A DNA stretch of 64,000 nucleotides from NCBI GenBank assembly GCA_015956445.1, contig WIUZ02000011.1:124001-188000 (forward strand), given 5' to 3'. Below the pieces are notes generated by a model. The model saw only the letters and a program-made list of their open reading frames with translations, made no database searches and was not told the origin of the DNA. Below, one piece after another: positions 1-64,000 of the stretch. Position 1 is the first letter of the stretch. The number at the start of each line of letters is the position of its first letter. The translations under genes were made by a program, and so were the position numbers. This DNA comes from Thelephora terrestris. Taxonomy: Eukaryota > Basidiomycota > Agaricomycetes > Thelephorales > Thelephoraceae.

Positions 1-3000
1 GGGTATCTGAAGGTCGAGTGGGTGGCTCGGCTGGCGCTGCGGTTGTGACGGCAGTAGATTCCCTCACAGACTCCCAACCCGAGTCCCTCTGTTCCCTCGC
101 AGACTCTCGAGCGGCAGGGCGTTCCTTCCTGTCCCTCTCGTCCCTTCGATGCCTGTCCCGACTATCTCTTCCTCCATTACGATCCCTGTCTCGCTCCCGT
201 TCACGCTCCCTCTCCCTGTCTTTCTCTCGTTCTCTCTCCCTTTCTCTGTCCTTGTCCCTCTCGTTCCTGTCCCTTTCTCTCCTGTCCCTGTCTCCGTGAC
301 GGTCTCGGTCTCGTTCTCTGTCCCTGTCCTCTCGGTCACTCTCTCGGCCGGATGGTCTGTCCCTCGCACCCCGATCTGACCTCGCACTCTCGCGGCGTGA
401 AGGTCCAGGTCTCGAGTCCCTTCTCTCCTCTTCTCCAGCTGACCTGGAATGTCCTGCACTTCCGCGACTGTCCAGGCTCGGGTTCCGCGTGCCTGGTCGC
501 GAAGGAGAGGTCGACCTTCTACGAAGCAGGTGCCCGTTCTGGTCGTATTGAGAAGAGAGCTTGTCCATATCAGACTTGTCGGGCGGACGGGAACCCATCG
601 ACATCTTGGCAGTCTCCCGAAGCTCGTGAGCGGAAGGTTTCTGGCTGGGAATTGTGGGTGGGAGCATAGTGTTCTGTGGAGACTCTCTCCTTTCATCGAG
701 CCCACGGTCTCTTGAAGAGGAGTGGTTGATGCCGGACGGCGAAGTCGGGCGTGATTGGTCCTTCATGTGGGCGAGGTCTCTCCGTGCATCCACAGCATGG
801 ACGGGACTCGATCTCCTCGGTTGTGTAGGCGCTTGTTTCGCGGGTCCTGTGGGCGGCTCTCTCGTAGGCTGTGGTGTACCGGATTTGTTGACTTCAGGAT
901 TATCAGGGGAGGTGTCCATTTTATCTCTTCCAACTCGCTTGATGTAGTCAGGTCGAGGGACGCTCTCTAAGGTAGACTTCGTCGAGGGTTGGCTAGCCTT
1001 CGGCTGTACTGGTGCCACAATACCGTTGTTCGCGCCTGATACGTGGGATCGAGGAGCTGAAGGCGGGTTTGCACTAGCGGAACCTGTTCCAGCAGGAGTT
1101 GAAGTTCTCGCCGGACTATCAACTCTCGTTACATTACCAGATTTGTGATCCGTAGGAAGAGCCCAAATAGACTCCCGCTTCTTGAGACTTGCATGGTACG
1201 CCCTCGCAAGGATCTTGAGATCACCCCGTTCCTCTTTCTCCAACAAGCGGTCGAGTACTGTCACGAGGGAGTAACCTGCGGTCCCGGAAGCGGCGGCGAC
1301 GGGAAAGACCGGTAACACCTCCTTCAGGACAATGACGGCATTGTAGACGTGCATGAATTCTCCGGTTTCGATGCAATCGATAAGAGCCTGTGGTATGGTT
1401 TTGACAATCAGCACAACAAAAACCCAAGAACGCGCAAGACCAGCCTTTGTCAACTTCCTGTGGCACTTTCTGTTGAATTGCTGCACCTCCGACCACTTTG
1501 CTAGGTCGCTGACCGCAACGGTAGGCTTGTTCGTCCACCGCAGTTGAAGTCCAGGAAGGTAAGCAGCCTTGCCAGCACTCTTGACTCGATTATCCTGCAA
1601 GTACTGCTGTTCGTCTTGATGCCACTTTAAAAGATCCGTCAACAGCCCAAGTAGGAATCGGCCTAAGGTCGCCGTCAGTGGCAAGCGTAGGCATGGAGCA
1701 ATTGGAATACCATAGTTCCTCGCTTCATATTCACTGCAGGAGAACACAATGTTCTTGACATGATCACCGAGCAGCTGATGAGAAAGGGGTAAGTCACTGA
1801 CGCTATTTCCGTGGCGAAAAAGTAGACTTACTCGATCGTAACAAGTCAAAGTCCAGAACCCTGGGGTGCCTTGAAGGTGCATCACTCGAACGAACTGAAC
1901 ACAGAAGTCTGCATCCATGGGGGACAGAACGCATCTTGGCTGGAAACAGTGTTCAATCAGAGCATAGATCAGCGCCGCGGCCTTCGTGTCTATCAACAAG
2001 AAAGATGATTGACGTTGATCAGCCAAGTCGTGGAAGAAACATTGTATGATCAGACGAACTTCCGGCAAACCAATGATTCTTTTCTTGTTGGAGACGCTTG
2101 ATCGTGAAAGCTCTCGCAGTCGCCTGGTTCTTGTACTCCTGGGCAAGCTTATGGACGTAAGAACTGTACCTGTCCCTTTTCTGACGATGGGCAGCAGCAG
2201 TCGCACGGACCGAACGATCAGAGGATCGTTCCGCGGCACTATACTTGCTATCTTCCTGTCTGCTTAAGGTGCGAAGCGCTGCCTGCTCTTCATCGTAGCG
2301 CGCGCCCGGCGGTGAGAGATCGTACGTTGATAATTGCCAAAAGGTGAGGTAGAACGCAGGACTAGGGCCAAGTGTGAGGTGATTGGCGGTAAGATTGTAC
2401 ACCCGGTCTGGCATCAAACGAACTCACCCTATTGCCTCGATTGCGCCTGGAGGTGCGATCTTCTTCACATCATCGAACAGTGCAGCTAATTGTGGCAGCC
2501 ACTGAGGCTCCTCCGGCTTCGGGGTGGAAGACTCAACAGCTTCCATAGCGACATCATGAGATTCTTCAGCGGCAGGCGTGGCATCTTTGGCCGACTGTTC
2601 TGTGGTTGTCCCAGAGACTGTGGGAGAAGCGACACGAGAAGGATTTGCTGTGGGCTCTCTCTTGGCTGTGAGTTTTGCTTTGAGACGTCGTTCTTCCTCT
2701 TCGCAGGCTGCCCTTTCTTGCTCAGCTTTTGCCAATGCAGCGTTCTGAATGACAAGTACACCTCGGGTTAGGATGAGAGATAAATGAAAGACAAGTGTCG
2801 TACGAGGAGAGTTTCGTTGAGCTTCGGTCGGATGATCTGCATACAGATCGGCGCCGAGATGCCATAAAGCTCGCCTAAATCCGCAAGGGAAGGAAGAATC
2901 TTAGAATTGTAGTCCTCAGCGGAGATCACGTCAGGAGAGGTCAGAAGTTCCAGGTACTGGAGCAAAACACCATGAGTCTACGGGAAAATGGAAAACACCG

Positions 3001-6000
3001 TCGATCAGTCTTCTTCCGTCTCCGAAAAATGAATAGCCATACCGCATCATACAAGCTGGCCAGGGACTTGAGATGTGTATCTTGAGCCGTGAACACACAA
3101 GATTGCCGCTGTTGCGCAACCTGAATGAGGAGCGGCAAGGCTAGGGATGAATCCAACAGCGTCTTTCCGAGCCGTTGGGGGCCTCTGAGCGTCACTTCGC
3201 TGGGATCCAAGCGCGCGCCTCGGGTGTTCGAAGCCACGGCCTCAATCCTCAGGGTTGGACCACCGGCCATGGCACTGATCTGTGCGTCCGAAAGGCTTGG
3301 CAGAGGCTCAATACCAGCCATCTTCCAAATCAACTCGCGCAACACGACAATCTCCGTTGTCTGCCCGTTGTACAGCTGGTGGACAATGTACTTGATGACC
3401 GGGGTCAGATCTGCGCTGTATCTCCTAAACAGCATCCCCGTGAAGGAGGCGAGACCTTTGGAAGGACGGAAAGGATTTATGATGAGAGGGGCGCCGAAGC
3501 GAGGAACGTAGAGGACAAACTTTGAAGCCAGTCGGTGGTGTTGACGCCATCATCCTTGACCCTCTCCTTGTCCGGATTTGCGAGCGCATCCAGAATCATG
3601 AACACGAGGACGTCGAAGCTCATGTTGGTCGAGTACTTCAATACTTGAATGACCACCCCGGCGAGGTTGTCGTACGCCATGATTTGATTCACCGCATTTC
3701 CGAAGAAGATGCATGGATTCGAATGCGCAAGCTTGGCGACCGGCCCGGCGAGACTGTCGATGGTGTTATGTGATAGTCGCCGAAGAATACCCTTGGCTTC
3801 CCGGTCGACCTGAACTGCTCGAACGCGGAGCTCTGGGTGTAACTTGTACGTGTTCTTCTTCCACTCTCCGTAAAGCCTCCACCGAATAGTTGTGTCGTAT
3901 TGCCTGATCATGTTCCAGACTTCCACAGTACAAACCGCGTTCCCTCGGATGAGACAAAGCGCGGGAAGCATGTGAAGCCGAAGGACCTTCAACCAGAACT
4001 GACGGATAGGATTCTCGGGGTCGGGGAGTCCAACGGGTTTCTTCGTCTCGGGGTCCATCGGTACCTGTTACATTCACACATTTTTCCAACGTCGGTATTG
4101 ACATCACGGGTTGAAGAATAACGTTTGTCCCGGGGACTGCTCACCGTGGTCGCGAGGTGGTGACGCCCCAATCGCAAGAACTTGGTGACGAACAATGGAT
4201 CGCGGGAGATGTGAACCGTGATGAACCGCATGAACGGTTCCACGAAGTCCACTAGGTCAGAGAGTTGCGTGCAGACAGGGACACGTTCGGTCCATTTGGG
4301 GAAGAAGAAGACAAAGTCCCAGACGCTTGTACTTGGAGGGGTCGGGGCCCAAAAAGTCAAATGGGGCTTGCGAGCAGGGGCGGGTTGAAGACCTGCAGCA
4401 CCGTAGCGAGCCTTTGGCTGCAAAAATCCGGTAGGTCGTTCTTTTGTGATGAGAGTTGACTCATACAAGGACGCGATGGAGTGCTTCATGATACGGATCA
4501 CAAGATCAGCGAGCTGCGGGTTTGCATCCACCATCCAGGGGTACATCGTAATGAGCGAGATTGCGGGTCGGATAGCACCAATCGAAAGGAGAGCCGAGAC
4601 AACCCCAAGTTTTTGGTTGCTCTTTTCCTTAACCTCGGCAGGTTTGGGGGTAGAAGGTGTTGAAGGCTTTGGCTTCGAGGTCGAATTAACGGATTCAAGT
4701 GGAGCGGCCATCGCCAATTGACTGATCTTGGCCCCAACAATGCGAGACTCGACCTTCGCGAGGTAGTCCTTGTGGGCTTGCTTCATTCCTTCGTCATCAG
4801 GAGCGAGCTGCGTGAACGAATCAGCTTAACTTGAGTTGGAAGACAGAAAAGGCATCCTCACGTGAGGAAATAGAGCTTCGAGACTCAAATATCCCTCTCG
4901 AACAAGGAGCGCCGCGAGGAAGTAAAGGTTCATTGGTGTATTATCAGTCGTTTCCGGGTGCTGATGGAGTGGTTAGTTCTTTCAACAAAAGCGTGGTCGA
5001 GTGGCTCACGTTATAGTGAGCAAATTTGAACCCCAGGACTTGAGCGAGAACTTCATTCGGTTTGTTCAAATCCGATGGAGCACTATCTGAGAGAACTTCC
5101 GCGTTGGCGAGAACGTCGTCGAAACGGGTGCTACCTGAGCTCTGTGGTGGCGCTTCAGAGAGTAGCGTAGGAGCCCAAGGCGATAAAGAAAGTAGAGCCA
5201 GGAAAAAAGTATAGTGAGTCGCCAGGTGAGTTGCGAAGATGTCCAAGAACACGTCAAGTGCGCGATTGGGATCGAGATCAAAGTGGCCGATGAGGCTGAC
5301 CACCCGACCCCAGACAGATGAGGCTCGTTCATGTATCATATCGGTAGGTTCGACCGGCAGACCCGTGGCGGATGAGTGGGGCGGGCCAACGCTGCTGGTA
5401 ATTTCCGTAACCAGTTTGCTGTATCCTTCCGTTTGTTCTCGCAGAAGGTTGACTTTGTTTTGCTTGTAGCTGGCGAAAGCATGTCAGCGTGTATTGGATG
5501 CGCAAGAGGTAAGATTGAACCAACAAAAGGCTGGTCCTCGTTCGAACTTCGCGCTTGTCCCAGTACGACTTGTCAAAACTAAGACCGGCAGCGTAAACCA
5601 GGCCGGTATCGAGCCTTTCTCTGCAAAGACCTGGTTGAAGAATTCCGGCAGCCTGGGGGACTGTTCAATGCCACGGACGAAATAACGGTATATTCACATA
5701 CCAAGAGCTTCTTCACGAGATCTGCGACCGCCTGTTTATCTCTCTCGCCATTCCTTTGTTGTTCATTCCCTGAGGCGCCTTCACTTGATTTTGCTTCCAC
5801 TACTAATTCATCAAGTTCTATGTCGATCGACCAAATCATGTCTACAAGTGACCCTCCCAGCCATGTCAAGCTTGAAGGCTCCGTGGTTGGAGAAGACGTC
5901 GACGGGAGACCAGAAAGAACAGACTGTACGAAGGTCACAAAAGCGGGAGGTGTGAAATATTTGTGCTTGGACCATGACGAAAGGGTGGCTGTCAGAAGCG

Positions 6001-6520
6001 TGTTGTAGGCTGTGTAGAGGTCGTCACTGCCTTGTCCGTTTGGGCTGGCAGAGTGCAATTTGAGGAAAAGTTGTCGGCTGGGGAGGGGTGTGATATGTTC
6101 GTGAGTTTGGTAACAAGGTGTTTGGAAAACACGCGCGTACCATGAAGCCTCTCCCCCGTTGTTCCAGCCGGATACGTGCTCTCGAACCAGCTTTACGATG
6201 TCCATCATCGTTGGAATTGTAACTGTTCCACTCGTATCCTGAACACCAGCGAGGTCCTGTCCGTCAAAAAACGTGGACGAGGACTCGAAACCAGTCCCGT
6301 TGGAAAGGTGGCGCCCAAAAGTCGATGACCAGTGGGCGGGTTACGAGTGAGAGTGGACGCGAGATGGAACGCAAGTCTGAGGTTGTTGTGGAACTTCGGT
6401 GAGGCAAAGAAGCGGAGGAGTCGATGACTTCCCAAAACGTGTGGCGGGCGCCTGTTTCCGAGGACGCGGGGTTAGCGATCGTCCTCCATCTGCCCCTGGT
6501 TTTGCTCAAGCTCAAAGTGT
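1..6520 (-). CDS. THO2: THO complex subunit 2 (THOC2/THO2), partial at left edge
   Basis: Large subunit of the nuclear THO/TREX complex, which couples transcription to mRNA packaging and export. The gene is read leftwards in many exons split by introns of about 50-100 nt. Around 3477-4058 the translation has the conserved THO2 blocks YGEWKKNTYKLHPELRVRAV, LAKLAHSNPCIFF and YDNLAGVVIQVLKYSTNMSF. At 2941-3435 follow the Thoc2 segment (VVLRELIWKMAGIEP, DAQISAMAGG) and the motif SSLALPLLIQVAQQRQS. At 2019-2417 lies the start of the Tho2 C-terminal domain (AFYLTFWQLSTYDLSPPGAR). From about 130 to 450 the same strand encodes an Arg/Asp/Glu-rich tail of RD/RE dipeptides, as in other THO2 proteins, and the frame is still open at base 1. 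The N-terminal exon lies near 6208-6515, but its start codon could not be fixed. The identification is secure; exon borders are approximate. Confidence 0.92.
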
Positions 6521-6605
6521 GGTGAGCTCGACACCTCGTATACTTCTCGCTCTTATACTTCCAGGATCGTGTCTGCTTCGAGGCTTTGAAACGCTCTACT
6601 TTTCA

Positions 6606-7730
6606 GATGAAGACGCTGACGTTTCACATGCATTGGATCAAACCTCCAGATGCTCTACGTGTTGCTGTTCCAGAGCTGGAACCCTTCCAATACGAATCGT
6701 ACGTTCGAGACTCCAAGATTGCACCTCCTCTCCTTGACTCTTTTTGCGTTTCTTTGTCTCTTCTCTCCACTTTGAATTACTGATTCACGCGAGTTGACCC
6801 TCACCGTTCTCTCTTACCATCAAAGCCTAAGGCTAGACCTGTAGCAGGCAAAGTTATGAGCGGCTTCTCCCAGCGTTGTTCTGGTGTGCGTTTCGATTCA
6901 TTTGGGGTGATCATGATTGGTCTGGAAACCGACCATCAGCCGGCGTTCACTGGAATTACGCCGAAGTCTCCGGAGTGTATGTGCTACACCTAGCCTGTGG
7001 TCTATGGTTGGTGGGGGTCACCCGGCCGACCATCGGCGAACCTTTGAGTTGTGTAGATGAGGGTCGTCAGTTTACCAAGACCCTACTAATGGTGCGTCTG
7101 TTCTTACCTGAGGCTGAGGCGTGCTCACCCCCGCGCTCGATTGGTTTTGCATTTGCAGGCCACCACGTTTCCTCTAATTCTCGGCGTCACTCTTGCGAGA
7201 CTGGAACACTATGAGTTCTTCCCCGGCGAGAACCCAGTCGGAAATTGGGTGCGGATGGTCGGGTCGATGAAGAATGGGTTTCTTTCTTCATCCAGCTGGA
7301 ACCCTGCTGATTTCTGAGAAAGGCCGCAGCTGGTTTCATCCCGAGCTGGAAACCGGCCCTTCCGGACAGCAGAATCCCGCAAGTAAGCATCAATCCTTCC
7401 ACGTGGCACCACCTGCGGCCTGCTCCATCCGTTCGTTTCACTCCAATCTTTCCCCATTTGTTGAAATAGTTGCAAATCGGAGGCCAGTACTTTCCGTCAC
7501 TATCCCTCGCGCAGGCTGTGATGTCGTTGTGATGCCCGGTGCGTTTGGAAAAGCGATCCATCTGGTCAGTCCGCGACACACATCAATACCTGCTCGTAGA
7601 GTCGGCCTCAGACGCTCTGGAAACTCTTCGAATACTCGGAGAACGATGATGGGCATGTTACGAACAGCAAGTCGCGCATCTCTGCCCGGCAAAGGGGCTG
7701 TCCAACGCCCCAACGCCAACAAAAGCTGAA
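6606..7730 (+). other. Possible multi-exon gene, not recognised
   Basis: This stretch lies downstream of a C/T-rich region and is divergent from THO2. An open segment at 6606 (MKTLTFHMHWIKPPDA...) ends at a GTACGT donor, and two different frames stay open at 6840-6990, one ending near a GTATGT donor. A further coding-like piece sits at 7160-7310 (TFPLILGVTLARLEHYEFFP), directly after a CAG acceptor. I could not chain these into one reading frame and do not recognise the protein. It may be a short host gene or its remains. Confidence 0.28.
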
Positions 7731-7794
7731 TGTTTGAATGTCGATCTACGAGAGCTTCCCCGTACTTAAGCTTGAGCCGCTGCCTTCCATCAGT

Positions 7795-8060
7795 TTTGTT
7801 CTGACATCTATATGTGTATGTCAAACACTCCCTGATACCAGTGACTAGGTCTCGATGTAAACTGAGAGGAAGTCGAGGATGAGAGTGCGTCGCAGTAATG
7901 TTTTTCTACCTTAAAGCTCTGGTATCTGCATTCCTCTTCACAGTCGCCTTCGGCATCGTTGCGAGGACATCTAGAAAAGGAACAAACTCGTGAACGTCGT
8001 TGCGGCGTTTGGCAATAAGCATGTCGACTGGAAATGAATCCGGCCACCCTTGAGATTCGC
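7795..8060 (+). pseudogene. 5' fragment of a GH25-like gene
   Basis: The segment matches the promoter and first exon of the GH25-like gene at 19169. Both share the upstream block (TGTATGTCAAAC, then GATACCAGTGACTAGG here or GATACCTGG there, then CGAGGATG) and a start at 7900 for a signal peptide of the same design (MFFYLKALVSAFLFTVAFGI here, MFFCLTALVSALLFTAVFGI there). The frame is lost soon after the signal peptide; VDWK of the GH25 domain can still be traced near 8020, and nothing of the rest follows. It looks like a truncated duplicate that decayed. Confidence 0.7.
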
Positions 8061-8440
8061 CTCTCCTGCAGTCGACATTTCGTCGCATCTGATGACCTTG
8101 GGTGGCCCGCGCTCTAATGACCGTCGCCATCCCCAGAGTCCCCCTCGCTTTCTCAGATAGAGGGCGATCAACTAAGCCTATGAGCTACCCTCGTTTCATG
8201 ACTTGCAGGCCCAGCTGGGACTCTAGGCACGAGCATTACGGATTATAACTGTATGAGCTGCCCGTGTGACAATTTAGGAGTGAAGGAAGATACGCAGTTC
8301 CGATTTGCAAGCTTCGGCGTGCTCAAGAGGCGAGCGCTTGAATACTAAGGTTGTTTGAGTCGTGGACCCGCAGATCAAAACAGGCGGCCATAAAAGCGCT
8401 CTTGATCTTGTCATCCGCAGATACAACAGCCACACTCGAG

Positions 8441-9774
8441 ATGGATTACAGGTCGGTCTGTCACCACGGAGACTGACTTTGAGATGCTAACCGGTGTTCA
8501 TTGTGGTTAAAAGTTGTCTAAAAGAGCAAGGCAAATCACGAGAAAGGTCCCCACTGGACCCACGTCACGCCAAGGGGCTCAGTCCTATGGCACTGGCTCT
8601 CGTCCCCCTCGAGGCCCCAGCCCTCCACCGCATCCAATAAATCAACACTCCTCCGACGGACAACATGAGGAAACCTACGTCAAGCGTGATCCATCACTTT
8701 CCTTCCCTCCAAACCTCGCCAATCGCTGGATGGCTTGTACCGCCATCTTCCTCCTCATAGTCCTGACCGTGATCTCCCTCTTCTGCAACGATTTCCCCAA
8801 CAAAATGTTCCAATACAATGAGGTCATGGCTCGGATGCGCGAACAGCAAGCTTCGATGAACAAAGAAACGAGGTACCTAAACGATGAGCGCATCGCCCTC
8901 CGCCGCGAGTCTACTCACCTGGAGGAAGAGAGGCTGGCACACGAATCGTCCATCCTGAAGATGGAAGGGGAGAGACAGGCACTTGAGTCTGCGATCAGCC
9001 ATTCGGAACAGGAGAGATCGAGGCTCGAAAAGCAGAAACAAGTGGTAGAGGCGGAAAGATCGAGGCTCGAGAAGCAGACCCACCTGCTGAAGGATGAAAG
9101 ACATTCGCTGGAGAAGGAGGAGTTGGAATTGAGGGAAGAGAGGGAAAGGTGGGAAGAGGCCCGCGACGAACTGACCATCCCCAAAGGCGCATTCTGGGAG
9201 GTCGTCTTGCCTGCGTGGGATTGTCGTGCGTACGGCAAACGCGAATACTGGGGAATCTTACGCAATGTTCCTGAGGGCCGTTCCGAAATGGACGCATGCA
9301 TGAATATGCCCGTCGAGATCAAGGGCGTCACCATCAGGCGACCGGATCGTTGTCAGTTCAGGGGGCCCATGAATGGCTTTTGGATGGTCGATTGGGATCA
9401 GCCTGATTGCAAGCCATGGCATCAGGGCTTTTTCGATAAGGTATATTGGGACAACCCGTGGTGGTTTCGCTATCGCATTCCATTTGGCTAACGAACATCA
9501 ATTCCAAGGGTTGCACGAACCGGGGGTCAGGCCTCCGCCAGATCGAAGCCGAGGTCGTCGGCATCAACGATAAAGGAGATCAGGACTGGCGTCTCCTCTG
9601 CGAGACCACGCCTATGATATGGAACCACATCAATTATACCAGTCCTGCCCACTGCGAGGTGAGTAGCAACTTTTTCTCTCGCTCTTCCCGACGATCGAGT
9701 ACTGACTGTGTGACGACGCTCAGGATCGTGGAAAGAAAATCGCGGTGTGGTATGTCCCCGACGATAGGTGTTGA
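8441..9774 (+). CDS. Type II membrane protein with coiled coil and eight-cysteine C-terminal domain (paralog 1)
   Basis: Four exons: 8441-8451, 8525-9440, 9509-9658 and 9724-9774, all with GT/AG introns (73, 68, 65 nt), giving 375 residues. Layout: a basic, proline-rich cytoplasmic N-terminus; one membrane span near residues 70-92 (ACTAIFLLIVLTVISLFC); a charged coiled coil near 100-225 built of repeats such as RSRLEKQ and ERQALESA; and a C-terminal domain of about 145 residues with eight cysteines, marked by ACMNMPVEIKGV, WDQPDCKPW and CTNRGSGLRQIEAEVVG. The C-terminal domain resembles, from memory, a family of uncharacterised proteins repeated in Agaricomycete genomes. A second copy lies at 12372-13733 with the same exon plan, which fixes the short first exon and start codon. 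A TATA-like ATAAAAG lies about 50 nt upstream. Function unknown; a surface or secretory-pathway role is inferred from topology only. Confidence 0.82.
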
Positions 9775-10279
9775 TTAAGTTGAAGGAACAAGACAAGAGT
9801 GATTCCGATGGTCATCAATTATAACAAGGCTCTTATATGCGAATCCGTTCGCTTCTGTACAGTATCATTAGCATCTGATGTAGGGCCAAATCACCAAATT
9901 CCCTCCTTTTCGCCCACTCCAGGCCCTTCCCAGTTCATTGCAGTGATGCCAAGTGCGTTCAGAACGTTCGGCCCAACGAACTTATAAAAGGTATGAGTGA
10001 TCCACAATCGTCACCGCGAGTGCACCGAAGTTCAGTAGACTGTCACGATCTCGACGGCTGTTTTTGCGATGGAGAGCGCTCTTTATTATCATAAATAAGT
10101 AACTTGCCGTGTGAAAGCACCGTATCTCCCTTCCTCCCCGGCACGATCAGCTCCCGGGCCGACGCTCGTGTCGGTTGGCCCGATTAGACCCTAGTCGAGC
10201 CTTGGAGCCAACCCATCAGCCATAAACCACAACCATACCGTGTCTTCGGGCCTATATCACTCCGAGTTTCACCTGAACC
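9775..10279. other. Intergenic, no gene seen
   Basis: Spacer between the membrane/coiled-coil gene and the F-box gene. No convincing coding segment on either strand. The last 100 bases are presumably the F-box gene promoter. Confidence 0.6.
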
Positions 10280-11918
10280 ATGTCTGTGCCCCTATCCTAC
10301 TTAACCGCGCTCCCTACGGAGATCTTGGAAACGATTCTCCTACATCTGCCCGGCCAGGATATTATCAAGACGGAAGCGGTAGGAAGGTCAATTGTAGGTG
10401 AATCGCTACTGACCTTGCATTGCGCAACCCAGGTAAACAAACGCTTCCGCGATCTCGTCCGCAACTCGCCCGCTCTACAGCACCGATCCGAGCTCTTTGA
10501 CATCGGGCTAATCGACAATCCACGTTATCCTTGTGATTTCACCGAGCGTCGAAGACTATGCTCGAGGTACACCCACAAGTGGACGAGTGCGAAAGATATG
10601 GTGAAGACCACCCACGCGTTCTACCCTGCCAAATCTTCCAGTTGGACGACCGCTAAGTATTCCGGGAATGGTCTTTTCGTCTCCTACCCCTGGAAGGACG
10701 AGGGTCTCACTTTTCTCTATGTCCCGCCGGTCACGAGTCAAAGGCCGCCCAAGACCTGGAGCATCCCGCAGTTCTCCTTTAGGGCCGCGAGCTATGCCGC
10801 ATACCCGCCGGAAAATGTCGTTGCCATTGCCGAACTGAGGCAAAAGTGCGCACTGTCGTTTGTTCAAAGCTTTAGTGTTTGGCGACTGATCGTCCTTAGC
10901 TCTATCCGCGTACATATTCTGAACCTTCGAGACGGCTCCCCTTGTGACAAACTCCCTTCCGGCATAATCACGTGGGAGGCTCCGTCCTGGGCGAACACAC
11001 AAACCGTAGAGTCTATGAGTATGACCAGCTCCAGGATCGCGACGTACCTTCACTGCTGGTGCGAGCAATTGCCAGATTGTGAAGTGTGGAAAATAATTGT
11101 GTGGGATTGGAAGATGGGAAACATGGTAACCTTCCTGTCTCATGAGCAGCCGTGTATCACTCATTCCATTCCAGGTTCTTGATGTTCAACCCACGGACTG
11201 GAGGGACCTCTCGGTCAATGTGACTGCCCAGGTTGTCTTTTTGGACGAATTTAGAATTGCCTTTTTACCCAAGCTGTGCCCGGGTGGGGAGCTGGTCGTG
11301 TTTGACACCCTCATTCCCCAGCATGACCCTGGAAGCGTGCAGCGATTCGAGTTCCCGCGGTCGTTTCACGGTCAGCCGGCTCGGATAGCAGTCGATCGTG
11401 GCCGGTATTTGGGGAGATCCACCAGGGACGAGGCATTCATCGGTGACCCTTCTCAGGCCATCTTCGTCGTGTGGCTTAAGGGAGGCCGGGGGCCCAAAAT
11501 TTCGCTCGTTTTGCGGGCTCAAACTCTACTTGAGCAAGAGTACCAGGGGCGGGCAGGCTTTCGTGTACCCTGGGATGCGTGGCGAAAATATGCTTCGATT
11601 ATGGAAGTCCCGAAGGGAGGCACCCATATATTCACCTTCGTTCACAATGCTCAGGTGATGCTTGTGCGCGCATCGAGTCCCCGGTTCACACCTCGGGTCT
11701 ACTATGTCGACACCTTTGACTTTAGCCGGCGCGGTTCCCTGCGACTCCTGGGCGGCGCTGATGGAAGCGAGGGAAAGGCGTTATTCGAAGGCGAAATGAG
11801 TTTGGAGTTCAAGTCGGAAGAAGGTATGGACGTGCGGAGAAACTTGAGTTCGCTGAGTGACGGGACTTTGTTTTGTCTGGCGAGTGGATCCCTTTACAGC
11901 GGTGAAGTCTCGGGCTGA
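10280..11918 (+). CDS. F-box domain protein
   Basis: Four exons: 10280-10378, 10433-10845, 10900-11125 and 11175-11918 (introns 54, 54 and 49 nt), giving 493 residues. The N-terminus is an F-box: LTALPTEILETILLHLPGQD, followed across the first intron by VNKRFRDLVRNSPALQ, which matches the usual F-box helix pattern of fungal proteins. The first two introns are multiples of three with no stop, so an unspliced reading stays open but interrupts the F-box. The rest is a long beta-rich region seen in many basidiomycete F-box proteins (VVKTTH-like, HILNLRDGSP, DTLIPQHDP). F-box proteins bind Skp1 and bring substrates to SCF ubiquitin ligases; the substrate cannot be guessed. No sign of damage. Confidence 0.88.
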
Positions 11919-12371
11919 TGTTGTGAAAAGGGGACGCAGAGTGATGGCGCCGTCCAGTTGCACCTTTGGGAAATGGTTTGAGAAAGTCGTTTGGTTTGGT
12001 AAGTCCGATCTCTTGGAGCTTGGCACTGGATGACCCTTGACGAGCTCGATAGACACCCGCTCAGGAGCCTTGTATACGTCAACTGAGTTGTTTGGGGACC
12101 GGGATATTGTTCAAGGATGTTGGTCGTCTGATGCCGTTAATCGAGTCGATTCCTTCCCGTCAGCTAAGCTCGGCAGAATTACGATGCACTGATGGGCACG
12201 GCGGGCACCGATAAGTATTGTGAGGAAATTTCGCAGAGAAGGTCGATACGTGTGGTGACCAAGGGGATATATAATGGGTGAACCGCTGGCATCACATCGC
12301 GTGCCAGCGAAGACGGATGCTCACAGGCGCCCGCTGATTGCACTTCCGCGCTCGCAACAGCCACACTCGCA
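11919..12371. other. Intergenic, promoter of paralog 2
   Basis: No gene seen. A TATATAATG stretch near 12268 and the sequence CAACAGCCACACTCG just before the next start codon parallel the region upstream of the paralog at 8441, so the duplication included promoter sequence. Confidence 0.5.
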
Positions 12372-13733
12372 ATGAGCACCAGGTTAGCCTGCCACCATAC
12401 AGGTGTTTTACGACACGTTAACTGTCACCTACGGTGGCCAGTAATTCCCGAAACAACCGAGAAAGGTCCCCACTGAGACCAGCACAAAACCCGACTTCCT
12501 ATGGCAGCGCCGGTCCGGTTCCTGGTCAACGACCCCCTCCACAATATCCAGCAACCCCTGGCTACTCTGGCGAAGGATACCAAGAAATACACGCTTCTCG
12601 CCGTCACCGGGACCCATCACCTCCCAATCAGCGAGATCCATCGCCTCTCCGCTAGCGGGACCCACCGCCTCCCCGTCTGTGGGATCCATCGCTTCTCCTC
12701 CCGGTCACGATAACGAAAGGTCGCATCGTTGGCACCGCCATCTTATCCGTCTTGGTAACCCAATTGGCGATTTTTATCTTCTTCTACGATCTTCCCACCA
12801 AGATTGGCCGATACCATGAGGTCATGGCTCAAATGAGCGCGAGAGAACATGCGATGAGCAACGAGGCGAAGCATCTAGAGGGTGAGCGTGTCGCGCTTCA
12901 CCGCGAGTCCACTCGACTGGTGGGAGAGAGAGCGGCACTTGAATCGTCCACTCTAAAGATGGAACGGGAGAGGCAAGCACTCGAATCTGCGATCCATCAT
13001 TCGGAACAAGAGAGATCAAGGCTCGAGAGGCAGACCCACCTACTGGAGGGTGAAAGACGATTGTTGAAGGAAGAGGAGTCGGCGTTGGAGGAGGAAAGGA
13101 AGAAGTGGGAAAAGGCTCGCGAGGATCGCGTTCCCCAAGGTGCATTCTGGGAGGTCGTCCAGCCCGCGTTGGATTGTCTTTCTTACGGGAAACGGGAGTA
13201 CTGGGGGGTCTTACGGAACATCCCCGAAGGCTGGACCGACCTGGACGCGTGCATGAATATGCCCGTTGAGATTAAGGGTGTCTCCGTCCGGCGACCTGAT
13301 AGATGCCTAGCCGTCAAGGGTTCTCCTGTCCGTGCTTTTTGGACGGTGGATTGGGATCAGCCTGATTGCAAACCGTGGCACCTGGACTTCAACGATCACG
13401 TAAGTTCTGGCGACCACCGCGGTCGCACTGTAGCATTTGACTCGGCTCACACAAACCGGTTCCTAGGGTTGCACGAACACAGGATCGGGAATCCGTCGTA
13501 TCGAAGCTTGGGTCGTGGGCATCAACGAGAAAGGTGGACAGGATTGGCGTGTGCTGTGTGAGAGCACGCCTATGACATGGGGTCACATCACCTACAACTC
13601 TCCTACCCACTGTGATGCACGCGTGAGTACCATCTCGAGTTTTTCGCTGCTACGGTCAACTAACTGCCTGCTGGGCGTTTAGGTCCTCGGGAGGAAAGTC
13701 GCGATGTGGGATATTCCGGACAGGAGTTGTTGA
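12372..13733 (+). CDS. Type II membrane protein with coiled coil and eight-cysteine C-terminal domain (paralog 2)
   Basis: Tandem paralog of the gene at 8441, with the same exon plan: 12372-12382, 12442-13399, 13467-13622 and 13683-13733. The membrane span (LSVLVTQLAIFIFFYDL), coiled coil and C-terminal domain are all present, with all eight cysteines (LDC, DAC, DRC, PDC, HGC, VLC, THC, RSC). The coiled coil is shorter by one block than in paralog 1. Oddity: read straight through, the long exon has an in-frame TAG at 12653 in a degenerate proline-rich repeat (RDPSPP type). Either the copy is damaged, or an extra intron removes it; 12603-12719 (GTCACC...AAAG, 117 nt) would keep the frame and join directly to the membrane span, but its donor is weak. 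An internal start after the TAG would lose the membrane anchor. Confidence 0.75.
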
Positions 13734-14124
13734 CTACGTTGAAGGGGGTTCGACGAGAAGGGTACTGATGACCATAAGCAAGTGCCGCTTCTGTGTTCTA
13801 TGTCTTCTTGTGTGGTCCCTTCTTTCTGTCTCCAATCCCTTGTTTTCTTAACATTACCCATCTAGAAGTGTCCGAATTACCAGATGACCTCCTTTCCTGC
13901 CCAACCCCAGTCTTTCTTTTTTCCTCACTGGCATGTTCCGCAAGCACAGAATCCGGAAGGGGTGTGCGATGTTTGTGCTTGGAATTTGCCCGACGTCTAC
14001 AATTCGGATGCATCGCGAGTCTTATCGGAGCGTGTTCGGGAAAAATGTTCCAGTGAAAGCGCTCCAAATCGCTTCGAAGTGGGCTATACACCACCGCACG
14101 GAATCTGACTGTAGATTCGCCTGA

Positions 14125-14290
14125 TGCGCTCCTCCAATATCCGACGTGCAACGTCGTTGCATACCAGTATTATCTCGTTGATTTGCGCAGATGCCAAGCA
14201 GAGCCTCGATGTTGGCCTAGTGGGGTGACCCAGTCGGTACTTGTGGCATGGGTTAGATCTTTCGAGCCCGAGATTACTTAATGGCCAGGT
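14125..14290. repeat. Diverged duplicate fragment, copy 1
   Basis: Shares GACGTGCAACGTCGTTG, AAGCAGAGCCTCGA and GGCCTAGTGGGGTG with the segment at 17760-17880 (GACGTGCGACGTCGTTG, AAGCAGAACCTCGA, GGCCTGGGGTGGG). The minus strand of both reads NDVAR(R/Q)ILE. The two copies flank the P450 gene in direct orientation. Origin unknown. Confidence 0.6.
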
Positions 14291-14514
14291 TCCAAGCCTC
14301 GCGTGTATATTATGAGACTCGTCAAGCGATGTTGACCTTGGCCAGCACATCCCGCATAGGGTCCCCAAGAGAGGTCAACTAATTCTACCTGCACGGTGTC
14401 CAAAGTGGAAGGTTTCAGGGTTTCCTTCTGGAAACCCTCCCCCTTTCTCTCCAGAGGGTAGAGGGGCCGCTCTTCTACCCTCGATCTTGCGAGTCAATAC
14501 GTAGTCTAGATGCA

Positions 14515-14617
14515 AGACGTTTGGGAGCAATCTTTCTGCATCCCCCCAAGTGGTGGAGATCCAATCATTGGAGATCGGATCTCATGTGGGTCTGCAGAGG
14601 TTTGCTCCCAAACGTCT
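14515..14617. repeat. Imperfect hairpin, possible MITE remnant
   Basis: A 16-base arm (AGACGTTTGGGAGCAA, 14515-14530) is repeated exactly inverted at 14602-14617. The sequence between the arms also pairs partly with itself (TTTCTGCA against TCTGCAGA). No clear target duplication was found. Confidence 0.5.
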
Positions 14618-14960
14618 ACTTACTAAGGACCGAGCGATGTTACACTTTCAAACGGAGATTGTAAATCTAGAATGTCTGGCTCGAGACTGTTATACCCACA
14701 CAGACTGTTGTTTTGGTCGTGCCAGTACAGTAGCGGCCCAGGTCAGGTTGGGTTGACGTCGCCATGATATCCCTCCGCGTGCACAATGACGCGCCTCCGG
14801 ATCACTTTTACGTCTCCCGCGATGTCTCCGGATCAGCCTGAGTGGCTCTGCTTCTCTGCGGTATCTACATATAGCCAAGTGAGTTGCACATCTAAGCGTG
14901 CCCTTCATACAATGGTGGGGTTGCAACCGATTTGCTGGCAAGATCTCCGAGAGAGGATAG

Positions 14961-14968
14961 TATAAAAC
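14961..14968 (+). promoter_or_regulatory. TATA box of the P450 gene
   Basis: TATAAAAC about 71 bases upstream of the P450 start codon, a usual spacing for TATA-containing fungal promoters with a short leader. Confidence 0.6.
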
Positions 14969-15031
14969 GGTCTCGGATCACTTTTGTCCGTTCTTCTTGC
15001 CCGAATCACCTCTTCCCTTGCTCCTACAGCG

Positions 15032-17490
15032 ATGGAAAAGGTCGCCCAGATTTTCGACGTGGCAAGAGACCACCCATACCCCACCTTGGCCACTATCATT
15101 CTTGGATCCACTGCTCTCGTGCATTTGGCACGTTCGCGTTCGCGCCCTCCTCTACCGCCCGGTCCGAAAGGCTATCCCATCATAGGAAATCTGTTGGACT
15201 TGCCTCCTAACCACGTTTGGGAGAGGTTCGGGGAGTTGAGTGAACAGTATGGTGCGTTGCCTTTCCTCGAGTGCTGTGCTATACCTTGACTGGATTGCTC
15301 GTACAGGAGAAGTGATGTACCTAAACGCGTTGGGTCAGCAAATAGTAATCCTCAGCTCGTCCAAAGCCGCCTTCGATCTCCTCGAAAAGAAATCGGCCAT
15401 CTACTCTGATCGCCCTATAGCCATGATGTGCGGCGAGATCATCGGGTGGAATAAATCCTTGGGTCTCATCCAGTACGGCCCACGGTTCCGGGAATTCAGG
15501 AAGTACATGAGCAGGTTGTTTGGAACACGTGCGGCTGTCGAGAGGTTTGCGCCGTTGCAGGAGAAGGAGACGGCAAAGTTTGTGGCGAGGCTTATGGCAA
15601 ATCCTGGTTCGCTGGTTCAGCAGATTCGAAAGTGAGTAACGGAGTCGCCGTCGGGTGTTTAGACGCCTTCTCTTTTTTGGTCGTTCGTCGTCTCTTCCGT
15701 CGATCGGTCGTTCCGATTCAGCAGCCTCTTTTCCGATCCTGCTATCGCGGTTTCGTTGACAGTTGCCCAGTGATTTTTTCTGTGACGTAACGAGCACATG
15801 CTGTGCGACGCTGGGGTAGCCGAACTTTGGCTCTTTCATCACATATCTTGCCTGCCAGCGATCTCGGCGCATCTGACGTGGTCTAAAATTTGCGAACGCT
15901 TAGGACTACGGGCGCTATCACTTTGATGATCGTTTACGGGTATTCTGTCAAGGAGGAGAACGACCCCTTCCTGCCAGTCGTGGAGGCAGCCATGAACGGG
16001 TTTTCAAAGTCTTTGGAGCCCGGAGCTTTTCTTGTGGACATGATTCCTTCCCGTCGGTCACGCTTCCTCCGTTCTCTCATAGCCGGGGGTGCTAACCACA
16101 TTTTAATTGTGAACAGTCCGATACGTACCAGACTGGTTCCCCGGAACGGGATGGAAAGTCAAAGCTAAACGATGGTCGAAACAGATGACAGATATGGCGG
16201 ACATACCTCATCAATTCGTAAAGGATCAGATGGTGAGTCGGTTATAGTGTACTGAAGCGCATTCTCTCTACTCTTGTCTGCCCGCCTTACCCTCACTCCG
16301 CGGGAGAAGAACAAGGCGGGGAGCATAGTTTCGTTCATGTCATTGAAATCGATGATGGCGCGTGCTCACAGCGTTGTTTATAGGCCGCTGGAACAGCGAT
16401 TCCGTCGTACACATCCCAGTTGCTCGAAAGCAAAAATATCACCCCGGAGGACGACCATAATATCAAATGGTCGGCTGCTTCGCTGTATTCGGGGGGCGCG
16501 GACACCGTAAGGACTATACTCGCCTTATTTTCTCTTATCCGTAACTCGCTGAAGCGAAACCCGATACTCTTGGACCCATGACACGGAAGTAGACGGTGTC
16601 GGCGATCCATTCGTTCTTCCTGGCGATGATCATGTATCCTGAGGTTCAGCGAAAGGCTCAAGAGGAAATCGATAGGGTCATTGGGAACGATCGGCTGCCT
16701 ACGCTGGCTGATCAACCCAATCTTCCGTATGTTGAGGCGGTAGCGAAGGAGGTGCTTAGGTGGAATCCTGTTGCTCCATTAGGTACGTCTGCTGATTTTT
16801 GAGGTTGTGGCGCTTTCCGTTATTTTGATGGAGGGAGGCTGATTGCTGGGACCCACTAGGATCTTCACATGTCGTCACTGAGGACGACGTTTACAAGGGG
16901 TATTTCATTCCAAAAGGATCCCGTGTAATCGCGAACATCTGGTAAGTGTAAGACAGAGAAACGGACCTCCCCTCTCAAATTTCTTCCTCTGTCGGTGAAT
17001 TGACTCGACTGGATAGGCGAATAATGCACGATCCAGCTGCTCATGCCGATCCGATGGCATTCAAACCGGAACGGTTCTTGGGGGATCGTCCTGAGCCTGA
17101 CCCTCGTGCGACGGCCTATGGTCATGGAAGGAGGATATGTGGGTGGTGCTAACTCGTCGCCCGATCAACGAAACAACTGACCTGCTTGGTCTCTTCGTTG
17201 CTTCCTTACAGGTCCGGGGCTCCTTCCTGCACAATCATCGATATGGCTCACCTGTGCCATGTCTTTGGCGGTGACAAATATCGCGAAATACGTTGATGGC
17301 TTCGGAAACGTGGTTGAGCCTGGGATCTATTACACCGACGGAATGATCAGGTGAGGTTTGGAGCAGAATTCTGATTATGTTGGTGATTGAATATCTCCCT
17401 TCCTCGTTCAGCCACCCTCCTCCGTTCAAGTGTACTGTCACGCCACGGTCAGAGAAGGCCGCGGCCCTTGTCGCCTCGGTCGAGTTGTGA
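15032..17490 (+). CDS. Cytochrome P450 monooxygenase (fungal E-class, group I type)
   Basis: Heme-thiolate monooxygenase anchored in the endoplasmic reticulum. Ten exons: 15032-15251, 15307-15631, 15904-16052, 16117-16232, 16384-16506, 16593-16782, 16860-16941, 17017-17138, 17212-17350 and 17412-17490. All introns are GT/AG, and the total of 1545 nt gives 514 residues, the usual length. Landmarks in order: N-terminal hydrophobic anchor, proline hinge [15 protein letters not shown], helix I oxygen-binding SGGADTT, helix K ExxR (KEVLRWNP), FKPERF, and the heme loop [10 protein letters not shown] with the cysteine ligand, whose codon is split by the eighth intron. The first heme-loop residue is Tyr rather than the usual Phe. 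It resembles the basidiomycete enzymes often labelled O-methylsterigmatocystin oxidoreductase-like; the substrate is unknown. Intron 2 (272 nt) is unusually long. The gene looks intact and stands alone, without partner biosynthetic genes in view. Confidence 0.95.
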
Positions 17491-19080
17491 GGTTGTTGTA
17501 CATTGTTCCCCTCCTTTCCCAGTTTTAGACTTTGTCGGGTTCGTCCAATTTGATCCGCGTTCACGCAGTAAGGGATAAGACACACGGCTTTTGATGCCCG
17601 ATGGGTTGAGCACTAATCTTTTTGCGATGTACCTCGGAGGCCGTTCGATGAGTGAATATTTCTCTGTCTAACATTTGACGTATGGGTACACCTGCGGCCG
17701 TTAGCTCCCTCTGAGTGCTGGAGATCATCGATTGGTATCCCCGGCCACCGTCGAGGATTGTTTCTCTAGTATTTGACGTGCGACGTCGTTGTAGACCAGG
17801 AGTCTCCCGTAGTAAGCAGAACCTCGACACTGGCCTGGGGTGGGCCGATCTGCGGGATAGAATAAGCGTTTGGAGCCTGGTAGGCTATGGTAAAGATCTT
17901 GGAAGGATGGCATGGGTTTCTGTCGGGAGGTTTCGATGACCCGCCGATGTGCTTGCTGTGTGCGTCGGTATAGGGATCGCTTTTTAACACGAGGTTCCGT
18001 GTTTCGCGCTAACAGATACGGGGGGGGAGAGATAGTGGAGTACGGAGACCGCATATACCGAGGTATATGCCACTGCGCACTTCCTCCCAAGTTTGGTGCT
18101 GTGTTTTGGCTGGTTCATGACCCACGCTGCGACACGGTTTTTTCGGAATTCACGTCCTTGCGGTCCCGCCGATGGATCTGGGGAGCAGGGTTCGCGTTGG
18201 TGGATCCGTCGATGCAATGCAGCTTAACCCCGTTTCCACCGTTCCATTCCCCGGCCACGTCAATCGGTTGGGACACGACACCGGGCAAGAGGTGAGTCAG
18301 GGAAGAAAGCGGGGATAGATCGCCACCGTGAACGCTGGAACAGTCGCTAGCCTGGTGATGTGGGCGGTTCTGACGGACTGGGAATCGCCGTGTAGTGTGG
18401 AGCCTATTTAGCGTAGGATAACATGCTTGAGTCCTCGTGCTGGAGGGGACGGCGAACGTGATAGGAGGCGAAAGACGTAACTGCGTTGGTGCATGGTCGG
18501 AAGGAACAGACTTTTTTTTCCATTTGACAACGTGCCATTCGCTGTCAAACCTCGGCAGAACCCGCTGAAACGCAGGTCCCCTCAGCCAAATAATTGACCG
18601 CCCCGTACACGAATCGTGGCTGGGCATACCTGGATTCCAGTCCACCTCGGCGATTGCACGCCATACGTGTATCTAGCCGCCCTATTCAAGTACTCAACAA
18701 GCAGGTACCAAATCACCCACGGATGAATTCGCGAATATGAACCCTGGGAGCCGCCTCGCCCTTAACCCCGACTGTGACCATGCCCGTGGGGCTTGGAAGG
18801 AGTGGCTATTCTGGTCAGATAGGGGTAGCCTTGATGCACATCAGAGCTCACGCGGAGAATCGGTCTCGAACACTCTGGGAACTCTGGTGGAGCAATACTG
18901 AACGTGTATGTGGTGTGACGAATCACGCCCATTTCCGCCCTGCTCAAGCGCGATTCTCCATCGCCCTGATGCTAACGAACGTATGAGATGTCGAATATTT
19001 CAATGTAAAAAAGGTGCGAGAGCCTTCCCTTACTGCTGTCATCCAAGACTGGGTCACCACCTTCCCATCATTTTTGTTCT
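17491..19080. other. Intergenic region without recognised gene
   Basis: About 1.6 kb between the P450 and the GH25-like gene. Contains the second duplicate fragment (17760-17880) and a C/G-rich stretch with open frames on both strands that look like chance. No motif or splice pattern supports a gene. Confidence 0.5.
17760..17880. repeat. Diverged duplicate fragment, copy 2
   Basis: Partner of 14125-14290, somewhat shortened. Lies about 270 bases past the P450 stop codon, so the P450 gene is bracketed by the two copies. Confidence 0.6.
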
Positions 19081-19168
19081 GACATTCATGCGTGTATGTC
19101 AAACGCTCCCCGATACCTGGTCTCGATAAAAACCGAGAGCAAGTCGAGGATGGGTCTCCAAAGCAGCC

Positions 19169-20066
19169 ATGTTCTTCTGCCTCACAGCCCTCGTGTCTGC
19201 GCTCCTCTTCACCGCCGTCTTCGGCATAGCGGTAGAAACCCCCGAGAACACCCAGAAGAGGGACAAACCGACGGGGATCGTCGTTTCATTCAGCAATAAC
19301 TTCGTCGACTGGAAGCGAGTCTCTGTTGCCTATCATTCATTCGCTTACATCTGGGCAACCGCAGGGGACGGTGAGTGCCCATGGTCCGCTCATAATGCAG
19401 GACGCTGATATTTCATTCCAGAGGACAGGAACCCTCACCTCTCCTCACACTACTCAGGTGCCGCGAATGCGGGTCTCGTTCGGGGTGCTTTCCACGTTGC
19501 CCATCCGACACAATCTTCTGGAGCTGCCCAAGCCGATTACTTTCTCTCCAACGGCGGGAAATGGACTGGCGACGGCATCACTCTCCCAGGTGCCCTCTCC
19601 ATTGGACGTAGGGACCATCATCTCCTCACCTCTCCCGATCTACAAACTCACATCTATCAATTTTCTGGGGTGTAGGTTACTGGAGGCACAATTGCCACGG
19701 GTTGAATACTACGGCTATGGTCGGCTGGATTCGTGATTTCTCCGACACCTACCATTCCAAAGTGGGCCGCCACCCGGTGATATCAACTACCGCAGACTGG
19801 TGGAACGCTTGTACCGGCAACAACGCCGACTTCGGCTCCGCTAGTCCATTATGGAACTTCCACGTACCTTCCCCCAACGACGTTTTGCCCGCTGGATGGA
19901 ACGACGAACCTTCGTGGAGTTCCTTCAACACACCTCACCTGGTCCAGTTCAGTGGTGACATGGGCGGCCTGAAGCGGTAAGCGATAATCTCCTCTCCTTC
20001 GGAAAAACCCGCACAGTGTTTTAAATTTCGTACAGCCTCACCACAAACCGGACGGCCATCATGTGA
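19169..20066 (+). CDS. Secreted GH25 (Chalaropsis-type lysozyme)-like protein, catalytic residues missing
   Basis: Four exons: 19169-19370, 19422-19607, 19676-19976 and 20036-20066, introns 51, 68 and 59 nt with GT/AG borders, 239 residues. A signal peptide (MFFCLTALVSALLFTAVFGI) is followed by a GH25 fold recognisable from AYHSFAYIWAT, NAGLVRGAFHVAHPTQSSGA, AQADYFLSNGGKWTGDG, TTAMVGWIRDFSDTYHSK and DWWNACTGN. GH25 muramidases cleave peptidoglycan and need the acids in the first strand (GIDVS) and in the LDIE motif. Here these read GIVVS and LSIG, so the known catalytic acids are absent, while splice sites and frame are kept. It is probably a non-hydrolytic wall-binding relative, or a gene early in decay. 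A truncated 5' copy lies at 7795. Confidence 0.8.
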
Positions 20067-20437
20067 CTGAACGAAAAATAGAGTAGATATAGCTTCTGCG
20101 CACATATGTATTAGGATCCGACATCGATGTATGCGATATTTCAGATTTGTGAACGAGAGGCGCGGGAATCTCAACATTCGTAATCAGCCTTGACAGTGGG
20201 CAAGGTCTTTGTATACGGCCGTCGTCTGTATGTTTGCTTGATGAGATATGCAGCAACCTTAACCCTTTCCCAAGATTCTCTCATCCTGGAGTCTGTCAGC
20301 GTGCTGAATTTTACCCTCTTTTTGAACCATTTTTCACACCCAACTTTCGCTCACTTTCCTTACCTATACCCCTTTCTTATCTTATCCGTTTCCCTCATCA
20401 CGACTCACACGTCCCAAAGAACACGGCCAAAGACATA

Positions 20438-21662
20438 CACTGGGGACAAACCCCAGTTTCCTGGCCCAGGACATTTTAAATACATTGTAAGGAAATGGAA
20501 AATGTGCCTGGCAATGACCTACCTGGTACATCATAAATACATTCAAAATGTCCAGGCCAATTTCCTTAGAGTGTTGCCAGCACAGGAAATGCTCAGTACA
20601 TTCATGGTGTTCCTGGTCATGTGATCTCAATGTTCCCATTAGGTAATCCATGGGAACATCATGAAATTTCCCAAAGAAATACCCATGATGTCCCTGAGTG
20701 GTTCATTGAAAGAAAACCCTGAGTGAACCCACAGTTTCCCAGGTCATGTGACCTTAATGTCCTGATTAGGTAATTTGAGGGTAAACCATGAATTTTCCCA
20801 AAGAAAGTAACCATGGTGTTCCTGAGTGGCTCATTCACAGTGTTCTTTCCAGTGTTCCCAGTGGTGTGATCACAGTGTTCCAAGTCAGTAAAATTCAAAT
20901 TGAGCCTTAACAGTGCGCCAGAAGTGTACCAGTGTGGGATATCCTGAAAGTACTAAGGCCTTTGACCGTGATGTACCAAAATTCAGCAAACCATCAGGAA
21001 ACTGTGGGAACACTGAAAGGAAACTGGGGATGCTGGGAACATCATAAACCCATTCAAAATGTTCCCAATTTCTCAGTTTCCTTTCAGTGTTCCCACAGTT
21101 TCCTGATGGTTTGCTGAATTTTGGTACATCACGGTCAAAGGCCTTAGTACTTTCAGGATATCCCACACTGGTACACTTCTGGCGCACTGTTAAGGCTCAA
21201 TTTGAATTTTACTGACTTGGAACACTGTGATCACACCACTGGGAACACTGGAAAGAACACTGTGAATGAGCCACTCAGGAACACCATGGTTACTTTCTTT
21301 GGGAAAATTCATGGTTTACCCTCAAATTACCTAATCAGGACATTAAGGTCACATGACCTGGGAAACTGTGGGTTCACTCAGGGTTTTCTTTCAATGAACC
21401 ACTCAGGGACATCATGGGTATTTCTTTGGGAAATTTCATGATGTTCCCATGGATTACCTAATGGGAACATTGAGATCACATGACCAGGAACACCATGAAT
21501 GTACTGAGCATTTCCTGTGCTGGCAACACTCTAAGGAAATTGGCCTGGACATTTTGAATGTATTTATGATGTACCAGGTGGGTCATTGCCAGGCACATTT
21601 TCCATTTCCTTACAATGGATTTGCGGTGTCCTGGGCCGGGAAACTGGGGTTTGTCCCCAGTG
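20438..21662. mobile_element. Palindrome P1, CACTGGGG family, GTTCC-word type
   Basis: 1225 bp, almost entirely one inverted repeat with arms of about 600 bp around 21050. Ends CACTGGGGACAAACCCCAG and its complement. Flanked by ATA on both sides; the uninterrupted site can be read in related copies (AAAGACA...GATGATATT). The arms are filled with variations of GTTCCC / GGAACACTG / CCAGTG. No gene: open frames are mirror images of each other. Ends of CACT(A/G) type and 3-bp duplications fit a non-autonomous CACTA-like (CMC) element. Confidence 0.85.
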
Positions 21663-22807
21663 ATAGATGATATTGCACAGGCGCACCCACGACGAAGACA
21701 CAAGACGACCAGCCTACAGAGTTGAATCCGCACGGACTCTATGGAGGAGGACTAAGGCGTACAAACCCTAGTTGTCAAGACCTAGTTTGCCAGTACTCCT
21801 CAGCACTGGCAACCTCCTCCTCCGTCCCCTCCGAGGCACTCTCGACGGTTTCCTCGTCGACCATCTCGACAACCCGAGCCTCCTTGTCAGGGCCACTCTT
21901 CGCCCTTCAGGTACCAGTGCTGTTGGCGAGTCGCAACTCCAACCAACAAGAAACAATGGGGCAAAGGGGGAACGACTTCCCTATATCCACCCAAAGTCTA
22001 CGTGGTCCAAAACGCGATGGACGAGCGTTCTCTGGTAGGTTGTCCGAATTCACAGCAGGAGTGCCGAGCCTCTATCAGATAAATCCCAATCGTCTTCTGA
22101 GGGCAGATATAAGAGCCTGAGGATGGCGCCTCAAACTGGTGCTTGATTAAGAGAGCGGCGAGGAACTCCTTTTCGTAAGCGCGTTCGCCGATTCTTAACG
22201 CAAGGCCGAGAGAGAGAGGAGAGCGAACGTGTTCAGAGAGTTACTCGATAAGCTCTTCAGTGGCCTACAGCAAATACACCGATGCTGCAAGGAGAAGAGG
22301 ACTTCCCGAGATATCAAAGATGGGGAGTCCTCAGCTACTCTACTGGTACTTTATATAGAAGAGTGGCCGGGACATAGATAACCCTATCTGATGATAACTC
22401 GGAGTAAGGAAGGGCCGAGAGTAAGCTGGAACAGTAAGCGGCCCGGGATATAGAATGGGAGGATAAAGGAATGACTAATGGGTCAGGGTTCGTGAGAGAA
22501 TACGAGAGGGGTCATGACGTCGTGTGGGAAAGGAATGACAAAGAGCGATATCACATGTGAATACTGACCAATAAGAGGACGACGCGTCAGCTCGTCCGAT
22601 CGGGACAACAAAAGACCGAGTGGGGTTTGAATGTCGAGGGCGAGTTGTATGGGGAGTCTGGACCGGTGAAACGATGGACCGATCCAATGGCGAATAGGGC
22701 GCGAGCGCTGTCAGTGGTCGAATAAAGTGTAGCGCAAACCGGCCGTTGGATCCATCAAACTCCCTTCCTCCAAACCAACACTTTCACCAACCAACTACTC
22801 ATCCATC

Positions 22808-25287
22808 ATGCCCATGATCTCCGACCGTGTCTTCCGTGCTGAGAACAGCACTGCTACCATCGAGTCCGCGGATCCTCGGTCCGTGCAGAACAAGAGCTAC
22901 TTCCTACCTAACGCCAGCGTGGCGTACCCCAGTTATCGCGAGGTGCGTTGTCACGCGCACGCCGGTGGTTGGCGTTCGACTGACATCGCTTCCATAGATC
23001 TTCGCGGCCGCCGACAAGGTGGACGCCCGACAACTGGAGGCAACAATCGCCAAGCCTCCCAGCTACCTGACCATGGACGACGAGTTGTGGTATCACAACT
23101 TAATTGACCACAAGCTGCAAGAGTCGATGCGAGGGGTAACGTTCAACACCGAGTTGCGCATGCCGTACGAGACACCTGTGGCTTCGTCGTTGTGGGGGCT
23201 CCTGCGGATGGGGATCTACGACTTGGGGAACGGGGAAGGAAGATGGCCTGGAGCGACTCGCTCCCAACACTACACAGCTGCTGTTGGTCACCGTCTTTGG
23301 TTCCTTTTGAGGACGGAACAGAAAGCGGTGAGTCGATCTGTGCATCCCGCTTGTGGGATAACACTGATGGACTTGTAGAATGAGCGGTTGAAGCGTGAAG
23401 TGAAGGAAGCAAAGGACGACGCCCGTAGGATGTACTCACACTGGGGGCAAGGGGGTACTTACCCAGTGGGTATATTGTGAGTTCATTGTGAGTTTTGAAA
23501 CCATTCACCTGGTTGTTACCCACCAGGTACTTTTTGGGTACTTTTTGAAAGATACCCATCAATTTGCCCGCATTTTACCCACTGGGTACATGGTGGGTAC
23601 TTTGTAAAAGTACCCACTCAGGAACCCAGTGGGTATTTTCTGAGCGAAACCCCTGGGTTCTTTCACAATTTACTTTCCAATGTGCCCATCACAAACCTAA
23701 GCCACTCGTTGAGAGTTCTTTCATAGAGTACCCACTCATCTGACCACAATGTACTCAACCAGATACTCAATGGGTTCTTTGAGAGTTTGTGGAGAAACTG
23801 AGCCACACTGTTATTTCTTTGTGAGTTCTTTGAAAAACACCACTGGGTACATTTTGATTAGATTGGTGGGTATTTTGTGGAAGAACTCTCAACAAGTGGC
23901 TCAGGTTTGTGATGGGCACATTGGAAAGTAAATCATGAAAGAACCCAGGGGTTTCGCTCAGAAAATACCCACTGGGTTCCTGAGTGGGTACTTTTACAAA
24001 GTACCCACCATGTACCCAGTGGGTAAAATGCGGGCAAATTGATGGGTATCTTTCAAAAAGTACCCAAAAAGTACCTGGTGGGTAACAACCAGGTGAATGG
24101 TTTCAAAACTCACAATGAACTCACAATATACCCACTGGGTAAGTACCCCCTTGCCCCCAGTGTCGGAGGCGTTGGACATGAAGAAGACGCTGCTCCTAAT
24201 GAACGATACGCTTCGCGTGACGTTCGAGAGCGAGATGCTGGCAATGCGGGAGGAACACAATCGATTGGTGGAGTCCTTGAAGGAACGGGACGACACCATC
24301 CAGTGGGACCTAATCGAGGTCGACCGACGGCTCAACCGTCACAGAAGGGCTCTGAATGAGCTCGACACCAAGGTCGGTGCAACTTCTCCTGGTCTTCACC
24401 AAGAGAGCTCACGCCACTTCTAGGTCGACACGTTGGACGACGCTTTGCCGTTGTTGGGTGCTCGGGTTGAGTCGATGAGCGAGCGGTTGTGCCACTGCCG
24501 TACACGTTCGGTAGCTGCAGTGCGCGATGAGTCCGGGGACGAGTCGATCCCAGACAGGATGGCTTCCCCCATAGGTCGGGATGCCGGTTGACATATTTGA
24601 CTTGTCCACTGACATCCCTCTTAGCTTCCGATGGATCATACCGCACGCCTGCGCATACTGATGGCGGAGAGGAGGTCGTTCGCGAGACGTCTGAGGAGAC
24701 GGCCGTGAACCCGATTAGTAGTTCTCCCGAGTTGGAGTACGCGGGGGAGAACGAGGTGGCTATTCCGGTTCCGCCTCCGTCGATCTTGCTGGTGCGTGGG
24801 CAACGTTCTATCCGTGCTCGTCGATGGGTTCCTTATCGTGGGGCACTTCGTCCAGCCCACCGCATGCGTCCCAGTAATCCAGACGCTGTCCGCCAGGGTG
24901 GAGACATCGAGTCCACTGTCCTATTCCGACGCGACAATGTTGCAGTGTCGCGTGGATCGCGGCGAGTTGATTCCGGTGGAATCCGTCGACGTGAACGGAT
25001 TAACGAACCTTACGCTCTTGTCGGTCCAGCGTGCAGCGGAGGCCGTTCGCCTGGTGGCTCAACTGACCGAGAGAGTGGAGGGTTGGTCAGTCCAGAGGAC
25101 TCTGGATCAGACTACGGTCGATTCAGCGAGGAACCGCCTGCGCGCCGAGATTCAGCTGGCTGTCGCTCATCGTCTGGAGGAAGCTCGGGTCGTCGAGATG
25201 GTCGACGAGGAAGTCGTCGAGAGTGCCTCGGAGGGGACGGAGGAGGAGGTTGCCAGTGCTGAAGAGTACTGGCAGACCAGGTCTTGA
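22808..25287 (+). CDS. A-type element protein, coiled coil, unknown function (copy A1, interrupted)
   Basis: Multi-exon gene of unknown function. The N-terminal part reads MPMISDRVFRAENSTATIES; then come a helical domain with the signature DDELWYHNLIDHK and LLRMGIYDLGNGEG, a coiled coil (ERLKREVKEAKDDARR, MLAMREEHNRLVESLKERDD) ending in CHCR, an acidic/proline-rich linker (PELEYAGENEVAIPVPPP), and a last exon rich in Gln/Glu helices. Exon starts and ends show regular GT/AG sites (for example 22942/22998, 23327/23379). The last exon (24856-25287, 432 nt) lies in another frame from the preceding one and is reached through a 64-nt intron with GTGCGT donor. The same design, with a last exon also of 432 nt, occurs in the B elements, so A and B proteins are homologous. 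Palindrome P2 interrupts the coiled-coil exon. Confidence 0.7.
23439..24162. mobile_element. Palindrome P2, CACTGGGG family, GGGTA-word type
   Basis: 724 bp, arms of about 350 bp. Starts CACTGGGGGCAAGGGGGTAC. Filled with GGGTAC / GTACCCA / CCCAGTGGGTA. Flanks TCA and TCG, consistent with a 3-bp duplication of which one copy changed. Inserted in the A1 gene. Confidence 0.83.
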
Positions 25288-25545
25288 CGATAGAGTCGGT
25301 CCTCGTTAGTCTCTGTCCATAGGGTCGGTGCGGATTCAACTCCGTTGGCCATTCGTCTTGTGTCTTCGTCGCGGGTTCGCCCGCTGTAATATCATCTGTG
25401 CCTTTGTCTGTGTTTCTTGATGACGTGGGAGTCGTGATAAGGGAAACGGATAAGATAGGAAAAGGGTATAGGTAAGGAAAGTGGGCGAAAGTTGGGTGTG
25501 AAAAATGGTTCAAAAAGAAGTTAAAATTCAGCACGCTGACACTCC

Positions 25546-27176
25546 TCCAGATGATGAGCTACGGCCAGCTGAACTTCGGCGCGAAGGCGGTTCCTCGCTG
25601 AATCGACCATAGTCTGATCCTGAGTCCTCTGGACTGACCAACCCTCCACTCTCTCGGTCAGTTGAGCCACCAGGCGTATGGCCTCCGCTGCACGCTGGAC
25701 CGACAAGAGCGTAAGGTTCGTTAATCCGTTCACGTCGACGAACTCCACCGGGATTAGCTCGCCACGATCCAGGTGACACTGCAACATCGTCGCGTCGGAA
25801 TAGGACAGTGGATTCGATGTCCCCTCCCTGTCGGACGGCGTCGGGATTACTGGGACACATGCGATGGGCTGGACGACGAGCGCCGCTGTAAGGAACCCAT
25901 CGACGAGCACAAATGGAACATTGTCCACGCACCGGAGAGATTGAAGGAGGTGGAACCGGAATGGCCACCTCGTTCTCCCCCGCGTATTCCAACTCGGACG
26001 AACTGCTAACCGGGTTGACCGCCGTCTCCTCAGACGTCTCATGGACGACCTCCTCCCCGCCATCAGTGCGCGCTGGTGTATGGTACGAACTGTCAGAAGC
26101 TAAGAGGGATGTCAGTGGACAAGTCAAATATGTCAACCGGCATCCCGACCTATTGGGGAAGCCATCCTGTCCGGAATTGACTCGTCCTGAACCGCTGCCA
26201 CCGAACGAGTATGGCAGTGGCATAGCCGCTCACTCATGGACTCAACCCGTGCGCCCAGCAACAGCAAGGCATCATCCAGCGTGTCAACCTAGGAGTGGCA
26301 TGAGCTCTCTCGGTTAAAGACCAGGAGAAGTCGCACCAACCTTGGTGTCCAGCTCATTCAAAGCCCTTCTATGACAGTTGAGCCGTTGGTCGACCTCGAT
26401 CAGGTCCCTCTGGATGGTGTCATCCCGTTCCTTCAACGACTCGACCAGTCGGTTGTGTTCCTCCCACATCGCCAGCATCTCGCTCTCAAACGTCACACGA
26501 AGTGTGTCGTTCATCAGGAGGAGCGTCTTCTTGGTATCCAACGCCTCCAAGTACATCCTATGGGCGTCATCCTTCGCTTCCTTCACCTCGCGCTTCAGCC
26601 GCTCATTCTACAAGCCAATCAGTGTTATCCCACAAGCGGGATGCACAGACCGACTCACCGCTTTCTGTTCCGTCCGCAATAGGAACCAGAGACGGTGACC
26701 AACAGCAGCTGTATAGTGTTGGGAACGCGTAGCCCCAGGCCACCTTCCTTCACCATTCCCTAGGTCGTAGATCCCCATCCGCAGAAGACCCCACAGCGCT
26801 GACGCCACCGGAGTCTCATACGGCATGCGCAACTCAGTATCAAACGTCACCCCACACATCGACTCCTGCAGCTTGTGGTCGATCAAGTTGTGGTACCACA
26901 ACTCATCGTCCATGGTCAGGTAGCTAGGAGGCTTGGCTATCGTTGCCTCCAGTTGTTGAGCATCCACCTTGTCGGCAGCCGCGAAGATCTACAGATGCGA
27001 TGTCAGTTGTTGCCAGCAAACGGCGACACGTGATGTCGCACCTCTCGATAGCTGGGGTACGCCACATTGGCGTTCGGCAGGAAGTAACCCTTGTTCTGCA
27101 CGGAGTGTGGATCCGCAGACTCGATGGTAGCGGTGCTGTTCTCAGCACGGAAGACACGATTGGAGATCATGGGCAT
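25546..27176 (-). CDS. A-type element protein, main part of copy A0 (interrupted)
   Basis: Minus-strand copy of the A1 gene in the outer element A0, starting at 27176 (MPMISNRVFRAENSTATIES). It has the same DDELWYHNLIDHK signature, coiled coil and acidic linker, with scattered replacements relative to A1. The final part is separated from the rest by the A1 insertion and lies near 21770-21879. A fossil copy, broken by insertion. Confidence 0.7.
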
Positions 27177-27646
27177 AGTGGGCTGAGTAGTTGGTTGGTA
27201 AGATTGTTGGTTTGGGAAGAAGGGAGTTTGATGGATCCAACGGCCGGTTCGCGCTACGCTTTATCCGACCACCGACAGCGCTCGCGCCCTATTCGCCATT
27301 GGATCGGTCCACCGTTTCACCGGTCCAGACTCCCCATACAACTCGCCCTCGACATTCAAACCCCACTCGGTCTTTTGTTGTCCCGATCGGACGAGCTGAC
27401 GCGTCGTCCTCTTATTGGTCAGTATTCACATGTGATATCGCTCTTTGTCATTCCTTTCCCACATGACGTCATGACCCCTCTCGTATTCTCTCACGAACCC
27501 TGACCCATTAGTCATTCCTTTATCCTCCCATTCTATATCCCGGGCCGCTTACTGTTCCAGCTTACTCTCAGCCCTTCCTTACTCCGAGTTATTATTAGAT
27601 AGGGTTATCTCTGTCCCGGCCACTCTCCTATATAGGTACCAGTAGA

Positions 27647-28147
27647 CACTGGGGGCAGGGGCACCTGGAATCAGTGATTACATCTTGATTACATGGTGAG
27701 TTTATGTGCACTTTTCAATAATTGTAATCGCCGATTCCAGGTTGATTACATTCAAAATGTTACCTTGACATGTAATTCAACTGTTGCCACCAACTCCATT
27801 TAAAATTTCCTCAAGATGCTCCCAAGCAATGTTTCCTGAATGTGCCCAGTGGGTACATTGTGAAAACATCTCATGTTTTTGAGTGCATTTAGATTACATC
27901 TCGGACGATTGAAGAACATGCTGATTACATTGCAGTATCATTTTTCCTGACAGGTTGAAAGCATCCCAGAAACATTTATTGAGAATATTTCAGATGTAAT
28001 TGGTGGACATTGGTTGGATTACATGTCAAGGTAACATTTTGAATGTAATCAACCTGGAATCGGCGATTACAATTATTGAAAAGTGCACATAAACTCACCA
28101 TGTAATCAAGATGTAATCACTGATTCCAGGTGCCCCTGCCCCCAGTG
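27647..28147. mobile_element. Palindrome P3, CACTGGGG family, TGATTACA-word type
   Basis: 501 bp, arms of about 245 bp, starts CACTGGGGGCAGGGGCACC. Flanked by AGA; the empty site is visible in A1 near 22330-22350 (complement of CCAGTAGAGTAGCTGAGG). Filled with TGATTACA and TGTAATC words. Same length and interior as P5 at 38909. Confidence 0.88.
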
Positions 28148-28425
28148 AGAGTAGCTGAGGATTCCCCATCTTTGATATCTCGGGAAGTCCTCTTCTCCTT
28201 GCAGCATCGGTGTATTTGCTGTAGGCCACTGAACAGCTTATTGTCAGGAACATGGTATTTTTAAACTTTTTATAACACGCTCTTTCTTCGAACTCTTCTT
28301 ACCCTTTCTTATGTTTGAATGCTTCACACTCCTTATCCTTCACACCAATCATTCAAAACACACACACGCGCATACTATTCCCAGCGAATCCACAACGAGC
28401 TATATACGGTGCTATCATCGACCCA

Positions 28426-30166
28426 TCAGTAATCGACTCTATCTACGGCAGGCCTAAAGGTCATCAACTGTCCATCCCGGAGATCGTAGTGCTGGCCCCT
28501 CCTCGCAAGGACCTCCCCGAACATGGCGTCACCGTCTTCGGCACTCAGCTGTACGACTAGTTCAAGCCGATAAGAAGAGATGCCTTCGAGCAGACCGATC
28601 AGCCTCCCAGATGTCACCGAACTGCGGAACACCTGGTCCCACATCTCCATCACCGGATGACTGCTCGGCAACACTATCGACGTAGTCGGCAAGCGACCCT
28701 CCGTCTCCCTCGTCGGACCCCTGGGTGGGATCCTGTCTTGCGAGGCGAAGCTGGTGTTGGAGTTGGATCTCTGACTCGACCTGTCGGTAAGGACGGTGGA
28801 CCCGATATCGGAACCCTCGCTCCTCACCTCGACCAGACTTGTCACCATCCGACTCAACTGGTCGAGGGTAAGGATTAGCCGACGCGGTCATGCGATGAGC
28901 GGGACGGCGTCGAGAGCGTTTGCAGCGTTGCCCCTTAGTCACCGGACGTACCTCGGCGACCCTCGGAGCATCTTCGGCTCGGTCAACTTCCATCACCTCA
29001 TCCTCGATCTTCACCAACTGATGGATCGGCTGCAAGACGCAACGCCCACAGTTCTCCTTGTCGGAGGCAGCCAAAGTAGAAGCTGGAGCCGGAGTCGGAA
29101 CGGGAACCGAGTTCTCGATCGGAGGTGTCGCATAGGATGATGGGTTAGGAGATGGGAGTACCACCTCGTCAGCGTACTCCAACTCGAACGGAACCTCGGC
29201 TGTCCCCTGACCAACCAATTTGGGACCCTCTTTGCAGTTGCAGGTTTTGTCCTGCAAGGACTCGACCTGCGCCGTCAACACGGCCACCACGTTCTCGAGT
29301 TCCTCAGTCTAGAAGAAGTGTCAGCTTCCCTCATTTCGTCTTCGAGATGAGGAAAGCTACCTTTTCATCCCTCCTGGCCAGCGCACCCTTAATGTTGTTA
29401 TCCCTAACCTTCAACCCGGCGATCAGCTCTTGATGATTGGCGACCATTGCCTCCAACGCCTCGTTTGTTCCCTGCTGGAAGGCGGCCAAGGTCTCCTTCA
29501 TCTGAAGACCCTCCGCTGACAGACGAAGGACGTCTGCCTTCACCTCTTTCACCTCACGCTCCAATCGTTCAACCTAGGCAGTTTGATTAGTTGAGAGTCA
29601 TACTCGAATATTCAAACGGAGAACCTACCCGGCTTTCCCCCTCTCGAACGAGCGACCACAAGAGACTAGTGGAAGCGGTGGCGTGGTGGACAGCCCGAGG
29701 AACGGTTGCTCCGTGCTCCAACAGATCCTGATCGTAGATTCCCCTCTGCAGGGTGTACCAGAGCTCCTTCTTGATCGGATGCTCCAACTCCCCGAACCTA
29801 CCCCTCATCTGGAAGGCCACCTTCTCGGCGATAATCGTACGAACCCAGAGCTCGTCGTCCCAGGTCAACCCCATCAAATGTGGGATCGTCTCCCTGAGAC
29901 GTTCAGCGTCCACCTCCGTGATGACCTCCAAGATCTAGAAGCCGTTAGTTGGACATCAATGCCCTAAAGAACGTAACCTCTACCTAGAGGAAGGCGTTAG
30001 TGCAAACACACGAAGCTCTAGGTCTCCCCCATACCTGATCATCAGTGGTATAGGGAGTCCCCGCTGCAGTGGCGTAGGTCTTGCGAGCGGCGGCACGATT
30101 GTCAATACGAGAGATGGTAGAGATGCCGTTGGTGACTTTGTAGGTATGGTTGTTGGGGAAGGACAT
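28426..30166 (-). CDS. B-type element protein, coiled coil, unknown function (copy B1)
   Basis: Minus-strand gene of five exons with start at 30166 (MSFPNNHTYKVTNGISTISR). Features: a helical domain with LTWDDELWVRTIIAEKV and LWYTLQRGIYDQDLLE; a coiled coil (LEREVKEVKADVLRLSAEGL, NEALEAMVANHQELIAGLKV); the pair CNCKEG; an acidic linker ELEYADEVVLPSPNPSS; and a last exon ending LSAEDGDAMFGEVLARRGQH. A basic cluster (CKRSRRRPAHRM) lies in a stretch that can be read as intron or exon. Function unknown; no catalytic motif recognised. Confidence 0.72.
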
Positions 30167-30493
30167 GTTTTGGTAAGATGATGGGGAAGTTGCTGGTGTT
30201 GTTGATCAAGGATGGCTCCAAGAAGACGTCCTTCTTATAGCCTAGATCGGTGATCCTTCACGTGACCTACCTCGACGAACCTCATTGGTCCGGGTCACAT
30301 CAACTTCCGCCCCTGTACCATCATCGTTGGCTTACTACATCAAGCTGACACCTCGGCCCACGGGACGGCCTTGGAAGAACTTCGTTCCGGAACGCCTAGA
30401 ACGCACGCGCACTAAAAATAGGATTTCGACCTGACTTGCAGTGACCTCGGACAACCTACCAGAAGAATAGAGACGTGACCGTTCTCTCACAAG

Positions 30494-33400
30494 TGTCAGG
30501 GCCACTCTACCCCAACAACTACCAGTGCACTGAGCCGACTCCGCAGAGTACTCACTAGTCCAACTAGCTTGTGAGAGAACGATCACGTCTCTATTCTTCC
30601 GGTAGGTTGTCCGAGGTCACTACAAGTCAGGTCGAAATCCTAAAGAGAAACCCAACCTAAACCATACTTCGTTCGGTTTAACACGCAAGGGTTTATCTCT
30701 ACAGCAGGATTGATGACTCCACCAGGTGATCGACTGGACGCTCGAGGTGTTCTATAAGGTGAACGCTGGGGTTCTATAGTTACGAGGCGCAGCTGACGCG
30801 CAGAGCGGGAGGGAGAGCAGATGGGGGATGTCTTGGATCAAACAAGAAACTCTGACTTGTCCTTAACTGCAACTGGGCTGAGAAGGGCAGAGGATTTCCT
30901 GAGGTAATAAAACTAAGGTACTACGATACAGCCACAGTTGCTACTTATACTAAAGGAGTGGCCATGACGTCAGTACCCTAATATACCCTTATCAAGTCCG
31001 AACAAAGGGAGATAAGGAGTGTGAGAACGCTAAGTAAGGGAAGCGAACAAATATGACACGTGGGAAAATAAAGGACAAAGGGCCTTACTAGCGTGTGAAG
31101 GATTGCATAAAAGATAACGAATGTCAGCATGAAACATAGGGGTAAAGATAACACTAGTCCTAAAAGAAAGAGGGGCATGGGGTCATGAAAGTTCGTACCT
31201 GGGGATCACACCCAAGGGCTAGGTGAGAATCTTCGGTTGATCGTAATCGTAAAGTCATGGGGGGGTCGTAAAAGGGGTTCGTGATGTCATAAAGGGGTCA
31301 TCAGGGTCTTGAGACCTATTTTTAGTGCGCGCGTGTTCTAGGCGTTCCGGAACGAAGTTCTTCCAAGGCCGTCCCGCGGGCCGAGGTGTCAGCTTGATGT
31401 AGTAAGCCAACGATGATGGTACAGGAGCGGAAGTTGATGTGACCCGGACCAATGAGGTTCGTCGAGGTAGGTCACGTGAAGGATCACCGATCTAGGCTAA
31501 GCTATAAGAAGGACGTCTTCTTGGAGCCATCCTTGATCAGCAACACCAGCAACTTCCCCATCATCTTACCAACATGTCTTTCCCAAACAACCACACCTAC
31601 AAAGTCGCCAACGGCATCTCCACCATCTCCCGTATCGACCGTCGTGCCGCCGCCCACAAGACCTACGCCAGTGAGGCGGGAACTCCCTATACCACCGATG
31701 ACCAGGTATGGGGGAGGTCTAGAGCTTCTTGTGTTAGCACTAACACCCTCCTCTAGGTAGAGGTTACGTTCTTTTGGCATTGATGTCAAGCTAACGGCTT
31801 CTAGATCTTGGAGGTCGTCAAGAAGGTGGACGCCCAACGTCTCAGGGAGACGATCCCACATTTGATGGGGTTGACCTGGGACGATGAGCTCTGGGTCCGG
31901 TCCATGATCGCCGAGAAGGTGATCTTCCAGATGCGGGGTAGGTTCGGGGAACTGGAGCATCCGATCAAGAAGGAGCTCTGGTACACCCTGCAGAGGGGGA
32001 TCTACGATCAGGACCTATTGGAGCACGGGGCAACCGTTCCTCGGGCTGTCCGCCATGCCACCGCTTCCACGACGCTGTTGTGGTCGCTCGTTCGGGAGGG
32101 GGAGAACAAGGTAGGTTCTCCGTTTGGATATTCGAGTATGACTCTCGACTAACCAAACTGCCTAGGTTGAACGATTGGAGCGTGAGGTGAAGGAAGCGAA
32201 GGCAGACGTCCTTCGTTTATCAGCGGAGGGTCATCTGATGAAGGAGACTCTGGCCGCCTTCCAGCAGGGGACGAACGAGGCGTTGGAGGCGATGGTTGCC
32301 AACCATCAAGAGTTGGTCGCTGGTCTGAAGGTCAGGGACAACAACATCAAGGGGGCGCTGGCCAGGAGGGATGAAAAGGTGCTTTCAGCCTTTGCAGGTT
32401 TATGCAATGACTGAGAGACTTCTTCTAGACCGAACAGCTTGAGGACATGGTGGCGGTGTTGACGGCGCAGGTCGTGTCCTTGCAGGATAAGACCTGCAAC
32501 TGCAAGGAGGGTCCGAAGTTGGTTGGTCAGGGGACTGCCGACGTTCCGTTCGAGCTGGAGTACACCGACGAGGTGGTACTCCCATCGCCTAACCCATCGT
32601 CCTATGCGACACCTTCGATCGAGAACGCTGTTCCCATCCCGACTCCGGCTCCGGCTTCTACGTTGGCCGAGTCCGACAAAGAGAACTGTCGGTGTTGCCC
32701 GTTGCAGCCGATCAGTCAGCTGGTCAAGATCGAGGATGAGGTCATGGAGGTTGACCGGGCCGAAGATGTTCCGAGGGCCATCGAGGTACGTCCAGTGACA
32801 ACAGGGCAGCGTTGCAAACGCTCTCGACGCCGTGTTGCTCATCGCATGGCTCCTTCGGCTAACCCATACCCTCATCCAGTTGAGTCGGATGGTGACCAGT
32901 CTGGTCGAGATAGGGGACGAGAGTTCCGCTATCAGGTCAACCGTCCCTACCGACAGGTCGAGTCGGAGATCCAGCTTCGCCACCAGCTTCGACTCGCAAG
33001 ACAGGATCCCACCCAGGGGTCCGACGAGGGAGACGGAGGTTCGCTCGTCAACTACGTCGATAGTGCTGCCGAGCAGTCACCCGGTGATGGAGATGTGGGA
33101 CCAGGTGTTCCAGAGTTCGGTGACATCTGGGAGGCTGATCGGTCCACTCGAAGGCATCTCTTCCTATTGGCTTGAACTAGTCGTTCAGCTGAGTGCCGAA
33201 GATGGTGACGCCATGTTCGGGGAGGTCCTTGCGAGGAGGGGCCAGCACTACGATCTCCGGGATGGAAGGTTGATGACCATGAGGCCTGCCGTAGATAGAG
33301 TGGACTTTTGATGGACTGGGATAGCACCGTATATAGCCATGTTGTTACGATTCGCTGGGAATGGTACGCGCGTTTGTGTGTTTTGAATGATGGGTGTGAA

Positions 33401-33498
33401 GGATAAGGAGAGTGAAGCGTTCAAAACATAAGAAGTGGTAAGAAGAGTTCGAAGAAAGAACGTGTTATAAAAAGTTTAAAAATACCATGTTCCTGACA
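30494..33498 (+). mobile_element. Element B2 (TGTCAG-ended, gene-bearing), inserted in B1
   Basis: 3005 bp, TGTCAGGGCCACTCT to TACCATGTTCCTGACA, flanked by ACAAG (30489-30493, 33499-33503). Looks whole. The leader is about 1.1 kb with a TATA box (TATAAGA, 31503) about 70 bases before the start codon. Confidence 0.9.
31574..33311 (+). CDS. B-type element protein, coiled coil, unknown function (copy B2)
   Basis: Five exons: 31574-31705, 31805-32110, 32166-32378, 32429-32785 and 32880-33311, all with GT/AG introns, giving 479 residues without a break. Domain order as in the other copies: N-terminal leader, helical domain with LTWDDELWVRSMIAEK and LQRGIYDQDLLE, coiled coil with LEREVKEAKADVLRLSAEGH, CNCKEG pair, acidic proline-rich linker, then a tail ending LARRGQHYDLRDGRLM. 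The last intron (32786-32879) has a GTACGT donor and no stop, so intron retention would give a different tail with the basic cluster KRSRRRVAHRM that stays open to 33175. Homologous to the A-type protein (shared DDELW, GIYD, ERLxREVKEAK). No similarity to transposases, integrases or reverse transcriptases that I can recognise. Confidence 0.78.
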
Positions 33499-33875
33499 AC
33501 AAGCTAGTTGGACTAGTGAGTACTCTGCGGAGTTGGCTCAGTGCACTGGTAGTTGTTGGGGTAGAGTGGCCCTGACACTTATCGAGTACCTCTTTGAACA
33601 CGTTCGCTCTCCTCTCTCTCTCGGCCCTGTATCAAGAATCGGCGAACGCGCTTACGAAAAGGAGTTCCTCGTCGCTCTCTTGATCAAGCATCAGTTTGAG
33701 GCGCCATCCTCGGGCTCTTACATCTGCCCTCCGACGACGATAGGGATTTGTCAGATAGAGGCTTGGCACTCCTGCTGTGAATTCGGACAACCTACCGGAG
33801 AACGCTCGTCCATCGCGTTTTGGACCATGTAGACTTTGGGTGGATATAGGGAAGTCGTTCCCCCTTTGCCCCATT

Positions 33876-36609
33876 CACTGGGGGCAGGGGTTGGTTTACT
33901 GAGTCAGTAAACTGTGAGTAAATCACAAGGAAATGGAAAAAGAACCTAGTGAAATACTTGCCTGGCAAGCGCAAAGCAAATTCACAATTTACTGAGCCAA
34001 TTTACCTGCAATTTACTGGGTTCAGTATGCGCTCAGTATGTTTACAGTTTACTGGGTCATGTGACCACAGTTTTCCCATTAGGTAAACCTTGGAAAAATT
34101 CACAATTTACTGAATAAATTTACCTGCAATTTACTGAGCCACTTGCCCAATCAGTATGTTTTTAATTTGCTGAGTGGTTTGATCACGGTTTACTGGACTC
34201 AGTAAACTGGAAAAAAACCAAACTGGTTTACTGACAATGTCCCTGATTGGTCAATTCTCAAAATAACCGAAAATTTACCTGGACGTGTCATTTTCAGTAA
34301 ACTGCAAGTTTTCTTTCAGTAAATTGGAAATACACGTCAGGTAAACTGGGAAAACACGTGACGATTTGATCATGGTTTACTGGACTCAGTAAATCAGAAA
34401 AAAACCTAACTGGTTTACTGACAATGTACCTGATTGGCTAATTTGAAAAGAACTCGAAAATTTACCAGGACGTGTCTTTATCAGTAAACTGCAAGTTTTC
34501 TTTCAGTAAATCGCAAGTACACGTAAAGTAAACCAGAAAACACGTGTAAACTGTAAGTAAATTCAAAGTTTACATGTTTTCTGGTTTACTTTACGTGTAC
34601 TTGCGATTTACTGAAAGAAAACTTGCAGTTTACTGATAAAGACACGTCCTGGTAAATTTTCGAGTTTTTTTCAAATTAGCCAATCAGGTACATTCACTGG
34701 GGGCAGAGGTTGGTTTACTGAGTCAGTAAACTGTGAGTAAATTACAAGTAAATGGAAAAAGAACCTAGCGAAATACTTGCCTGACAAGCACAAAGCAAAT
34801 TCACAATTTACTGAGCCAATTTACCTGCAATTTACTGGGTTCAGTATGTGCTCAGTATGTTTACAGTTTACTGGGTCATGTGACCACAGTTTCCCCATTA
34901 GGTAAACTTCGGAAAAATTCACAATTTACTGAATAAATTTACCTGCAATTTACTGAGCCACTTGCCCAATCAGTATGTTTTTAATTTGCTGAGTGGTTTG
35001 ATCACGGTTTACTGGACTCAGTAAACTGGAAAAAAACCAATCTGGTTTACTGACGACGTCCCTGATTGGTCAATTCTAAAAATAACCGAAAATTTACCTG
35101 GACGTGTCATTGTCAGTAAACTGCAAGTTTTCTTTCAGTAAATTGAAAATACACGTCAGGTAAACTGGGAAAACATGTAACGATTTGATCGTGGTTTACT
35201 GGACTCAGTAAATCAGAAAAAAACCTGACCGGTTTACTGACGATGTACCTGATTGGCTAATTTGAAAAAAACTCGAAAATTTACCAGGACATGTCTTTAT
35301 CAGTAAACTGCAAGTTTTTTTCAGTAAATTGCAAGTACACGTAAAGTAAACCAGAAAACACGTGTAAACTGTAAGTAAATCCAAAGTTTACGTGTTTTCT
35401 GGTTTACTTTACGTGTACTTGCGATTTACTGAAAGAAAACTTGCAGTTTACTGATAAAGACACGTCCTGGTAAATTTTCGAGTTTTTTTCAAATTAGCCA
35501 ATCAGGTACATCGTCAGTAAACCGGTCAGGTTTTTTTCTGATTTACTGAGTCCAGTAAACCACGATCAAATCGTTACATGTTTTCCCAGTTTACCTGACG
35601 TGTATTTTCAATTTACTGAAAGAAAACTTGCAGTTTACTGACAATGACACGTCCAGGTAAATTTTCGGTTATTTTTAGAATTGACCAATCAGGGACGTCG
35701 TCAGTAAACCAGATTGGTTTTTTTCCAGTTTACTGAGTCCAGTAAACCGTGATCAAACCACTCAGCAAATTAAAAACATACTGATTGGGCAAGTGGCTCA
35801 GTAAATTGCAGGTAAATTTATTCAGTAAATTGTGAATTTTTCCGAAGTTTACCTAATGGGGAAACTGTGGTCACATGACCCAGTAAACTGTAAACATACT
35901 GAGCACATACTGAACCCAGTAAATTGCAGGTAAATTGGCTCAGTAAATTGTGAATTTGCTTTGTGCTTGCCAGGCAAGTATTTCGCTAGGTTCTTTTTCC
36001 ATTTACTTGTAATTTACTCACAGTTTACTGACTCAGTAAACCAACCCCTGCCCCCAGTGATTGTCAGTAAACCAGTTAGGTTTTTTTCTGATTTACTGAG
36101 TCCAGTAAACCATGATCAAATCGTCACGTGTTTTCCCAGTTTACCAGACGTGTATTTCCAATTTACTGAAAGAAAACTTGCAGTTTACTGACAATGACAC
36201 GTCCAGGTAAATTTTCGGTTATTTTGAGAATTGACCAATCAGGGATGTCGTCAGTAAACCAGTTTGGTTTTTTTCCAGTTTACTGAGTCCAGTAAATCAT
36301 GATCAAACCGCTCACCAAATTGGAAACATACTGATTGGGCAAGTGGCTCAGTAAATTGTGGGTAAATTTGTCCAGTAAATTGTAAATTTTTCCGAGGTTT
36401 ACCTAATGGGGAAACTGTGGTCACATGACCCAGTAAACTGCAAAAATACTGAGCACATACTGAACCCAGTAAATTGCAGGTAAATTGGCTCAGTAAATTG
36501 TGAATTTGCTTTGCACTTGCCAGACAAGTATTTCACTAGGTTCTTTTTCCATTTACTTGCAATTTACTCACAGTTTACTGACTCAGTAAACCAACCCTTG
36601 CCCCCAGTG
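33876..36609. mobile_element. Palindrome P4 (outer), CACTGGGG family, TTTACTG-word type
   Basis: Starts CACTGGGGGCAGGGGTTGG; flanked by ATT (33873-33875, 36610-36612). The empty site is readable in A1 near 21950-21965 (complement of TTTGCCCCATTGTTTC). About 1366 bp without its insert and almost wholly palindromic, filled with dozens of TTTACTG / CAGTAAA words. Holds a second copy of the same family. Confidence 0.88.
34695..36059. mobile_element. Palindrome P4 (inner), self-nested copy
   Basis: 1365 bp, nearly the same length and sequence as the outer copy. Flanked by ATT (34692-34694, 36060-36062), so it inserted into a member of its own family. Centre near 35380. Confidence 0.88.
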
Positions 36610-36682
36610 ATTGTTTCTTGTTGGTTGGAGTTGCGACTCACCAACAGCACTGGTACCTGAAGGGCGAAGAGTGGCCCTGACA

Positions 36683-36981
36683 GAGTCGATATTTCGTGCC
36701 ATGTGATGCCCCCATTTTGCAGCCGGGGCCAAACCCACTCATCATGAGAGTTACTATTAATGAGCCTTACACAGACAACATAATGTGAATTGTTGAACCT
36801 GACCTTGATTGCGACAAATACAGCGCCATGTCTGTTGTCCACTGTGTTGCAGCAGTGAGCAGGGGCAGAGGTGTTGGAAAAAGTGAAGGCAAGTCCACTC
36901 AGCAGGGCAGAACTCCTTTCAGCTATTGTTGTGTTTGTTGTGAGTATAGTGTTAAATCTCATACAGAAGATAAGTATCACC
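36683..36981. other. Unassigned segment between A0 and the copia LTR
   Basis: Target DNA that hosted A0. The minus strand is open for about 90 residues (HGAVFVAIKVRFNNSHYVVC and similar), with a coding-like look, but the reading is cut on both sides by the mobile elements. Not recognised. Confidence 0.4.
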
Positions 36982-37402
36982 TGTTGGTTTCTTGAGACTA
37001 GAGTGTAGAAACCAGGCAGGCTGGTCAACTACCAACTCCACAGGGTAGAGCAGGGTTCTGGCTCTCAGTCCTGATTGTTGAGCAGGTAGAGTATAATACT
37101 ATACTACTACATGGGTACTCTAAGTCTTACCTGAAGGGGAGAGGCTTATAGTTGCTAGTGGGGGAGAGAGAGAGAGAAGCGATTGATTTATCTATCTACT
37201 CTATTAGCGTCACAACTGTATAGCGTGACTGATGCAGGGTCCGTGCGGCGGCTTAAGGCACGTGCGTGTCATACCGATCGATCGGATCACTGATGTGATA
37301 CCGTCCCTTCGGGTCGCTTATTCAGCGCTCTCCGGCATTGGCTCTCGCACGAAGCGGTGGAGCCGGTTGACCCGTTGCCGGGCACAGACCTCCAGTTCAA
37401 CA
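36982..37402 (-). repeat. Copia 3' LTR
   Basis: 421 bp, begins TGTTGGTTTC and ends TTCAACA, so its ends are the inverted TGTTG...CAACA expected of an LTR. On the minus strand it directly follows a polypurine tract (AAGGGGGAG) past the end of the copia RNase H region. The matching 5' LTR was not found. Confidence 0.78.
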
Positions 37403-37478
37403 CTCCCCCTTACTAAGTACAGCTCCCTGTATAACTTCATTGGTGGGAACTGGACTGTAGTAAGTTGGAGGTATGTGC

Positions 37479-38936
37479 TCAGGAGAATTCAAGGCCTAGG
37501 GCATCTCTGAATTTTCTGAGTTTGACGACCCCAAGGTTCTTCGTCAGGAGATCCGCGGGATTGTCATCTCTGGGAATGAAATACACTACCATGCGTCCGT
37601 CATTGATGACTTCGCGAATATAATGATAGCGGATATCGATATGTTTCGACCTCTTTTCAGTAACTGGGTTTGAGGCGATAAAGATCGAGCCTTGGTTATC
37701 TCCGCAGATTGGGATGGCTTTGAGGTTATAGCCGAGCTCCCCCAGAAGGGTATGCATCCAGACTACTTGGCGGCTTCAATCAGAGAGCGCCATGTATTCA
37801 GCCTCAGTGGACGACAGCGCAATGGTTTTCTGCGCTCTTGAGGTCCATGAGATGAGTCCCTTTGCCATCCGGACAAAGTATCCACTTTGGGATCGTCTCT
37901 GAGTGGGGTCCGAAGCCCAATCTGAGTTGGTACAGGCTGAGATACCTTCCCGTGAATCTCCGTCGTAGGTTAGTCGGTATTTCGAAGTCCCAATTAAGTA
38001 GCGGCAGATATACAGCACTTTTTCGACGTGCTCTTTTGACGGGTTTGCAGCATATTGCGCAAGTTTAGTGACCGCGAAGGCAATATCTGGTCGGGTACCC
38101 AGCATGAGGTATAGTAAGGAACCAATTATGGTTTGGAACCTGCTTCGTCTTTCCGGGCATGCTACCTCTGTCGACGGAGTCGGCACATACCCGGCTGGGA
38201 GAGGGGTTGCTGCAACTTTAGCATTCTGCATCCCACATCGCTCAAGGACCGTTTGGAGGTAGGCGCATTGATCTATGGAGATCTTGCTGCCATGTCGGGT
38301 GATCCTCATGCGGAGGAAATTGGTTAGGTCCCCTAAATCCCTGGTTTCCCATATCTTCATGAACTCCCCCTTGAGCTGCTCCGTAAGCGCTGTGTGGGGT
38401 CCGGTAAAGATGGCGTCGTCTACGTAGATTAATGCGATTACGAATCTTCCGTCTTTATCCTGGTAGATGAAGATCCCGGCATCTGAGCTCAAGGATTTGA
38501 ATCCGAGCTTTTCCATGGACCGTTTCAGGGCTCGCCACCATGCGAGCCCGGCTTGTTTCAGTCCGTAGAGGGCACGCTTTAAGCGGAGAACATGAGTCTC
38601 TTTTCCTGGAGCTATGAATCCCTCTGGTTGTTCCATGTAGATCTCCTCGTCGAGTTCGCCGTATAGATACGCATTTCGAACATCAAGTCCTTTAAGGGCC
38701 CATCCTTCGAGGGCGGCCATTGCAAATATTAGGCGCACTGTCTCGAATCGGACAACAGGGGAGAACACGGCATCGTAGTCCATTCCCTCAACCTGTGAGA
38801 AGCCTTTCGCTACTAAGCGGGCTTTCTTTCGACCATCTGGTTTCTGGTCGAATACCCAGCGGTTTTTGATAACCTTGCGGCCTCGAGAGCGCTCTACCAG
38901 GTCGTATACACTGGGGGCAGGGGCACCTGGACTCAC
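37479..38936 (-). pseudogene. Copia reverse transcriptase and RNase H region
   Basis: Typical copia RT: NRWVFDQKPDGRKKARLVAK, DVRNAYLYGELDEEIYMEQP, LYGLKQAG and YVDDAIF, then RNase H with SQSGYFVRMAKG and LSSTEAEYMALSD. Part of the fossil above; the upstream side is cut by palindrome P5. Confidence 0.9.
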
Positions 38937-39409
38937 TGATTACATCTTGATTACATGGTGAGTTCATGTGCACTTTTCAATAATTGTAACTGCTGATTCC
39001 AGGTTGATTACATTTCAAATGTTACCTTGACATGTAATCCAACTGTTGCCACCAGCTCCATTTGAAATTTCCTCAAGATGTTCCCAAGCAATGTTTCCTG
39101 AATGTGCCCAGTGGGTACATTGTGAAAACATCTCATGTTTTTGAGCGCATTTAGATTACATCTTGAACGATTGAAGAACATGCTGATTACATTGCAGTAT
39201 TATTTTTGCCAACAGGTCAAAAGCATCCCAGAAACATTTGTCGAGAACATTTCAAATGGAATTGGTGGACATTGATTGGATTACATGTCAAGGTAACATT
39301 TGAAATGTAATCAACCTGGAATCGGTGATTACAATTATTGAAAAGTGCACATGAACTCACCATGTAATCAAGATGTAATCACGAATTACAGGTGCCCCTG
39401 CCCCCAGTG
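38909..39409. mobile_element. Palindrome P5, CACTGGGG family, TGATTACA-word type
   Basis: 501 bp, same length and interior as P3. Starts CACTGGGGGCAGGGGCACC, flanked by ATA (38906-38908, 39410-39412). Inserted into the copia fossil. Confidence 0.88.
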
Positions 39410-40232
39410 ATACCTTGCGCCTGCGAAGAGCTTCCAATTCTTCGTTGCAGGCTGTCCTCCATTCCTCGAGCTCAGCCTGTGGTAGTGTGGCGATGTCTCG
39501 GTATTTCCATTCTTTTGGAGTTTTTTCGTTGGCGGTTGGTGAGACGGCCTTCGAAATCAAGAGGTTTTGGAGTTCTACTCCCCCTTCCCGGCATAGCCTA
39601 GCCAGAAGGGTGTCAGTGTCCTCCTCAGGGGTGGTGAATCCGGACGGTTCAGCGGACTTTTCAACCTCATCTTCGGACTCTGACGCCGCCTCAGTCTCTT
39701 CCGCAGCGGAGGATTCTCTCTTAGGAAGTGGCTGCGTGCTAGGTCCAGGAATTGCTCCTGAACTTCGCCCGCGCCTAGGTGCTACAGAAAAATCCCCAAC
39801 AACCTTCTTCCAATCCTTCATATGCCGCGTAGACTTTAATATTTCTATCGGATGCTTACTCCTGTAAACATTGCCGGGCTTGACTGGTACTTTCCGCTCA
39901 CGCTGAGGCCTCCGATCTCTGATCGGTGATGGGGGCATAGCTGTTGGCGGAGCGGGTGGCGCATCCTCAGGGCCGGAATCAGAGCTAGAGCTGGGGGTAG
40001 GCGATCTCGGCGGCTCCGAACTGGGTGCTCTAGATTGCACCGGCGTTTGTGGCCGTGGTGCGGGCTCAATAGCACGTTCCTTGCCTTTTGAGGAAGGCTT
40101 GGGGGCAGGTTTGGGACGCGCTGAGGGTGCTGCGTTATCCTCTTGTTCTCCAGGAAGGGGACACTGGCAGTTACTGTCTTTGTGACAGTGGTGACTGGGT
40201 GGGGGTGGCGCAGCAGATTGCAGCCGTGTATT

Positions 40233-41119
40233 TCACCGTATACTGGCAGTTGGGCACTTGGGAAAGTGCAACTCATCGAAGGTGGCCTGAGTGGCAGAGA
40301 AGATAATATTGTTCGGTCCGCGCATAAAGATCCATCCTTTTCCCCCTGGGTGAGTACCCAGGTAGGTCATTAATTCTGATCGGGGCGCGAGCTTGTTTAT
40401 CCGTACTTCTTCCGGGATGAAGACGTAGGCTCCGCAGCCGAGGACCCGAAGATGATCAATCAAAGGTTTACTTCCATTCAATAGTTGGAATGGGGTCTGC
40501 CAATTTAGGCGACGATTTGGCGTCCGATTGTAGACGTGAGTTGCGTGGTCAAGGGCGAACTCCCACCAAGACTGAGGGAGGCAAGCCTGCAGTCTCATGG
40601 ATTCTGCCTTATCCATTAATGTTCGAATGATCCTTTCTGCACGACCATTTTGTTGGTGTGCATGCGGGATAGATTGGAGGATCTCAATCCCTTTTTCCTT
40701 GAGCATCGTCATAAATGTTAGGGACGTGTATTCCCCCCGGCATCAGACATCCATCGGCGTACTTTTTTCTGGTACTTGGTTTCAACCATAGCCAGGAAGT
40801 GCCTAGTAGCCACGAGTGCAGTGTCTTTAGTGCGCAAGTTCATGGTCCAGGCGTGTGAGGTATAGTCGTCATAGAAGAAGATTGAGTACTTGTATTTGCG
40901 ATAGGAATCGATGGGGAAGGTCTTTAGATCCAAGTGGATCAGCTCGAAGGGGGCAGTTGCTCTGGTGCTGGATGGGGGAAAGGTTTTATTTGTCATCTTT
41001 CCTTGCGTGCACCGAGTGCAGAGGTGCTCTTTTGGGATTTTGACATGAGGAAAATCCTTGACATGTTTCCCAGCCTTTTGGATCACTTCTTTAGAGGGGT
41101 GAGCCAGCCGGCGGTGCAT
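40233..41119 (-). pseudogene. Copia integrase region
   Basis: HRRLAHPSKEV and the CTRC pair of the zinc-binding head, then the core with LIHLDLKTFP, YKYSIFFYDDYTSHAW and GRAERIIRTLMDKAESMRL. A fossil part of the copia element. Confidence 0.85.
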
Positions 41120-41251
41120 GATTTCGAAATCAGCACTGTAAATGGCATCAATTTTAGCAGCAGTAATTTGCGCTCCGAGGAGGGTTCTGATGATGTAAAT
41201 GCTATCATCCTCGGTTCGAGGGTGGAAGGTGAGAAACTCTGTCTCTTCTTC

Positions 41252-41760
41252 TTAAAGTGAGATTTCGCGAGCGCTCCCCCTCGAGAAGAGTCCGCTTTTA
41301 AGGAATTGACCAAGAGATAATAGCCTATGGGATATTTCTGGGACAAAGTAGACGGGGTTTAGTCTAACGGCTTTCTTGTCTATGTAGAGGATCACTGTTC
41401 CTTTACCGATGATTGTTGTGAAACTGGTTGCAGTCCTCAGAGGAATGGGTTCGATTGCCTCGTATTCAACAAAATCATTCATATTGAAGGTAAAGTGCCG
41501 GGATGCACCGGAATCGAGCATCCATACAGCCTCAGTTTCACTCAGGGCGGACAAGGTCAAACAAGTGTATTCAGAAGCTACTACTGAAGAATCATGTTTA
41601 TCTTCAGCCGCTGTGGAGTTGTTAGTGTCGTTACTCAACACCTGAATACTCGTTCTGTACCTTCCGCCAGGCGAACCGGCAACCGATGCGGGGGACCTGA
41701 CAACCATCTCATCACCCGACCATCCTAGGCTCACCTCATCCTCACTCAGTGGGGTACGCG
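41252..41760 (-). pseudogene. Copia protease region
   Basis: WMLDSGASRHFTFNMNDF holds the aspartic protease motif DSGA; followed by VYFVPEISHRLLSLGQFL, the usual link to the integrase head. A fossil part of the copia element. Confidence 0.85.
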
Positions 41761-41869
41761 CCTTTTTTCGGGGGCGAGGATTGACTGTTTGCTCGTAGGA
41801 GCATTCCAGTCTCTTGAGGGTCTCAATTGTGGGCTGTACGCCTATCCGATGAACTACCCAGTTTCGCTA

Positions 41870-43218
41870 AGTCGTGGGAACACGTAGCAAGAAGAGGGAG
41901 CTGAAGGGTGTGGGTGACCGGTTGTGCAGACGTCGGTAGGGTAAAGCAGGTAGAGGTAGAGAGGAGTAGGGAGGAGCAGGGAGAAGTAGGGAGAAGTAGG
42001 GAGGGAATAGGAAGTGGTAGCGATAGAGTAGAGTCTCAATAGACGAGCGTCGCAACGAAGAGGGTCGCGGCGGGATAGGTGGCTAAGGAAGAAGCTGTCA
42101 GCGCGAGACGAGAGAACGAGAGGATACCTGAGACGAGAAGAAACTAGTAGAAGTGGTGAACACTGCGTTCGCCACGAAGAGCTAAGAGCTGAGCACTGCG
42201 CTCAAGACTGGGGTAGAGCACTGCGCTCGCGAGACGAGTAGAGAAGGTCGAGAAGCACTGCGCTTCACGTCGAGAGAAGTCGAGACGAGGAAAGAGAAAA
42301 GCTAGAGGGTTCTTCAAGCACTGCGCTCAAAGAGAACTTGGTCGCGAGGAACGAAGAGTGTTGGAGGCTTTAGACAGCGCAAGGCTGAGTTGAACTTCAG
42401 AGGGAAAGGGGGAACTGCACTTCGCTATTCGAACCAGGACTGTCTACTGACACTTATATAGTAGGTAGAGAGAGTAGTCGAAGGTAGAACACGAAGAGGG
42501 GAGAACAAAACATAACAAGGCAAACGTTGCAAGAGAGCGGGAATCGTGAAGTTCGTGAAGGGCGTAGGGAGGTCATACAAAAACGAAGAGCGGAACAGAG
42601 GGGAGAACAAGAATGCGCGAAGGACAAACAAGACAGCGGGAGGAGTGGGGGGGAGGAATGAAGGTATCATGGGAAACTACGGGACAATGAAATGGAGGAT
42701 CGAACTGAGAAGTCAAAGCGGGATCAGAGTGGAACAGGCGGGAGGCGGGGAACACGGCGAGACAGTCGAGACGGCGACAACATGCAACAAGAGGGCGGGG
42801 GGCACGTGTTCCGGAGTCAGGACTGCGGACCGATGCGGGGGAATCCGAACAATGACGAACAAGGGGGGCGAGGCGAGTCAAGTCAGGTGGGAGAACGGAA
42901 GTGATCGGGTGGCACATGGGATCGGGGAGGCCGGACTCGGAGCGTGGACTTAGAGGATTTTGTCGAAGTCCAAAGGAGCGGGAGGTCACGAGACTATCGG
43001 GAGGCTGGCGATGGTCGACAAGGGGTCGTGTCGGAGGAGGGGGCTTCGCGCTGCATCGCGATGTATGGGTGGATAGCTGAGGAGGGTGCTGGAGTTGCTA
43101 GGGGTATAGTACGAGTCGGACGGCCAGCGAAACGGAGGCAGGTCACCGAGCCGAGAGATCCCTTGCCTTCTGAACGGAGGGGTAGAAGGAGGGAGTCCCT
43201 GCACCTTCATGATGGACC
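41870..43218 (-). repeat. LTR-like segment within the copia fossil
   Basis: Purine-rich on the plus strand, pyrimidine-rich on the minus, with a TATATAAGTG box read leftwards at 42452-42461 and short tandem repeats (GGAGAAGTAGGGA type; AGCACTGCGCTC recurs between 42160 and 42330). It separates copia gag from protease. The borders are not resolved; a solo LTR of another family is the likeliest reading. Confidence 0.45.
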
Positions 43219-43223
43219 GGGAG

Positions 43224-46200
43224 TGTCAGGGCCACTCTACCCCAACAACTACCAGTGCACTGAGCCGACTCCGCAGAGTACTCACTAGTCCAACTAGCTT
43301 GTGAGAGAACGATCACGTCTCTATTCTTCCGGTAGGTTGTCCGAGGTCACTACAAGTCAGGTCGAGATCCTAAAGAGAAACCCAACCTAAACCGTACTTC
43401 GTTCGGTTTAACACGCAAGGGTTTATCTCTACAACAGGATGGATGACTCCACCAGGTGATCGACTGGACGCTCGAGGTGTTCTAATATGAACGCTGAGGT
43501 TCTATAGTTACGAGGCGCAGCCGACGCGCAGAGCGGGAGGGAGAGCAGATGGGGGATGTCTTGGATCAAACAAGAAACTCTGACTTGTCCTTAACTGCAA
43601 CTGGGCTGAGAAGGGCAGAGGATTTCCTGAGGTAACAAAACTAAGGTACTCCGATACAGCCACAGTTGCTACTTATACTAAAGGAGTGGCCATGACGTCA
43701 ATACCCTAATATACCCTTATCAAGTCCGAAACAAAGGGAGATAAGGAGTGTGAGAACGCTAAGTAAGGGAAGTGAACAAATATGACGCGTGGGAGAATAA
43801 AGGACAAAGGGCCTTACTAGCGTGTGAAGGATTGCATAAAAGATAACGAATGTCCGCATGAAACATAGGGGTAAAGATAACACTAGTCCTAAAAGAAAGA
43901 GGGGCATGGGGTCATGAAAGTTCGTACCTGGGGATCACACCCAAGGGCTAGGTGAGAATCTTCTTGGATGCTTCCTTTGGAGAGGCCAAAGATAGAGACC
44001 ATACAGCATCCCTTGTTGTCTGTAGGCGGTAACAGCATCACGGACTAGTGGCAACCTTATCGTGCGTCCGAACATGAGGAGCGAGGGCCTAGACTCATGG
44101 GACATAAGGGATTACAGATTCGCCGGCGTTTCACGCTAACGGCTACTCCACATGCGCTGAGCTAACCAGAAGGATCCTAAGGCAATGCTTCCGAATAGCA
44201 GCGAGTCCTTCCTCCGGTTAGGAGACTGTGATGTGACTGTCCACGTGTGTGATCAGGGTCCAGGGTTGATCGTAATCGTAAAGTCATGAGGGGTCGTAAA
44301 AGGGGTTCATGATGTCATAAAGGGGTCATCAGGGTCTTGAGACCTATTTTTAGTGCGCGCGCGCGTTCTAAGCGTTCCGGAACGAAGTTCTTCCAAGGCC
44401 GTCCCGCGGGCCGAGGTGTCAGCTTGATGTAGTAAGCCAACGATGATGGTACAGGGGCGGAAGTTGATGTGACCCGGACCAATGAGGTTCGTCGAGGTAG
44501 GTCACGTGAAGGATCACCGATCTAGGCTATAAGAAGGACGTCTTCTTGGAGCCATCCTTGATCAGCAACACCAACAACTTCCCCATCATCTTACCAAAAC
44601 ATGTCCTTCCCCAACAACTATACCTATCAAGTCGCTCATGGTATCTCCACCATCTCCCGTATCGACCGTCGTGCCGCCGCCCGTAAGAGCTATGCCAACG
44701 CGGCTGGAACTCCCTACACCACGGATGATCAGGTATGGGGGAGAACTAGGGCTTCTTGTATTAGCGCTAACTCCTTCCTCTAGGTACAGGTCGTACAGCA
44801 TCGGCTTTAGACGTTGAGCTAACGGCTTTTTAGATCTTGGAGATCGTCAAGAAGGTGGACGCCGAACGTCTCAGGGAGACGATCCCTCACTTGATGGGAT
44901 TGACCTGGGACGACGAGCTCTGGGTCCGTACGATGATCGCCGAGAAGGTGATCTTCCGGATGAGGGGTAGGTTCGGGGAACTGGAGCATTCGATCAAGAA
45001 GGAGCTCTGGTACACCCTGCAGAGGGGAATCTACGATCAAGACCTTTTGGAGCACGGGGCAACCGTTCCTCGGGCCGTCCGCCATGCCACTGCCGCCACC
45101 TCGTTACTGGGGTCGCTCGTTCGAGAGGGGGAGAACAAAGTAGGTTCTCCGTTTGGATATTCGAGTATGACTCTCGACTAACCAAACTGCCTAGGTTGAA
45201 CGATTGGAGCGTGAGGTGAAGGAGGCGAAGGCAGACGTCCTTTGTCTATCAGCGGAGGGTCTTCAGATGAAGGAGACTCTGGCCGCCTTCCAGCAGGGGA
45301 CAAACGAGGCGTTGGAGGCTATGGTCGCCAACCATCAAGAGTTGATCGCCGGGCTGAAGGTCCGGGACAACAACATCAAAGGGGCGTTGGCCAGGAGGGA
45401 TGAAAAGGTAATGCCGCTTTCATCATTTGTTTAGAATGATGGAAGCTGACATTTCCTAGACTGAAGAACTCGAGGACGTGGTGGCGGTGTTGACGGCGCA
45501 GGTCGCGTCCTTGCAGGATAAGACCTGCAACTGCAAGGAGGGTCCCAAATTAGTTGGTCAGGGGACTGCCGACGTTCCGTTCGAGCTGGAGTACGCCGAC
45601 GAGGTGGTACTCCCATCGCCTAACCCGTCGTCCTATGCGACGCCTCCAGTAGAGAACGCGGTTCCCGTCCCGACTCCGGCTACGGCTTCCACGTTGGCCG
45701 AGTCTGACAAGGAGAACTGTCGGCGCTGCCCGTTGCAGCCGATCAGTCAGCTGGTCAAGATCGAGGATGAGGTCATGGAAGTCGATCGGGCCGAAGATGT
45801 TCCGAGGGCCATTGAGGTACGTCCGGTGACAACAGGGCAGCGTTGCAAACGCTCTCGACGCCGTGTTGCTCATCGCATGGTCCCATCGGCTAACCCATAC
45901 CCGCGTCCAGTTGAGTCAGATGGTGACCAGTCTGGTTGAGATAGGGGACGAGAGTTCCGCTATCGGGTCAACCGTCCCTACCGACAGGTCGAGTCGGAGA
46001 TCCAGCTTCACCATCAGCTATGACTCGCAAGAGAGGATCCCACCCAGGGGTGTGACGAGGGAGACGGAGGGTCGCTCGCCGACTACGTCGATAGTGCTGC
46101 CGAGCAGTCACCCGGTAATGGAGATGTGGGATCAGGTGTTCCAGAGTTCGGTGACATCTGGGAGGCTGATCGGTCCGCTCGAAGGCATCTCTTCCTATCG

Positions 46201-46526
46201 GCTTGAACTCGTCGTTCAGCTGAGTGCCGAAGATGGTGACGCCATGTTCGGGGAGGTCCTCGCGAGGAGGGGCCAGTACTATGATCTCCGGGATGACCGC
46301 TTGATGATCATGAGGCCTGCCGTAGATAGAGTTGACTTTTGAGGACGTTGTATAAGCATTGTATAGCCAGTTGTTCCGTATTGCCGTGAATGTATGCGCG
46401 TTTGTGTGTTTTGAATGATTGGTGTGAAGGATAAGGAGTGTGAAGCATTCAAAACATAAGAAGTGGTAAGAAAAGTTCGAAGAAAGAGTGTGTTATAAAA
46501 AGTTTAAAAATACCATGTTCCTGACA
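43224..46526 (+). mobile_element. Element B3 (TGTCAG-ended, gene-bearing), inserted in copia
   Basis: 3303 bp, TGTCAGGGCCACTCTACC to TACCATGTTCCTGACA, flanked by GGGAG (43219-43223, 46527-46531). Leader of about 1.35 kb with TATAAGA at 44528, about 70 bases before the start codon. The leader carries roughly 300 bp more (about 43964-44262) than B2. Confidence 0.9.
44601..46342 (+). CDS. B-type element protein, coiled coil, unknown function (copy B3)
   Basis: Same five-exon plan as B2: start MSFPNNYTYQVAHGISTISR, DDELWVRTMIAEKV, LQRGIYDQDLLEHG, coiled coil LEREVKEAKADVLCLSAEGL, CNCKEG, acidic linker ELEYADEVVLPSPNPSS, and a last exon in a different frame ending at 46342. Differences from B1 and B2 are mostly single conservative replacements, so the protein appears to have been under selection while the elements spread. 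Confidence 0.72.
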
Positions 46527-47330
46527 GGGAGGGAGCGTAGAGGGAATGCTGCCATGGAGGCAAAGCCGTAGTCGGTGGCCGACATGCTGGAGGAGGAGGG
46601 GACCGGAGTTTGTGGAGGGGGGGGAGCAGGCATAGGCGAGAACTCTTCCGTCTGCTGAGCCTGCTGGAATTTTCCTCGTCCACCTCTTTGACCTCGACGG
46701 TTACGTCCTTGACCTCCTTGTCCCTGGGGTTGGCTCCCGTCGTGCTGCTGCTGTTGCTGCTGGAAATTGGGGTTTCCAGGAGCACGCTGCACGTTGGACA
46801 GCCTGTGGGCCTGCTGCTTTCCCCTACCATTGGACATCTGTTCCCATGCAAGGATGATTGACTGCCGAAGACTATCCGTATCAAGCTTGGCAAGATCCTC
46901 CGTCTGGCATATTGCCTGAGGGATGTTATTATATGACGGAGGTAGCTTCAACATGAGCATCATTGTTTTGATGAAAGGTGGGATGACGGCATCTGTCCCG
47001 TTGCTCTCGAGTCGGCTGATGTGGGAGGCGAATTTGTCTAAGGCGGGTGTGGGTCTTGTCCTTCGAGGATTCTGACTTCCATTGCATGTTTGAACTCCAG
47101 GTAGATACCAATGATACCTGGCTTTCCATACTCCTTCTCGATTGCTTTGAAAAGGGCGGCAGCGTTGGTCTCACCTCGGTACTTGTACTGGATGTCCGGT
47201 GTCGTGACCATATTTCGGACACTATCCGGAATCGCGACCTTCTCTCAACTATCGACAACCGCTGCGCGAGGTCTGGATGACTTCCCTCAGCATTCTCGAC
47301 TGTCCCAACGAGGATTCGCTGTCCCTTCAC
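46527..47330 (-). pseudogene. Copia gag region
   Basis: Segments such as MMLMLKLPPSYNNIPQAICQ and LAWEQMSNGRGKQ, preceded by GKPGIIGIYLEFKHAMEVR, match fungal copia Gag; a glutamine- and RG-rich tract follows. The N-terminal end fades near 47330. A fossil part of the copia element, cut on its 3' side by B3. Confidence 0.75.
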
Positions 47331-47339
47331 TTTGCCACA

Positions 47340-49996
47340 CTTCCCTCTCTGCCTATTCTCCCTCGCGACTTCCCGATGTTTTCCCTTTCGACCTGCGACT
47401 TAGACCTGTGACCTGCGACCTGCGACCTGCGTTCCTTAGTAGACAGTTCCCCTTGGACTTTGTTCCCTTGCGTTTCCTCCCGATTGTGTCCCGATTACAT
47501 CCCGACTTGTCCCGATTGTGTCCTGATCATTTCCTGATCCTCCATCCCGACTTGTTTCTTTAGTTTACATTTCCCTATCTCCATTCCCTGCGTCCCGATC
47601 ACGTCTCGATCGATCGCTCCGCTCTCGACTCTAGGCCTCCCTCTGGTTCACTTTCCAACCACATTCCTTTCCTTCGTTGTTTCCTTCGATCCCTCGCCTT
47701 CCCTATGTCATAGACGTGTCATTAGGTCCTTTGACATCATTTGGTTCGTTTCCTTTGGTCCCTTCGTTCTCAGAGCCCCCAGTATTGTATATAAAGGCCC
47801 CTGTATTCGATAGACCCCAGCAAGCAATCACTCAGCAGTGTTCCCTCTCTCTCTCTTCCTCTCTTTCTCTCTCTCTTCTGAGGCCTAGCAGCGTTGCTAC
47901 GGTCCTCCCTTCGGTTCCCTCGTCGTCTCGCCCTCGTTCTCGTCATCCCTCTGGTCTCTGGTGTCCCGCTGGTGTCCCGCTTTTCAGCCTTGTTGTCCCG
48001 ACGTTTCCCGATGTTTTCCTTAGTTAGCTATCAATAGTTTTGTTCTTTGGTTTCCCTGTTATCTTCCACTTCGTTCCCCCGATTTGCATCGCAACTTTCC
48101 CTCTCATCGTTTATTCCCTTCCCGCAGATCCCCTAGAGGCTCGCGCCTCTAAACCGAGGACCTGACCTTCTAACTGCCATCTCTGCCCTCTCGGACTCCG
48201 AAGGCTTTGTGGCTAGTTCATCTGGAACCCACGCCGGGACCGGTTTTTCCGTTCCTTTGACTCATTAAGTCTTCCATCATTCCCTCTACTCGCGCAGAGA
48301 AGCGTCTCTCTGACCTTCGGGATTATCTGTCTGAGACAGTCCCACCCTTCCCACCCACTTTTAGTGATCCTTTCGTTGAAGGTTTCTCTCCCCCTTATCC
48401 CGCTGTTCCCGATAATTCTGTGGACGTTCCCGACGATTTTGATCTTTTAGATTCAAGTTCCCTTACTTCCCTGATAGATTCATCACGATCCCCATTTCAT
48501 ATTCCCTCTTCCACGGTCTCTTCTCTTTTGTCCATAGCTTCACTTTCTCCCAGCCCTCCACCTACACAGCAGACCATGGCGGCACCTCCCTTCTACATGC
48601 CTCTCTCGCACACTTGCGATGCTCCCAAGTTCCGAGAGGATGAGCGAGGCTTCAAGGCCTTCTTCAAGAACGTCTTGGAGCTCGCGAAACGTGCGGGACT
48701 CACAGACACTGATGCTATTGAGTGGGCGATCTCCTACAGTGGCGACGAGAGCGAAAACTGGCAGAATGTTGCTTGCATGGCTCCTGGTCGCGTTCCCCCT
48801 CCTACCCTCGACGAATTTAGGGAGGAAGTACGTCTGCGGTACCCCCACCTACTCAGCGATCGTCGCTACAGCATTATGGACCTCCACAGACACATGGAGG
48901 CGACCCAGTGCTTCCGCACAATGTCTCAGGACGAAGTTGGCGCATACTATTGGAAGTTCACCACGATCTTGGACTATCTTATCGTGCAGGATCGTCTCTC
49001 CACTTGCGAGCGCAATGCCTTCTACCTAAAGGGTTTCCCGCAGTTTATCTGCACCTTGATGAAGCAGAGGCTCGCGATAAAGAAGCCCAACGTTCGTCCT
49101 GCTGATGGCTATAGCTTGGAGGACCTCCACGAGGCCGCTATCTTCGCTGTGGATCCCCGAGATCCCGACAGCGAGATAAAGGTCGAACCGGAGATCAAGG
49201 TCGAGAAGAATGGACAGATGGAGGAACTGCTGAAGATGGTGGGCACCCTTCTCGCTCAGAATCAGCGCAACTCAGCCCCTCCCGTCGCGACGCAGCAGTA
49301 TCCCAGGACGGATGGTTACCCTACTCCGGGAGGAGTAGCACAAAACCCCCCCCAGTGGGAGCCCCAGCCTCGTCCTCAGAGCTACTGCATGTTCTGCAAT
49401 GCTCCCAACCACTTCCTCCGTGTCTGTCCCATTGTCGGGCAGTACCTCCAGCAGGGAAAGATCATTAGGAACAGCAATAACAAGATCACTCTTCCCGACG
49501 GTCGATTCCTCCCTTGAACGGTTCCCGGCAGTTGCATGCGCGAACGTCTCGACAACTATGCCAACTGGAAACATTGCAACCCTCAGAGGAACCAGTACGA
49601 GCCCGCCGCAACCAACTTCTTCGAGAGCAACGACGAGTATGCCTTTGAGGTTGAGGTCTCCTCCTTTGAGCCTGACGATTCTGATGACGAGCTAAACATC
49701 ACGCACGCAAGATTTCAATCCCTCTACGAAGCTCGCAAGGCTCGTCGTGAACAGTTTGATGGTGTTGAGGTCCCTCCTCGCAAGACTGGGTTCCCTTCCC
49801 ACCAGAAGGCCCCAGCTCCTCCTCCTGCTTCCTCTCCTGCTCCCGCTCCCCCTCAGCCGAATATCCACGGCCAGCGAGTTCCCCTAAAGCCATTCCCTCA
49901 TCGGGATACCCCTCCTCACCTCGCTGGGAAGCCTGGAGCACCCGTAGATCCTCCCGCTCGTCCCCAAGGTCCTATAAAGCCTCTCGACATGCCCCC
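47340..49996 (+). mobile_element. Ty3-type LTR retrotransposon fossil, 5' part
   Basis: C/T-rich LTR and leader (47340 to about 48400) with a TATATAAAG box at 47788, then gag (48420-49517) and the start of the next frame (49536-49996). The element stops where A3 begins; no protease, reverse transcriptase or integrase of this element is in the window. Truncated by insertion; the part seen has few other lesions. Confidence 0.75.
48420..49517 (+). pseudogene. Ty3-type Gag
   Basis: Basidiomycete Ty3/gypsy-style Gag of 365 residues: capsid-like region (FREDERGFKAFFKNVLELAK, WAISYSGDESENWQ), then an EIKVEPEIKVEK linker and a zinc knuckle C-x2-C-x4-H-x4-C (CMFCNAPNHFLRVC) near the C-terminus. Part of the truncated fossil; the frame is open throughout. 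Confidence 0.85.
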
Positions 49997-51232
49997 TGTC
50001 AGCGTGCTGAATTTTAACCTCTTTTTGAACCATTTTCACACCCAACTTTCACCCACTTTCCTTACCTATACCCCTCTCTTATCACGACTCACACATCATT
50101 GGAAACCAGACAAAGACACTGATGATATTACAAGGGCACCTACACGACGAAGACACAAGACGACCAGTCGACAGAGTTGAATCCGCACGGACTCTATGGA
50201 CAAGGACTAAGGCGTACAGACCCTAGACGTCAAGACCTAGTCTGCCAGTACTCTTCAGCACTGGCAACCTCCTCCTCCTCCGTCCCCTCCGAGGCACTCT
50301 CGACGGCTTCCTCGTCGACCATCTCGACGACCCGAGCTTCCTCCAGACGATGAGCTACGGCCAGCTGTACTTCGGCGCGCAGGCGGTTCCTCGCTGAATC
50401 GACCGTAGTCTGATCCAGAATCCTCTGGGCTGACCAACCCTCCACTCTCTCGGTCAGTTGAGCCACCAGGCGAACGGCCACCGCTGCACGCTGGACCGAC
50501 AAGAGCGTAAGGCTCGTTAACTCGTTCACGTCCACGGACTCCATGGGAATCAGTTCGCCGCGGTCCACGCGACACTGCAACATTGTCGCGTCGGAATAGG
50601 ATGGTGGACTCGATGTCTCCACCCTGGCGGACAACGTTGGGATTGCTGGGACACATGCGATGGGCTGGACGGCGAGCGCCGTTGTAAGGAACCCATCGAC
50701 GGGCACGAATGGAACGTTGTCCACGCACCGGAGAGATCGAAGGAGGCGGGACCGGAACGGCCACCTCGTTCTCCCCCGCGTACTCCAACTCGGGAGAACT
50801 ACTAACCGGGTTTACGGCCGTCTCCTCGGACATCTCACGAACGACCTCCTCCCCGCCATCAGTGTGCGCCGGCGTACGATACGAACTGTCGGAAGCTAAG
50901 AGGGATGTCAGTGGACAAGTCAAATATGTCAACCGGCATCCTGACCTATTGGGGAAGCCATCCGGTCCGGAATTGACTCGTCCTCGGACTCGTCACGAAC
51001 CGCTGCCACCGAACGAGTGCGACAGTGGCATAGTTGCTCGCTCATGGATTCCACCTGAGCGCCCAACAACGGCAAGGCATCGTCCAAAGTATCGACCTAA
51101 AGCGGAATGAGTTCCCTCGGGTGGAGACCAGGGGAAGACACACCGACCTTGGTGTCCAACTCGTTCAGAGCCCTTCTATGACGGTTGAGCCGTCGGTCGA
51201 CCTCAATCAGGTCCTGCTGGATGGTGTCGTCT
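49997..51232 (-). mobile_element. Element A3, truncated copy of the A family
   Basis: Begins TGTCAGCGTGCTGAATTTT inside the Ty3 fossil, minus orientation. Similarity to A0/A1 ends abruptly near 51232 within the coiled-coil exon, so the part carrying the gene start and the other terminus is missing. No second target duplication can be read. Confidence 0.8.
50230..51232 (-). pseudogene. A-type element protein, C-terminal part (copy A3)
   Basis: Carries the acidic linker PELEYAGENEVAVPVPPP and the helical last exon (LTLLSVQRAAVAVRLVAQL, EEYWQTRS) of the A protein; the N-terminal half is absent. Fossil fragment. Confidence 0.75.
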
Positions 51233-51239
51233 TGCAGCA

Positions 51240-51640
51240 GCTGCAGCTGAGAAAATACATTTCTCCAGTTAACAAGCTGCGCTAGATTTGTAAATGTTCT
51301 AGTTAACCCCAATCTTTGTATTTATGATATTTGTGCAGGTGAATCAATGTATTTTTCCATTGTTCCAAGCGTTTGGCCCATCACTCGCATCAGCACCCCG
51401 TGATCTGTACCATTCCCAGGGGTCAGTTCCCACGGTTGATCCCACCTCCTGATCGGGTCAGCTGTGCTTATGCTCTGCCACAAAAAATCGACCATTGCTC
51501 ACGGTACGTGCCCCCTGAGAAAGTGTTATTGTAGGATGTTTAAGGGAGCTACCATAGCTTGCGTTTGCCACGCTTTATGGCCCACTTTATTGAGGTTCAG
51601 AGGACCTCATCCTGCGGCTCGACGGGCAAATATTGCCGGT
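51240..51640. other. Unassigned AT-rich segment
   Basis: No gene seen. A block near 51320-51390 (ATATTTGTGC, AATGTATTT, TTGTTCC, CCATCAC) shows a faint resemblance, in inverted orientation, to 56800-56885 beside the KDZ gene; it may be a remnant of a related element end. Confidence 0.3.
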
Positions 51641-51644
51641 ATTG

Positions 51645-52860
51645 GGTGATCCTCCGCTTCCACACCTGCGTCGTTTCGCGCCCTCTAAATGTAAGCATAT
51701 ACCTCCAAATTCCCACCTTTGTTTTGCTGGTTTGATGAAGTTGTGAGGTTTTCCGCACCGGGTTCATCCGCCTAGGAATCATCAATAGCACAGGGTTACT
51801 CACGTCTCGTGCTTATTCCTTCTCAGGGCGTTTACAGTGAGTAAATACCTCCCTACTGGCGTTGGTTTTGTGCGATTTGATAGGCTTTGCGTTGTTCCCG
51901 CCTTGTGCTTGCGTGCCCGAAAATTCTGGAAATCTCCAGCCCTGCTGCAGATATCTCCAACCCGTTTCGGGTACCTACAACGTACGTATATCCCTCTCAA
52001 ATTCCATTGACGCTGCTTGATTTTACTAACTTTTGAAGGTTTCTACCCCGTCCCCACCAGGTCGAAATTTTACAATATCCCTGGATCCTCTGCACCTAGA
52101 GCTAAGCCGTCCGGTGTCCTTCTAAAGTGGGTATATACCTCCAAACTCTGACCGGTTTGATACGATTTAATGAACTTTCTAGCACTCTTGGCTCGTGCCC
52201 CCCCACCACCAAAAACATGAATAGCGTGGGTTCTGCTACACTTCTCCTATATCCCTTTGAGGGATGTGTAATGTGAGTATGTGGTTCTTGATTCCCGCCC
52301 GTCTCGTCTGATTTGGTGAGCGTTAGATGTTTCCCGCTCCGTCCTCATCAAATCAAAAATTCACGATATCTCAGGTTCCTTTGCGCGGAAACTCAAGCCT
52401 TTCCACGACGTTATAAAGCAAGTGTATACCTCTCGTTTCTCACTGCCTTTGTCTGGATTAACGAGCTTCCCTGGCCCCTCGTTCCCGGGCCTCGCGCCAG
52501 AAAATCATGAATAGTGCGTGTCCTGCTATACCTATGCCCTAGCTCTTCTGGAACTTCGTAATACAATTGTATGGCTCTCAAATCCCACCTGTCCCATCCA
52601 ATTTGGTGGACTTCTGAAGGTTCCCGCCTCGTTCCCTACTGACCAAACATTCACGATTTCCACTGACCATCTGCACCTAGGCTCAAGCCCCTGTGCAACC
52701 CCACAGGGGAAGCATATACCTCCAAATTCCAACCAACCTGACCAGACGAAAAGAGCGTCCCATGGTTCCCACCCCTCCGCCCGTGAACTCGTCCAAACCA
52801 AATTGCCGTCCACGTGACCCTCTGGATCACGGGTGAGTGCGGGTGACCTGACGTCGCTCG
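51645..52860 (+). repeat. Diverged ~145-bp tandem array
   Basis: About eight units marked by related blocks at 51689, 51840, 51983, 52127, 52271, 52418, 52564 and 52707 (GTAAGCATATACCTCC, GTGAGTAAATACCTCC, GTACGTATATCCCTC and so on), spaced 143-151 bases. Each unit also has a GATTTxxTGAxxTTT block, a CCCGCxxCGTxCC block and a TTCACGATATCTC-like block. Units are strongly diverged, so the array is old. No open frame spans it. Confidence 0.72.
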
Positions 52861-53850
52861 GGATCGAGACCAGTTCCCTTCCCCCGCAGGAAACCTACCA
52901 GCACACACCGGCTCTGCGAGCACACGGTGTTCGTTCTGCAATGTCTGCGCACCCGCCGCCAAGCTACCACGCCCTCGGTCTCCATCAACTATTCCCTCTC
53001 ATCCCCCCAGAGCACAGCCTCACACATCCCATCCAGCGACTCATCGCATACTTTCATCAGGTTCCCCGAGTCTCAAATCCACAGTTCCACAAGTTCTTTA
53101 CACCCATCAGCTCCGTGGCCTCAATAAAACTCCTGCCGCCCATATCTTCCCGGGGATCTTGTCCGATGGATTTACGGCCGTTTCAGCACGCCTAGAACCA
53201 CACTTGAAGGGTGAGTCATCGCGTTCTTGCTTATCCACCTATCCAAGTTAACGCGTGTTCCGGTTTGCATGGCCTTCCTCTCGTCAGACATGACTTGGCG
53301 ATCATACCCACCGAGAATATCACCTGTGGCGCAACCTCACGAAACGTCGCACACTATTAACTGTAACTACAAATATTTCGCCAGAATAAACATTTGCTTG
53401 TCCAATTGCCACATCCTACGTGGGACACACCCAAGCCGACGTGTTCAAGTCGAGAATCGCCTAAGCCTGAAACGTGTCACTCAAAGTTCAGGCGCCTTCA
53501 CGGACAAGCCGAGAGCCTGAGACATGTTAACATAACATTGGATCTCAAACATACGGGATATTCAAATGTAATACAAGTGATGTAGACGACGAGCATAGGG
53601 TGGTACTTGACGAGGGATAGAGAAAACTGAAAAACGGCCGCTTGAAGTTAAGGTACGCGCGCTCAGGCGTCATCTCCATCCAGCTGCATTATGTCCGAAT
53701 CGAGGTCGAGGCAATAGTTGCAGCCCAGAAAATATATTTCTTCCTGTTGCTATCCACCCTCAAGGAATGAATGGTGGTGTCGGAGATTGCCATTTACAAT
53801 TGCTCATTCGTTCCGTTTCAGAATTATAAATGGGGAATCGCGGTCGTTTC
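52861..53850. other. Unassigned stretch
   Basis: A plus-strand open stretch at 52833-53195 (120 codons, proline- and serine-rich) has no recognisable motif. The rest shows nothing I can name. Confidence 0.4.
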
Positions 53851-54010
53851 GCATGGTCCATTGTTTCGGACAGAGGGTTGGCTGGGCCCATTGTTTCGGA
53901 CCAATGGATAGACTGGGCCCATTGTTTCGGACCAATGGGTAGACTGGGCCCACTGTTTGGGAACAGGGGTTGAGCTGGGCACGTTGATTTGGGTCAGTGG
54001 TGGAACTGGA
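53850..54010 (+). repeat. 31-bp tandem repeat
   Basis: Five or so units with period 31, core CTGGGCCCATTGTTTCGG. The core with its neighbour (CCATTGTTTCGGACCAATGG) is itself an inverted repeat, so each unit could fold or bind a dimer. Lies just left of the large palindrome. Confidence 0.75.
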
Positions 54011-54046
54011 CCCACAGTATTCCTAATGGGGATTGCAGCAGAATAT

Positions 54047-56696
54047 GCTTATATAATCAGAAATATTGGGTTGTTTGAAATTGCAAATGAATTTCCAAAA
54101 AAGGAAATTTTGATGGCTTAGATAAGCAGGTCATGTGATTTGCTAAAAGCAATATTTGGGGGGATTATGTAAGTAGGTCATGTGACTTACCAAAACGGGG
54201 AGTTTTGATGGCTTATATAAGCAACTTAAGAAGGGTTTGGAATGAAATTACCCAAAAAGGAAATTCCTTTTTGGGTAATAATTTCCAAAAAAGGAATTTC
54301 CTTTTTAGGTAACAATTTCCAAAATAGGAAATTCCCTTTTTGGGTAATAATTTCCAAAAAAGGAAATATTTTAAAAAAAATAATTTCCAAAAAAAATTGA
54401 AATTTTAATTTTACAAAATAGTAATTTTTAATTTTAGCAATTTCTATTTTTAGTAATTTTCATTTTAGTAGTTTTTACTTTTAGTAACTTCATTTTAGTC
54501 CCACCTTTTCTTAGTATTTTCTTGTTGGTAACCTGTTTTTTAGTAATTTTTATTTTTGGTAATTTCTATTTTTGGTAATTTCTATTTTTAGTAATTTCTA
54601 TTTTTAATAATTTCCTTTTGATAATATTTGTTTTTAGTAGTTTCTATTTTTAGTAGTTTTTATTTTTAGTAGTTTTAAAATCATTTTGTTATTCAGGTTA
54701 CTTAATATAGCATATTTCTGTTTGTGGTCCTCACTATAACCTAAAGTAGTCCACCTAACCTGACTTAGTCTAACATAACCTAGCCTAACCTGACCTAACC
54801 TAACCTAAAATAATCCACCTAACCTACCCTAACCTAACCTAACCTAACCTAACCTAACCTGACCTAACCTAACCTAACCTGACCTGACCTAAAGTAGTCC
54901 ACCTAACCTAACCCTGACGTAATCCATCTGAACTAACCCAACATAGTCCATCTAAACCAACCTAACATAGTCTACCTAACCTGATCTCATGCAGTCCACC
55001 TAACTTGACATTGACTAACCTAACTTAATCTAAAGGAGGGTTGGTCTAAACTTGAACATAACCTGACTGGACCTCACCCAGCTTGCCAGTACATGGCTTG
55101 GGTTATTGAAACATAACATAAATTGTACTGTTTCATATTCCACATCCAACCACACTCAAGGGCACCTACTGTGCTGAACCTACAAGCTGGTGGACTTACA
55201 AGCCTGTGGATCTACAGGCTAGTGGGGATGTGTCTGTCTCTCAAACACTGGGATACCACTGCAACCCATGTTCTGTGCTGGCTTATCCACTCAACTGGAC
55301 CCATAAGCCAGTCAACTCTTAAACTCACTGGCCCACAAATCATATCCAGCTGGCAAATAGGCCAGACAATTGTATGGGTCAAGTTATGGTCTGGCATAGA
55401 ATACTTGGGTGACAGAAATATTTGCTGGGATATAGGTGCATAGGTTTATGGGCTACATACTTGGGTGTGTTATGCGTGTTATGGGTCCATGGATTTGTGG
55501 ACCAGTGAGTTTAAGAGTTGACTGGCTTATGGGTCCAGTTGAGTGGATAAGCCAGCACAGAACATGGGTTGCAGTGGTATCCCAGTGTTTGAGAGACAGA
55601 CACATCCCCACTAGCCTGTAGATCCACAGGCTTGTAAGTCCACCAGCTTGTAGGTTCAGCACAGTAGGTGCCCTTGAGTGTGGTTGGATGTGGAATATGA
55701 AACAGTACAATTTATGTTATGTTTCAATAACCCAAGCCATGTACTGGCAAGCTGGGTGAGGTCCAGTCAGGTTATGTTCAAGTTTAGACCAACCCTCCTT
55801 TAGATTAAGTTAGGTTAGTCAATGTCAAGTTAGGTGGACTGCATGAGATCAGGTTAGGTAGACTATGTTAGGTTGGTTTAGATGGACTATGTTGGGTTAG
55901 TTCAGATGGATTACGTCAGGGTTAGGTTAGGTGGACTACTTTAGGTCAGGTCAGGTTAGGTTAGGTTAGGTCAGGTTAGGTTAGGGTAGGTTAGGTGGAT
56001 TATTTTAGGTTAGGTTAGGTCAGGTTAGGCTAGGTTATGTTAGACTAAGTCAGGTTAGGTGGACTACTTTAGGTTATAGTGAGGACCACAAACAGAAATA
56101 TGCTATATTAAGTAACCTGAATAACAAAATGATTTTAAAACTACTAAAAATAAAAACTACTAAAAATAGAAACTACTAAAAACAAATATTATCAAAAGGA
56201 AATTATTAAAAATAGAAATTACTAAAAATAGAAATTACCAAAAATAGAAATTACCAAAAATAAAAATTACTAAAAAACAGGTTACCAACAAGAAAATACT
56301 AAGAAAAGGTGGGACTAAAATGAAGTTACTAAAAGTAAAAACTACTAAAATGAAAATTACTAAAAATAGAAATTGCTAAAATTAAAAATTACTATTTTGT
56401 AAAATTAAAATTTCAATTTTTTTGGAAATTATTTTTTTTTAAATATTTCCTTTTTTGGAAATTATTACCCAAAAAGGAATTTCCTTTTTGGGTAATTTCA
56501 TTCCAAACCCTTCTTAAGTTGCTTATATAAGCCATCAAAACTCCCCGTTTTGGTAAGTCACATGACCTACTTACATAATCCCCCCAAATATTGCTTTTAG
56601 CAAATCACATGACCTGCTTATCTAAGCCATCAAAATTTCCTTTTTTGGAAATTCATTTGCAATTTCAAATAACCCAATATTTCTGATTATATAAGC
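54047..56696. repeat. Large palindrome P6 (2.65 kb) with TTAGG-like arrays
   Basis: Left arm about 54047-55345, right arm about 55497-56696, outermost GCTTATATAATCAG and its complement, loop of about 150 bp. Inside each arm, from the outside: GGCTTATATAAGC and CAGGTCATGTGA words, blocks of AAAAAAGGAAATT, runs of TTACTAAAAATAGAAA, then a (CCTAA)n/(TTAGG)n tract (about 54740-54960 and 55850-56080), then unique sequence. No CACTG end, so it is not one of the P1-P5 family. The motif ATAAGCAG recurs at 56725-56733, outside the right arm and next to the KDZ gene. Confidence 0.85.
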
Positions 56697-56903
56697 GTGT
56701 GGGGTTTTTTGGCAATTAAAGCCTGTTATTACATAAGCAGTCCCAAATACCAAGCTGACCCACATCCTCGGTACCTGTATAATTGCCAGCTGTGATCTAA
56801 TCAGTGAAGGGCTGATGGCCCAGATGCTCGGGAACAGCAATAAATACATTTCCTCCTGCAAGCCTACAGCACAAATATAAAGCTCAATCACCGACACACC
56901 AAT

Positions 56904-59900
56904 TCAATTCTCAGGGATGATACAGACACAAGAATTATAAATTCTGAGCTGCAGCTGCTGGTCGAGGGAGTAGATCGGCTCAGCCAGGTGCTCTCGCGGC
57001 AGCTCGAGGCCTTTCCAGACACTAAGAAAGTGGTCGTGGATGTCGCCAAAGACGTTGGCCTGCCGGTATGCGTAAGCGCGGAGACCCTCAAGCTGGTAGG
57101 GACAATCAGTCAGTGGGGAGATGGTGTGGGGGTCACCATTTCGAAGCCAGTCGTTGGACTTCCACCTCAAGAAGGCGAGAACCCGCCTCATCTCTTCTCT
57201 GAGAAGGAGTACCTCCTTGCTCCACCTGGCTGCTCTTGCACGAGCCTTCGACCACTCGAGACGGAACTCTAACGTGGCGCTATTAGCAAGCAGCCTGTAC
57301 AATTTGGGGGTATTCACCAACCTTCACTGTGCTCGCCTTGGTCCCCGGGCCCTCCATTGAGCGAACCCCTCCAGATCCATGAGACTGTGTGATTTCCTTC
57401 TGGCATGACACCACCGTTGAGAAGGGACCTCGCTTGGAGTTCTTCCGCACGTTCTTGGGTACGGGCGTTAGGCAGCTCCGTCTCCGACAGGCCACACACA
57501 TCCTGGTTCCTTAGTTCAAGGAACTCTGTGCGCCATTCAGATCCTTCATCCTGGTCAAGAGCTTGTAGTCTCGTGAATGCGTTGCGGTATTTACCAGCGA
57601 CGGCGTCGATTTTCGTGCGCAGGTGGTTGACAAGGTCTTGAGAACGCGTATTTGAGGCTTGGTGACGGATATTGACATACTTGTGTTTGAGAAGTCGTGC
57701 TAGAGCATTGAGCTTTGTGCGGAGTTGGACAAGGCAGTCACGGCATTGACCAATTCGAAGCTCCTTTTCCATAAATAGTAGTCGTTTGGAGCACTCGCTC
57801 AGGGCGTTGGGAGGTAACGAAGAAGGGAGATAGAGAGGGGCATCCTGAATGGTCTGAGGGTCCGTGCTGGTCGGAGGGAGTTGACTGAGTAGAGGCGTAA
57901 CCTCGGGCTGGAATCGTGGCTGTAGCTGACGGAACTTCGCGAAACGACGGTGATAAGAGGTTCGTAGCTCGATGACCGAAGTAGAAGGTATGTCAGAAGT
58001 TGATGATGATAGTGCGGCCTGAAGTTTACGCCTGAGATCAAGTTAATCAAAGAAACCCTAACATATAACAGAGGGCTCATACCGGTGGTCTTTGAGATCA
58101 AGCCCGTACAGGAGGTACTTGGTTTCAGTAAAGTCATCCTCGGACCCCATTGCAGCAGAGGTGAGCTCTTCATTTTCCTCCTCTAGGCTCAAACGCCTAC
58201 GAATTTGTGACTCCGAGAGACCTGACAACCCAGGAATTTAGATGAGGAAAGGGACAAGATATGATTGGTCGCACCAGATGAAGGACGGAAGTAAGGGTTC
58301 GGCTTCGTTCGATCGAGTTCCCACTCGGTGATTCCTGTTGTCCACAAACCGAGTGTCTCACTGGAGATACCGGTGCAAAGAGCAGTAAACTCGTCTTCAT
58401 GGGTAGCTGACTGCACAAGAGCATTAGTGTACTTCTTTGCAAGCAATGTACCTGAAAAACGTGCAGTAGATTAGCATTGGAATAGAACGAAAATGAGAGG
58501 GCCCTACCAAGGTGGATGAGTTTCGACCAGTTCCAATGACCAAACTTGTCATCCATCGCGTCACTCCAGTACCCGGGCCCCTGATCTTTTGTTGAACCCC
58601 CTCCTTGTAGACCGAACCATGTCCTCTCGGGCCCCTCCATGTTGCTGCGGCCAACACCCGGTTCGTAGTTTAGAGAGAATGTTACCCGACAGCTTTCCTT
58701 GTGAGCAGCGAGATGGAACTTGGGAACAAGGCGGGAAACAATCTGGTCGTCTAGGCATTCTGCGTCCAGATGGGGAAAGTCCTTGAGGCGATCCCGAAGA
58801 TTGACACTCCACTGACACATGATATCGTAAGACGCCACCTTCTTCGTCTCCAGATTGTGCGAGGTGCTTCGGACAACAACGTAGTCAGTGTTAGCGTACC
58901 TGTGATATAATTCAGCCAGTCAATAAAGTAATTGCAGCCAAAGACCAACCTTTCACCCTTCTGAAGGGGGCCCGCGCCTTCAGGAAGAAGAAACTCATGC
59001 CGGCAGGTGGTGCATACAATTCCGGTCGTCGCGTAGCCTTTTGAGTACTTGCTGTTGGCGTGGTCAAGGGCGGCAAGCCCACTGCATGTACTCATCTGTT
59101 TGTCATGTGGGTCAGTCTCGAAGCTGGGTGACCAAGAAAAATAAACCGAACCTCCCGCTGGTCAGTGAAGCGACGGAGGTACTCACTGTACGCATCCCAC
59201 GCAACGAGGTATGCATACCCAGGACCCAACTCAGGGTCTTTCTCATAGCTTGAGATTTGTCTCCGCTTGAAGCGGAAGCAGGCATCAATACCAAATGACT
59301 GGTAATATAGGTATCTAGAGCAGTAAGATTCATGAGAGAGTGAACCATGATGTGGAGAAGGGACTTACTCGTGTTCTTTCCCCACGGACCTCCAGTTGGG
59401 CGGCAGATTGACTGAAGGTATGGGACAGGCTGGGCAAAGCACAGCGAGCTCCCTAGGAGAAGTGCCGTCAACGCCGGTAGGGTCGTAAGAGCGACCGCCG
59501 CATTTCATCATCCTGAGGTGACGCCACATGTGCAGTGTTCGAAGGAACTCTTTGTACCGGTCCTTTGAGTACGTTAGTATGTGGGCCTGGAGTCTGGTGG
59601 AAAAAATAACTCACGTTGACGTTGGACGTACCGGTCGCGTCAGTTAAACGTTCTATTGATAGGTAGTAATTGCAGAGTGAAAGCTTTGACTGGAGGCTGA
59701 GCAATTGAGCCGACTTTAGAAGCGAGAAGGTGCAAGCAGTTTGAGGATCAAGTGTCGTTGCAGGGAAGAGTCGCCGGCGGAGCAGTTGCTGAACTCGGGT
59801 TCCATGGTTACCAACCTCAGTGCACCCGCAAAATGCAAGGTCAACAAGGTGGATTCCATTCGTGTGGATAACCGTAAAGGGCTTGGTGCTCCGTTGGGGA

Positions 59901-60577
59901 TTTGTGCATTGTTCGGCGGGGTGATGGCCAAGTTGGAGGAGGTGACCTGCTTGCCGGAGAGAGGACATCTCAAAGTACGAACCATTCCACTTCTGTTTCC
60001 CAGCATGTCAGAACCTTGGATGATAATATGTGTGATGTTCGTAGACTTACTTCGATGGTGTGGAATGGATTGAATGAGTGCACTCAGCTCACGCAGCCTG
60101 CGCAAAGGAACTGAATGGCGAGGCAATCGAGGCAACGGAACATGCCATCCTTGTGGCAGAGTTCACACCGGCCGTTGGTGAACACGCCTCGGCCTTCGAG
60201 CCATATGAGCTCCTTGAGGAATGTATCGCGCTCCGGCTTCCACTGGAGGAGTGGGTTGTCCTAATCATAATGAGCCTGGGTAGGAAAGGGGGGGTGAAAG
60301 AGCGCACCCGTCCGACATAGGAGCCTTTTGGGACACCTTCATTGGCGCCATCATCCTCCAACCCCTCATCGTCAAGATTTTTGATGTCTGCATCGAAGAG
60401 GTCTGGGTACAGAAGAGATTCCGGTGCGAGCGAAGGGTGACTTAGTTCGACGGCGGTGACGACGCATTCTCCGTCGTTGGTGGCATGCTGAGAGACGGCT
60501 TGGGGCTTTGCTTTGAAGATGCTAGGGTCAATCTTGGTCAGGGTCTTGTTCTTCAGCTTGCGTTTCCCCATTGCCAA
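56904..60577 (-). CDS. KDZ-superfamily transposase with CxC2-type cysteine cluster
   Basis: DNA transposase of the KDZ (Kyakuja-Dileera-Zisupton) group, minus strand, about a dozen exons with small introns, roughly 1000 residues. Start near 60577 (MGKRKLKNKTLTKIDPSIF). N-terminal cysteine cluster near 60090-60260 (CELCHKDG, FRCLDC, FLCAGC). A middle region follows with CGCTEVGNHG, YLSIERLTDATG and ALDHANSKYSKGYATTG. The RNase H-like core has SYDIMCQWSVNL, LVPKFHLAAHKESC, GVGRSNMEGPERTW and DDKFGHWNW. The C-terminal helical region has KPNPYF and LREEMRRVLAFLRWKSNDWL. Every intron I checked in the core and C-terminal half (for example the one between PLQKGER and YANTDYVVVR) restores the frame, so the gene looks intact. 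In relatives I recall, the third core motif is usually GRTDGE; here it reads GRSNME, so a usual Asp is Asn. Terminal repeats were not identified. Confidence 0.88.
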
Positions 60578-62174
60578 AGTCGGAGCAGGGGAACTAGGAC
60601 TTAGAGTGAGCTGGCAGAAAATAGACGCTTGATCAAACCGCCAAACCGCTTAGCCCGAGCGCTTGATTGTTATCAGCTGAGCCCCGGTCTATTCATTTTA
60701 CATACACTCTGCTCTCAGCGTTGTCTCCATGGTCAAGATTTGCCCTTCCCACCCCCAGTCATCCTGCTGGTACAGTCCTCCTTCACCGCCTTCTACCTCG
60801 CATCGAAACCTCAACCATCTGATGCCAGGATCACCGCTGAGTACTGAGGCTGGAATGCGGCTACCCCAGACTCGGTCCCTGTTCCATCGATGAACACTAA
60901 CCTGACGGACCTTCTCATACCCCCCTTGAGGTTGACACCGGCTTTGGTGATGAGAGAATGTGTCTAACGACGTCCAGGCTCGCGCTTGTCGATGAAGCCG
61001 GACCAGATCCAGGGTGGTCGGCGCCTTTGAGAATGTTTCGTACGATGAAGAATAAAGGGAATCTCAAAATTCATCCGAAACGGCCAAGGTGCCGTTTGAG
61101 GAAGTCAAGGTGTGGCTCAGATTCAAATGACGTCAAGATCTCATTCACTATATAGGTGCTACCTTCGTTTCTGGTAAGTGTCGATAGGATCAACGTTCAT
61201 GCGTGGTCACCTGGCGATCGGCACATCTGGCCTATGAGTGTGTATGTATGCATGGGGTAGCTACTGGTACTGTGGCGGTACAGTAGCCTTGAACACTACG
61301 GCTTACATATGAACTAACATCCACTTAAGCACCAATCTCTCAGATGACACTCGGGCCTTCTCGCGTTCGTGCACAGTGCCTTATCGTTTCATACGAGGTC
61401 CAAATGATCATCTCCATGTTCGGTTCAAAAAATGCTATCCGTCAGAGCTGCGTAACTCCCCCGATATGTAGGACTTGCACACGGATGACTAACTATATTC
61501 AAATTTTCAGATGTCATTCCTTGTGCGACATGCGCCCTCTCACATTCGCGTGGGGGTTATCATTTCATCGTTTCATATGTCATGCAGATGATCGCCTTTG
61601 TTCTAGGGTATGCTATCCTCGCGGGTTGTATAATTCCGACAAATAACGCTCGTTAATTGACCAGCACCATACATTGGATGGTATGCGGTTTTCTCGCATT
61701 TTTGCATGGGCCATTCGCTTCGAGATCCAAACGATCACCACTGAACTTGCGTTATTCTTGCCAGTCGCGTAGCTTGCCCAATGTGCATCCCACATTTGCA
61801 CGTAGATTAGAGGTTTCATACGAAATCCACAAAATCATTCTTGCACTCAAACCATAAAATAAAAACCTCAGGAGCCACGTGACTTTGCCGATATTGACAG
61901 CTCGAGTAAGTTGTGATATCTGCTGGGATTGTCCATGATCACGTACGGCAGTGAGACACGTGTTCTTACATAAATTCTGGGAAACGGGTTCGGACAAGAC
62001 AAACCAAACTTGATAAAGCAGTGTGTATATTGTTTAGAGTAGGGCGGGATCACAAGAAATGGCCAAATAGGATGAGAAATCAAGAGACGCACAGCACGGG
62101 ACACAAGAAAAGGGGATATCCACTGGTGGTTACGGACAGGCGCGTAGATAACAGAATCAACGTAAAAACGGTCT
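60578..62174. other. Unassigned region right of the KDZ gene
   Basis: 60578-61330 would include the KDZ promoter; no gene recognised. 61340-61860 shows loosely repeated blocks (TTTCATACGAGGTCCAAATGA at 61391, TTTCATATGTCATGCAGATGA at 61573, TTCGAGATCCAAACGATCAC at 61718, TTTCATACGAAATCCACAAA at 61817), perhaps a decayed repeat. The rest shows nothing. Confidence 0.4.
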
Positions 62175-62991
62175 CTACTCTTTTACAAAGACCAGCGCGC
62201 AGTTAACTGTGAGAGCCAGGAATAGATTCTCCGCGTCATCCTTGTTCAGTGCACAGGTGAAACCACCTGGTTTCAGCTTTGCGCTCTTCAATGCGTCCCT
62301 AAGGCGTGTGTCAGTGTGGGTACAGATATTTGGAGTAAACGTGTAGTACTCACACGCCGTAATATACCCCAGGAAGGACTCCGGTGTGCACAACATACCA
62401 CCCGTCTCCAGGGCGGGAGCCCTTATACGAATCCTGTGGGATCAGAGCCGGTGGCGAATCAACGGCTTTGCGCTTTGAGGCCGCCCTCGACGACTCCACG
62501 AGCTGGGATGGACAAGGCAAAGGGGAGCGAACCGGAGTGACTGGTGCCGGGGTAATGGATTGAGCGCCAGGGGTTGTTTCGCACGCATCCTCCGCCAACT
62601 GGGGCATCAGCGCTTCGACACCAGCAAACGGATCAGAGACATTGAACATTTGATGGACCCGCCCTGAAAAGATTTCGAATTTGATTTTCCCTTCTGAAAC
62701 CGAGGAGCAAGCGCGGAAAACAGCGCCATCGTAGCCTTTAACAGACGCCTCGAGCTCGGAGCTTGATAATCACATTAGAATCGAGTGTGCCGGGCAAGAC
62801 ATACGAGTACTCACACTTTGGTAAAAACCCCGGGTTTGTTCCCAAGGAAAACAACCCACGGTGATTTGCCGTAGTCAGGATAGATCTTGTCCCGAATGTA
62901 GGCATTCCAGGCGCTTTCAGCGCTTTCGAAATTCGGGTAAATCCTCTGGAATGGGTCGCTGAACCCCTGGGTCTGCATGGCTGCGAGTAGG
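62175..62991 (-). CDS. Protein with two RNase H1 N-terminal-like modules, 5' end lost to element B4
   Basis: Minus-strand exons 62815-62991, 62354-62761 and 62175-62298 with introns of 53 and 55 nt (GTGAGT donors), stop at 62175. The first exon reads FQRIYPNFESAESAWNAYIR then PWVVFLGNKPGVFTKV, continued across the intron by SELEASVKGYDGAVFRACSS: the layout W-V-x(4-6)-KPGVF...GYxGAVF of the RNase H1 N-terminal (Cauli_VI-like) hybrid-binding module. After a proline-rich linker with KRKAVDSPP comes a second, weaker module (GWYVVHTGVLPGVYYGV, then ALKSAKLKPGG). Such proteins are common, often near mobile elements, in Agaricomycetes. The upstream exon should lie to the right, where B4 begins at 63049, so the gene is probably cut. 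Nucleic-acid binding is inferred from the module only. Confidence 0.65.
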
Positions 62992-63048
62992 CTAAAGGGA
63001 AATTACATTAGCGGAGGGGTTTTTCTAGACTCGAGAGAGGACCTGCCC

Positions 63049-64000
63049 TGTCAGGAACATGGTATTTTTAAACTTTTTATAACACGCTCTTTCTTCGAAC
63101 TCTTCTTAACAATTCTTATGTTTTGAATGCTTCACACTCCTTATCCTTCACACCAATCATTCGAAACACACACACGCGCGTACTATTCCCAGCGAATCCA
63201 CAACGAGCTATACAAGTGCTATCCTACGTCCCATCAAAAGTCGACTCTATCTTCGGCAGGCCTCATGGTCATCACCCTTCCATCCCGGAGATCGAAGTGC
63301 TGGCCCCTCCTCGCTAGGACCTCCCCGAACATGGCGTCACCATCTTCGGCACTCAGCTGAACGACTAGTTCAAGCCGATAGGAAGAGACTCCTTCGAGCG
63401 GACCGATCAGCCTCCCAGATGTCACCGAACTGCGGAACACCTGGTCCCACATCTCCATCACCGGGTGACTGCTCGACAGCACTATCGACGTAGTCGGCAA
63501 GCGACCCTCCGTCTCCCTCGTCGGACCCCTGGGTGGGATCCTGTCTTGCGAGGCGAAGCTGGTGTCGGAGTTGGATCTCGGACTCGACCTGTCGGTAAGG
63601 ACGGTGGACCCGATATCGGAATCCTCGCTCCTCACCTCGACCAGAGAAGTCACCATCCGACTCAACTGGTCGAGGGTAAGGATTAGCCGACGCGGTCATA
63701 CGATGAGCAGGACGGCGTCGAGAGCGTTTGCATCGTTGCCCCTTAGTCACCGGACGTACCTCGGCGACCCTCGGAGCATCTTCAGCTCGGTCAACCTCCA
63801 TGACCTCATCCTCGATCTTCACCAACTGATGGATCGGCTGCAAGACACAGCGCCCACAGTTCTCCTTGTCGGAAGCGGCCAAGGTGGAAGCCGGACCTGG
63901 AGTCGGAACGGGAACCGCGTTCTCGATCGGAGGCGTCGCATAGGACGACGGGTTAGGAGAAGCGAGTACCACCTCATCGGCGTACTCCAGCTCGAACGGA
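63049..64000 (-). mobile_element. Element B4 (TGTCAG-ended), continues past the right edge
   Basis: Begins TGTCAGGAACATGG, minus orientation, close to B1 in sequence. The far end and target duplication are outside the window; the near flank is TGCCC. Confidence 0.85.
63234..64000 (-). CDS. B-type element protein, C-terminal part (copy B4, cut by window edge)
   Basis: Contains the acidic/proline linker, the GTACGT donor region with basic cluster KRSRRRPAHRM, and the last exon in the second frame ending LSAEDGDAMFGEVLARRGQH, as in B1. The N-terminal half lies beyond the window. Confidence 0.68.

Follow-up and report, generated by a model that had tools for sequence, protein, structure and literature searches.

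LTRs of Ty3/gypsy retroelements have TG...CA ends and a target duplication of 4-6 bp, and the VANDAL elements are Mutator-like. In the chromovirus Sushi the integrase motif has been given as TGTYANR at the 5' end and CNTNACA at the 3' end (PMC3601003). Extra genes lying antisense are described in LTR elements of plants and in the fungal element Boty, and some of their products are nuclear (PMC7264820). The VANC protein, as described, demethylates and de-represses its own family of elements through a DNA motif (PMC5735166).

The window studied here, the whole 64-kb stretch of DNA that was analysed, probably from a mushroom-type fungus, holds seven complete or partial copies of elements that end in CTGACA and fall into two families, A and B:

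20294-36682, minus strand: family A copy (A3), the outermost element; duplication GAGTC; its colinear pieces match the other A copy
21885-25541, plus strand: family A copy (A0), 3657 bp; duplication CTCCT
28242-33577, minus strand: family B copy (B1); duplication CTTAT; the copy at 30494-33498 lies within it
30494-33498, plus strand: family B copy (B2), 3005 bp; duplication ACAAG
43224-46526, plus strand: family B copy, 3303 bp; duplication GGGAG
49997-51231, minus strand: family A fragment (A1), 3' part only, with the CTGACA end only
63049-64000, minus strand: family B copy truncated where the window ends, with the CTGACA end only

The first-pass annotation had described seven copies sharing a 5' block and a CTGACA end; the latter is seen in all seven, the 5' block in only five. 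The exact, mismatch-free string TGTCAGGGCCACTCT occurs five times and always at an element 5' end (21885, 30494 and 43224 on the plus strand, 33577 and 36682 on the minus strand). All five complete copies run from TGTCAG to CTGACA between exact 5-bp target duplications, and the five duplications reported earlier, those listed above, are all confirmed. The element extents noted earlier (21885-46526) stand in part, as the outer A copy really spans 20294-36682 and so passes beyond that range. It contains the copies at 21885-25541 and 28242-33577 as well as several CACTGGGG-ended insertions, and as 28242-33577 in turn encloses 30494-33498, three copies lie inside it. Where nothing is nested inside, a complete copy is 3.0-3.7 kb long. 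Between 28242-33577 and 30494-33498 the 5' noncoding part differs by about 0.7 kb, the former having the shorter one. The true ends of an element share just 6 bp (A) or 7 bp (B), while the first 36 nt of the two families are 83% identical. The complete copies are bounded directly by their target duplications, with no internal region adjoining them.

Several features of the surroundings may be recorded here. The fragment at 49997-51231, in which matching to the A family ceases at the 5' side, sits at the end of an open frame (49518-50180), and upstream of it lies a frame (48261-49517) with a CCHC-like motif by eye and no Pfam match. The copy at 43224-46526 has as neighbours, on one side, a frame (46493-47170, minus strand) with a weak copia-type gag match, below the Pfam cut-off, and on the other side copia pol pieces. 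A KDZ transposase is also present in the window (58197-60007), with no tie to the TGTCAG-ended copies.

It had been proposed that the two families carry one homologous gene and that this gene contains introns, and both points are real. There are five exons in B and six in A, the introns are short and spliceosomal, and none is missing from the five modelled copies (three B copies with four introns each, two A copies with five). The gene is laid out as follows:

31574-31705, plus strand: exon 1 of the B2 copy
31805-32110, plus strand: exon 2 of the B2 copy, with DDELW and GIYD; 37-39% identity between families
32166-32378, plus strand: exon 3 of the B2 copy, coiled coil by appearance; only weak, sub-cut-off Pfam matches
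32429-32785, plus strand: exon 4 of the B2 copy, with a CxC pair and an acidic proline-rich linker
32786-32879, plus strand: last intron of the B2 copy, 94 nt; coding if retained
32880-33311, plus strand: last exon of the B2 copy in the spliced frame; the read-through frame is open to 33175
44601-46342, plus strand: gene of the copy at 43224-46526, with exons 44601-44732, 44834-45139, 45195-45407, 45460-45816 and 45911-46342
22808-25287, plus strand: gene of the A copy at 21885-25541, interrupted by an insertion (23438-24163) that breaks exon 3; six exons via alignment to the other A copy

The protein of about 465-502 aa comprises a probably helical N-terminal part, a coiled-coil-like stretch, the CxC pair and the acidic linker. 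The A and B proteins are about 35% identical, with acidic residues invariant between the families, for example in DDELW and GIYD, and two structure predictions for exon 2 are all-helical at low confidence (mean pLDDT 55.2 and 44.6). Judging from sequence comparison, the gene is real and its protein is under purifying selection, as had been suggested. The ratio dN/dS is 0.11-0.14 in B (three pairs) and 0.05 in A (one pair), changes cluster at third codon positions in A and B alike, and exons 1-4 of B have zero indels. In all 23 exon comparisons that leave out the last exon there are more synonymous changes than random placement would give, a number reached by a fraction of at most 0.0035 of 2000 simulations. 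The element showed no further gene, its 5' part having been checked in three copies; the open stretches listed for this noncoding part (cut-off 55; lengths 55 to 102 codons) include none that by eye is common to A and B.

The intron ahead of the 432-nt exon, of 94 nt in B and 64 nt in A, shows a third-position bias on read-through, and its retention in the B2 copy adds a basic KRSRRR...AHRM stretch. Over their first 40 residues the read-through tails of A and B align significantly (p 0.001); at full length the likeness falls short of significance (p 0.08), and the spliced tails align no better than shuffled ones (p 0.6). The 432-nt last exon, noted earlier in both families, thus has an alternative reading and, with the spliced tails at p 0.6, is weak evidence of a shared plan. 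Some support for the spliced form comes from a step in divergence at the spliced stop, significant in five of eight copy pairs, which are non-independent. The 43224 copy has an early stop in the last exon of the read-through frame. Several counts speak against two overlapping coding frames. Changes in the last exon are unevenly spread over the three codon positions in A (7, 20, 24; p 0.01) but not in B (17, 24, 25; p 0.42). A synonymous excess in this exon is significant for the read-through frame in 1/5 B and 0/3 A pairs, and for the spliced frame in 0/5 B and 2/3 A pairs; in the B spliced frame beyond the read-through stop, none of five pairs reaches significance (p 0.06-0.16). Shuffling the read-through codons leaves the spliced frame open in 22-62% of permutations, so that its openness is no evidence. 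From these comparisons, keeping or removing the last intron would select a basic, NLS-like tail or the other tail.

Within the 5' noncoding part, each copy that holds the region carries an inverted copy of its own 5' terminus:

22358-22374, minus strand: inverted copy of the 5' terminus of the copy at 21885-25541, about 475 bp inside, then a TATATAAA box on the minus strand
27612-27626: the same inverted terminus in the copy at 20294-36682
30955-30969: the same inverted terminus in the copy at 30494-33498
43683-43697: the same inverted terminus in the copy at 43224-46526

Its place is the same in all four copies and both families; a free search gives the inner block a score of 18, which is lower than the median of 21 for shuffled maxima. 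This inverted terminus fits no LTR role that is known to us. In 4/4 copies holding the region an outward-pointing TATA-like box lies on the minus strand 448-468 bp from the 5' end, adjoined by a conserved GGCCACTC, and in A this inner box matches the TATA-like pattern on both strands. On the plus strand, TATAAG stands 71-73 bp ahead of the start codon in all three B copies, and no TATA match was found at the corresponding place ahead of the A start in two copies scanned. Neither AATAAA nor ATTAAA occurs on the minus strand in any of five copies scanned. The 5' noncoding DNA differs by 2-4.5%, against 20-42% at fourfold silent sites, and this inverted pattern of uniform noncoding ends and highly diverged silent coding sites, seen in both families, may reflect frequent recombination or an arms race that bears on the gene. 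That the 5' unit holds a structured RNA was considered and rejected, as the folding z-scores disagree (-1.22 in B, -4.20 in A) and the inverted terminus alone would aid folding; Rfam gave no match to a structured RNA over 20000-47000.

The earlier statement that the gene encodes no recognisable mobility enzyme is supported by Pfam, queried with two full proteins and a tail, and by PDB, queried with a single protein. With the B2-copy protein, the A3-copy protein and the read-through tail of the B1 copy, nothing scored above the Pfam cut-offs; the best E-values below them were UPF0242 0.017, PspA_IM30 0.029, Adeno_L433K_22K 0.067 and Iec3-like_M 0.15, among others, and the tail had zero matches. 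A profile hit of the B2-copy protein to a known element protein, which had been named as grounds for a different view, did not appear among accepted Pfam matches, nor did a PDB sequence search with it return anything up to E 1. Protein alignment confirmed none of 121 pattern stretches in viral contigs and none of 121 stretches in prokaryote genome contigs, and the end pattern found nothing in the viral contigs. In titles and abstract starts, a partial coverage of the literature that is no proof of absence, no fungal LTR with a comparable gene was found.

Known element classes were compared by their ends and duplications. The ends of hAT5 elements are of CAG type, at odds with TGTCAG despite a target duplication of the same length. 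That 5-bp duplication of hAT5 is known from the source that also describes the EnSpm-like PlavakaA of fungi, whose TGT..ACA ends fit and whose 2-bp duplication does not, set against 5 bp in 5/5 copies (PMC12730594). Ginger1 is described with 4-bp CCGG/CCGT duplications and inverted repeats of 40-270 bp (PMC2836005); here the duplications have 5 bp, none is CCGG or CCGT, and the ends share 6-7 bp. We also rejected an element with two LTRs around gag, as the two B copies searched whole have no direct internal repeat of their ends. In that search one string of 14 nt, GATAAGGAGTGTGA, was seen again close to the 3' end, and the A stretch searched stopped before the A 3' end.

The reading we favour, quite possible though short of probable, is that the copies come from a Ty3/gypsy chromovirus-like retroelement, as solo LTRs or as units derived from its LTRs, with a long U3 carrying the gene in antisense. 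Among the three readings first offered, that of solo LTRs with a gene inside gains most, through the ends, the duplications and the TATA-like box, and the LTR pair that it had called for was not found. All five complete copies have TG...CA ends with a duplication in the 4-6 bp range of Ty3/gypsy LTRs; the 5' motif of Sushi fits all five copies having that end, and its 3' motif fits 4/4 B copies and 0/3 A copies, which are off at one of seven positions. In the retroelement sense the order would be a short outer U3 end, the antisense gene, some 0.45-0.95 kb to the outward TATA-like box, which sits where the U3/R border could lie, and about 450 bp of R-U5 ending in ...AGAGTGGCCCTGACA; the LTR would be unusually long because its U3 holds a gene opposite to the retroelement. 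The 5-bp duplications that are observed would be the trace of a retroviral-type integrase joining the TG/CA ends. Antisense introns would escape splicing of the retroelement genomic RNA and survive copying, and kept introns are expected if the gene is antisense, or if the element is copied as DNA. The antisense orientation itself rests on position and conservation, since TATA-like strings occur on the plus strand too. By analogy with Grande-type antisense genes, the protein would most likely act in the nucleus, regulating the retroelement or shielding it. The 64-kb window yielded no full-length element in which two LTRs enclose a polymerase; the direct copies at 30494-33498 and 43224-46526 have copia pol pieces between them and are separate insertions, because each has its own duplication on both sides. 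Further points that weigh against the reading as solo LTRs are the inverted terminus, the lack of AATAAA and ATTAAA in the five copies scanned, the A 3' ends one base off the motif and the low free-search score of the inner block. Were the gene instead in the sense of the retroelement and under a common promoter, it would fill R-U5. The TATAAG of the three B copies and a jump in divergence near its position would suit such an arrangement, which we nonetheless hold to be improbable, for the two scanned A copies have no TATA match there and sense introns should vanish on copying of spliced RNA, while none is missing from the five modelled copies.

An unlikely but more substantial alternative is that the gene travels in a non-autonomous DNA transposon mobilised in trans by a transposase of Gypsy-integrase type (Ginger2/TDD-like). 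The inner inverted terminus would then be a degenerate relic of the right end that a smaller ancestor once had, the gene having been captured via a more distant right end. The constant place of that terminus in 4/4 copies of both families and the full set of introns in the five modelled copies favour this alternative, and in Dictyostelium the DNA transposons TDD-4 and TDD-5 are described as having a Gypsy-like integrase and duplications of 5 bp (PMC2836005). Against this, described Ginger2 elements have inverted repeats of 50-180 bp, where the ends here share 6 bp (A) or 7 bp (B), and 4-bp duplications at AT-rich RTATAY targets (PMC2836005), and no integrase-type transposase lies between such ends within the window; with neither the repeats nor the transposase present, membership in Ginger2/TDD proper is rejected. 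That the gene was captured from the host and is simply carried along by an LTR or MITE family that is otherwise ordinary seems very improbable: its short spliceosomal introns and the absence of an accepted Pfam relative among element proteins would agree with such an origin, but two families about 35% identical both keep the gene, and a useless passenger is disfavoured because dN/dS is held at 0.05-0.14 in both. The first-pass annotation had further raised a new class of element in which the one protein would act as mobility or packaging factor, and for this positive evidence is absent. We give it little chance, even though selection has maintained the protein in A and B alike, the element yielded no further gene (5' part, three copies), and no accepted known domain and no PDB relative of the one protein searched appeared; no catalytic fold is recognised, the acidic residues are invariant but the models are poor (mean pLDDT 55 and 45), and the coiled-coil look and basic tail suggest binding over catalysis. 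An elaboration of it is a long shot, namely a fungal element class whose sole gene encodes an all-new protein directing movement or packaging, made in two forms from overlapping frames by retention or removal of the last intron, with recognition sequences in the unusually uniform 1-kb noncoding end.

If the reading as solo LTRs with an antisense gene is true, these are LTRs bearing a whole selected multi-intron gene, and the range of antisense extra genes, which in some plant and fungal elements lie between pol and the 3' LTR, would extend into the LTR, so that a solo LTR could retain an entire gene copy. The locus would then be a natural test case for the function of such genes and intron survival through reverse transcription, and for selection keeping an overlapping reading frame.

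Among described systems, VANDAL/VANC of Arabidopsis, where an element protein acts on the noncoding DNA of its own family (PMC5735166), offers a model for a possible role here, the likeness being one of description, with a tandem motif array not shown in the present element. The termini of Ginger2/TDD elements (TGTNR) are as here, their transposase is a Gypsy-type integrase and TDD-4/5 have 5-bp duplications, whereas their long terminal inverted repeats and encoded transposase were not found here (PMC2836005). Retrosat2 and its plant relatives have LTRs of more than 3.2 kb, which is rare and close to the length here; their elements too have an extra gene, but that gene, ORF0, lies upstream of gag-pol and outside the LTR, while here the gene is in the TG...CA unit (PMC3485330). 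An antisense gene driven from within an LTR is likewise described for HBZ of HTLV-1 (PMC1654176) and reported for HIV-1 (PMC7264820), and these differ from the present gene in host kingdom, size and intron number, the likeness again being by description. The genes of maize Grande (gene23), rice RIRE2, Retand and fungal Boty lie between pol and the 3' LTR, and here the gene, with 4-5 introns, is inside a TG...CA unit that has no gag-pol; those genes are antisense to gag-pol, as the present one would be in the favoured reading, and, as here, each is an extra gene without database relatives that is kept in most copies (PMC7264820).

The TGTCAGGGCCACTCT block occurs in the window at five positions with zero mismatches, and all five are starts of elements belonging to families A and B, two diverged groups that carry a homologous multi-intron gene; each of these elements closes with CTGACA at its other end and lies between exact 5-bp direct repeats (five of five).

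Element copies of families A and B
20294-36682, minus strand: family A copy, outermost of the nest
21885-25541, plus strand: family A copy, inside 20294-36682
28242-33577, minus strand: family B copy, inside 20294-36682
30494-33498, plus strand: family B copy, inside 28242-33577
43224-46526, plus strand: family B copy, the fifth complete copy
49997-51231, minus strand: copy with the CTGACA end only, the match breaking off at the opposite side
63049 to window end, minus strand: copy with the CTGACA end only, running to the window end

The first-pass annotation had credited seven copies with both termini; CTGACA is present in all seven, but the mismatch-free 5' block in only five, the other two showing CTGACA alone. 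Its count of five exact target duplications agrees with the five complete copies. Neighbours in the same direction, such as 30494-33498 and 43224-46526, have copia pol pieces between them, and since both of these carry exact duplications of their own at either side they are separate insertions, not the LTR pair of one element.

The family B gene model is identical in three copies (28242-33577, 30494-33498 and 43224-46526), with five exons of 132, 306, 213, 357 and 432 nt that give a stop-free spliced protein of 479 aa. The family A gene in 20294-36682, modelled by joining across the copy nested within that element, has six exons and 489 aa, and its last exon is again 432 nt in the spliced reading; in 21885-25541 exon 3 is split by an insertion. 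Identity between A and B proteins is ~35% over the alignment, with DDELW, GIYD and CxC conserved. Codon-position counts show that the protein is kept by selection: variable sites at positions 1, 2 and 3 number 15, 7 and 25 in B exon 2, 17, 8 and 43 in B exon 4, and 6, 1 and 34 in A exon 2. In 23 of 23 comparisons over exons 1-4 of B and 1-5 of A, synonymous changes outnumber those expected from random placement (fractions 0 to 0.0035 of 2000 simulations). Nei-Gojobori dN/dS is 0.14, 0.12 and 0.11 among the B copies (three pairs) and 0.05 between the two A copies; the selection earlier suspected from the shared exon plan and motifs is borne out within families. B exons 1-4 contain no indels among the three copies; A exons 1-5 contain two, one of 12 nt and one at the removed insertion. 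Structure prediction gave models too poor in quality for use.

That the last intron (94 nt in B, 64 nt in A) codes when read through is well supported by sequence in both families. By codon position its variable sites number 3, 4 and 13 for B and 3, 2 and 9 for A, and a chi-square test on the pooled counts gives p 0.0005; the synonymous excess in the intron is significant in four of five B pairs and two of three A pairs. Over its first 40 residues, where RRPAHRM is common to both families, the read-through tail of A matches that of B better than shuffled sequence does (p 0.001); the match over the whole tail is non-significant (p 0.08), and spliced tails do not align beyond shuffled ones (p 0.6). 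Three B copies and one A copy were tested for how far the read-through frame extends into the 432-nt last exon: in two of the B copies it is open over 293 nt and in the A copy over 404 nt, while the remaining B copy, 43224-46526, has an early stop. Codon permutation gives p 0.0004 and 0.0018 for B and 0.0002 for A; with codons redrawn according to the gene's own usage the values are 0.02, 0.02 and 0.0002. The spliced form also finds some support, in a divergence step at its stop in five of eight copy pairs and a third-position lean (4, 6, 11) in the B last exon past the read-through stop, where the synonymous excess is non-significant in all five pairs (p 0.06-0.16); the openness of the spliced frame is by itself uninformative. 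Over the last exon, the spliced frame shows a significant synonymous excess in none of five B and two of three A pairs, the read-through frame in one of five and none of three. Alternative use of the intron, which would give overlapping frames, is plausible though unproven, and the basic stretch that read-through would add resembles a nuclear localisation signal.

Within either family the noncoding 5' region is much less diverged than silent sites: 21 of 1072 positions against 30 of 146 fourfold sites between 30494-33498 and 43224-46526 (Fisher p 2e-16), and 41 of 921 against 62 of 149 between the two A copies (p 4e-32). The stretch covers the first ~930-1080 bp of the elements (2-4.5% against 20-42% at fourfold sites), and the change lies close to the start codon in A and B alike. 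With 30494-33498 as reference, 28242-33577 has ~0.7 kb less of this region and 43224-46526 has ~0.3 kb more, a tolerance that argues against base-by-base constraint and speaks for a more recent shared origin of the 5' region than of the gene. Very little has changed in intron 2 of B (0 and 3 differences over 55 positions, two pairs), intron 2 of A (3 of 51) and intron 4 of A (0 and 1 over 50), whereas divergence in B introns 1 and 3 reaches 9-50%; these conserved short introns do not fit a younger 5' origin.

The window has the look of repeat-rich basidiomycete DNA, with copia polymerase pieces, a KDZ transposase, an F-box gene and palindromic insertions ending in CACTGGGG...CCCCAGTG.

Other features in the window
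58197-60007, minus strand: KDZ transposase, matched in Pfam at E 3e-29, its CxC2 cysteine cluster at E 8e-37
20438-21662: palindromic insertion, flanks ATA
23439-24162: palindromic insertion, flanks TCA and TCG, non-identical
27647-28147: palindromic insertion, flanks AGA
33876-36609: compound palindromic insertion, flanks ATT
38909-39409: palindromic insertion, flanks ATA

The CAC..GTG ends and 3-bp repeats, identical in four of the five palindromic insertions (ATA, AGA, ATT, ATA), suggest EnSpm/CACTA-like fold-back elements. A 2.65-kb inverted repeat lies at 54047-56696, with arms of ~1.3 kb that are 93% alike and runs of GGTTA-type strings. Near the F-box gene, 8779-9786 and 12777-13745 are diverged gene copies, 70% identical and coiled-coil-rich by eye, for which Pfam gave matches below cut-off only.

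For Sushi chromoviruses, a group that occurs in fungi and fish, PMC3601003 gives the integrase motif TGTYANR...CNTNACA. Against this consensus, drawn mainly from zebrafish, the element 5' end fits in five of five cases and the 3' end in four of four B copies, the three A copies all being off by one base. Conservation between A and B covers the first 36 nt and one further block, around CCGGTAGGTTGTCCGA. Some 475 bp inside, the terminus recurs in inverted form, with a GGCCACTC core, at a position common to all four copies holding the region; next to it on the minus strand comes a TATA-like box, which in A matches on either strand. In a free search the inner block alone is non-significant (it scores 18, and shuffled maxima have a median of 21), and its weight comes from the shared position. 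Because the minus-strand order of TATA box, ~450 bp and CCCTGACA resembles U3-TATA-R-U5, we tentatively read the copies, at somewhat below an even chance, as solo LTRs of a Ty3/gypsy chromovirus-like element with an antisense gene in U3.

The main rival is a DNA element mobilised in trans. A gene lying in the sense of the retroelement RNA would be expected to lose its introns over time, yet none is missing in the five modelled copies; this retention is explained by antisense placement, or by copying as DNA. If the copies are solo LTRs, the antisense gene might have moved into U3 through a shift of the LTR border, which is speculation. Antisense extra genes between pol and the 3' LTR are described in PMC7264820 for Grande, RIRE2, Retand and the fungal Boty, their products being nuclear in some cases and of unknown function; in those elements the extra gene stands between pol and the 3' LTR, whereas under the solo-LTR reading the Thelephora gene would lie within U3.
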